64,000 nucleotides of DNA, taken from positions 7,755,001 through 7,819,000 of the forward strand of contig NC_092677.1 of NCBI RefSeq assembly GCF_964355755.1, read 5' to 3'. The stretch comes from Antedon mediterranea (Eukaryota; Echinodermata; Crinoidea; Comatulida; Antedonidae). The notes beneath the pieces are model-generated. The model was not told the origin of the DNA, made no database searches, and saw nothing but the letters and a program-made list of their open reading frames with translations. A program made the position numbers and the translations under genes. Shown piece after piece: positions 1-64,000 of this stretch (its first letter is position 1; each line of letters starts with the position of its first letter).

Positions 1-730
1 GCATTACAACATGTAAGTATTCATATATCTTAGTTCTCTTAAAGATTACAACAACGGACCTGTATTTATTTTGGTACTAGGCCTAAATCTCAACCTACAC
101 GGCAATTGACGATATTCCAGTTGCCTGCAGCTAGTTAGATATCAGGGAGTTATCTAAATTATTAACTCCCTGGACTTAATAATACAATACAGTTTAAAAT
201 AAATAGGCCTAGCACAAGGATTATACTTAATGGCCAGATCTAGATTTGATTGCAATGGAGGTAAACCTATAAATGTCAGTTATTGTTATCTATAAAATCA
301 AATTAGGCCTATAATAATTATTTAAGGAGTGTCCAAATACGCCTTATACGATTGGAATATTTGAATAATTAATTATCTTTTGTGGTTAAGTACCACCTTT
401 ATTTATTCACTGTTTCATAAATGATAATTTCAGAATTTGTATACATTTTCTACCTGTTTTCGTTTTCTGAAAACAGTGAAGTAGGGACTTTGGGAAAAAT
501 CCTTCGTGAGGACAGCTATATACAGGACAGTAAATAAGGAGGGCGTCATTATATTGATTTATTAAACATATAATGAAATGTTATGTTCTTATAAAATTAG
601 CCCGAAATGAGTTTTCCATTGATTACAGTAAATATTATTATCATAATTTCATCAATATAGGGATTACACAATCCTTTAGTGTAATGGGCCTTTAAATAAA
701 TATGTATTTTTCATCATAAAAGGATTTTAT
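1..730. other. AT-rich non-coding stretch
   Basis: No open frame with protein-like composition on either strand. The stretch is AT-rich with a few TAGGCCTA-type motifs. I see no gene, RNA or clear repeat boundary here. Confidence 0.5.
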
Positions 731-734
731 GCTA

Positions 735-1715
735 GAACTATAGGATAACCATCTATGCTTCTTTTGATGAAAATAATATTTCCACACGTCCAATTAAATG
801 ACGTCATAATTAGTAAGAAATAATATAATTCATTCATCTTTTATTACAAATTAGTTTTTATTTTTATTTATTTTTATTTCAACAATATTTTATGAGGGTG
901 GTCCATCCAGCATCAGCTGATCATTAGGGACCCTCAAATAAAACAAACAGTAAATACAAAATAAACTATAAAAACACAAAATTAACAAAGATATAAAAAA
1001 TAAATATATATATATATATATATACAAAAATACAGTATGCCAACAATGAAAGAAGGATAAAAAGAATGGTGGTACATTATTATAAATATAAAGGAAAAAC
1101 GTGGTTAATACAATAGCTTCATCCATCTACCATGTAGATTGGATGATGGAAGAGCAAAATCATAAATACATTTCGTGACCATATTGCCTGTCCTCCCCAA
1201 CCTGCACAACATGCAATACACCATCTTACGCTGTATTTCATAGAATGACCAAATCGGTTTTCTATAAACATGGTACTGGCACTGCATGACCTAGGTTTAT
1301 TAAGAAGCAGGCATAAGGCATTGTTGATGCACACCTTTAGTTCTTCCATAGATTTTACATTAAAATTTGCCCACAGAGAAGCACAGTATTATTACATTTA
1401 TTACAATATGTTTTAAACAAAAAACACTTTATGTTTTTAGAGCATCTTGTTCTACATAGTGTATTAGCTCTAATGCACAATGACCTGTACTGTCTTTGAT
1501 ATCCATACAGACAGAATAACATACCTGCATATCATACGTTAATGAGTATTTTTCACACATATGAATTAGATGTTGCAGGCAGATGTGCAATAAGTACCAC
1601 CATCTGCGTAACTTATAAGGTTGTTTTTATTGATCTTGACGTCATTTGATTGCAATCAAAAATATTATCAGCATCAAATTGTATCCTATAGTTCTATAGA
1701 ATGAACATCCTTTAA
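735..1715. repeat. Inverted arms (MITE-like) enclosing a LINE remnant
   Basis: The left arm (about 735-815) contains AGAACTATAGGATAACCAT and ATTAAATGACGTCAT. Its reverse complement recurs, diverged, at about 1636-1705 (GACGTCATTTGATTG and TATCCTATAGTTCT). A compact pair of the same arms lies at 2240-2410. I infer a MITE family, with this copy enlarged by a LINE fragment between the arms. Boundaries are approximate. Confidence 0.4.
855..1370 (-). mobile_element. LINE (non-LTR retrotransposon) 3' remnant
   Basis: On the minus strand two overlapping frames (about 1349-1119 and 1287-1105) encode pieces that read like the C-terminal end of a LINE reverse-transcriptase polyprotein. One contains NNALCLLLNKPRSCSASTMF; the other contains a K-C-I-Y-D-F-A-L-P-S-S-N run. 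Needing two frames implies a frameshift. Downstream on that strand are an AT microsatellite and an A-rich AAATAAAAATAAAT tail near 855-880, as expected at a LINE 3' end. No reverse-transcriptase core remains, so this is a dead, heavily 5'-truncated copy. The LINE clade is not resolved. Confidence 0.5.
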
Positions 1716-2239
1716 AAATAAACTAACATACGTAAATGTAATATATTATCGAAGACTGAATTGATTGCTCATGTACTATTTAAAACATATTCAATTGTTT
1801 TAATTAATACTATTATAAAAAGAAAGTTGTTATAATCAGATATTCATATTAGGCTATTGTCCTGGATGGTAAATGGATGTCCTACCCTTATTTCTTATGT
1901 AAAAATAAATTGTAGAAAAATAGGGTTTACAGATAAATAACAGAATAAGTAATGTAAGTTACTGTAAATGCTTATAATAAAGACTGATTATTACAGTATT
2001 CAGACCTGTAGGACATAACTGTTCATGATTAAATTTTGTTTTTTTGCGCAAATAAAATCTTGAAATATTTTACTATAGGCCTAGATAATGAAAGTGTAAT
2101 ATCCACGATGTCTTGGTCAAGACTTTTATAACACACCTTAGTAGATGTCACTTAAATTGATTGAATGATTGTGGCTCACATGATACCGTATTCAATAAAA
2201 AAAAAAAAAATTAAATAGATAAATCTGCATTTTCATTCT

Positions 2240-2410
2240 TGAACTATAGGATAACCATAATATGTTCACACGTCCAATAAAAATAATGATAATATATATA
2301 TATTTTATTTCTCTTATTGATAATTACCTCATTTGATTGGATTAAAACAAAAAGTACGTTGATCAAAGCCAGCATAAATGGTTACCGTATCCTATTAGTT
2401 TTAAAATGAA
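2240..2410. repeat. Compact MITE with ACTATAGGATAACCAT arms
   Basis: The left arm GAACTATAGGATAACCAT at about 2241 is matched in inverted orientation by ATGGTTACCGTATCCTATTAG at about 2380-2400, with CACACGTCCAAT and CATTTGATTGG as inner landmarks. This is the short form of the arms seen at 735 and 1700. The 2.3-kb duplicated unit starts inside its right arm. Confidence 0.4.
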
Positions 2411-4637
2411 CATTTTTCGAATTTATTTTGTGTTATGTAAGAAACTTTAGGCTTTTAAATGTTAAAAGTAGGTATGTTATAAAACAACTAATGAATGTTT
2501 ATATATATGGAACAAATAATTTCATTCGCCAAAAGATGAAACAATGTATATTTTCAGCTCATGAAATTATTGTACCATTGCAATAAACTATTTGTATAAC
2601 AATGCATTTATATAATAATAAAGTAATAATATATTATACACAAAATAAATCATTAATCAAACAGCAAATATTCTCGAATGTTCCGATCTAAAACTATGTT
2701 TACACAAAACCTGCTATTATTTCATCACAAGACCAAAAGACAAAACTAAATACCATTAAATTGAACAGATTACTACGCGACCATATTTTCATTAAACCAA
2801 AGTGTGTTGCACAATTAAATATATACGTGCACCTGCTGGCCAAGTTACAACATAACTGCTATTGCCGTTTTCGAGATCTGCGACGAACAAAAAATGAGCA
2901 GAAAAATGAAATGTTTGACCGCTTTACAGAGAGCGAAAGCCTGGAGCGATGGACTAATTACTCTAGTAGCTAGATCAACTTTCGTATGCACTTTGAGGTC
3001 CAGAGAATTTGACTTCAAAAATTGGTTTTATTTAAAAAAAATGTGTAACAAATAACAAAATGTATATTTCGAACAATTTAAGACCTAATTCAAGTGTCTA
3101 CGATCAGTATAGTTACGGAGATACACGCCCTGGGTTGTGGGTCAAAGGTCAGAAATGGCATTTCCGATCATTTTTGACTAACATGTCCCATTAGATTGAA
3201 TATAAATGTATACCTTCAGATCAATTTGAGATCAAAATTACCTAGCTGTGACCAGTGGTTGTCGAGATTTAAGGACATATTGGTGTTTGGTCTTACACTC
3301 CTTTCACCGTGACATTTTGACCTTTCGCCACACTTTAAAAAAAAAAACATTTTATCAACAATCTCTTTTTGCTTTTCGAATCATGTCTATAATCCTATTC
3401 ACAGTTGAGCAGACTTTATTTCTTTCAACACAAGTATATAGGCCTAGCCTATACAACAGTAGGATAATTCCTAAAAATAATGTAAGTTACCGTATTATTT
3501 AATTAGGCTTATATAGACTAGCCTAGTACAGTAGGTCTAATTTCTGTCAGACCGATTAAGTACCTTCCTACTGGTTTATTATATAAACACATAAGGTTTA
3601 ATTTCAATGTAGTACAAATTAACGATGTTCATTCATTGTGATGAAAACTTTCGTTCATAAAAATAAAGTAAACATTTAAGACAGCCTCTTGGCTTACCCT
3701 TAAGTGAAAAGGTGAACAATTATAGGCCTAGAAGTGTTCATATTTGGTACTACTAGATCTTACATAATCATATAGTGGAACAAAATGGTTTAAGTCATCT
3801 TTGAGGCCAAATGCCATCTAATTTGTATTCTAATAGACTTGAAAACAAAAATAGACAAATTATCTTACCATGTTTCTATGTTACTAATACTAGCCATTAT
3901 TAAAAAAATATTATTTAATAAAATCATCAATATTTAAAAAAATGCTATTATTTCATCACATGCGACATGTAGTTAATTTATATAAACCCTACTTATAATG
4001 TGATTTTTAAGTGCTATTATTAAAAAAAAAACATTTTTTAACCAAACATTTGGGTTATTTTGGAACAATTAAATTTTAGATCATTAGGCTTTTAAATGTT
4101 AAAAGTAGGTATGTTATAAAATAACGAAATGGAACAAATAATTTTATTCGAAAACATTGTCTTTCAGCTCATGAAATTGTTGTACCATCGCAATTAAGAG
4201 CCATTGTCTGTAAAAATCAAAGATTTGGTGGCAGATGTAAAAAAATGGATTTCTCTCAAATTTTTACCATGAATAGACATTTCAATAAAAAGCATATCTA
4301 CAACATTCATTTTAATTTTTAGCCTCCGTTGCCATGACAACGGTCAATTATCCAAATGTTGATGTTTTTGCCATTTTTCAAAGATTTTCTATAGTGAAAA
4401 AGTACAAACTTGTATACTTATTCTAACCAAAAATACTTACAGTATACAGTTTTTGTTTATAGCAGTGTAAACAACATGTATTGAGTTCCATTTAATGTAG
4501 AAAAAAAATAATTACAAAATGGAGTTTGGTTGATACCATTATTTTAAAAAGAGGTGTTTTTAAAAAATATTTTTTTTATAAAAGTATACCTCATAAACGT
4601 ACCTATAACTTCCAAAGTGGTGTTTTTAAATCAATGA
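2340..4637. repeat. 2.3-kb tandem duplication, copy 1
   Basis: This block is repeated head to tail at 4638-6935 with an offset of 2,298-2,299 bp and only scattered differences, such as GACCAAAAG versus GACTAAAAG, CTCTAG versus CTTTAG, and a one-base change in an A run. Small open frames (70 and 84 codons) occur in both copies, but they look conserved only because the duplication is young. Their composition is not protein-like and I call no gene. Confidence 0.85.
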
Positions 4638-6935
4638 GGATTAAAACAAAAATTACGTTGATCAAAGCCAGCATAAATGGTTACCGTATCCTATTAGTTT
4701 TAAAATGAACATTTTTCGAATTTATTTTGTGTTATGTAAGAAACTTTAGGCTTTTAAATGTTAAAAGTAGGTATGTTATAAAACAACTAATGAATGTTTA
4801 TATATATGGAACAAATAATTTCATTCGCCAAAAGATGAAACAATGTATATTTTCAGCTCATGAAATTATTGTACCATTGCAATAAACTATTTGTATAACA
4901 ATGCATTTATATAATAATAAAGTAATAATATATTATACACAAAATAAATCATTAATCAAACAGCAAATATTCTCGAATGTTCCGATCTAAAACTATGTTT
5001 ACACAAAACCTGCTATTATTTCATCACAAGACTAAAAGACAAAACTAAATACCATTAAATTGAACAGATTACTACGCGACCATATTTTCATTAAACCAAA
5101 GTGTGTTGCACAATTAAATATATACGTGCACCTGCTGGCCAAGTTACAACATAACTGCTATTGCCGTTTTCGAGATCTGCGACGAACAAAAAATGAGCAG
5201 AAAAATGAAATGTTTGACCGCTTTACAGAGAGCGAAAGCCTGGAGCGATGGACTAATTACTTTAGTAGCTAGATCAACTTTCGTATGCACTTTGAGGTCC
5301 AGAGAATTTGACTTCAAAAATTGGTTTTATTTAAAAAAATGTGTAACAAATAACAAAATGTATATTTCGAACAATTTAAGACCTAATTCAAGTGTCTACG
5401 ATCAGTATAGTTACGGAGATACACGCCCTGGGTTGTGGGTCAAAGGTCAGAAATGGCATTTCCGATCATTTTTGACTAACATGTCCCATTAGATTGAATA
5501 TAAATGTATACCTTCAGATCAATTTGAGATCAAAATTACCTAGCTGTGACCAGTGGTTGTCGAGATTTAAGGACATATTGGTGTTTGGTCTTACACTCCT
5601 TTCACCGTGACATTTTGACCTTTCGCCACACTTTAAAAAAAAAAACATTTTATCAACAATCTCTTTTTGCTTTTCGAATCATGTCTATAATCCTATTCAC
5701 AGTTGAGCAGACTTTATTTCTTTCAACACAAGTATATAGGCCTAGCCTATACAACAGTAGGATAATTCTTAAAAATAATGTAAGTTACCGTATTATTTAA
5801 TTAGGCTTATATAGACTAGCCTAGTACAGTAGGTCTAATTTCTGTCAGACCGATTAAGTACCTTCCTACTGGTTTATTATATAAACACATAAGGTTTAAT
5901 TTTAATGTAGTACAAATTAACGATGTTCATTCATTGTGATGAAAACTTTCGTTCATAAAAATAAAGTAAACATTTAAGACAGCCTTTTGGCTTACCCTTA
6001 AGTGAAAAGGTGAACAATTATAGGCCTAGAAGTGTTCATATTTGGTACTACTAGATCTTACATAATCATATAGTGGAACAAAATGGTTTAAGTCATCTTT
6101 GAGGCCAAATGCCATCTAATTTGTATTCTAATAGACTTGAAAACAAAAATAGACAAATTATCTTACCATGTTTCTATGTTACTAATACTAGCCATTATGA
6201 AAAAAATATTATTTAATAAAATCATCAATATTTAAAAAAATGCTATTATTTCATCACATGCGACATGTAGTTAATTTATATAAACCCTACTTATAATGTG
6301 ATTTTTAAGTGCTATTATTAAAAAAAAAACATTTTTTAACCAAACATTTGGGTTATTTTGGAACAATTAAATTTTAGATCATTAGGCTTTTAAATGTTAA
6401 AAGTAGGTATGTTATAAAATAACGAAATGGAACAAATAATTTTATTCGAAAACATTGTCTTTCAGCTCATGAAATTGTTGTACCATCGCAATTAAGAGCC
6501 ATTGTCTGTAAAAATCAAAGATTTGGTGGCAGATGTAAAAAAATGGATTTCTCTCAAATTTTTACCATGAATAGACATTTCAATAAAAAGCATATCTACA
6601 ACATTCATTTTAATTTTTAGCCTCCGTTGCCATGACAACGGTCAATTATCCAAATTTTGATGTTTTTGCCATTTTTCAAAGATTTTCTATAGTGAAAAAG
6701 TACAAACTTGTATACTTATTCTAACCAAAAATACTTACAGTATACAGTTTTTGTTTATAGCAGTGTAAACAACATGTATTGAGTTCCATTTAATGTAGAA
6801 AAAAAATAATTACAAAATGGAGTTTGGTTGATACCATTATTTTAAAAAGAGGTGTTTTTAAAAAATTTTTTTTTTATAAAAGTATACCTCATAAACGTAC
6901 CTATAACTTCCAAAGTGGTGTTTTTAAATCAATGA
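4638..6935. repeat. 2.3-kb tandem duplication, copy 2
   Basis: Second copy of the unit, beginning at GATTAAAACAAAAATTACG and ending near AAATCAATGAGG. The sequence after it (from about 6936) is unique relative to copy 1. The terminal ~450 bp resemble, in inverted orientation, the sequence at 9,850-10,400. Confidence 0.85.
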
Positions 6936-7030
6936 GGTTTTTTAATTTGATAGTCAATAGCTTTGTCAACAATAAATCACGAAAAAAACACTGGGGTAAA
7001 TTTCGTACATAGGTTTTGTGTTGCCAGGAA
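6470..7030 (+). repeat. Left arm of a long, diverged inverted repeat
   Basis: Landmarks in order are TTAAGAGCCATTGTCTGTAA, a GGTTGATACCATTATTTTAA block, CCAAAGTGGTGTTTTTAAA, CACTGGGGTAAATTT and GTGTTGCCAGGAAAA. The same landmarks occur in reverse complement between 10,400 and 9,850. The homology covers the end of the 2.3-kb unit plus about 100 bp beyond it. Confidence 0.55.
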
Positions 7031-7299
7031 AATACGAAAAATACAAAACATATAACAAAATATCAACAAACAAAACACATGAAACACAATTTAAATATGG
7101 CTAATCCAATAATAAAATGTATATATGGCTTGTCATAATGCTACTAGAGTCATACGAATAGTTTAGATAAAATAGGAGAATGTGTTGCCAGGTTTATTTC
7201 AATTAATTGCCAGAAAAACAGTATTTTGCATTGAAATATTTAGTTGATGGAAAATAATGTTAAACTTGGAAATAATTGAGTCAATGGTTTTTATAAATT

Positions 7300-8229
7300 T
7301 TTAAATCTATTTTGTGTAAAGAGATACAGAAAGACCTCCCAAAAAATCTGACCTTGTAAATAGGTCATTTGAGGTCAAAAGGGGTCAGAATGCAAAACAG
7401 GACAGGTCCCACTTTACTACAACTATTAATGTTTGATCAAAATTTACAAGATAGTTCATAACAATTCTCAACAATTTTCATATTTTACCTATAGTGTTAC
7501 CTTAGCAACCATTTCTATGTGTAACTAAGGAAAGTAATTTTTTAAAAAACGTAAAAAATGGCGTTTTTATAAATACAAAGAATTGATTGCATTTGTAATT
7601 TTTCTCAATTTGACTTCTACTGCATTCCATTAATGACAAACTTGACCTTGTAAATTAATTCATTTTGAGGTCAACATTTTACCATAGTAACTGTTTCTAT
7701 GCGAAAATTTAAAAAAAATAAGGGGTTTTTCATAAATACAAAACATTTTTTCTACATAGTTTTACATTTCTACTTTTTGCCAAATTTACTTTAAACACTG
7801 AATCCTAATAATCTCAGAAAGAAAGTCTTGACGAATCTGAATAAAGGTAAAAAAGCGTTTAGTGTTATCTTAAACCTGTTTACGTAACAAATGATATTTA
7901 AAAAAAAAATTAAATATGGAGTTTCATGAAAAAAAAAATATTTTACATATTGAGGTCAAATGACATCAACATTTTACCTATAGTGTATTGTAGCAACTGT
8001 TTCTATACGTAACTAAGTACAATATTTTTAATATGGGGTTTCATGACTACAAACAATTGATTACATAGCTTTACTACCTTTTTCCAAATTTACTTATCTA
8101 CTGAATCCCAGAAAATGTCTGACCTTGTGAAAGGGTCATTTGTTGGGTCAAGTTATGTCAAAATGTATTATTTATGTTATCTTAGAACCTGTTTCTATGC
8201 GTAACTAAGGATAATTGTTTTTTTAAATA
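7300..8229. repeat. Degenerate ~300-bp repeat with AGGTCA-like half sites
   Basis: Several diverged copies share TGACCTTGTRAA, TTTGAGGTCAA, a purine-poor spacer, CTATAGTGTTACCTTAGCAACC, TTTCTATGCGTAACTAAGG and AATATGGGGTTTCATGA. Copies can be followed near 7345, 7640, 7940, 8110 and, after an inserted element, near 8820. No coding potential was seen. Confidence 0.5.
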
Positions 8230-8760
8230 CAGTTGAACCTCCCGTAAGCGGCCACCCTCGGGACCTGGAAAAGTGGCCGCTTACGGGCGGTGACCCCTTA
8301 CGGGAGGTTCTGCCGATAAAGGGCCAAAATCACTTATTATAGCTATATACGATATTCTTAACGAAACGAGCGTCTCAATTTTCCAGCTAATTGTAGGCCT
8401 ATTATTATTTATAATCAGGTGGTTTAGTATTTTTTAGCATTTTCAGACAAATTTTAAAAACTTTTATCATATGAAAAATGGTCGGTCAAAATCTGTGTAG
8501 TTTTCTCATCTCTTCACAGTAATGTTTTTAAAACCTCTTCAAAATAAAGCTAATATATAAAGAAATACAATAAACATGCACCTCTAATTCATAGGTCCAT
8601 GCAATAAGTATCACATTTTTCGATTGGCCGCTTACAAAAAATCTCATTTTTAGTATAAAAAGGTGCCCGCAGCTGCTTACGGTAAGCACCAAATGCACTA
8701 ATTAGATAGGAAGAACAAACAGGCTTTTCAAAGTGCGTCCGTTAAGGGAGGTGGCCGCTG
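8230..8760. mobile_element. Non-autonomous DNA transposon, CAG...CTG ends, TAAATA target duplication
   Basis: The left end CAGTTGAACCTCCCGTAAGC and the right end, read on the other strand as CAGCGGCCACCTCCC, form related terminal inverted repeats. TAAATA directly flanks both ends (8224-8229 and 8761-8766). The surrounding degenerate repeat resumes after the element, consistent with insertion into it. The first 80 bp can fold in two ways: 8241-8254 pairs either with 8273-8287 or, shifted left from 8235, with 8297-8310. There is no coding capacity. CAG termini suggest a hAT-like origin, but a 6-bp duplication is not typical of that group. Confidence 0.6.
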
Positions 8761-8769
8761 TAAATAAAA

Positions 8770-9180
8770 TATGGGGTTTTCATGAATAAAAATAATCACA
8801 GAAGAAAGTGCTTACGAATATGACCTTGTGAAACGGTAATTTGAAAATGCAAATAAGGCATGCCTGCTAATAATCTACAAATTTAAATTTGTATGAGATA
8901 AATATGCAAAATCTAAAGAATATCTCATTTTTAGTTACCATAGTAACTGGTGCTATGCATAACTAAGAGAAATTAAATAATTATCAGATAATTATTAATT
9001 AATAATTAATACTGAATCCAACCATCACATTAAAAAAAATATAGAATTTAAAACCAATATTTAATAATAAAGTGTGATATTTTACATGCTGACCTTAAAT
9101 GAAATGAAATTTCAAATCAGGGCTTCAATATTTGTTATGTAGCATTAACATACCTGAGTATATCATTGACTTTTGATTGG
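8770..9180. repeat. Continuation of the degenerate ~300-bp repeat, then AT-rich DNA
   Basis: AATATGGGGTTTTCATGAAT, TGACCTTGTGAAACGG and GTTACCATAGTAACTGG at 8770-8960 continue the repeat interrupted by the element at 8230-8760. Nothing further is recognised to 9180. Confidence 0.4.
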
Positions 9181-9189
9181 TTCTATTTT

Positions 9190-9530
9190 GGGGAGGGGAA
9201 AGTGGTGGATCCAGGACTTTTAAATAGTTAGGTGGTTGAAGGCGAGGGTCTAAAAACTTAACTTTATGTCCTATCTTTTGCATTGCAATTTTTAACTTGG
9301 GGTGGGTGGGGGCTTGGAGAAAGGGGAGGGTGGGATGGAGTGGGATGGAGGAGTTGGAATCCGTCTATTCTTTGGGGCGATGGTAGCGGCAGTGTGGGTG
9401 GTGCTTGAATGCATGCATTTGACACTCTATAGTGGATGATCGACCAAAGTGTTGCAGTTTATCTTTTTGTGGTTATAGTCGGGGGGGGGGGGAGGGGTGG
9501 TAGTCGAAAGTGGTGGTGGATGGGCATGTG
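9190..9530 (+). other. G-rich tract with quadruplex-forming potential
   Basis: Runs of three or more G recur: the GGGGAGGGG region at 9192, GGGGTGGGTGGGGG at about 9300, GGGGAGGGTGGG at about 9324, and a pure G run followed by AGGGG at 9481-9497. The rest of the region is AT-rich, so the strand asymmetry is sharp. An open frame through it is low complexity and not called. Confidence 0.5.
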
Positions 9531-9839
9531 GGATCTGCTTAGGTTAGCAAATAAAAGAAGTAAACAAATGAAAGAGGAGCTTCAAAATAAGAGAGGAGTA
9601 ATCTGTTGCAAAGATTAAAATTCACAACGATCTGATAATTTATTCAAATTTCCAGAGGATATAACCTATAAAATGACATTAAAACTGGGAATTACAGAAT
9701 CTATAATTAAAAAATAAATTTTTTTCTCACAACATAACTAGAACTATATAAAACATTAAGAATTTTTCTGACCAATGAGTTTCAAATCAAATAATCAAAG
9801 AAAATAAAATGTTTTTACTAATATACCATGTTTTTTTTT

Positions 9840-10410
9840 TATAAAAATGCCTATGTTTCTCGCAACACTGCTTGTAGATTTTAAATTTACCCCAGTATTT
9901 TATTTTAGAAAACAATTATTAAACATTAGAACTACCTATTTGTAATAAATCAGCTAAAAAAATACACCACTTTGGGCGTTATGGTGAAGTAAAGTTTAGT
10001 TGCATTGAACAATTTTAAAAAAGTGAAAAACACCCCTTTTTAAATAAATGGTATCTCCCAAAGTATGAAATAAAAAAAAATAAAAAAATTTGAAACAGGT
10101 ACACAATGCATTGTTATTATGCATACACTAATTATTTTTTATAATTAAATGAACAACACAAAAATATCGTTCATCAAAGTAGTACCAATATCCATTTTAA
10201 AAAACCTTAAAAAAGGACAAAATTTGTCAAAAACACAAATTTGGCCGTTGCCATGGAAATATACGTGTGAAATAAAAAATACTTCATATTTGATTTCTCT
10301 CAACACATATATAGCCATGTGCAAAATTTGAAAGAAATCCATTTTTTTGAGTCTGCCACTCTTTTTGATATTTCTCTGATTCTTACAGACAATGGCTCTT
10401 AAGTATTTGT
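9840..10410 (-). repeat. Right arm of the long inverted repeat
   Basis: In reverse complement this block carries the same ordered landmarks as 6470-7030: GCCATTGTCTGTAAG, AAAAAATGGATTTCT, CATGGCAACGG, GGTGTTTTT, CAAAGTGGTGTA and ACTGGGGTAAATTT. Divergence is clearly greater than between the two tandem 2.3-kb copies, so it is an older member of the same family. Confidence 0.5.
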
Positions 10411-10828
10411 ATAACCATGAAGCTATAAAATTGTATAGCTCCATGGTATAACAATGCATTTATATAATAATAAAGTAATACTTTATATTATACACAAAAC
10501 GAAATAAACAAAATGATTAATCAAACAGCAAATATTTTTGAATCGATAATAACTACAACTATTCTACTACTCAATTATTTAATAAAGCATATTATGCAAT
10601 TGTTTGATATCAAGTGATTTTTAAATAATAGTAATGCATAGGGCCTATAAAGCGCTATAAAATAAGAACGACATCGCATTATTATTTATGCTACATAAGA
10701 CCCAATTGGAAATTAATTATGTTCTTCTTTGTATATATATATATTATATTTTTTATCATAATATAAATCAGCCTACAAAAAAGAACGTCAGCCGTTATAG
10801 AATTGTTTGAACTGGATTAGATGATAAC
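10411..10828. other. Non-coding sequence upstream of the Ig gene
   Basis: The AT-rich stretch includes a partial match to the 2.3-kb unit (ACAATGCATTTATATAATAA near 10450). Promoter elements of the downstream gene cannot be identified with confidence. Confidence 0.4.
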
Positions 10829-12740
10829 ATGATTACCCCTTTTCACTTTGATTATAGGTTGGAATTAGGCATTCTGGTTTTAAGCATTGGTGCAGGCCTA
10901 GTACACAGTGATTCGTGTAAGTATAATTAAAATAGACTGATCTTTCATACAGTAAAATTATACATTATAATCATGATTCTTTTAAAAATACTTCAAACCT
11001 TCTGTTGGATTATAATGGCTGTTTCCATCGTGCATTATGCATCCTGCTGTGTGTGATGTTGATGCATGTGGTCTACTGTCCTTTAAACGAAAACAATGTA
11101 TTTTTACAAATTCAAAAGACTGATTATAGGTTTAAAAATATTATAATACAAATCCGTAATTTAAGAAGTCTGAGTATACTGTAATATTAAGTGGCAATTA
11201 AAACTTAATGTATTGTATTATTGATTGATTGATTGAAATATATATTTATACTGGGTAACCTCTTCAGTCAAAGACTGGTCTCCCAGAGGGCCCAGTTGGT
11301 GATCAGTGGCTGTGATGTACTAATACACCGGGGTAACCCCCTACTCGTCTCGAAAGATGTACTAGGTTCTTTAAAGTGCACACGAGCAAGTTGTGTACAC
11401 TGGACCTACGGTTTATAGTCCTTATCCGAGAATTATCTGAATTAACTATACAGCCTAGAGAAATATAAACAGTCTGATAGCAAGTTACCAAAGACAGTAA
11501 ACTTCAATTAAATTATTCTACATTAAACATTTTTTAACAAACATTTTTTTTTATTATAGCGACTGATAATGTGATTCGTTTCTGCCCCGGCGAAGACATT
11601 GTTATAAACTGTGGTAGAATCGACGAGAACCCACTATCACTGAGATGGCGTGTAGATGATGAATTTGTGTCCAGCTATTCAGGGACCAACAACAAATTTG
11701 TAGATTTCAATGAAACCATGTTTCAAATTCAGAAAGAAACATTTTCATTGAAGGTCTGCGGTACGTCAAAATCCGAAAAATATGAGTGTACAGTGCTTGA
11801 TACCAAAAATAATTTCCACACGGTAGTGTGGACAACACAACCACACGGTAAGTACGGTAGATCAAGAATAATTACTAGCTAAACATATTACCTAAAGAAG
11901 TATTATGCCAACATCTTTGCGTATATTACTTTGACCTTTATAGATAGAAACACAAGATTAATAATTTTAAATAGTTATTAGATGCCGATAACCTTATCTT
12001 AAACATGGACAAAGACAGTGATTGCTTTGTAAATATGGTACCTTTAGGGTTTTTTATGATATATTTTTTTTCTAGTGCTTAACTATTAAAAAAAATATAT
12101 ACTGTACATATTGTTAATATTTAATGTTGATGTTTTTTTTTTCTTCTTTTTGAACGCACCATGCACACATGGTTTTGGTTTTGTAAGTGTCCGAAATAAG
12201 TAAATAAATCACAATTGATTGTTTATTTATAATTGCAGATCTACCTTATTTCTCAACCGAATGCAATTTTTGCTCTATCGATGGAGTACCCATTCGGTTG
12301 ACATGCAGCGTTGGTAACCTTACTCAGGAAGCAGATGCCCATATCCATTGGACATTGGAAGATGAAATGAATATTATCACATCTTTTGAAGCCGGTGTTC
12401 TGACATCAAGCTTTATGGCAGATGATGAAAAAGTGAAGTTTATCGTTGGAACACATGGTGTTGGGTGCACAATGGTTGGAAAATGCCATTCTGAATCAAT
12501 AAAATTCAAGTTTCCGAAGGGCTGTGGGAGGGTAAGATATAGGCTTTAAATTGGAATCTCAGAAATAAGAAAGACTAAACAAACACATTATTCAATCGAT
12601 TAATTATTTTTGTTTATCTTTTGACTTACTGAAAACGTATCTGTAGGCCCTAATGAACGCTTTCTTATTTGTTTAATAGTTTTTGTCACCGATTTAGTCT
12701 CATAATAGTTTATTTTTCTGTTTTTTTATAGATTCCATAA
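10829..12740 (+). CDS. Predicted secreted protein with two Ig-like domains
   Basis: Four exons fit a continuous frame: 10829-10916, 11560-11847, 12239-12531 and 12732-12740, about 225 residues. Exon 1 begins at an ATG and encodes a hydrophobic leader (core LGILVLSIGAGLVHS) that reads as a signal peptide. Exon 2 is one Ig-like domain with the expected INC...LRWRV...EKYECTV cysteine-tryptophan-cysteine pattern. Exon 3 is a second, more divergent Ig-like domain (IRLTCSV...IHWTLED...GVGCTMV). Donors GTAAGT, GTAAGT and GTAAGA are good, and the internal junctions are phase 1, usual for Ig exons. The last exon adds two residues and a stop, so no membrane anchor is predicted. Alternatively exon 3 may splice to distant exons, for example using a weaker phase-1 donor. 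Being Ig-like suggests adhesion or immune recognition; the ligand is unknown. Confidence 0.55.
11270..11425 (+). repeat. Dispersed repeat fragment in intron 1 of the Ig gene
   Basis: The block CACCGGGGTAACCCCCTACT through GGACCTACGGTTTATAGTCC is unlike its AT-rich surroundings, contains small inverted segments (GGGGTAACCCC; GTGCACAC...GTGTACAC), and resembles a dispersed repeat common in marine invertebrate genomes. That resemblance is from memory and needs a repeat search. Confidence 0.35.
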
Positions 12741-13374
12741 GCAGTAGAACATTTCTGAAATGTGACATCCTGTATTTGTATTCATGATGAACTGATTGAT
12801 CTATTATTTACGCTGTTTTTTTGTTTAATTTAATTAAATTTAATCTCGGTGATATTTAGATTAATTACAAAATGTTTTCATGTATGGAAATTTGTTTATA
12901 TAGACGAAATGCTTTAAAAATGAAATTTAGAACTTAAAACACATAGGTAAAATCAATACGTTTTGTAACATATGTTAATAGATTTTCACCAAACAAGGAA
13001 AAGCTGAAGAAGAAGCTGACACCGTCAATTCGCATTTTAAATTATTAGTAGGGTCCTTACAATTGTTGCAAAAATGTTATAGCTTTTATGTGCCATCACT
13101 ATTACATGATATGCGCAAATATTGGTTGTTTTTAACCATTGACTCTTCGACCCATTTTAAAAATGTTCAGATATAAAACTATAGCCTATTTACACAAAAC
13201 CTGCTATTATTTCATCACACGGCGACATGTAGTTAATTTATGTTATACGTTACACGTTATAAAAACCGCTACTTATAATAAATAAACCAAATTGGCTACT
13301 TGACTCGTTTTTCAATTTCTTTGTCTTTGTTTTGTGTTTGTTGATCAGATGTTTGCCTACTCTGACGTAATTGT
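12741..13374. other. AT-rich non-coding stretch after the Ig gene
   Basis: This is the likely 3' untranslated and intergenic sequence of the two-Ig gene. No canonical AATAAA is obvious close to the stop. A fragment near 13190 (AACCTGCTATTATTTCATCAC) matches the 2.3-kb unit family. Confidence 0.35.
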
Positions 13375-13379
13375 GTACA

Positions 13380-13455
13380 TTGACAACATTTTCCCGGGCG
13401 GAACTCGAACCCATGACCCCAAGATCACTCGCCTGGCGTTCAATCATTAACCCTG
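13380..13455 (-). repeat. tRNA-like (SINE-type) fragment
   Basis: On the minus strand GGGTTCGAGTTCCGCCCGGG matches a pol III B box with its T-arm surroundings, preceded by an A-box-like GGTTAATGATTGAACGCC. The acceptor stem does not pair properly, so this is a tRNA-derived repeat rather than a functional tRNA. Confidence 0.45.
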
Positions 13456-13756
13456 CGCGTATCAACTTTTTACTTGGGGTACGCTATACTCATTTCCTCC
13501 TCCTCTTCCATCTGGACACTATTGAGCCAACTTTCAAATCCTACTAGTTCTTTACGCGTCGTTTGACGGCTCTTAAACATGGCATGCATATACTAGGGTA
13601 ATTGGTGAACAAAGCTATAGAGAGAAAATGTTCGTACTTCAACTGGATGCAGAATTATGACGTCATAAACATAGTACCAATCGAAAAAATTGCGATTTAT
13701 AAAGTATTACTCCTTCCTTTTTCGTTGTAGTATTGAGCTGGGATTTGGCATGGGTA

Positions 13757-15180
13757 TACTATTATTATTATCTTTTATTGACAACTGGGGATAACAGTGT
13801 CCAACATGGCATACAAATAGTAGGCGATACAAGCATGAAAATAGCAATAACAACTTAAATAATATTTTCACTAACTTTAAGAACTTTAAAAACAAATGTT
13901 GACAGTAATAAAGGTTCAATAGAGAATAAAACCACAAGTCTATGGCAATGTATATTACAAGTTTGGCGTATGTGTGCAGTAAATGGGCATTCACATAATG
14001 CGTGAAGCTCGGTCTGCACTTTGCCGCATTTAAAAAGACGTTCATCGGGTGGCGTGAGAGACCACCTCCCAGTTTCTAAGGTTATGCGATATAAGTCGTA
14101 AACGTAAGAAAGCTAACCTTTCATGCTCAGGTACATTATGATCAAAATACATCGGATGAATATCGAGAGAAGGATTTAAAGTGAGACAATATGTACTAAG
14201 TTTAGTACGCTTGGATTCTAATACACGGTTACGGATTCTAGTTATATCATTATTAAGGTGATCAGAAATTTCTAAAATACTACAAACATAACGATAAAAT
14301 GGAGTTTGAGCAAGTCGACATATTGACCATGCTAACATGAACGGGTCATCATTCATATTCTCCCTTTCATTTAATATTTTATTAAGAAACTTATATTGAA
14401 CCTGCTTTAACATGCCGTCAATTGACGGATAACCTAGTTCGATCAAACAAATATCATTAGCTGTAGATGATCTAACTCCTAAAAGTACTTTTATCGCTGA
14501 CATATACAATACCTGATAATAGATTTAAATGAATTTGACATCCATGATTCACAACTATATAATATACTGGACATTAAAGCAGCATCGAAGACGTTTCTTT
14601 TTATATTAAATGGGTATTTACAATTTGTACGAACAAAGGCTACACATTTAAATAGGTGGCTCCGCTTAATATTACAATGAGCTCTAATAGCGGATTCCAA
14701 CCGACCATCAGATGTAAATGTTGCACCCAGGTATACATATTTATCACAATGTTCAATTACTTTATCATCTTTACAACATATGGCGGCTCTGTCATAATTA
14801 TCACCATTAATAACCATCAACTTGGTTTTCTTTGCATTAATAATCATACCAGAGCTAGTACAGAATTGCATTAAATGATCTGGCTTGGCCAGAAATTTAT
14901 CTCGAGAGGTAGCTAATATAACTGTATCATCCATTAACATTAGGCCTAAACAGTGTAGTGATTTAAGAAAACCATCCGGTGCAAATTTTTCTGCAAACCC
15001 ACGGATAAGGGGGTTTACAAAGGCTGTAAATAAAAAACATGACGTAGGAGCTCCCTGACGGAGACCACGTGTACACGGAATTATTGATGATCCAAATACT
15101 AAATTAGTAACATTATACATAGAAGCAATAGCCCTTAGCATCTTGTATCCACATCCAAACGATCGATCAATTTAGCCGTA
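13757..15180 (-). pseudogene. 5'-truncated LINE with reverse-transcriptase fragment
   Basis: Minus-strand frames encode the C-terminal half of a non-LTR retrotransposon protein. The 15141-14491 segment has reverse-transcriptase boxes: GLRQGAPTSCFLF, then LMLMDDTVILA (the catalytic xxDD box), GMIINAKKTKLMV and YVYLGATFTSDG. The 14509-14042 segment, in another frame, continues with MSAIKVLLGVRSSTAND and a long C-terminal region. A cysteine-bearing end lies in a third frame near 14040-13940. At least two frameshifts or stops therefore break it. No endonuclease domain is present; homology stops near 15180. The minus-strand 3' end is AATAAAAGATAATAATAAT, a typical LINE tail (13757-13775). It is a dead copy; the clade is not assigned. 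Confidence 0.8.
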
Positions 15181-17170
15181 GGCCTATTTGGTAGCGAGGT
15201 TTCTGCATAACGCAATTTAACCGGTTATTTTAAAATAGATTAAAAATAGATAACAATAACTATGTGACGTTATGACGTCATTACCGCTTGTTTTGCTGTA
15301 CGCCGAATATTGCACATTCGTGCTTGTTTATTTTATTTATTTGTTTATCTATCAAATGGAGCGCTATGCTGTTTTATACTGATATAAGCTGAGAACATAG
15401 CGTTATATTTCAATAATCAACAAAACTACCCTTTTTTGTTGCGAGCTATAACATTACGCATAAACATAACGTTTTTGTAATCGTTATTATAGTTTAGATA
15501 CCGATTGATTAACATTATCACATGGCATAGCATAATATGTATACTTTAGTTTGAAAAAAAAAACAACAATTTTCACTGGATGTGCGTAAAAATAAACCAT
15601 TATTAATAGAGGCCTACCTGAAACTTGTCACATAACATTCGGATGCGCGTCTTTTTTAGCTTAAGAGCTTAATATTACCGGTAATCATAATTGATAAAAA
15701 TGTATCTATATAAATACATACTAATAACACATTATATATAAATACTGAAGTTTATACAGTTTTTGGTAATGATTAAAAAACCTCCTTTATTCACATTACA
15801 TTAGCGCAAACAATGAAACTTAGGCCTATTTCTATAATTTCATAAACTATTACTAAATCACTGTTGACATATTTTTAAAATAGCGCGACGTGTCTGCCCA
15901 GGTGGTGATTCTAATAATAAAAAAAAAATACTTACGTAAGAACAACAAGAAACCTAACTTCATGCCGAATGCTTTTCTTCGAGTGAATGCTTTATTTTCT
16001 AAGCTAGTCATATACATATGTTTTATTTTTGGTTCTCGGTTTCACCATTGATTTTGTGTATACAATAATGACTATTCAGTGTTTTTTTTTATCAATTGTA
16101 TACATTTATTGGATACCGTAATTGTGGTGACGTGCACAAAGAACATTTAATGCCGGGCCTAAACAACGTTTAATGGCCTTAACTTTTCATGATTTTATAT
16201 CACATATGTGCCATAGGCTTGTGTTATTACGATCGACTAAACTAAGTCGGCCTTTTCGCTTATTATTAGTCAGAGAAGATTGAAATTTCATTATTCCGTG
16301 GTTTATTATTTGTATGGTGTTTTTTATCGAGAATTAACTCCACAACTCCTGTTATGACCATCTAAATATTTCATCCCAAAAAAACTAAATAGAACTCTTG
16401 GTTCGCTCTCGGACGCAACATAATGACGTAAGCGCAAAATGATGATCCATCGCATCGTGATTGGTCAACTTATTTACATTGCGATTACGTCATTGCTTAA
16501 TTTGAAATAAATAATAAAAAGACATAAATGCAATGTTTAAGAATAAACCTTACAGATAGGTCGCATTAAATGCATAACATTGCTACGAACCATTGCGCGG
16601 TTTACTAAAATTTTAAAATGCAAGTTATCGTCCTGTATTAGTGCGCCTGTGCAAGTGGTTGCATGACGTCGTTTCTGACAGTCCTTACTACTACTGTGTA
16701 TTTGTTACGCAAAACTCATCTGGACTATGCTAATAAAAAAACCGTTTGTATACATATGTTTATCTATTAATTTTGCTGATAATGGTGACTCTATTAAGAT
16801 GTATACAGAACAACAACACTTTAATTTTCTGTAGGCCTCAAGTACAAATTATTACACCTTAATTCAACCATTGTTTATGGGCAAACATCTTACCTTGATT
16901 GTTGCTCGACAGAGCAGTAACTGAAAGGTCTAAACGCTCATTTTTGCTATAATCGTTTTCGACAGTTTTTCTATTATAATAGGCCCTAATCAATACCAAG
17001 AACTTGTTTACATTATAGCAAAGTAATATTTTTCAGGTTACAATTAAGTAGGCCTACTGTATATTTTTATTTAACAAAACATCGTCGTCTCATGAGAATA
17101 AACATAATAATGAATATAAAAAACGAACTAATCGCTCAGACAAATGCCAACGTATGGCAAGCCTCAGCTG
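15181..17170. other. Non-coding intergenic stretch
   Basis: No convincing coding region, RNA gene or repeat boundary was found on either strand. Composition is AT-rich with single AGGCCTA motifs. Confidence 0.4.
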
Positions 17171-17500
17171 TCTGAAGTATTCAAAATATTATATTATTAT
17201 ATCATTTTTTTATTATATTATATATTTTATTGTAATGAATTATACGTTTTGCATTATATTACTTGGTTTTAGCATTATATTATATCTATTTCTAATATAT
17301 TATGTGAAAAATGTAACAAATTATTGACTTTTTGTATTATATTATTCGGTTTTGGCATTATATTATGAACATTTGCTATTATATTATTAATAAAATACAT
17401 TATATTATAATATAATTGTATTATATTAAACGCATTTACCTTACTTTATAACATACAACATTATTATATTATACGGATTCGTTAGTTATATTATTATTTT
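17171..17500. repeat. Degenerate TTATATTA-type AT-rich repeat
   Basis: The core GCATTATATTA recurs many times, separated by spacers such as CTTGGTTTTA and TTCGGTTTTG at roughly 60-70 bp intervals, amid near-pure AT DNA. It looks like an eroded tandem repeat. Confidence 0.5.
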
Positions 17501-17552
17501 GTATGATGTTGTTTATACGTCACGGCTTATTTAACTTCTTCTAACTCTTTCT

Positions 17553-17571
17553 CTCCCCCCCCCCCCCCCCC
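17553..17571 (+). repeat. Poly-C tract
   Basis: An almost uninterrupted C run follows CTCTTTCTCT. It is a simple homopolymer tract, prone to length error in sequencing. Confidence 0.8.
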
Positions 17572-17639
17572 TGTTCACTAGCAATCAGCGGCAGAATCTG
17601 AATTGTGTGACTGTTGAATAACTAATTATCTTTACTACG

Positions 17640-18110
17640 TACTAGGCATAGGCCTACTAGGGGATCTAGCATAGACGTAGCTAGTTAGACAAGTGACCAA
17701 GGACCACCGGACAGCTACAACTAATACTACAATACAATAATACTACTACAATAACTACTACTGCTACTACCTAGGCCTAGCTAGTAGAGTACTAGGTAGC
17801 TACTACTAGGCTCTAGGTAGGGTGTATGTATGATGTTAACTACTACCTAGGCCTAGGCCTAGGCCTACTAATACTAGGCTAGGCCTAGACTTAAGTTGTA
17901 GTAGGCTAGGGCCTGACCTGCTGCCTTAGGCTAGGCTACTACTACTACTACTACTAGGCAGCCACAGCCCATGATGGGTACGAGTAAGCCAAAATATAGG
18001 ATATAAGTAAACCAAAATTTGGGTACGAGCGAGTTGGCATGGGTACGGGTTGACCTGTATCCTTCTAGCTAATCGTACTAGGCCTAGGCCTCAAGTAAGT
18101 CTACGCTACC
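17640..18110. repeat. AGGCCTA-rich and CTA microsatellite block
   Basis: Contains TACTACTACTACTACTACTA at about 17937, tandem CTAGGCCTAGGCCTAGGCC at about 17845, and many further TAGGCCTA palindromes. No gene is seen. It is the densest cluster of this motif outside intron 1 of the repeated transposase unit. Confidence 0.6.
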
Positions 18111-19510
18111 CAGTCCGGCTACAATATGGTCTATTTTGTTTTATAGCTTTATTGATAGCTGGGTTCAAATCTGGGTTGGGACGGCTTTTTCTCATTCAAA
18201 AACAGATTTATTATACGGTTACCCCTTAATTATACTATAGTATAATTTCCTTGTTATATTTTACAATATTTTCTTCATAATTCTACAATTTTGTCTTTCA
18301 CAGCACAACTTTATCTTACTGAATCATCACACACCAAGTCTCATAAATCTCTACTGTATTTGTCCAAGCTACTCCAGCTACATGGTATTGCCTTGAGGCT
18401 AAACTACACGGTATACTGGCACTACTATCATTCCTGGCTCGTCAACCTGGACCACATAAGCACAGTTTCAGTTTCAGTTCATTTACCATTTCAATTTCTG
18501 AACATAAGAGATGAACAACTTATATGGATGGATAACCGTAAGAGCAAAGCATGTGGGTTTATACGATTTAAGTATTACTTATTACCGCATATGTCTCCAC
18601 ATTCAGGGATACGCCTTCAAAGTAATGAATAAATAAAAACGAATATATTACCGAAAATTTAAAATAAATACTTACCTAATAGAAATACGACAAATACAAA
18701 AAAAACGTTTTCCACATGTTCGGCATTGATTCGTAGAGTCTTCGGTTTCATTTTGAAATTGTATAAAGGATATAAATATTTGGTAGATGGAATGCAATGA
18801 TTTTCACAAATTTTGTTTACATTACATTAAAAAAAAATATTAAAAAAAAAAATAGAAATTATTTTACAAAATATTATGGGTGCAACATATTAAGAAGATT
18901 ACTCACATAAAACGAACGAAATGTCTAACACCAACACGCCGAAAAACACAAGCTTTCTATGGTTTGATTGATATACAAAGTGTTTGGCTATTATTATTTT
19001 TTTATATTACGGTTGTAAACATTTTTACTTTCATACTGACAATATAAACACAAATTTGTTTCAATTCCAATTCTCCGTTTAACCAGATTGATTTGTAGTA
19101 GCATTATGACTGAAATAAATCTATTTATTCGGTATTTACACTTTCTGTTGTGTTGATAGAGCATTTAAAAACATCCTGTGGTCTTTCATAAGGAAGGGTT
19201 AGTGTTGCCCGAAAGCGGTGCAATTTCTAAAAATTATATTAGTATCTTCTACTTGGATTCCGCCACTGATACCCAAAATATTGTTTTTTTTTCCTGTAAT
19301 TTTTGATTCAGCATAATTGTATAAAGGATATAATTATTTAGGTAATAATGTAAAATGAAAAATGAAAGAATTATACTATTTTCGACATTAATCTTTTTGA
19401 GTATTTATACTAGAATATATAATTTTTTTGGTATTGTTTTTTCTTATACTGTTTACCTTACTGTATAATCTTTTTATATTTATTGATATAACATTTTGTC
19501 ATTAAATAAA
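18111..19510. other. Non-coding stretch
   Basis: A 113-codon open frame at 18291-18632 starts without ATG and has no recognisable domain, so I do not call it. The remainder is AT-rich with no support for a gene. Confidence 0.35.
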
Positions 19511-19524
19511 TTAATTGATTGAAT

Positions 19525-19885
19525 TTATTTGATGCTCAACATTAAAATAACAAACAGACAAAAGACAAAATAACGAGCATCAGGAACACCCATTAGGCCG
19601 GAAAAACCAGCCCATTTCCAATGGGGTCCAAATTGCACATAACAAACAAGAGAAAATACAACATTTATAAAAGTATGAAGAAAATAATAATTACTTTTAA
19701 TAATTACTTTAATCAATATAAACATGAAGTAAAAATGCGTAGAATGTCTGTACAACTCCCTGGTCTGTGTAATTCTATCTTGAGATAAAATAGTTTTACA
19801 AATCTTTAAACATAGTGCCCTGTATGAACTTCTTATTCCGAAAGTTACATCGAATGAGAAATAGAAAGAATTCAAAGAGGTAGGC
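19525..19885 (-). mobile_element. Probable LINE 3'-end fragment
   Basis: Read on the minus strand, CCATTGGAAATGGGCTGG and CCGGCCTAATGGGTGTTCCT precede GATGCTCGTTATTTTG and an A-rich end with AAATAAATTC. This arrangement resembles a LINE 3' UTR with its polyadenylation signal. The long open frame here (116 codons) looks fortuitous. No reverse-transcriptase motif is present. Confidence 0.35.
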
Positions 19886-20369
19886 TTATTTGGAAATATT
19901 GGTTATAGAAAGTCATGTACCAATTTTAAATTACTTTTGCTGCAATACGCTCCTGATTAAATCCACTGATAAAATACGATTTGATATTTAAGTAAGGTAC
20001 ATAAGTTACAGGAATGAGTTTAAGAAACAAATTTCTCCTGGTATGTAGAGCTATTAGCGCCGATGAAATTCTACAGTTGCGTAGAAATTATTATTTGTAA
20101 GTAGGCCTAGAAAGAAGTCACTTATTTATTTATTTATTTGATAGACTCTAACGTAATTGTAAAATACTACTATTTCGATTTCTATTTCAAAATTAGTCTA
20201 AGTTCTTTTTCGTTATAGGTAAGATTGGGTGAATGATTTCACACATTGTTAGTGTTCTTACTGAATAGTTATGTATCTTTGCATTTAAAATGTTGTAATG
20301 TAGGTAGTAAGGTGATTATGGGTAGTGGAATTGAAGTAACATTATTTATTAACTTAACCACTAAGAAAC

Positions 20370-23300
20370 ATGAACCTATACACGATTCTACTATGTTTTC
20401 ATACTTCTCTTTTAGGCCTTCTTCTGTCTGTTCGTCCTGTTTCTGCTTCAAACACCTGCAGAAATGTCACCAAGACGCTGGACGTTTCCAATGGCAGTGA
20501 TACGTCAACTTCTTTCTTTTCTGACCTATTCATCGCTATTGTATGTCGCTGTAACAACACCATAATCTTTAACAGCGATAATGTATCTAAATCTTCGCAG
20601 TTTCAACTAAAGCAGAAAGATGACAACTTTACAATAGTAATATCTAGTGTTACAACGGAGATGGCTTATGGGATGTATGGTTGCACGGTGTTAGCGTCAG
20701 ATTGTTATTACACCATTAAGATTGATTTCAAAATCTGTAAGTAGCCTACTAAATTAAACCATTTTAGTACTGATTTATAGTGTTTTTGAGTCTTCTACCG
20801 ACATTTTAAAAGTCTGAGCCGATAGTCTCATATACTTTAGTCGTAAGTTGAACATTTACATCTTTTTTTTTGTTTATTCTTTAAGTACTAAAGTGTTTAA
20901 GGCTAGCCCCTACAAATCAATATTTGTCCAAATTTGTGAAAAATGAGATTTTGGTATATTTGAATAATTATTATTACTAGATGGTACGCTCGCTTCGCTC
21001 GCGTACCATCTAGGTCGTGCCCACAGATGGTTCTCGAATACATAATACTTCAACGTTAAAAAACTGGCGATTTCAAATGTACGTACCGCAGGACAATAAT
21101 ACATGTCGTTTACAGGAACGAATAAATAGACACTGTGATTTATGTACTGAACTAAAATTAGCACCCTGGGAATTACTTCCGAAAGAGAAACTTGTCACAA
21201 AATGAGACCAATTGTTTAAGTCAAATTTAAACAAACTTAATTTGTGTTTTGTATGTAACATTAGGGTTGAGGGATGGGAAAGAGGATGGGTGCAAAGAGG
21301 AACAATTTTTAAATATATTCTTTATCCATGTAGTAACGAAATATTAATTGTTTTCATGTTTTACAAATAATATACCACTAAACACAGTAAAACATTGCGA
21401 TGTAATACTTTGTTGAAACTATCACCGTCCTAGTCGATTGAAATAGTATAGTACATGTAACGATACATCACTACGACGTGTATAATATGTTTATATAATG
21501 TAAAACAATTTGTGAAAACCACCCCCTATTCGTGGCAAATGATAAATTCGATTTAATCGTCAATAAATATTAAATCATCTAACTCAACTTATTTAGTAGG
21601 CCTAATGGTTTTCAATTGTTTCTTAGAGCCAATTCATACTTAAGTTGGTTCCTAACCCTACCCACCAAAGTTGTTCTGCGTTTAGGGCATGTGATGCACC
21701 GTAGGCCTATCCTCTACTGGCTTTACAACGCTACTCATACCAGTGAGGGAAGGGTGATGATGTCACGTGGGTGGTTTAACTGCAATAATAAAGCTTTGTA
21801 CATAATATACGGCGACTGAAAACGCTAGCTCATTATCCGTTAAAAAAATCTATATCCAACCTCTGCAGCACAGATTAAAAAAAAAATGGATCGAATTTCT
21901 GTTATGAGTATACAGTACTTGCCTTTACGACGCCTGAAAGAATAGACACTTGTGGAACGACACAGAGATTGGAATGTTCCATTCATCGCAAATCAATACA
22001 TTTGTATAAACGTATATTAAATCTATCACAATAGTATTTTTTAAGAAAATCAGCCTGTCTTCAACATTATGATACTGTACTCGAGCTGTTCAACCGGTTT
22101 TCAGCTATTAAAAACAATTATCGTAGGAGGAGATAGGAAAATGCGAAGCCTCCTCGCATTTTTGTGGCGGGTATTTTTCAAAATGGACATCCATTAGACA
22201 GTGTATACCACGATCGGAAAACACCCCTATTTTAATCGTCAATAACTAATTATCTAACTTAATTTAATTAGTAAACAGGGTTACATCAGGTGGTTAAAAT
22301 CAGTACCGAAAGTACGAACCAACTTTATATACCATCGAGTAAAAATTCTAAAAGTAAGGCGCGATTTACCGAATGTTGCCCTTACGTAAATTTATATATA
22401 GATATAATTATACTATTACACTACGTTACCGTTAAAGACTAACGTACTGTAGGTAACCTTAACTGATGTATGTTTGTTTGAATTTTATCACATAACACTA
22501 ATTATAACATTAGTACTTTGAAAGTTATTTGAAAGTGTTGTTTGAAATGCTATTTTAAATAAAGTGAATGATTTATATTTCCAGTTGAAGTTTCAACCTC
22601 CATCCTAAGAACTGCTACTTTGAAAGTTGGACCGAATCGTGAGTTATGTTTTTCTATTTCTTTTCATTACTACAATATTATTACTACAATATTTAACTTT
22701 TCAATAGTATATTGCTGTAAAGCAAATGAGACTAGCAATACTAATTTAAGTTATACATAGTTTGGTTTTCTATTAAGATTCGGAAATTAAAATGTTTCAC
22801 TGTTTTTCGTACTTCGTATCACCTCCATTGGTAAATCCGCCACAATTTCCCAGTGTTGAGAATGTATTAGTTTAGGATTAGCTGAGGTGGTATTACTAAT
22901 TTGCTATATGACTGGTGATAACATTTTCTATACAGTATGTCAAACACCTGCACCTATTACATCCATGAGTATAACTAACGTCACACACAGCAGTCTCGTT
23001 ATTGTATGGGAGTGGTCTTCTAACAGTGACTGCGGTGAAACTACATTTTTCGTCGACTGTATTACTCCGCCACATAGCTCCTGGAATGAATCTGTTGCAA
23101 TTGAAAACAGAAACTCTTCCAAGAATCATAACCTACTAATCGAGAATCTGGTGCCTGGAACTGGATACAGTTTCGTTTTCTTCGCACGGAACCCAATTGG
23201 TAAAAGTCAACTTTCGTTTATTTTCGGGTCAACAAAAGATGATGGTCAACAACCTTGTCGCATGTCACCACCTGAGCAGCAGTTCTCTACCGGTAAATTT

Positions 23301-24804
23301 GATTTTCAAACATTAGAATAAACGCTTATAATACTGCGCACCTCAACATAGCAATACTTATTTAAACAACTTAAAAAAAACTGTCTAAATCCAGAAAAAA
23401 AGTGATAATTACTGTATAATAATTAAAGGGTACGCGAGTGATACATAATTTATAATTATGCTAACATAGGCCTATTGTTTTATTTGTCTACAGAAAATGA
23501 CATTAATTTTACAGTAATTGAAATTTCATCGATTGCAATTGCATTTTTGTTTGGCTGCATAGTTGCAGGCTGTGTAATCTACAGTACAACGGTAAGGCAT
23601 AATTGTTTCCTACAATTTAAGTAAAATGTGTAAAAAACAGTACTATCTATAATAATACAATATTGAGCGACCGTTATCGTACCCAAAATAAGCAGAGCCA
23701 AGTAAACAGATTTTCCATTGGTAAAACATCAGGAAGGAGAAATAATGATTTATAACAATACTCAATTAGGTATTTCATTTCTTTAACCAACGTTTTTATA
23801 CGTTAATTATACAATATGTTTTCTTATAGACTGTAAACAAGTGTAAGAAGAAATCGGTAAATATTGAAATTTAAAAATGTCGTACTTTTGGTTTGTACAT
23901 GTTTATGCACATCTATATTGTTTTAAACTTATTTACATGTAGATGTTCAAATAATCTTGTTTCTCTTGCACAGAATGAAATCTCGACGAATTACCAACCT
24001 CATACCCAGAATCCGACAATCACTCAGGCACCACGTTTAGTGAGAAATAGACCCAGCAATGATTACAGCAAACAATCAATATACGACACTAACATCCAGC
24101 AGCCTCGTGCTGCTCAGCCTCGTGCTGGTCAACCCCGTGCTGGTCAACCCTGGGATGGTCAGCCTCGTGCTGGTAAACCCCGTGCTGGTCAACCCCGTGA
24201 TGGTCAACCCTGTGCTGGTCAACCATGTGCTGGTCAACCCTGTGCTGGTCGCTCTCAGTTCTCTGGTAATGGCGACGTTTGTGGTGTCGTTGACTTCAGT
24301 AGCTCCACATTAGGCGAAACTTCTAGTGTTGACAGATTCCAACATCCTAGTGATGGTGGCCAGAGCTCTTGTTCAGCCCGTAAAATGCCTGGTTTTAACC
24401 GCTTCCAACGCTCTTTTTCAGCTAGTAATCCGTCTGATGTTCCATCTGGTGTTAACTGCTTCCGACGCTCTTGTTCAGCTGGTGAGGAGCCATCTGAGGT
24501 TACCGGCATTGAGCTCTCTGATACTGCTGAAATGTCTGGAGTTACCTGCTTCCAACGCTCTGGTGGTGAACCTTCTCGTGTAACCATCCATCACACTTGT
24601 ACTGGAGTTGCAAGAGGGCCGCATGTTTTCACTGATGGTGCTATTAGTGTTGCTAACTACAAATCGTCTGGTGTTGATGGACCTGATGATTGCTTTCAAC
24701 CGCTTAGTGAAGCTTCATATGTCACCAGATCAAATGCAGTTAAATACAGTCAAGTTAATCTTGCTATTACAAACCAGAATGCTGTTTATCACACGATTGA
24801 GTAA
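20370..24804 (+). CDS. Single-pass receptor: signal peptide, Ig-like, Fn3, TM, ITIM-like tail
   Basis: Six exons join in frame (20370-20736, 22585-22638, 22936-23292, 23494-23591, 23830-23856, 23974-24804) to about 577 residues. Residues 1-27 are a signal peptide (core ILLCFHTSLLGLLLSV). Residues 28-122 are an Ig-like domain with five N-glycosylation sequons and the end motif AYGMYGCTV. Residues 141-250 are a fibronectin III domain (SLVIVWEWS...NLVPGTGYSFVFFARN). Residues 270-289 form a transmembrane helix, followed by the basic anchor KCKKKS. The cytoplasmic tail has ten 5-residue QPRAG-like repeats (344-393), repeated CFxRS motifs, and a C-terminal pair VKYSQV (Y559) and AVYHTI (Y573). The first fits the ITIM consensus and the second nearly does. 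I infer an inhibitory-type surface receptor. An internal acceptor at 20416 would allow a different 5' exon. Confidence 0.7.
20977..21013. repeat. Perfect 13-bp-stem hairpin in the receptor intron
   Basis: CTAGATGGTACGC and its exact reverse complement GCGTACCATCTAG enclose the 11-base loop TCGCTTCGCTC. The GC-rich core contrasts with the AT-rich intron. Confidence 0.75.
24100..24249 (+). repeat. In-frame 15-bp tandem repeat coding QPRAG-type pentapeptides
   Basis: Ten consecutive 15-bp units of the CARCCYYGTGCTGGT type code for QPRAA, QPRAG, QPWDG, KPRAG, QPRDG and QPCAG variants in the receptor tail. The variants grade from QPRAG to QPCAG along the array, as expected for slippage plus point changes. 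Length polymorphism is likely. Confidence 0.85.
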
Positions 24805-25239
24805 ACAAAAATGTATGTTGCTGTTATTTGAGGTTCATCTGTTTTAAGCCTCTTTTCCACTAGGCGGATTTTTTCGCAACTCGACTACACACTACAAGAG
24901 CGATTTTTTGCCGGGGAATCTTTGAATTCCCCTAAAGTATTTAGGTCATGTTAGAATGGCAATTTTTTTTAAGTAAATTGTTTTTTAGTCAAATTATGTC
25001 TTTGAAGACGACATAACACGTTTGTTATAATCACATTTAATTGAGGTCGTGAAAATGTTTCATAAACTAGCGTTCAAATATTGTACTGTTATTGCGTCTA
25101 GCGTAAACCGTTATTATGCTTCTTCTAACATACTAATAATCGATTTTTATATTTTGACCAAAGTGCCAATGACAATATAAAACACATTTTTAGAAAAATG
25201 GCCAAATATTGACTCTTTGAGGTAACATGCCCTGTACAG
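24805..25239. other. 3' flank of the receptor gene
   Basis: Non-coding. A small hairpin (GGGGAAT-CTTTGA-ATTCCCC) occurs near 24915. No clear polyadenylation signal is assigned. Confidence 0.4.
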
Positions 25240-26246
25240 GTATTTTTTCGAAAAAATGCCAAAATATCCACTTTTTAAAATTCAATAAATAGATCTAGAC
25301 CATAATATTGCCATATGTGCGCATATGTTGTGTTATCATCATCTTATAGAGCCATAGTAACTAGTTATGTCAAAAAATAAAAGGGTCAAAATTTGGCGCG
25401 TTTTTTTGCCAATTTTCCTGTACTATAGTACAGGGATATTTTTTTCGGAAAATGGCCAAAATATCCACTATTGAAAATTCAATAATTAAGCCATAATATT
25501 GCAATATATGCTCATATATTGTGTTATCATCATCTTGTATAGCCATAGTAACTAGTTATGTCAAAAAATAAAAGGGTCAAAATTTTGCCATTTTGTGGAA
25601 AAATGTTCTGTACTAATAGTACAGTTTTTTTTTCGGAAAATAGCCAAAATATCTACTTTTTAAAATTCAATAAGGCATAATATTGCCATATATGCGCATA
25701 TATTGTGTGTTATCATCGTCTTATAGAGCTATAGTATCTAGTTATGTCAAAAAATAAAAGGGTTTAATTTCGGCAATTTTTTGAAAATTTCCCTGTACAG
25801 GGTTTTTTTCGGAAAATAGCCAAAATATCTACTTTTTAAAATTCAATATTTAAGCCATAATATTGCCATATATAGCCAAATATGGCAAAAATATACTAGT
25901 ACAGGGATTTTTTTCAAAAAATGGCCAATTTTCGACCTTTTTATTTTTCGATAAAACTGGTTACTTTAGCACAATTTACATGCACAGAACCCATTATTCG
26001 ACTCTGTGCACGTTTATTATGCAATAGTAACCATTTATGTCAAAAAATAAATTGGTCTAAAATCGGCCATTTTTCGAAAATTTCCCTGTACAGGGATTTT
26101 TTTTAAAATGTCAAATTTTCGACCTTTTTATTTTTCGATAAAGGGGCGACTAATAGGTTCTGCGCATGTCAATTGTGCTATAGTAACCAGTTTTATCAAA
26201 AAATAAAAAGGTCGAAAATTTGACATTTAAAAAAAAATCCCTGTAC
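25240..26246. repeat. Tandem string of foldback MITEs (GTACAGGG ends)
   Basis: Five to six palindromic elements of about 155-195 bp abut one another. Each begins GTACAGGGAT-TTTTT and ends in the reverse complement. Junctions read CCCTGTACAGGG or CTGTACTATAGTACAGGG, the latter compatible with TA spacers. The best-preserved pair of arms (26089-26144 and 26190-26246) is nearly identical over ~55 bp: GTACAGGGATTTT, AATGTCAAATTTTCGACC, TTTTTATTTTTCGATAAA. Other copies have diverged centres carrying AGCCATAGTAACTAGTTATG. The string resumes at 56478, on the far side of the tandem transposon array. Confidence 0.7.
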
Positions 26247-26309
26247 TATGCGCTACAAATAACCCAATATGTGCTGTAGAATTGGACAATGAATTGAACA
26301 ACTGATTGA

Positions 26310-26440
26310 CCAATCAGAGCAGCGGAAAGCGTTCCAAAAGTTGAACAATCAGAGCACTGAAAAGTGACGTAATCAGGGCATTAGAAAAATTGTTCCAAAT
26401 TTGTCATTTTGACCAATCAGAACACTGAAAAGTGACGTAA
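26310..26440 (+). promoter_or_regulatory. CCAAT/CRE-type promoter region of the transposase gene
   Basis: CCAATCAG occurs at 26310 and 26413, a close AACAATCAG variant at 26345, and TGACGTAA (ATF/CREB-like) at 26365 and 26433. The second and third boxes sit in a duplicated CAATCAGARCACTGAAAAGTGACGTAAT module about 68 bp apart. It lies upstream of the first predicted donor (26611). The same block recurs 7,556 bp further on in each unit. The transcription start is not determined. Confidence 0.5.
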
Positions 26441-27425
26441 TTAATATGTGACTTCAACAAGTTTTTCACAACACAAACAATGATGAGATTTTGTCCAGAG
26501 ACTTACATGCGACAACATCTTTTTACAAATCCTCTAGACTTATTATTATTAATTTCAAGGCGAATTCTGGTAGTAGCTGTATTCAACTCGAACGTGTACT
26601 TGCATTAAAGGTAAGAGCGAAATTGATTTCATGCTTGAAATCGGCATTTAAAGTGTTGATAACTTGTTTGGTCTAGGCCTAGCCATAGTCAATAGAAACT
26701 ATGCCATGGCCTAGCAAATGTGTTTGTATGGGTGCCGACGCTAATTCTTGTTGGCGGTAGTCTGCTCTGTGTGTGGTAAAATGCATTTGCTATTATTACT
26801 TATCCCCCTAATTACCAGTAGGCCTACATATATTTCATAAAGTATTAACAATAACGCATGCCTTTATAGGTTAGTTAGGGTTAGATAGTGTCACTCGACA
26901 CTTACTTTAATTAATGTATTTACTAGGCCTATATAGCCTAGGCCTAGCTAGTAGGCTAGATAGAAAGACCTCTAGGTAGGCCTAGATCTTTTTTGGTTGC
27001 CATGAATTGTAAGTCAAACCATGGGCCTGTAAGTGCTAGGCCCTAGTAAGATGCTACCTACTTAAAGCTCCCTGTTATTTTTTTTCTTCAAAACTTACTA
27101 CAGTAGTTTAGACTAGGCCTAGGCTAGTATTTATCGTAGAACCATCCCATAGTAAATAAATTTAGTTTAAAGTAATTAAGCTATTCTTTAAAGTTTAATT
27201 TATTTAATATTTTAACAATCCTACTACTAGTTAGACTAGCCTATGTACCCTGTAATAGATTTTAGGCCTAAACATAATTTTAAACTATAAACAACTAAAT
27301 GTGTGCTGTATCAGAATAGCATCCATGGGAAACAGACTAAAGCCTTGTTCACATGTCAACCCTTTTAATTGATAGATAAACAATTTAACTTTTATTATAA
27401 TGATTGTTTAATTAAGTGTAGGCTT

Positions 27426-27542
27426 CAACTCTTTGATCTAAAGCATTCGTTTAATTAGGCAATCAACTGTATTTGTGGATTTAGATAAGATTCTCAAATA
27501 ATTTGATTGCATTAAAGGAAGTGCTCAGGGATCAAAGAGTTG
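27426..27542. repeat. Foldback element in intron 1 of the transposase gene
   Basis: CAACTCTTTGATC at 27426-27438 is exactly inverted at 27530-27542, with further imperfect pairing inside (GCAATCAA and TTTGATTGC). It looks like a ~117-bp MITE captured by the larger transposon and is repeated in every unit. Confidence 0.5.
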
Positions 27543-27966
27543 ATACATACACTGTTTAATAAACAAAGATTATTCAGTTTACTCTAATTTATGTTGTAAT
27601 TCTTTATATAGTTTTCTTAATTGAAAAAAAAACATAATTATTCATATGTAATATTTTCTTAATTTAATTTAGATAAAATAGTTTGTTCTTAGTAGATATG
27701 TTTTAATGCTATATGTAATTCATTTTATTAATATTTTACATTTAAAGTCTTGGTCTACTATTAATTATTACTTGAGAAATTTTAACCCACAGATATTTTA
27801 TTTTATTTAGATTTGATTTTCTTTTATTTACAGCCATTTACTACAACTGCACGGTGCACAGTGGCATTATACGGGTAAAATTTTCTTTTTTACATACTTT
27901 ACTTACATATATTTTTGCCTTTGATCAGTTTTTTTAGTTTTGCAGGTGTTCAATAGACAGTACAGT

Positions 27967-30900
27967 ATGTTCAGACCAACTTTTCGGCGCAGTGAAGAGG
28001 GTGCCTTAATTCTTGAAGATACATCTGCTGCTGTAGTATTTAACAGCTTGAGAAAACGACCAACTGGCAAGTGTCTAACTCCTGATGATGTACGCCAAGA
28101 TGCCTTGAAGGAGGTGTGCAGGCTGGGTGGAAACACCAAAGATGAATGTGATGTGTTGGGCTGCTACAAGTTTCAGCATAGTAAATACAGTGGACAAACA
28201 TTCAAGTGGATGGTCGAAAATGTACTGGAATATGCAGTATGTTTTGTTATTAAAATGGCTAATGAAATTCCAAGTACAAGTTCACTTAGTATTAACAAAT
28301 TCAACTTTAAGAGGTACTTGGAGTCTTTCCCAGAAGGCAAAGAAGCCATAGCAATGAAAGAAATAAAACGCCGCAGGAAATGCCCAACTAGACAGACATC
28401 GTACATACCTGTTGGTATTAAGCTACAAAAGGTTGAGGATGTCACAGATGAAACACTTTCTGGTACTGATGTCTTTGATGCTTCTTTGCAACCATCAACC
28501 TCATATGCACCAGGTAAGACTTATTCCATATTTGTGTTTTTTGTGCATTTTCTAAATTACAAATTTCAGGTTTTGCATTTTTAGTGCCTGTGTATGTTGT
28601 AGGCTTGCTGGGTTTACGTTTTTTTTTATGCATTCATTTATACTCAATCATAAAATCGTGTTGTTTAAATACATTGTTTTATAGCATACTGTAGATAGCG
28701 AATGAAGTAGTAGTTTACTGCTAAATATTCTTTAATTTTCCGTCTTACAGCTCAACCAAATACATCTTATGAACCTGTTAGTACTATGCCATCCACTACA
28801 ATAACTATCAAACAGAGTGAAGGTAGTTTATTTCAGTGTAATTTTAATTATTTTGTTTGATTTTTAAAACTAGAAAATGAAAATTACATAATGTAGTTTC
28901 ATAAATTATACAATTTTGTTTTGGTTTTTCTTGCAGATTGTCTCATACCAGATAAATGGAAGAAGAACTTGCCCGAGATCGATCAGCAGTGGATTTCAAA
29001 AACCTTATTCAAGAAATCGAAGAAGGGGACTGCAGAGTTGGATTCAACTAAACTCAAACAACTTTGGTATTATCCACCTCAACCGGATCCGCTCAACAAA
29101 AACATACCCATGGCCAACAGTTACTTCGGTCATCGTCTTCTTCTTTGGTTGCCCCGCAAGACTTGGCAGGTCAAGCTGGTCTGCCCTCGGCCAGAATGCA
29201 AGAGCTATCCACTAACATCAGGCGGCCTCCATGGAATCGTTCGTCCGGTCCTGGATTTAGACTGCCACTACTTTCTTGCAACAGAGCAACTGAGGTGCTC
29301 TAATTGCAAACAAAGACAAATTGGCTGGAGTGAAAACATTTTAAAGCAACTTGATTTAGAACATCGCCTTCAGTTTCCTGTTGTACTTTCGTATCACTTG
29401 GCCTGCGACAACCGGGTCCTGCAGCTTCTAAAGTACCGCGGTCTCGGTAACAGTCCATCACAGCTTCGCCAACAAGTCTTAGAACAACACACAAGGCGGT
29501 GGAATGAGAGAGTGGCTCTCTACTTAGAAAATTGCAAGAAGTTCTGTGGTTCTCGTGATGATTATGTCATTGCTGCTTCTAAATTTGATGAGGTGTCTAA
29601 AATGATTCCTGTTCCCTCTGTCCAATGGTTCCTTACCATCTACTGCAACGAAGTAATGGGAAGAATCGACGAACTCAAGGCTTCTATCACATCGACGTTC
29701 GGAAGAGTGTTGAAGATTGACTCGACCAAAAGGGTAAATAATTTATAAACAATACTATTTCTGCAATTTACTTTTAATTATTTTAATTTTTTTTTTTTTG
29801 CAGATTGTGGGGAAGCTTTCTTCCGAATAAATTTGTTTGGGTTTTTTTGCAGATTGTAAGGAAGCTAGCCGGTCGTGCATGTGGAACAGGAGCGTGGGCA
29901 ACAAACGTCGGAAATGAGTACGGCCAGGTGCTCATTACAGTCCTGACTGCTGCAGAAGGATGTGGCTTAAACAACATGACAAACGGCATCATTAACCGAT
30001 ATGCTTTGGCAGGCGTACCTCCTCCCGAGATTCTCTACGTCGACCGTGACTGCTGCGGTCATTCAAGCATAAGGAAGATGTTCAGCGCCTGGCCTGACAT
30101 GAAAATTCGTCTGGACATCTGGCACTTCATGAGGAGAATTGCTGCAGCTTGTTCAACAGAATCACATCAGTTGTATCCGATATTTCTCAAACGTCTTTCC
30201 GCTTGCATTTTTGAGTGGAGCGCTGACGATGTTGAACGTCTGAAGCTCGCCAAGCGTGAACAGCTCATTGCAAGCAAGAAGCATTCCAACCCAACAGACG
30301 ACATCATATTGAAAAACATCAGCAAGAAGGAGTATGCTTTACATTGTCGCAGGACAACACGAGGGACTCGCGAGACTGCCAACCTAATCCGAGAGCTGCT
30401 GACTTCCCTCGATGGTGAAGAAGGCCGTGACACAATGGGCGTCCCACTCTTAGACTCTGAACAGACCTGGGATATCTGGAGCTCACAAGAGCGACACATC
30501 GCCTGCATCCAGGATCCAGAAGGCATCCCGCTCTACACAAAAACCAGTGAGATGCTTAAGGGTGGAGTTACCTTGCCAGTATATCGTTGCGCAAGAGGCT
30601 CCACTTCTTTGGAATCGTTTCATCTTCATCTTAACAGGTTTATTCCAGGTACAGTATTACTTTTTATTTGGTATCTACCAAATCTTCAAACCGATCTACA
30701 GATTTTTGTATTATTTCATTATTATGGATGTTTTATTTTTTTCTCAGGTGAGCGTGCTAGCGACTTACATTTCCAAGCTTACCTGATGGATGGACTTGTT
30801 CGATGGAATGCAAACCGTGCACTAGCCGCTACCCAGTCTGGAGGACCCATCTCCAGTACATATAGTGGACTGCATCAGCATGCTCTCAACATACTGGCAG

Positions 30901-32569
30901 AGCAAGTGATTGGCAAAAAAGTGTACAAAAGTTTTATCATTCCAAACAAGTACACTGGAGAACTCATCGGAGTGGAGTACCTGTACAACCAGTCGAACAA
31001 AGTGCTCGAAACTCAATTTCCTGTCAAAACAGATACCATTTATGATGAAGACTTTGATGAAGAAATTTACACTTTTGATGTTGATGAAGGGTATGATGAC
31101 AAGACTCAACCAGACTACAAACCACCTAAGCGTTGTTTTAAACCTCGAAATGCTAAAGAACCCTCACCACCCCAGCTGGAGCCCTTGCCTTCATGTGACG
31201 ATAATGATGATGATGATGGTGAAGGAAAAGCAGCCCTTTTTGACACAGTGAGTTAAATTTGTATCATTAGCTTCTACCTCACAAATTTTGTTTCTGTTTT
31301 GAAATACAATGCACGAGTCTGATTATATATTTTGTTTTCATATTTTACAATTTAGGAACTTGAGGATTCCACTGGACCGGACAACATTCCAGGCTACGCC
31401 AAAGTTGAAGCCCTGGCAGACTACCTTATGCAGTTTAAGGAAGACAGTGGAGTGATAAGTCAAAGTCATGCTGAACATGTCGCAAAGTTGTGGAACAACC
31501 TGGATGCTTATGACAAAACCATTAAGCGCAAAGCACGGCATCAAGATTACCTGACGAAAGGCAGGTTCAAGAAAAGTAAAACTACTTCCGTAATACCTGG
31601 TGTCGAAAGCACTCGACGGTAAGGCAGTTTCCAGCGTTTTTTACTTTGTTGCATGATGTGTCTTAAATCTAACTTGTTTCTTTGTTTTTTTTTTAAAAGA
31701 TGCTTCTTAGGTCAGAACACCGGGCCAGCTCAGTGGCCGGACTGCAATCGATATATGGAGTGCATTATTACAAAACTATGTGAAGCGTATCCATCTACCG
31801 TATCTATCGAAGGTAAACGTTTCCAGCGCTGGCCGCTCATTACCAAAGGCTACAAGAACATTCGTCGGAAAGTGCTATCGAATGGACACCTGATGTTGTT
31901 TGCTAAGCTTCAGTTGATGGAGATAAATCGTACGACACTCATCCAGTGGTGAGTTTTTACTTGTTATTGATTGTTATTTTACGCTACAGTAAATACATTA
32001 AAGTTTTTAAATACTGTGTTTGATTTATTTTCAACAGGTACAACAGAACGTCAAAGAAGCAAGAGCGGCAAGTGTTGGAATCTGGCATCTCGGCAACAAT
32101 ACCCAAACTTGTCTCTGATAAAACCCTACTTGAACCTTTAACCAAGCCAGCGGTGCTAAACGTTCATACAAGCGCTCCATCTTTCACATTTGTCCTACCA
32201 AAAAACACTTCCGGCCTAGCGACTCTAGGAAACAGACCGTCGATCCCAGTTCCTGGCGAGATAGCAAAACCACCACCGTCAGTCCCTGAGGCTAGCAGTA
32301 CTCGTATTCCTAGAACTACCCTCTTGTACAGAAAACGAGTGGCTAAAGACATATCGGAAGGGAAACCGATCAAAATATACAAACCAAGAACGTCTGCGAT
32401 TGTGTGCTCAAAGTGTAAGCAACCAAGATTAAATAAGAACCACACTCAGTACTATGGAAATTGGTATTGTGCTGCAACATCTGATGTGACTTTTAAAGAA
32501 TGGAAATCGGCTATGGTTGCCATCCGTCGCCTTCGTCAAGAGAGGAAAAAAAAGCAGCAAAAAGAATGA
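27967..32569 (+). CDS. DUF6729-type, DDE transposase-like protein, copy 1
   Basis: Eight coding exons: 27967-28513, 28751-28822, 28937-29733, 29853-30648, 30748-31247, 31356-31618, 31700-31948 and 32038-32569. Together they give 1,251 residues with every junction in frame. Non-coding exons are likely at the end of 26610 and at 27834-27874. The first exons encode a GQTFKWMVENVLEYAV segment. Exon 3 of the CDS (residues 207-472) has the DUF6729-like part with paired cysteines (LVCPRPECKSY, LRCSNCKQ). Candidate catalytic acids are D468 (KIDSTKR), D536 (LYVDRDCC) or D560 (RLDIWHFMRR), and E726 (STSLESFHLHL). An acidic stretch lies near 890 and a CxxC-H-C zinc-type motif at 1198-1219. I recognise the family from memory; the transposase role is inferred from the acid triad and the unit's structure. 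The start ATG is the first in frame, although the frame is open further upstream. Confidence 0.75.
29792..29860 (+). promoter_or_regulatory. Duplicated 3' splice acceptors, 49 nt apart
   Basis: Two acceptor blocks of nearly the same sequence, TTTTTTTGCAGATTGTGGGG and TTTTTTTGCAGATTGTAAGG, end at 29803 and 29852. Only the second keeps the reading frame. The first, with the longer pyrimidine tract, adds eight codons and then TAA, giving a product of about 480 residues that keeps the DUF6729-like part and loses most of the catalytic region. The arrangement is unchanged in all four copies (also near 37360, 44916 and 52472). Confidence 0.65.
30649..30747 (+). other. 99-nt intron, open in frame
   Basis: Donor CCAG/GTACAG and acceptor TTTTTTCTCAG/GTGAG fit an intron splitting a glycine codon after FIPG. 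Its length is a multiple of three and it has no stop, so retention would insert 33 mostly hydrophobic residues just after the candidate catalytic glutamate. Confidence 0.6.
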
Positions 32570-33799
32570 TTCCAAATGATTGTTGTAGCCATGGATAGTT
32601 TTTATACTGTTTCGTATATCTTCAATTTTTATTTGTTCTGTGATTTTATATTCACTTTTTACAAAATATTTGTATTTTATGCAATTTGGCCATTGGGCCA
32701 CCATATCTAATGGTATTCTGAATGTGCAGTAAAGTTAATAATAATAATAAAAAAAAAAAGTTTTTAATGCTGCCAAATCCAAAGAGCAATAATTAATGTT
32801 GTAAATTATTTTGTAATTTTTATAAATTACATTCAGTTTTAATTATTACATTATAATTTACATTATATCATTCATTGCACTTTGTATTTGAAGGTCCCAA
32901 GCCCTTACAAAAAAAGCAGAGGGGAAACTTTTGCAGTTGAGTGTACATTAAATGGTGAATTCTATATTCTTGTCAAGACTATTTCCTTAGTAGTGTAAAT
33001 TCTCAACTATTTTATATTTATTTCAAGAGCAATTCCACTACAATTCATTTTGATGTGAATCAAATAATTCATTCCACCAATTCTAATAATATATTTTGAT
33101 AATAACTCATACTATAGAGGTTATTATCCAGTAACCTTCAGTTACTCCTCTTACAGTTACACATATCCTATGATACCATGTGGCCTAGAAAAAAAGCCCC
33201 AGACAAAGTTAACGGTAATTTTGTCTACATTTTTGAAAAAGGCTGACTTATCAAACTACTTGGAATATGGTTGGCCAATCAGAAGTCAGGGTGGGTTTTT
33301 TAAATAGTTACATAGTATTTAACATATATATACAATTTTGATTGACAATTGTTCACACCCTAAAAACACAACAAAAAACGTCTCGTCATATTAAAAGAAC
33401 TAACGATTAATACAACATACATATTGTAGTCGAATTTACCGTGTTTTAAAAAACAAAATTCATGTACTGTAGTACAAGGATTTTTCGAAAATTGGATGAA
33501 AAAAATGTCGACTTTCTCAACTTTTAACAAAAAATTTAAGTCTTATTATTCTATTATTTAATATTTTTATTCATTTAATACATCGATCATGTGATAAACC
33601 CCTAAAATTGACAGTTTTTAGTATGCCGGTATTCAAAACAACCTCCTAGATTCTTGGGTCCCATTGGCCAATTGTCTAGTTTCCTCATTATCTAATGACC
33701 CAGTCCAATTCAGTTTTAATGACCCCACATGGCTCTGTCCATTTCTTGTCCATTTATTTTTGCGTTCTTTACCGTTTCGAGTGAGAAGATTGAGTTGTA
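32570..33799 (+). other. 3' non-coding part of the transposon unit
   Basis: AATAAA lies at 32746-32751, followed by an A run, about 180 nt after the stop. Beyond it are AT-rich DNA, a TACTGTAGTACAAGGATTTTT stretch near 33463 that resembles the GTACAGGG MITE ends, and the terminal TTGTA at 33795-33799. No further gene is seen. Confidence 0.5.
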
Positions 33800-33809
33800 C
33801 CCTATGCGC

Positions 33810-36800
33810 TACAAATAACCCAATATGTGCTGTAGAATTGGACAATGAATTGAACAACTGATTGACCAATCAGAGCAGCGGAAAGCGTTCCAAAAGTTGA
33901 ACAATCAGAGCACTGAAAAGTGACGTAATCAGGGCATTAGAAAAATTGTTCCAAATTTGTCATTTTGACCAATCAGAACACTGAAAAGTGACGTAATTAA
34001 TATGTGACTTCAACAAGTTTTTCACAACACAAACAATGATGAGATTTTGTCCAGAGACTTACATGCGACAACATCTTTTTACAAATCCTCTAGACTTATT
34101 ATTATTAATTTCAAGGCGAATTCTGGTAGTAGCTGTATTCAACTCGAACGTGTACTTGCATTAAAGGTAAGAGCGAAATTGATTTCATGCTTGAAATCGG
34201 CATTTAAAGTGTTGATAACTTGTTTGGTCTAGGCCTAGCCATAGTCAATAGAAACTATGCCATGGCCTAGCAAATGTGTTTGTATGGGTGCCGACGCTAA
34301 TTCTTGTTGGCGGTAGTCTGCTCTGTGTGTGGTAAAATGCATTTGCTATTATTACTTATCCCCCTAATTACCAGTAGGCCTACATATATTTCATAAAGTA
34401 TTAACAATAACGCATGCCTTTATAGGTTAGTTAGGGTTAGATAGTGTCACTCGACACTTACTTTAATTAATGTATTTACTAGGCCTATATAGCCTAGGCC
34501 TAGCTAGTAGGCTAGATAGAAAGACCTCTAGGTAGGCCTAGATCTTTTTTGGTTGCCATGAATTGTAAGTCAAACCATGGGCCTGTAAGTGCTAGGCCCT
34601 AGTAAGATGCTACCTACTTAGGGCTCCCTGTTATTTTTTTTCTTCAAAACTTACTACAGTAGTTTAGACTAGGCCTAGGCTAGTATTTATCGTAGAACCA
34701 TCCCATAGTAAATAAATTTAGTTTAAAGTAATTAAGCTATTCTTTAAAGTTTAATTTATTTAATATTTTAACAATCCTACTACTAGTTAGACTAGCCTAT
34801 GTACCCTGTAATAGATTTTAGGCCTAAACATAATTTTAAACTATAAACAACTAAATGTGTGCTGTATCAGAATAGCATCCATGGGAAACAGACTAAAGCC
34901 TTGTTCACATGTCAACCCTTTTAATTGATAGATAAACAATTTAACTTTTATTATAATGATTGTTTAATTAAGTGTAGGCTTCAACTCTTTGATCTAAAGC
35001 ATTCGTTTAATTAGGCAATCAACTGTATTTGTGGATTTAGATAAGATTCTCAAATAATTTGATTGCATTAAAGGAAGTGCTCAGGGATCAAAGAGTTGAT
35101 ACATACACTGTTTAATAAACAAAGATTATTCAGTTTACTCTAATTTATGTTGTAATTCTTTATATAGTTTTCTTAATTGAAAAAAAAACATAATTATTCA
35201 TATGTAATATTTTCTTAATTTAATTTAGATAAAATAGTTTGTTCTTAGTAGATATGTTTTAATGCTATATGTAATTCATTTTATTAATATTTTACATTTA
35301 AAGTCTTGGTCTACTATTAATTATTACTTGAGAAATTTTAACCCACAGATATTTTATTTTATTTAGATTTGATTTTCTTTTATTTACAGCCATTTACTAC
35401 AACTGCACGGTGCACAGTGGCATTATACGGGTAAAATTTTCTTTTTTACATACTTTACTTACATATATTTTTGCCTTTGATCAGTTTTTTTAGTTTTGCA
35501 GGTGTTCAATAGACAGTACAGTATGTTCAGACCAACTTTTCGGCGCAGTGAAGAGGGTGCCTTAATTCTTGAAGATACATCTGCTGCTGTAGTATTTAAC
35601 AGCTTGAGAAAACGACCAACTGGCAAGTGTCTAACTCCTGATGATGTACGCCAAGATGCCTTGAAGGAGGTGTGCAGGCTGGGTGGAAACACCAAAGATG
35701 AATGTGATGTGTTGGGCTGCTACAAGTTTCAGCATAGTAAATACAGTGGACAAACATTCAAGTGGATGGTCGAAAATGTACTGGAATATGCAGTATGTTT
35801 TGTTATTAAAATGGCTAATGAAATTCCAAGTACAAGTTCACTTAGTATTAACAAATTCAACTTTAAGAGGTACTTGGAGTCTTTCCCAGAAGGCAAAGAA
35901 GCCATAGCAATGAAAGAAATAAAACGCCGCAGGAAATGCCCAACTAGACAGACATCGTACATACCTGTTGGTATTAAGCTACAAAAGGTTGAGGATGTCA
36001 CAGATGAAACACTTTCTGGTACTGATGTCTTTGATGCTTCTTTGCAACCATCAACCTCATATGCACCAGGTAAGACTTATTCCATATTTGTGTTTTTTGT
36101 GCATTTTCTAAATTACAAATTTCAGGTTTTGCATTTTTAGTGCCTGTGTATGTTGTAGGCTTGCTGGGTTTACGTTTTTTTTTATGCATTCATTTATACT
36201 CAATCATAAAATCGTGTTGTTTAAATACATTGTTTTATAGCATACTGTAGATAGCGAATGAAGTAGTAGTTTACTGCTAAATATTCTTTAATTTTCCGTC
36301 TTACAGCTCAACCAAATACATCTTATGAACCTGTTAGTACTATGCCATCCACTACAATAACTATCAAACAGAGTGAAGGTAGTTTATTTCAGTGTAATTT
36401 TAATTATTTTGTTTGATTTTTAAAACTAGAAAATGAAAATTACATAATGTAGTTTCATAAATTATACAATTTTGTTTTGGTTTTTCTTGCAGATTGTCTC
36501 ATACCAGATAAATGGAAGAAGAACTTGCCCGAGATCGATCAGCAGTGGATTTCAAAAACCTTATTCAAGAAATCGAAGAAGGGGACTGCAGAGTTGGATT
36601 CAACTAAACTCAAACAACTTTGGTATTATCCACCTCAACCGGATCCGCTCAACAAAAACATACCCATGGCCAACAGTTACTTCGGTCATCGTCTTCTTCT
36701 TTGGTTGCCCCGCAAGACTTGGCAGGTCAAGCTGGTCTGCCCTCGGCCAGAATGCAAGAGCTATCCACTAACATCAGGCGGCCTCCATGGAATCGTTCGT

Positions 36801-39800
36801 CCGGTCCTGGATTTAGACTGCCACTACTTTCTTGCAACAGAGCAACTGAGGTGCTCTAATTGCAAACAAAGACAAATTGGCTGGAGTGAAAACATTTTAA
36901 AGCAACTTGATTTAGAACATCGCCTTCAGTTTCCTGTTGTACTTTCGTATCACTTGGCCTGCGACAACCGGGTCCTGCAGCTTCTAAAGTACCGCGGTCT
37001 CGGTAACAGTCCATCACAGCTTCGCCAACAAGTCTTAGAACAACACACAAGGCGGTGGAATGAGAGAGTGGCTCTCTACTTAGAAAATTGCAAGAAGTTC
37101 TGTGGTTCTCGTGATGATTATGTCATTGCTGCTTCTAAATTTGATGAGGTGTCTAAAATGATTCCTGTTCCCTCTGTCCAATGGTTCCTTACCATCTACT
37201 GCAACGAAGTAATGGGAAGAATCGACGAACTCAAGGCTTCTATCACATCGACGTTCGGAAGAGTGTTGAAGATTGACTCGACCAAAAGGGTAAATAATTT
37301 ATAAACAATACTATTTCTGCAATTTACTTTTAATTATTTTAATTTTTTTTTTTTTGCAGATTGTGGGGAAGCTTTCTTCCGAATAAATTTGTTTGGGTTT
37401 TTTTGCAGATTGTAAGGAAGCTAGCCGGTCGTGCATGTGGAACAGGAGCGTGGGCAACAAACGTCGGAAATGAGTACGGCCAGGTGCTCATTACAGTCCT
37501 GACTGCTGCAGAAGGATGTGGCTTAAACAACATGACAAACGGCATCATTAACCGATATGCTTTGGCAGGCGTACCTCCTCCCGAGATTCTCTACGTCGAC
37601 CGTGACTGCTGCGGTCATTCAAGCATAAGGAAGATGTTCAGCGCCTGGCCTGACATGAAAATTCGTCTGGACATCTGGCACTTCATGAGGAGAATTGCTG
37701 CAGCTTGTTCAACAGAATCACATCAGTTGTATCCGATATTTCTCAAACGTCTTTCCGCTTGCATTTTTGAGTGGAGCGCTGACGATGTTGAACGTCTGAA
37801 GCTCGCCAAGCGTGAACAGCTCATTGCAAGCAAGAAGCATTCCAACCCAACAGACGACATCATATTGAAAAACATCAGCAAGAAGGAGTATGCTTTACAT
37901 TGTCGCAGGACAACACGAGGGACTCGCGAGACTGCCAACCTAATCCGAGAGCTGCTGACTTCCCTCGATGGTGAAGAAGGCCGTGACACAATGGGCGTCC
38001 CACTCTTAGACTCTGAACAGACCTGGGATATCTGGAGCTCACAAGAGCGACACATCGCCTGCATCCAGGATCCAGAAGGCATCCCGCTCTACACAAAAAC
38101 CAGTGAGATGCTTAAGGGTGGAGTTACCTTGCCAGTATATCGTTGCGCAAGAGGCTCCACTTCTTTGGAATCGTTTCATCTTCATCTTAACAGGTTTATT
38201 CCAGGTACAGTATTACTTTTTATTTGGTATCTACCAAATCTTCAAACCGATCTACAGATTTTTGTATTATTTCATTATTATGGATGTTTTATTTTTTTCT
38301 CAGGTGAGCGTGCTAGCGACTTACATTTCCAAGCTTACCTGATGGATGGACTTGTTCGATGGAATGCAAACCGTGCACTAGCCGCTACCCAGTCTGGAGG
38401 ACCCATCTCCAGTACATATAGTGGACTGCATCAGCATGCTCTCAACATACTGGCAGAGCAAGTGATTGGCAAAAAAGTGTACAAAAGTTTTATCATTCCA
38501 AACAAGTACACTGGAGAACTCATCGGAGTGGAGTACCTGTACAACCAGTCGAACAAAGTGCTCGAAACTCAATTTCCTGTCAAAACAGATACCATTTATG
38601 ATGAAGACTTTGATGAAGAAATTTACACTTTTGATGTTGATGAAGGGTATGATGACAAGACTCAACCAGACTACAAACCACCTAAGCGTTGTTTTAAACC
38701 TCGAAATGCTAAAGAACCCTCACCACCCCAGCTGGAGCCCTTGCCTTCATGTGACGATAATGATGATGATGATGGTGAAGGAAAAGCAGCCCTTTTTGAC
38801 ACAGTGAGTTAAATTTGTATCATTAGCTTCTACCTCACAAATTTTGTTTCTGTTTTGAAATACAATGCACGAGTCTGATTATATATTTTGTTTTCATATT
38901 TTACAATTTAGGAACTTGAGGATTCCACTGGACCGGACAACATTCCAGGCTACGCCAAAGTTGAAGCCCTGGCAGACTACCTTATGCAGTTTAAGGAAGA
39001 CAGTGGAGTGATAAGTCAAAGTCATGCTGAACATGTCGCAAAGTTGTGGAACAACCTGGATGCTTATGACAAAACCATTAAGCGCAAAGCACGGCATCAA
39101 GATTACCTGACGAAAGGCAGGTTCAAGAAAAGTAAAACTACTTCCGTAATACCTGGTGTCGAAAGCACTCGACGGTAAGGCAGTTTCCAGCGTTTTTTAC
39201 TTTGTTGCATGATGTGTCTTAAATCTAACTTGTTTCTTTGTTTTTTTTTTAAAAGATGCTTCTTAGGTCAGAACACCGGGCCAGCTCAGTGGCCGGACTG
39301 CAATCGATATATGGAGTGCATTATTACAAAACTATGTGAAGCGTATCCATCTACCGTATCTATCGAAGGTAAACGTTTCCAGCGCTGGCCGCTCATTACC
39401 AAAGGCTACAAGAACATTCGTCGGAAAGTGCTATCGAATGGACACCTGATGTTGTTTGCTAAGCTTCAGTTGATGGAGATAAATCGTACGACACTCATCC
39501 AGTGGTGAGTTTTTACTTGTTATTGATTGTTATTTTACGCTACAGTAAATACATTAAAGTTTTTAAATACTGTGTTTGATTTATTTTCAACAGGTACAAC
39601 AGAACGTCAAAGAAGCAAGAGCGGCAAGTGTTGGAATCTGGCATCTCGGCAACAATACCCAAACTTGTCTCTGATAAAACCCTACTTGAACCTTTAACCA
39701 AGCCAGCGGTGCTAAACGTTCATACAAGCGCTCCATCTTTCACATTTGTCCTACCAAAAAACACTTCCGGCCTAGCGACTCTAGGAAACAGACCGTCGAT

Positions 39801-41365
39801 CCCAGTTCCTGGCGAGATAGCAAAACCACCACCGTCAGTCCCTGAGGCTAGCAGTACTCGTATTCCTAGAACTACCCTCTTGTACAGAAAACGAGTGGCT
39901 AAAGACATATCGGAAGGGAAACCGATCAAAATATACAAACCAAGAACGTCTGCGATTGTGTGCTCAAAGTGTAAGCAACCAAGATTAAATAAGAACCACA
40001 CTCAGTACTATGGAAATTGGTATTGTGCTGCAACATCTGATGTGACTTTTAAAGAATGGAAATCGGCTATGGTTGCCATCCGTCGCCTTCGTCAAGAGAG
40101 GAAAAAAAAGCAGCAAAAAGAATGATTCCAAATGATTGTTGTAGCCATGGATAGTTTTTATACTGTTTCGTATATCTTCAATTTTTATTTGTTCTGTGAT
40201 TTTATATTCACTTTTTACAAAATATTTGTATTTTATGCAATTTGGCCATTGGGCCACCATATCTAATGGTATTCTGAATGTGCAGTAAAGTTAATAATAA
40301 TAATAAAAAAAAAAAGTTTTTAATGCTGCCAAATCCAAAGAGCAATAATTAATGTTGTAAATTATTTTGTAATTTTTATAAATTACATTCAGTTTTAATT
40401 ATTACATTATAATTTACATTATATCATTCATTGCACTTTGTATTTGAAGGTCCCAAGCCCTTACAAAAAAAGCAGAGGGGAAACTTTTGCAGTTGAGTGT
40501 ACATTAAATGGTGAATTCTATATTCTTGTCAAGACTATTTCCTTAGTAGTGTAAATTCTCAACTATTTTATATTTATTTCAAGAGCAATTCCACTACAAT
40601 TCATTTTGATGTGAATCAAATAATTCATTCCACCAATTCTAATAATATATTTTGATAATAACTCATACTATAGAGGTTATTATCCAGTAACCTTCAGTTA
40701 CTCCTCTTACAGTTACACATATCCTATGATACCATGTGGCCTAGAAAAAAAGCCCCAGACAAAGTTAACGGTAATTTTGTCTACATTTTTGAAAAAGGCT
40801 GACTTATCAAACTACTTGGAATATGGTTGGCCAATCAGAAGTCAGGGTGGGTTTTTTAAATAGTTACATAGTATTTAACATATATATACAATTTTGATTG
40901 ACAATTGTTCACACCCTAAAAACACAACAAAAAACGTCTCGTCATATTAAAAGAACTAACGATTAATACAACATACATATTGTAGTCGAATTTACCGTGT
41001 TTTAAAAAACAAAATTCATGTACTGTAGTACAAGGATTTTTCGAAAATTGGATGAAAAAAATGTCGACTTTCTCAACTTTTAACAAAAAATTTAAGTCTT
41101 ATTATTCTATTATTTAATATTTTTATTCATTTAATACATCGATCATGTGATAAACCCCTAAAATTGACAGTTTTTAGTATGCCGGTATTCAAAACAACCT
41201 CCTAGATTCTTGGGTCCCATTGGCCAATTGTCTAGTTTCCTCATTATCTAATGACCCAGTCCAATTCAGTTTTAATGACCCCACATGGCTCTGTCCATTT
41301 CTTGTCCATTTATTTTTGCGTTCTTTACCGTTTCGAGTGAGAAGATTGAGTTGTACCCTATGCGC
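33810..41365 (+). mobile_element. Tandem transposon unit 2 of 4
   Basis: Same organisation as unit 1 shifted by exactly 7,556 bp, joined to its neighbours through CCCTATGCGC. It carries GG at 34621-34622 where unit 1 has AA. Both junctions are identical. Confidence 0.85.
35523..40125 (+). CDS. DUF6729-type, DDE transposase-like protein, copy 2
   Basis: Coding exons are 35523-36069, 36307-36378, 36493-37289, 37409-38204, 38304-38803, 38912-39174, 39256-39504 and 39594-40125, predicting the same 1,251-residue protein as copy 1. All open segments match copy 1 residue for residue, including the candidate acids, zinc-type motif and duplicated acceptors. It is intact, with its own promoter-like block at about 33866-33996. 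Whether each copy is transcribed cannot be told from sequence. Confidence 0.75.
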
Positions 41366-44300
41366 TACAAATAACCCAATATGTGCTGTAGAATTGGACA
41401 ATGAATTGAACAACTGATTGACCAATCAGAGCAGCGGAAAGCGTTCCAAAAGTTGAACAATCAGAGCACTGAAAAGTGACGTAATCAGGGCATTAGAAAA
41501 ATTGTTCCAAATTTGTCATTTTGACCAATCAGAACACTGAAAAGTGACGTAATTAATATGTGACTTCAACAAGTTTTTCACAACACAAACAATGATGAGA
41601 TTTTGTCCAGAGACTTACATGCGACAACATCTTTTTACAAATCCTCTAGACTTATTATTATTAATTTCAAGGCGAATTCTGGTAGTAGCTGTATTCAACT
41701 CGAACGTGTACTTGCATTAAAGGTAAGAGCGAAATTGATTTCATGCTTGAAATCGGCATTTAAAGTGTTGATAACTTGTTTGGTCTAGGCCTAGCCATAG
41801 TCAATAGAAACTATGCCATGGCCTAGCAAATGTGTTTGTATGGGTGCCGACGCTAATTCTTGTTGGCGGTAGTCTGCTCTGTGTGTGGTAAAATGCATTT
41901 GCTATTATTACTTATCCCCCTAATTACCAGTAGGCCTACATATATTTCATAAAGTATTAACAATAACGCATGCCTTTATAGGTTAGTTAGGGTTAGATAG
42001 TGTCACTCGACACTTACTTTAATTAATGTATTTACTAGGCCTATATAGCCTAGGCCTAGCTAGTAGGCTAGATAGAAAGACCTCTAGGTAGGCCTAGATC
42101 TTTTTTGGTTGCCATGAATTGTAAGTCAAACCATGGGCCTGTAAGTGCTAGGCCCTAGTAAGATGCTACCTACTTAGGGCTCCCTGTTATTTTTTTTCTT
42201 CAAAACTTACTACAGTAGTTTAGACTAGGCCTAGGCTAGTATTTATCGTAGAACCATCCCATAGTAAATAAATTTAGTTTAAAGTAATTAAGCTATTCTT
42301 TAAAGTTTAATTTATTTAATATTTTAACAATCCTACTACTAGTTAGACTAGCCTATGTACCCTGTAATAGATTTTAGGCCTAAACATAATTTTAAACTAT
42401 AAACAACTAAATGTGTGCTGTATCAGAATAGCATCCATGGGAAACAGACTAAAGCCTTGTTCACATGTCAACCCTTTTAATTGATAGATAAACAATTTAA
42501 CTTTTATTATAATGATTGTTTAATTAAGTGTAGGCTTCAACTCTTTGATCTAAAGCATTCGTTTAATTAGGCAATCAACTGTATTTGTGGATTTAGATAA
42601 GATTCTCAAATAATTTGATTGCATTAAAGGAAGTGCTCAGGGATCAAAGAGTTGATACATACACTGTTTAATAAACAAAGATTATTCAGTTTACTCTAAT
42701 TTATGTTGTAATTCTTTATATAGTTTTCTTAATTGAAAAAAAAACATAATTATTCATATGTAATATTTTCTTAATTTAATTTAGATAAAATAGTTTGTTC
42801 TTAGTAGATATGTTTTAATGCTATATGTAATTCATTTTATTAATATTTTACATTTAAAGTCTTGGTCTACTATTAATTATTACTTGAGAAATTTTAACCC
42901 ACAGATATTTTATTTTATTTAGATTTGATTTTCTTTTATTTACAGCCATTTACTACAACTGCACGGTGCACAGTGGCATTATACGGGTAAAATTTTCTTT
43001 TTTACATACTTTACTTACATATATTTTTGCCTTTGATCAGTTTTTTTAGTTTTGCAGGTGTTCAATAGACAGTACAGTATGTTCAGACCAACTTTTCGGC
43101 GCAGTGAAGAGGGTGCCTTAATTCTTGAAGATACATCTGCTGCTGTAGTATTTAACAGCTTGAGAAAACGACCAACTGGCAAGTGTCTAACTCCTGATGA
43201 TGTACGCCAAGATGCCTTGAAGGAGGTGTGCAGGCTGGGTGGAAACACCAAAGATGAATGTGATGTGTTGGGCTGCTACAAGTTTCAGCATAGTAAATAC
43301 AGTGGACAAACATTCAAGTGGATGGTCGAAAATGTACTGGAATATGCAGTATGTTTTGTTATTAAAATGGCTAATGAAATTCCAAGTACAAGTTCACTTA
43401 GTATTAACAAATTCAACTTTAAGAGGTACTTGGAGTCTTTCCCAGAAGGCAAAGAAGCCATAGCAATGAAAGAAATAAAACGCCGCAGGAAATGCCCAAC
43501 TAGACAGACATCGTACATACCTGTTGGTATTAAGCTACAAAAGGTTGAGGATGTCACAGATGAAACACTTTCTGGTACTGATGTCTTTGATGCTTCTTTG
43601 CAACCATCAACCTCATATGCACCAGGTAAGACTTATTCCATATTTGTGTTTTTTGTGCATTTTCTAAATTACAAATTTCAGGTTTTGCATTTTTAGTGCC
43701 TGTGTATGTTGTAGGCTTGCTGGGTTTACGTTTTTTTTTATGCATTCATTTATACTCAATCATAAAATCGTGTTGTTTAAATACATTGTTTTATAGCATA
43801 CTGTAGATAGCGAATGAAGTAGTAGTTTACTGCTAAATATTCTTTAATTTTCCGTCTTACAGCTCAACCAAATACATCTTATGAACCTGTTAGTACTATG
43901 CCATCCACTACAATAACTATCAAACAGAGTGAAGGTAGTTTATTTCAGTGTAATTTTAATTATTTTGTTTGATTTTTAAAACTAGAAAATGAAAATTACA
44001 TAATGTAGTTTCATAAATTATACAATTTTGTTTTGGTTTTTCTTGCAGATTGTCTCATACCAGATAAATGGAAGAAGAACTTGCCCGAGATCGATCAGCA
44101 GTGGATTTCAAAAACCTTATTCAAGAAATCGAAGAAGGGGACTGCAGAGTTGGATTCAACTAAACTCAAACAACTTTGGTATTATCCACCTCAACCGGAT
44201 CCGCTCAACAAAAACATACCCATGGCCAACAGTTACTTCGGTCATCGTCTTCTTCTTTGGTTGCCCCGCAAGACTTGGCAGGTCAAGCTGGTCTGCCCTC

Positions 44301-47300
44301 GGCCAGAATGCAAGAGCTATCCACTAACATCAGGCGGCCTCCATGGAATCGTTCGTCCGGTCCTGGATTTAGACTGCCACTACTTTCTTGCAACAGAGCA
44401 ACTGAGGTGCTCTAATTGCAAACAAAGACAAATTGGCTGGAGTGAAAACATTTTAAAGCAACTTGATTTAGAACATCGCCTTCAGTTTCCTGTTGTACTT
44501 TCGTATCACTTGGCCTGCGACAACCGGGTCCTGCAGCTTCTAAAGTACCGCGGTCTCGGTAACAGTCCATCACAGCTTCGCCAACAAGTCTTAGAACAAC
44601 ACACAAGGCGGTGGAATGAGAGAGTGGCTCTCTACTTAGAAAATTGCAAGAAGTTCTGTGGTTCTCGTGATGATTATGTCATTGCTGCTTCTAAATTTGA
44701 TGAGGTGTCTAAAATGATTCCTGTTCCCTCTGTCCAATGGTTCCTTACCATCTACTGCAACGAAGTAATGGGAAGAATCGACGAACTCAAGGCTTCTATC
44801 ACATCGACGTTCGGAAGAGTGTTGAAGATTGACTCGACCAAAAGGGTAAATAATTTATAAACAATACTATTTCTGCAATTTACTTTTAATTATTTTAATT
44901 TTTTTTTTTTTGCAGATTGTGGGGAAGCTTTCTTCCGAATAAATTTGTTTGGGTTTTTTTGCAGATTGTAAGGAAGCTAGCCGGTCGTGCATGTGGAACA
45001 GGAGCGTGGGCAACAAACGTCGGAAATGAGTACGGCCAGGTGCTCATTACAGTCCTGACTGCTGCAGAAGGATGTGGCTTAAACAACATGACAAACGGCA
45101 TCATTAACCGATATGCTTTGGCAGGCGTACCTCCTCCCGAGATTCTCTACGTCGACCGTGACTGCTGCGGTCATTCAAGCATAAGGAAGATGTTCAGCGC
45201 CTGGCCTGACATGAAAATTCGTCTGGACATCTGGCACTTCATGAGGAGAATTGCTGCAGCTTGTTCAACAGAATCACATCAGTTGTATCCGATATTTCTC
45301 AAACGTCTTTCCGCTTGCATTTTTGAGTGGAGCGCTGACGATGTTGAACGTCTGAAGCTCGCCAAGCGTGAACAGCTCATTGCAAGCAAGAAGCATTCCA
45401 ACCCAACAGACGACATCATATTGAAAAACATCAGCAAGAAGGAGTATGCTTTACATTGTCGCAGGACAACACGAGGGACTCGCGAGACTGCCAACCTAAT
45501 CCGAGAGCTGCTGACTTCCCTCGATGGTGAAGAAGGCCGTGACACAATGGGCGTCCCACTCTTAGACTCTGAACAGACCTGGGATATCTGGAGCTCACAA
45601 GAGCGACACATCGCCTGCATCCAGGATCCAGAAGGCATCCCGCTCTACACAAAAACCAGTGAGATGCTTAAGGGTGGAGTTACCTTGCCAGTATATCGTT
45701 GCGCAAGAGGCTCCACTTCTTTGGAATCGTTTCATCTTCATCTTAACAGGTTTATTCCAGGTACAGTATTACTTTTTATTTGGTATCTACCAAATCTTCA
45801 AACCGATCTACAGATTTTTGTATTATTTCATTATTATGGATGTTTTATTTTTTTCTCAGGTGAGCGTGCTAGCGACTTACATTTCCAAGCTTACCTGATG
45901 GATGGACTTGTTCGATGGAATGCAAACCGTGCACTAGCCGCTACCCAGTCTGGAGGACCCATCTCCAGTACATATAGTGGACTGCATCAGCATGCTCTCA
46001 ACATACTGGCAGAGCAAGTGATTGGCAAAAAAGTGTACAAAAGTTTTATCATTCCAAACAAGTACACTGGAGAACTCATCGGAGTGGAGTACCTGTACAA
46101 CCAGTCGAACAAAGTGCTCGAAACTCAATTTCCTGTCAAAACAGATACCATTTATGATGAAGACTTTGATGAAGAAATTTACACTTTTGATGTTGATGAA
46201 GGGTATGATGACAAGACTCAACCAGACTACAAACCACCTAAGCGTTGTTTTAAACCTCGAAATGCTAAAGAACCCTCACCACCCCAGCTGGAGCCCTTGC
46301 CTTCATGTGACGATAATGATGATGATGATGGTGAAGGAAAAGCAGCCCTTTTTGACACAGTGAGTTAAATTTGTATCATTAGCTTCTACCTCACAAATTT
46401 TGTTTCTGTTTTGAAATACAATGCACGAGTCTGATTATATATTTTGTTTTCATATTTTACAATTTAGGAACTTGAGGATTCCACTGGACCGGACAACATT
46501 CCAGGCTACGCCAAAGTTGAAGCCCTGGCAGACTACCTTATGCAGTTTAAGGAAGACAGTGGAGTGATAAGTCAAAGTCATGCTGAACATGTCGCAAAGT
46601 TGTGGAACAACCTGGATGCTTATGACAAAACCATTAAGCGCAAAGCACGGCATCAAGATTACCTGACGAAAGGCAGGTTCAAGAAAAGTAAAACTACTTC
46701 CGTAATACCTGGTGTCGAAAGCACTCGACGGTAAGGCAGTTTCCAGCGTTTTTTACTTTGTTGCATGATGTGTCTTAAATCTAACTTGTTTCTTTGTTTT
46801 TTTTTTAAAAGATGCTTCTTAGGTCAGAACACCGGGCCAGCTCAGTGGCCGGACTGCAATCGATATATGGAGTGCATTATTACAAAACTATGTGAAGCGT
46901 ATCCATCTACCGTATCTATCGAAGGTAAACGTTTCCAGCGCTGGCCGCTCATTACCAAAGGCTACAAGAACATTCGTCGGAAAGTGCTATCGAATGGACA
47001 CCTGATGTTGTTTGCTAAGCTTCAGTTGATGGAGATAAATCGTACGACACTCATCCAGTGGTGAGTTTTTACTTGTTATTGATTGTTATTTTACGCTACA
47101 GTAAATACATTAAAGTTTTTAAATACTGTGTTTGATTTATTTTCAACAGGTACAACAGAACGTCAAAGAAGCAAGAGCGGCAAGTGTTGGAATCTGGCAT
47201 CTCGGCAACAATACCCAAACTTGTCTCTGATAAAACCCTACTTGAACCTTTAACCAAGCCAGCGGTGCTAAACGTTCATACAAGCGCTCCATCTTTCACA

Positions 47301-48921
47301 TTTGTCCTACCAAAAAACACTTCCGGCCTAGCGACTCTAGGAAACAGACCGTCGATCCCAGTTCCTGGCGAGATAGCAAAACCACCACCGTCAGTCCCTG
47401 AGGCTAGCAGTACTCGTATTCCTAGAACTACCCTCTTGTACAGAAAACGAGTGGCTAAAGACATATCGGAAGGGAAACCGATCAAAATATACAAACCAAG
47501 AACGTCTGCGATTGTGTGCTCAAAGTGTAAGCAACCAAGATTAAATAAGAACCACACTCAGTACTATGGAAATTGGTATTGTGCTGCAACATCTGATGTG
47601 ACTTTTAAAGAATGGAAATCGGCTATGGTTGCCATCCGTCGCCTTCGTCAAGAGAGGAAAAAAAAGCAGCAAAAAGAATGATTCCAAATGATTGTTGTAG
47701 CCATGGATAGTTTTTATACTGTTTCGTATATCTTCAATTTTTATTTGTTCTGTGATTTTATATTCACTTTTTACAAAATATTTGTATTTTATGCAATTTG
47801 GCCATTGGGCCACCATATCTAATGGTATTCTGAATGTGCAGTAAAGTTAATAATAATAATAAAAAAAAAAAGTTTTTAATGCTGCCAAATCCAAAGAGCA
47901 ATAATTAATGTTGTAAATTATTTTGTAATTTTTATAAATTACATTCAGTTTTAATTATTACATTATAATTTACATTATATCATTCATTGCACTTTGTATT
48001 TGAAGGTCCCAAGCCCTTACAAAAAAAGCAGAGGGGAAACTTTTGCAGTTGAGTGTACATTAAATGGTGAATTCTATATTCTTGTCAAGACTATTTCCTT
48101 AGTAGTGTAAATTCTCAACTATTTTATATTTATTTCAAGAGCAATTCCACTACAATTCATTTTGATGTGAATCAAATAATTCATTCCACCAATTCTAATA
48201 ATATATTTTGATAATAACTCATACTATAGAGGTTATTATCCAGTAACCTTCAGTTACTCCTCTTACAGTTACACATATCCTATGATACCATGTGGCCTAG
48301 AAAAAAAGCCCCAGACAAAGTTAACGGTAATTTTGTCTACATTTTTGAAAAAGGCTGACTTATCAAACTACTTGGAATATGGTTGGCCAATCAGAAGTCA
48401 GGGTGGGTTTTTTAAATAGTTACATAGTATTTAACATATATATACAATTTTGATTGACAATTGTTCACACCCTAAAAACACAACAAAAAACGTCTCGTCA
48501 TATTAAAAGAACTAACGATTAATACAACATACATATTGTAGTCGAATTTACCGTGTTTTAAAAAACAAAATTCATGTACTGTAGTACAAGGATTTTTCGA
48601 AAATTGGATGAAAAAAATGTCGACTTTCTCAACTTTTAACAAAAAATTTAAGTCTTATTATTCTATTATTTAATATTTTTATTCATTTAATACATCGATC
48701 ATGTGATAAACCCCTAAAATTGACAGTTTTTAGTATGCCGGTATTCAAAACAACCTCCTAGATTCTTGGGTCCCATTGGCCAATTGTCTAGTTTCCTCAT
48801 TATCTAATGACCCAGTCCAATTCAGTTTTAATGACCCCACATGGCTCTGTCCATTTCTTGTCCATTTATTTTTGCGTTCTTTACCGTTTCGAGTGAGAAG
48901 ATTGAGTTGTACCCTATGCGC
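41366..48921 (+). mobile_element. Tandem transposon unit 3 of 4
   Basis: Third head-to-tail copy, with no difference from unit 2 that I noticed. Junctions at both sides read TTGTACCCTATGCGCTACAA. Confidence 0.85.
43079..47681 (+). CDS. DUF6729-type, DDE transposase-like protein, copy 3
   Basis: Coding exons are 43079-43625, 43863-43934, 44049-44845, 44965-45760, 45860-46359, 46468-46730, 46812-47060 and 47150-47681, giving the same 1,251-residue product as copy 1. No premature stop, frameshift or splice-site change was seen. Confidence 0.75.
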
Positions 48922-51900
48922 TACAAATAACCCAATATGTGCTGTAGAATTGGACAATGAATTGAACAACTGATTGACCAATCAGAGCAGCGGAAAGCGT
49001 TCCAAAAGTTGAACAATCAGAGCACTGAAAAGTGACGTAATCAGGGCATTAGAAAAATTGTTCCAAATTTGTCATTTTGACCAATCAGAACACTGAAAAG
49101 TGACGTAATTAATATGTGACTTCAACAAGTTTTTCACAACACAAACAATGATGAGATTTTGTCCAGAGACTTACATGCGACAACATCTTTTTACAAATCC
49201 TCTAGACTTATTATTATTAATTTCAAGGCGAATTCTGGTAGTAGCTGTATTCAACTCGAACGTGTACTTGCATTAAAGGTAAGAGCGAAATTGATTTCAT
49301 GCTTGAAATCGGCATTTAAAGTGTTGATAACTTGTTTGGTCTAGGCCTAGCCATAGTCAATAGAAACTATGCCATGGCCTAGCAAATGTGTTTGTATGGG
49401 TGCCGACGCTAATTCTTGTTGGCGGTAGTCTGCTCTGTGTGTGGTAAAATGCATTTGCTATTATTACTTATCCCCCTAATTACCAGTAGGCCTACATATA
49501 TTTCATAAAGTATTAACAATAACGCATGCCTTTATAGGTTAGTTAGGGTTAGATAGTGTCACTCGACACTTACTTTAATTAATGTATTTACTAGGCCTAT
49601 ATAGCCTAGGCCTAGCTAGTAGGCTAGATAGAAAGACCTCTAGGTAGGCCTAGATCTTTTTTGGTTGCCATGAATTGTAAGTCAAACCATGGGCCTGTAA
49701 GTGCTAGGCCCTAGTAAGATGCTACCTACTTAGGGCTCCCTGTTATTTTTTTTCTTCAAAACTTACTACAGTAGTTTAGACTAGGCCTAGGCTAGTATTT
49801 ATCGTAGAACCATCCCATAGTAAATAAATTTAGTTTAAAGTAATTAAGCTATTCTTTAAAGTTTAATTTATTTAATATTTTAACAATCCTACTACTAGTT
49901 AGACTAGCCTATGTACCCTGTAATAGATTTTAGGCCTAAACATAATTTTAAACTATAAACAACTAAATGTGTGCTGTATCAGAATAGCATCCATGGGAAA
50001 CAGACTAAAGCCTTGTTCACATGTCAACCCTTTTAATTGATAGATAAACAATTTAACTTTTATTATAATGATTGTTTAATTAAGTGTAGGCTTCAACTCT
50101 TTGATCTAAAGCATTCGTTTAATTAGGCAATCAACTGTATTTGTGGATTTAGATAAGATTCTCAAATAATTTGATTGCATTAAAGGAAGTGCTCAGGGAT
50201 CAAAGAGTTGATACATACACTGTTTAATAAACAAAGATTATTCAGTTTACTCTAATTTATGTTGTAATTCTTTATATAGTTTTCTTAATTGAAAAAAAAA
50301 CATAATTATTCATATGTAATATTTTCTTAATTTAATTTAGATAAAATAGTTTGTTCTTAGTAGATATGTTTTAATGCTATATGTAATTCATTTTATTAAT
50401 ATTTTACATTTAAAGTCTTGGTCTACTATTAATTATTACTTGAGAAATTTTAACCCACAGATATTTTATTTTATTTAGATTTGATTTTCTTTTATTTACA
50501 GCCATTTACTACAACTGCACGGTGCACAGTGGCATTATACGGGTAAAATTTTCTTTTTTACATACTTTACTTACATATATTTTTGCCTTTGATCAGTTTT
50601 TTTAGTTTTGCAGGTGTTCAATAGACAGTACAGTATGTTCAGACCAACTTTTCGGCGCAGTGAAGAGGGTGCCTTAATTCTTGAAGATACATCTGCTGCT
50701 GTAGTATTTAACAGCTTGAGAAAACGACCAACTGGCAAGTGTCTAACTCCTGATGATGTACGCCAAGATGCCTTGAAGGAGGTGTGCAGGCTGGGTGGAA
50801 ACACCAAAGATGAATGTGATGTGTTGGGCTGCTACAAGTTTCAGCATAGTAAATACAGTGGACAAACATTCAAGTGGATGGTCGAAAATGTACTGGAATA
50901 TGCAGTATGTTTTGTTATTAAAATGGCTAATGAAATTCCAAGTACAAGTTCACTTAGTATTAACAAATTCAACTTTAAGAGGTACTTGGAGTCTTTCCCA
51001 GAAGGCAAAGAAGCCATAGCAATGAAAGAAATAAAACGCCGCAGGAAATGCCCAACTAGACAGACATCGTACATACCTGTTGGTATTAAGCTACAAAAGG
51101 TTGAGGATGTCACAGATGAAACACTTTCTGGTACTGATGTCTTTGATGCTTCTTTGCAACCATCAACCTCATATGCACCAGGTAAGACTTATTCCATATT
51201 TGTGTTTTTTGTGCATTTTCTAAATTACAAATTTCAGGTTTTGCATTTTTAGTGCCTGTGTATGTTGTAGGCTTGCTGGGTTTACGTTTTTTTTTATGCA
51301 TTCATTTATACTCAATCATAAAATCGTGTTGTTTAAATACATTGTTTTATAGCATACTGTAGATAGCGAATGAAGTAGTAGTTTACTGCTAAATATTCTT
51401 TAATTTTCCGTCTTACAGCTCAACCAAATACATCTTATGAACCTGTTAGTACTATGCCATCCACTACAATAACTATCAAACAGAGTGAAGGTAGTTTATT
51501 TCAGTGTAATTTTAATTATTTTGTTTGATTTTTAAAACTAGAAAATGAAAATTACATAATGTAGTTTCATAAATTATACAATTTTGTTTTGGTTTTTCTT
51601 GCAGATTGTCTCATACCAGATAAATGGAAGAAGAACTTGCCCGAGATCGATCAGCAGTGGATTTCAAAAACCTTATTCAAGAAATCGAAGAAGGGGACTG
51701 CAGAGTTGGATTCAACTAAACTCAAACAACTTTGGTATTATCCACCTCAACCGGATCCGCTCAACAAAAACATACCCATGGCCAACAGTTACTTCGGTCA
51801 TCGTCTTCTTCTTTGGTTGCCCCGCAAGACTTGGCAGGTCAAGCTGGTCTGCCCTCGGCCAGAATGCAAGAGCTATCCACTAACATCAGGCGGCCTCCAT

Positions 51901-54900
51901 GGAATCGTTCGTCCGGTCCTGGATTTAGACTGCCACTACTTTCTTGCAACAGAGCAACTGAGGTGCTCTAATTGCAAACAAAGACAAATTGGCTGGAGTG
52001 AAAACATTTTAAAGCAACTTGATTTAGAACATCGCCTTCAGTTTCCTGTTGTACTTTCGTATCACTTGGCCTGCGACAACCGGGTCCTGCAGCTTCTAAA
52101 GTACCGCGGTCTCGGTAACAGTCCATCACAGCTTCGCCAACAAGTCTTAGAACAACACACAAGGCGGTGGAATGAGAGAGTGGCTCTCTACTTAGAAAAT
52201 TGCAAGAAGTTCTGTGGTTCTCGTGATGATTATGTCATTGCTGCTTCTAAATTTGATGAGGTGTCTAAAATGATTCCTGTTCCCTCTGTCCAATGGTTCC
52301 TTACCATCTACTGCAACGAAGTAATGGGAAGAATCGACGAACTCAAGGCTTCTATCACATCGACGTTCGGAAGAGTGTTGAAGATTGACTCGACCAAAAG
52401 GGTAAATAATTTATAAACAATACTATTTCTGCAATTTACTTTTAATTATTTTAATTTTTTTTTTTTTGCAGATTGTGGGGAAGCTTTCTTCCGAATAAAT
52501 TTGTTTGGGTTTTTTTGCAGATTGTAAGGAAGCTAGCCGGTCGTGCATGTGGAACAGGAGCGTGGGCAACAAACGTCGGAAATGAGTACGGCCAGGTGCT
52601 CATTACAGTCCTGACTGCTGCAGAAGGATGTGGCTTAAACAACATGACAAACGGCATCATTAACCGATATGCTTTGGCAGGCGTACCTCCTCCCGAGATT
52701 CTCTACGTCGACCGTGACTGCTGCGGTCATTCAAGCATAAGGAAGATGTTCAGCGCCTGGCCTGACATGAAAATTCGTCTGGACATCTGGCACTTCATGA
52801 GGAGAATTGCTGCAGCTTGTTCAACAGAATCACATCAGTTGTATCCGATATTTCTCAAACGTCTTTCCGCTTGCATTTTTGAGTGGAGCGCTGACGATGT
52901 TGAACGTCTGAAGCTCGCCAAGCGTGAACAGCTCATTGCAAGCAAGAAGCATTCCAACCCAACAGACGACATCATATTGAAAAACATCAGCAAGAAGGAG
53001 TATGCTTTACATTGTCGCAGGACAACACGAGGGACTCGCGAGACTGCCAACCTAATCCGAGAGCTGCTGACTTCCCTCGATGGTGAAGAAGGCCGTGACA
53101 CAATGGGCGTCCCACTCTTAGACTCTGAACAGACCTGGGATATCTGGAGCTCACAAGAGCGACACATCGCCTGCATCCAGGATCCAGAAGGCATCCCGCT
53201 CTACACAAAAACCAGTGAGATGCTTAAGGGTGGAGTTACCTTGCCAGTATATCGTTGCGCAAGAGGCTCCACTTCTTTGGAATCGTTTCATCTTCATCTT
53301 AACAGGTTTATTCCAGGTACAGTATTACTTTTTATTTGGTATCTACCAAATCTTCAAACCGATCTACAGATTTTTGTATTATTTCATTATTATGGATGTT
53401 TTATTTTTTTCTCAGGTGAGCGTGCTAGCGACTTACATTTCCAAGCTTACCTGATGGATGGACTTGTTCGATGGAATGCAAACCGTGCACTAGCCGCTAC
53501 CCAGTCTGGAGGACCCATCTCCAGTACATATAGTGGACTGCATCAGCATGCTCTCAACATACTGGCAGAGCAAGTGATTGGCAAAAAAGTGTACAAAAGT
53601 TTTATCATTCCAAACAAGTACACTGGAGAACTCATCGGAGTGGAGTACCTGTACAACCAGTCGAACAAAGTGCTCGAAACTCAATTTCCTGTCAAAACAG
53701 ATACCATTTATGATGAAGACTTTGATGAAGAAATTTACACTTTTGATGTTGATGAAGGGTATGATGACAAGACTCAACCAGACTACAAACCACCTAAGCG
53801 TTGTTTTAAACCTCGAAATGCTAAAGAACCCTCACCACCCCAGCTGGAGCCCTTGCCTTCATGTGACGATAATGATGATGATGATGGTGAAGGAAAAGCA
53901 GCCCTTTTTGACACAGTGAGTTAAATTTGTATCATTAGCTTCTACCTCACAAATTTTGTTTCTGTTTTGAAATACAATGCACGAGTCTGATTATATATTT
54001 TGTTTTCATATTTTACAATTTAGGAACTTGAGGATTCCACTGGACCGGACAACATTCCAGGCTACGCCAAAGTTGAAGCCCTGGCAGACTACCTTATGCA
54101 GTTTAAGGAAGACAGTGGAGTGATAAGTCAAAGTCATGCTGAACATGTCGCAAAGTTGTGGAACAACCTGGATGCTTATGACAAAACCATTAAGCGCAAA
54201 GCACGGCATCAAGATTACCTGACGAAAGGCAGGTTCAAGAAAAGTAAAACTACTTCCGTAATACCTGGTGTCGAAAGCACTCGACGGTAAGGCAGTTTCC
54301 AGCGTTTTTTACTTTGTTGCATGATGTGTCTTAAATCTAACTTGTTTCTTTGTTTTTTTTTTAAAAGATGCTTCTTAGGTCAGAACACCGGGCCAGCTCA
54401 GTGGCCGGACTGCAATCGATATATGGAGTGCATTATTACAAAACTATGTGAAGCGTATCCATCTACCGTATCTATCGAAGGTAAACGTTTCCAGCGCTGG
54501 CCGCTCATTACCAAAGGCTACAAGAACATTCGTCGGAAAGTGCTATCGAATGGACACCTGATGTTGTTTGCTAAGCTTCAGTTGATGGAGATAAATCGTA
54601 CGACACTCATCCAGTGGTGAGTTTTTACTTGTTATTGATTGTTATTTTACGCTACAGTAAATACATTAAAGTTTTTAAATACTGTGTTTGATTTATTTTC
54701 AACAGGTACAACAGAACGTCAAAGAAGCAAGAGCGGCAAGTGTTGGAATCTGGCATCTCGGCAACAATACCCAAACTTGTCTCTGATAAAACCCTACTTG
54801 AACCTTTAACCAAGCCAGCGGTGCTAAACGTTCATACAAGCGCTCCATCTTTCACATTTGTCCTACCAAAAAACACTTCCGGCCTAGCGACTCTAGGAAA

Positions 54901-56469
54901 CAGACCGTCGATCCCAGTTCCTGGCGAGATAGCAAAACCACCACCGTCAGTCCCTGAGGCTAGCAGTACTCGTATTCCTAGAACTACCCTCTTGTACAGA
55001 AAACGAGTGGCTAAAGACATATCGGAAGGGAAACCGATCAAAATATACAAACCAAGAACGTCTGCGATTGTGTGCTCAAAGTGTAAGCAACCAAGATTAA
55101 ATAAGAACCACACTCAGTACTATGGAAATTGGTATTGTGCTGCAACATCTGATGTGACTTTTAAAGAATGGAAATCGGCTATGGTTGCCATCCGTCGCCT
55201 TCGTCAAGAGAGGAAAAAAAAGCAGCAAAAAGAATGATTCCAAATGATTGTTGTAGCCATGGATAGTTTTTATACTGTTTCGTATATCTTCAATTTTTAT
55301 TTGTTCTGTGATTTTATATTCACTTTTTACAAAATATTTGTATTTTATGCAATTTGGCCATTGGGCCACCATATCTAATGGTATTCTGAATGTGCAGTAA
55401 AGTTAATAATAATAATAAAAAAAAAAAGTTTTTAATGCTGCCAAATCCAAAGAGCAATAATTAATGTTGTAAATTATTTTGTAATTTTTATAAATTACAT
55501 TCAGTTTTAATTATTACATTATAATTTACATTATATCATTCATTGCACTTTGTATTTGAAGGTCCCAAGCCCTTACAAAAAAAGCAGAGGGGAAACTTTT
55601 GCAGTTGAGTGTACATTAAATGGTGAATTCTATATTCTTGTCAAGACTATTTCCTTAGTAGTGTAAATTCTCAACTATTTTATATTTATTTCAAGAGCAA
55701 TTCCACTACAATTCATTTTGATGTGAATCAAATAATTCATTCCACCAATTCTAATAATATATTTTGATAATAACTCATACTATAGAGGTTATTATCCAGT
55801 AACCTTCAGTTACTCCTCTTACAGTTACACATATCCTATGATACCATGTGGCCTAGAAAAAAAGCCCCAGACAAAGTTAACGGTAATTTTGTCTACATTT
55901 TTGAAAAAGGCTGACTTATCAAACTACTTGGAATATGGTTGGCCAATCAGAAGTCAGGGTGGGTTTTTTAAATAGTTACATAGTATTTAACATATATATA
56001 CAATTTTGATTGACAATTGTTCACACCCTAAAAACACAACAAAAAACGTCTCGTCATATTAAAAGAACTAACGATTAATACAACATACATATTGTAGTCG
56101 AATTTACCGTGTTTTAAAAAACAAAATTCATGTACTGTAGTACAAGGATTTTTCGAAAATTGGATGAAAAAAATGTCGACTTTCTCAACTTTTAACAAAA
56201 AATTTAAGTCTTATTATTCTATTATTTAATATTTTTATTCATTTAATACATCGATCATGTGATAAACCCCTAAAATTGACAGTTTTTAGTATGCCGGTAT
56301 TCAAAACAACCTCCTAGATTCTTGGGTCCCATTGGCCAATTGTCTAGTTTCCTCATTATCTAATGACCCAGTCCAATTCAGTTTTAATGACCCCACATGG
56401 CTCTGTCCATTTCTTGTCCATTTATTTTTGCGTTCTTTACCGTTTCGAGTGAGAAGATTGAGTTGTACC
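48922..56469 (+). mobile_element. Tandem transposon unit 4 of 4, right end of the array
   Basis: The last copy ends at TTGTACC (56463-56469) and is followed by CTTTGCGC (56470-56477), one base different from the CTATGCGC at the left edge and at every internal junction. The sequence then passes directly into GTACAGGG-family MITE DNA (AGGGAAATTTTCG). The element is complete; only the next TACAA start is missing. Confidence 0.85.
50635..55237 (+). CDS. DUF6729-type, DDE transposase-like protein, copy 4
   Basis: Coding exons are 50635-51181, 51419-51490, 51605-52401, 52521-53316, 53416-53915, 54024-54286, 54368-54616 and 54706-55237, giving the same 1,251-residue product as copy 1. It is intact, and this copy alone is followed by non-array sequence, so it could be told apart by its 3' flank. 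Confidence 0.75.
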
Positions 56470-56477
56470 CTTTGCGC

Positions 56478-56765
56478 AGGGAAATTTTCGAAAAATGGCC
56501 GATTTTTGACCCATTTATTTTTTGACATAAATGGTTACTATTGCATAATAAACATGCGCAGAGAGGAATAATGGGTTCTGCGCATGTCAAAAATGGCCAA
56601 TTTTCGACCTTTTTATTTTTCGAAAAAACTGGTTACTTTCCATCATTCATGCTTTTTACACAGAATGGTTATCTACTTTAGAGGATATTTGTCTACGACT
56701 ATTACTCTTAATTTACCTTTAAAAAATGGCCAAATATTGACTCTTTAAAAAAGTGTTGAGGTAAC
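56478..56765. repeat. Foldback MITE sequence right of the array
   Basis: AGGGAAATTTTCGAAAAATG, GACATAAATGGTTACTATTG and, inverted, ATGGCCAATTTTCGACC with AAAACTGGTTACTTT are the same family as at 25240-26246. The block includes the landmark TTCTGCGCATGTCAA, also found in the left string near 26160. This supports insertion of the array into a MITE cluster. Confidence 0.65.
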
Positions 56766-57009
56766 ATGCGCAGAACACATTATGTGATTCGGCTCATTTC
56801 AATTTATAAAAAAATTTCGAAATTTAAAGTGTTAGATAATTTACTTTCTAATTTGAGAATTATTTTCCCTTGTAAGTATATAACTTATATAACATTTTAT
56901 AATAAACACAACAGGCAAAGAACATTAATTCTAAACCCGCCTGTGATATACTGAAATGTAATTAATTAATTTACAACGATAAGATGAAGAAATCTGTAAG
57001 AATGTGTAA

Positions 57010-57075
57010 AAGTCGCCCCAACCGAGACTCGAACCCGGACCTTCTGCTTGATATGTAGCTGTCCTAACCATAATA
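57010..57075 (-). repeat. tRNA-like (SINE-type) fragment
   Basis: On the minus strand the order is TGGTTAGGACAGCT, then AAGGTCCGGGTTCGAGTCTC, which has a good B box and a pairable T arm. The 5' side does not pair with the GGTTGGGGCGA end, so there is no acceptor stem. A decayed tRNA gene or SINE head is likelier than a working tRNA. Confidence 0.45.
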
Positions 57076-57184
57076 ACTATACATAATCACTACTAATGAA
57101 AATACTTTGGTAAAATAAGTTATAGTTATATATAAAACACTGATGGGTAGACTAAATGCAAGCGAAAATGCATCTTGAGATGAG

Positions 57185-57283
57185 TAGTAGTAGTCTTGTT
57201 TATTTTATTTCATTTATATGTAATTTTTACTTTCTATGGACCAGAGATTCCGAAATAAAATATTGAATGAATGAATGAATAAC
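57185..57283 (+). mobile_element. LINE/SINE 3'-tail fragment
   Basis: TATGGACCAGAGATTCCGAA, then ATAAAATATT and a short GAAT-type repeat (TGAATGAATGAATGAAT at about 57265), look like the end of a non-LTR element with a microsatellite tail. There is no coding region. Confidence 0.4.
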
Positions 57284-58198
57284 AGCACTGACAACATTTT
57301 CTTATGTATGAGAATCAGATTTTATTTAACTTTAGTTCAGTTATTTAAGATGTTACATACAATTTCTTTAAACTTAAATACTAAGCTATAAAGCAAAATA
57401 GGCAACCTCTAGTATTTTTAAATTACTGTTTAGTTTATCTGCTCATTTATCCACTCTTTTGTTTAGCTATTCTTCTGTTCATACACTAATATTTCTTTTA
57501 TTTACTTCATCCTTCATCCCTCCATTTATTTATACATATATACCATTCCTGTTGTTATAATCTGATTTATTCAATCTACAACTCTTAAACAATATTATAA
57601 TATAATAACACTCAAATCACACATTCAAATAAAAAAATACAATTAACATTTAGATTAAACACTAACAATATACTAATGAAATAAATACATTTATTAGGGA
57701 CCATGTAACAACTATTTTACTGCAGTTAATGCAGTAAACTACATTCGTTTATTGCAATAAAATATGATTTTAGGTTAGTATTTTAATGTTCATGAATAAA
57801 CAATGTGTAGGCCTATATTGTTAGCCAGATAAATCTTGCTTAATAATTACTTAAACAAGATAATTTACAATAAACAAAACATAGTACTGCAGTAACAGCA
57901 GTAGAAAAACTTTGAAATTGTCTGTTCACCACAAAAAAGTTAGTGTGAACTGAATATGCCTTTTATATCTAGACAGATTCTATGAAACCATGTCACATGT
58001 GTATCTAGAATCTAATTCTTATGATAATACTGGTCATGTATGTATCTATGTATCGTAGCATTTGCCTAGATACAAAAGGAACAACTGGATTAAATTTACC
58101 CTCAAATAAAATCAAATGATTGTTAGAATACAAAAAATGACAAAATACAAAATTTGCATAATACTTTTTATCCACCATATTTCTATTCTCAATCTAAT
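57284..58198. other. AT-rich non-coding stretch
   Basis: No gene, RNA or repeat boundary recognised. It may include distal 3' sequence of the AMP deaminase gene, which lies on the minus strand to the right. Confidence 0.35.
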
Positions 58199-58341
58199 TA
58201 AAGCTCTGTCTACACTCAAACTTTATGTGATAATAAAATGTGATATGCCCATATATGGACAAAATGATGTTATATTACTACCATATTTGGGCACATCACA
58301 CTTTTTTGTTAAACTAGTTTGATAGTGTAGATAGAGCTTTA
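58199..58341. mobile_element. MITE copy 1, AGCTCTGTCTACACT ends
   Basis: Terminal inverted repeats are AAAGCTCTGTCTACACTC on the left and GATAGTGTAGATAGAGCTTT on the right. Inner landmarks are ATGCCCATATATGG, CCATATTTGGGCACATCACA and AAACTAGTTTGATAG. It is one of three copies in this window. Confidence 0.7.
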
Positions 58342-58454
58342 GAACTGCCTGTATTTGTTTTGAATTATCTGGCTGTACACAATCATAGAATCATCATAAC
58401 AGAACGATATAACTAAAAAGGTAAAAAAAATAAGAGAAGATACAAATGGACAGG

Positions 58455-58608
58455 ATATAAACTAGTGTGATGTGTCCAAATATGGTAGAGAAATGCCCAA
58501 ATATGGTAGATATATGAACAAATATGGTAGTGATATGACATCATTACGTCCATAAGGCACATCACATTTTTTTGTCACATAAAGTTTGATAGTGTAGACA
58601 GAGCTTAA
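58455..58608. mobile_element. MITE copy 2, left end truncated
   Basis: The right end AGTTTGATAGTGTAGACAGAGCTT is intact in type, and the body repeats CCAAATATGGTAG three times. The left outer inverted repeat is missing, so the copy starts near CTAGTGTGATGTGTCC. Confidence 0.6.
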
Positions 58609-58609
58609 G

Positions 58610-60129
58610 GCTTCCCATGGACAGAGAAATATATTACCATGTCTCTGCCATGGATAATCCAGCAGAAATAGGTATAACAGAATATTTATGAAACATTGGC
58701 AGACCAAAAACTTTCTTGATAGAAAACATTGACAAGGAACTCTAGAAAGAAAGTCATCGAAAAAATAGAAACGATTAGCAAACACAATGTCTACACAAGA
58801 TGAATAGCATAGATGATGATATTTATTTTATTTATTGACCCTGGGAATTCTCAAACATTTCTAATCTAATTAAGATTAGACTGCCTATACTGGTATATTT
58901 TTATTTATTTACAAAAGACCCTGGGAATTGTCAAAAAATATTAGTAATACTGGAACGAGTATGAAATTAGTGAAACTATAAAATAGTGGTTCTAGAGTGA
59001 GAATATCATCATTTTTATATGTATGTATATACATATTTATTTATCTTTTTTTAAATTTAAAAACATATTAACCAGGATAACATAATCCATGTCTTTCCAT
59101 AAGGGTTGAAAAGAGTTTTTATAGATATGATAAAATTCAGTCTTCATTAGAATTTATTTAAATTCAATACTATTTAATTATGTTTTAACCAAAAATCATA
59201 TAATTAAAATTGAAAGACAAATTACTTAAATTTATATATAGATACTATTAACATTTAAACAAATAAAACACATACCATTTCAATAAAATCTTATATATCT
59301 GTTTTATATAGGTAAAAGGTTTTTCCAAGTAAAACAGTCTTTTCAAATATATATCTTTTCTTCTTCATAATATTTTTCCCAACCTTTGGTTTCACAAAAT
59401 ACATATAAAAAAGCTAACACATCTTTTACAATATTATATTTCAATATTAAATGTATATAATGTATTTTCTAAGGATCTGTGTATAGTGCAGCAGTACTGT
59501 ACTGGGATGTAATAAGGGTCATTTTGGGGTCAGCGCCTCTACAACACTTACTGCATTTTTTAATTATATTATATATTATTATACTGACTAAATACTTGAG
59601 TTGTAAAGACAATTTAGGAAAGATTCTATCAGCAAGATTCAAATATGTAAAGCCTGTGGAAATTCAATAAATGGTTTTTGTGAGGATTTTTCAACATCAT
59701 ATTTTATTTTCAGGTTCAATAACTCTATGCTTTGGATCCGTATGTGCGCAATAATGTAGCTAGGTCTAGATACAGTTAGGCCTAAATCAAGCACCCTGTA
59801 ATCATGCTCATGGCATTATACTTTGTTATCAATCTTTCTACTTCTTCTACTAAAATAGTTAAGAAATGTTTAAGTGAAAACTGAGGCTTTCATTTTAAAA
59901 CCAGGACTTCTTTTTACTCTATATTGGACTTTGTCATCCAAGATTGAAGAAAAAAAAATAGGTAAAACCATTTTCTTGGCTTAGTTTGTAAACTGACTTA
60001 AGCGAAATCATTGACTTAAAAAAAATTTAAGATAATATGGTTATTAAGCAGGTATGATAAATCTGACCACTGGTGATTTCAGGATGCTTTTCATACCTTT
60101 AAGTGTCTTCTTTCCTCCATCAATAAAAA
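58610..60129. other. Non-coding stretch, likely 3' UTR and downstream DNA of AMP deaminase
   Basis: No coding support. On the minus strand several AATAAA-type signals exist, for example the reverse complement of ATTTTATTTT near 59702. Which is used is not decidable here. Confidence 0.4.
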
Positions 60130-63914
<3,785 letters not shown>

Positions 63915-64000
63915 CTTTAAAAAAAATGTTTGTAAAAAGTATTCTTCTAAATACCGGTAATAACTAAATATTATTTTTAATTCAATATTTTAATTAAAAA

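Follow-up and report, generated by a model that had tools for sequence, protein, structure and literature searches.

Dada transposons of the described Dada-U6 and Dada-tA lineages (PMC3706591, PMC8869645) have a multi-exon gene for a DDE transposase with a DxxH motif and with CCCC and CCHC zinc fingers. They produce a 6-bp target site duplication (TSD), have a U6-like right end, occur as dimers with one TSD between the copies, and carry the hexamer TTGCGC, on one or both sides, to targets that do not have it. The element described here is alike in all these respects, whereas its target is a palindromic satellite of ca. 190 bp, not a small RNA gene, and it occurs as up to four near-identical units, at four loci, with a junction 6-mer that follows the left flank. 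Two other systems are also comparable. The bacterial transposons IS256 and ISCth4, with copy-out-paste-in transposition, form joints of right end, 6–8 bp of left flank and left end, the right end being linked to the left flank in 5/8 (PMC7780238); their transposases belong to a related D-D-(C/DxxH)-E lineage and have been named distant relatives of the Dada transposase (PMC3706591). They differ in having terminal inverted repeats (TIRs) and in losing the spacer at integration, and their joints were demonstrated biochemically, whereas those of Dada are seen here in genomic sequence. KolobokP multimers (PMC9587614) are likewise formed by eukaryotic DDE transposons, and either a circle or unequal crossover has been discussed for them; however, their long terminal direct repeats permit ordinary recombination, whereas Dada units share just 6 bp.

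The window, a gap-free stretch of 64,000 nt from the crinoid Antedon mediterranea, contains four units of 7,550 bp, plus 6 bp each, arranged head to tail at 26254–56471, with a repeat period of exactly 7,556 over the four full units. An earlier, sequence-only reading had described such an array of four full, near-identical copies with the same junction between them, and all of this was confirmed: the junction TTGTACCCTATGCGCTACAA is found at 33795, 41351 and 48907, and the units differ by 0–2 bases. Over 7,550 bp, no base differs among units 2, 3 and 4, and unit 1 departs from them in two adjacent bases, AA at 27065–27066; since every other comparable copy has GG in this position, the AA is derived and arose in unit 1. 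The 8-bp target copy that had been placed between units resolves to a 6-bp spacer, because the 8-bp form CTATGCGC merely extends to the left where the flank by chance ends in CT. That reading also held that cut-and-paste transposons are not expected to lie head to tail with a single target copy between them, an arrangement already reported for Dada in zebrafish (PMC3706591). The element ends are TACAA...GTACCCT; the 6-mer is ATGCGC at the left edge and in the three joints, and TTGCGC at the right edge, with the array limits, outer 6-mers included, at 26248 (left) and 56477 (right). When joined, the outer flanks form a single continuous palindromic repeat, and the array therefore occupies one insertion site. 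Its features are as follows:
25234–26247, no strand: left part of the target, satellite-like repeat of ca. 191 bp, with palindromes CCCTGTAC and GTACAGGG
26248–26253, + strand: left outer 6-mer, ATGCGC, in the flank CCCTGTACT/ATGCGC
26254–33803, + strand: Dada unit 1, 7,550 bp, TACAA...GTACCCT, with its private AA at 27065–27066
33781–33803, + strand: right end of unit 1, with the U6-like GTGAGAAGATTGAGTTGTACCCT
33804–33809, + strand: junction spacer 1, ATGCGC
33810–41359, + strand: Dada unit 2
41360–41365, + strand: junction spacer 2, ATGCGC
41366–48915, + strand: Dada unit 3
48916–48921, + strand: junction spacer 3, ATGCGC
48922–56471, + strand: Dada unit 4
56472–56477, + strand: right outer 6-mer, TTGCGC, followed by AGGG
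56478–56737, no strand: right part of the same target repeat (AGGGAAATTTTCG...)

Immediately to the left of the satellite there is an open frame of 303 aa with 15-bp tandem repeats (GQPRA-like; window 23893–24804). Within unit 1 (window 33091–33310), and at the equivalent site in units 2–4, ca. 217 bp show 94–95% identity to Ty3/gypsy-like LTRs; a matching retrotransposon, with the integrase upstream of the reverse transcriptase, is located at C3:25384200–25390850. Going by this match, the stretch is a solo LTR fixed within the Dada family of the array.

The claim that genes are intact in each copy was borne out, with one 1,251-aa protein that is the same in all four units. The gene in unit 1, which recurs every 7,556 bp, was modelled with splice sites inferred from GT-AG signals and an open frame, alternatives existing for some of them; residue numbers are those of a 1,248-aa variant of the model:
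27967–32569, + strand: transposase gene of unit 1, 8 exons, 1,251 aa
Exons 1–4, + strand: 27967–28513, 28751–28822, 28937–29733, 29853–30648
Exons 5–8, + strand: 30748–31247, 31356–31618, 31700–31948, 32038–32569
28937–29733, + strand: DUF6729 exon, with the CCCC zinc finger (C287, C292, C325, C328) and the first catalytic D (D466)
29853–30648, + strand: exon with the second D (D534), DxxH (558–561) and E724
32038–32569, + strand: last exon, with the C-terminal CCHC zinc finger (C1195, C1198, H1207, C1216)

The sole domain recognised in a Pfam search was DUF6729 (E about 1e-80), and an AlphaFold model of the catalytic exon, made without an alignment, had a mean pLDDT of 36 and was left aside. 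The C4 array likewise has an intact gene in both of its units, as has the solo copy at C1 11.13 Mb; the copy at C5 1.10 Mb lacks 3 nt but is open, and frameshifts are present in the one at C11.

Residue spacings were compared with those of Dada-U6_DR (PMC3706591). The catalytic D466 and D534 are 68 residues apart, the same distance as in that protein (D567–D635), and DxxH is present after the second D; the distance from the second D to the E is 190 versus 176, and the spacings of the CCCC and C-terminal CCHC fingers are 5/33/3 versus 5/35/3 and 3/9/9 versus 3/10/9, respectively. The 6-mers on both sides match, as expected for a 6-bp TSD, at C11, C5 1.10 Mb, C1 11.13 Mb and C5 17.12 Mb, and the element ends show no true TIRs, only a 5-bp TACAA/TTGTA match near them. 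Eight exons and a length of 7,550 bp also fit the description of Dada (introns, 4.7–11 kb, 6–7 bp TSD, no TIR). The array family does not show the insertion in U6 snRNA genes that characterizes Dada-U6; it sits in a satellite. Thus, matched to published descriptions and spacings, the array element is a DNA transposon of the Dada superfamily, a known kind of transposon, represented here by a family that is new and that uses a new type of target; the earlier description as a complete, intact DDE-type DNA transposon was correct. Our first idea, Zisupton/KDZ (8-bp TSD, fish), was discarded given the 6-bp TSD and the lack of a KDZ match in Pfam.

The target repeat, of ca. 191 bp, is satellite-like and contains the core palindrome CCCTGTACTATAGTACAGGG, of which there are ca. 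687 empty copies in the genome, as counted with a pattern degenerate at the arms; no Rfam family was matched by the window, target repeat included. The same genome contains a Dada-U6 family, designated X, with ends similar to those of the array element; at C10:15949705 it lies within a U6 gene, in the antiparallel orientation described in the literature. On sequence comparison, the array family is a sister of this true Dada-U6 family. At the X insertion in U6 (C10:15949500–15958700), both flanks carry GCAAGGA where GCGCAA would be usual, as though one GC had been missing in the target. The right end of the array element, GTGAGAAGATTGAGTTGTACCCT, resembles the stretch of U6 that directly precedes the insertion point there, ACAGAGAAGATTAGCATGGCCCCT. 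The best explanation is that the array element descends from a lineage targeting U6 snRNA and now inserts in the palindromic satellite CCCTGTACTA/TAGTAC/AGGG; the family would thus show a Dada lineage shifting from the U6 gene to a non-genic satellite via the common AGGG side.

On the opposite strand, TTGCGC reads GCGCAA, the TSD of Dada-U6 (PMC3706591, PMC8869645). Among independent right edges in or adjoining the target repeat, 9/11 have TTGCGC, one has TAGTAC and one the hybrid TAGCGC; among empty palindromes with up to one mismatch, GCGC in the arm was found in one weak case. Since TTGCGC is the U6 target 6-mer in the orientation of the element, it was probably brought along from the ancestral U6 site. 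In the work of Kojima (PMC8869645), TTGCGC likewise replaces tRNA-Ala targets, in some cases on a single side, and the flank was suggested to move together with the element; recognition of the site by Dada was inferred there to involve its downstream side, TTGCGC/AGGGG. Less probably, the family inserts solely into rare TTGCGC sites, now all occupied, although this leaves unexplained why some copies are flanked by TAGTAC at one end and by TTGCGC at the opposite end.

The sequence-only reading had proposed searching the rest of the genome for other arrays or solitary copies. A whole-genome pattern search identified seven exact joints of right end, 6 bp and left end of the array family, at four loci (three in the window, two at C5 17.12–17.14 Mb, and one each at C4 28.59–28.60 Mb and C5 17.56–17.58 Mb), and solo copies were also found; matches with two mismatches are likely background, as a reversed control gave similar numbers. 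The spacer is exactly 6 bp in 7/7 junctions. The C4 array has two units, as does that at C5 17.56–17.58 Mb, whose second unit contains an insert of ca. 7 kb. The remaining array (C5:17121812–17137433) consists of three identical 5.2-kb units with 6-bp spacers that keep the C-terminal exons and have no match to the DUF6729 exon; this structure identifies the element as a non-autonomous Dada that also builds arrays. Units differ by 0–6 substitutions within arrays and by 11–68 substitutions plus indels, i.e. 0.15–1%, between loci of equal length class, which indicates that the array copies arose locally. The 6-mers at the four loci are:
Window: outer left ATGCGC; junction ATGCGC (three times); outer right TTGCGC
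C4: outer left TAGTAC; junction TAGTAC; outer right TTGCGC
C5 17.57 Mb: outer left CCGCGC; junction CCGCGC; outer right TTGCGC
C5 17.12 Mb: outer left, junction and outer right all TTGCGC

In the informative arrays, those with differing outer 6-mers, the junction 6-mer equals the left one in 3/3 and the right one in 0/3, a left-versus-right comparison that with n=3 is weak by itself. In the window, all three joints repeat a chromosomal A of the left flank, which was probably drawn into the 6-mer when CTATTGCGC became one base shorter; therefore, the joint copies by position, taking whatever stands in the 6 bp outside the left end. We know of no previous description of this rule. Locus-specific 6-mers serve as barcodes showing which flank was copied, and the test needs sequence only, so that it is applicable to any genome with Dada arrays. 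Mixed tandems, in which a family X right end is followed by TTGCGC (or TTTGCGC) and an array-family left end, occur at C1:9395946 and C4:31831211.

The presence of the left-flank 6-mer at every joint suggests that the joint was made by the element's own enzyme, rather than by an assembly error or ordinary recombination. We consider it somewhat probable that the transposase joined the right end to the left flank and that homologous expansion then produced the array. A single copy would insert first, with the ancestral TTGCGC kept on its right side. In the next step, the 3′ terminus at the right end (CCCT) would be linked by the transposase to the strand at a position 6 bp beyond the left end, either on the same molecule, as an IS256-like circle junction with the circle re-entering the locus, or on the sister chromatid, yielding a joint of right end, left-flank 6-mer and left end and a local duplicate. 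Unequal homologous exchange or conversion among the 7.5-kb copies would lead to four units and keep them identical. We favour this joining because it predicts the observed 6-bp left-flank joints exactly, and such a reaction is the opening step of copy-out by IS256-family enzymes (PMC7780238); against it, the mixed tandems are evidence that a second element can also insert next to a first. Of the origins listed in the sequence-only reading, the excised-circle type stays plausible, whereas unequal exchange between short flanking duplications could hardly have made the first joint, because three arrays have differing outer 6-mers, with a joint that matches the left 6-mer in exact register.

Serial insertion, in which later Dada copies enter beside a resident one using the flanking 6-mer as target, with a fresh 6-bp duplication each time, is a less likely origin that still deserves weight. 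Dada is target-specific, such insertion is required by the zebrafish Dada-U1A/U1B tandems (PMC3706591) and by the mixed-family tandems found here, and at the left boundary it would yield the observed identity of left and junction 6-mers. Nevertheless, the resident copy still has the recognised downstream AGGG side at its right edge, and serial insertion should thus place the right 6-mer in the joint, which is seen in none of the three informative arrays. Moreover, donors drawn from the genome should differ as the loci do (11–68 substitutions), not by 0–6, and the informative joints lack the carried TTGCGC that ordinary insertions usually show.

That unequal homologous or microhomology recombination made the first duplicate by itself, without the transposase, seems distinctly improbable. 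It explains well the passage from two to four identical copies, such as units 2–4; however, the 6-mers share only scattered bases (TAGTAC/TTGCGC, CCGCGC/TTGCGC), and all joints are in exact register at GTACCCT/6 bp/TACAA, which at four loci argues against a first joint made by random microhomology. For C4 and C5 17.57 Mb, we rejected the idea that a concatemer formed elsewhere was inserted as such: the right TTGCGC would then have to derive from the target, and GCGC is carried by at most 1 of the ca. 687 empty target palindromes. An assembly artefact, which the earlier reading wished to exclude first, would need the assembler to have expanded one unit and is very improbable given the unique flanks and locus-specific spacers at four independent loci, the private bases in unit 1 and the own insert of ca. 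7 kb in the second unit at C5 17.56–17.57 Mb, although the size of a 30-kb array made of near-identical 7.5-kb units is difficult to establish and the copy number of four may be inexact.

Joining of the right end to the left flank leads to a broader and more tentative proposal, which we judge possible rather than probable: Dada may be a eukaryotic copy-out transposon with IS256-like asymmetric joints and circles, whose 6-nt spacer could enter new sites as an overhang equal in length to the target stagger. Copy-out/paste-in via a circle junction is common in bacteria; to our knowledge, it is not established for any eukaryotic DDE transposon. If true, copy-out with a carried spacer would account both for the tandem arrays and for the long-standing replacement of targets by TTGCGC. 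IS256-type integration normally discards the spacer, however, whereas TTGCGC is retained in the array family. With the joint rule, copy-out by a eukaryotic DDE element becomes a testable model; the rule also bears on the TTGCGC replacement left unexplained by Kojima.

Two other Dada-related arrangements were observed. At C2:369639 and C2:370269, two Dada right ends lie 630 bp apart, both flanked by TTGCGC-AGGG and without left ends nearby; this pair is probably a duplicated fragment in the satellite. Lastly, C8:15022795–15043500 contains a direct repeat with a period of 13,297 bp, 100% identity over the 7.4 kb compared and a diverged DUF6729 gene, possibly another tandem duplication containing Dada.
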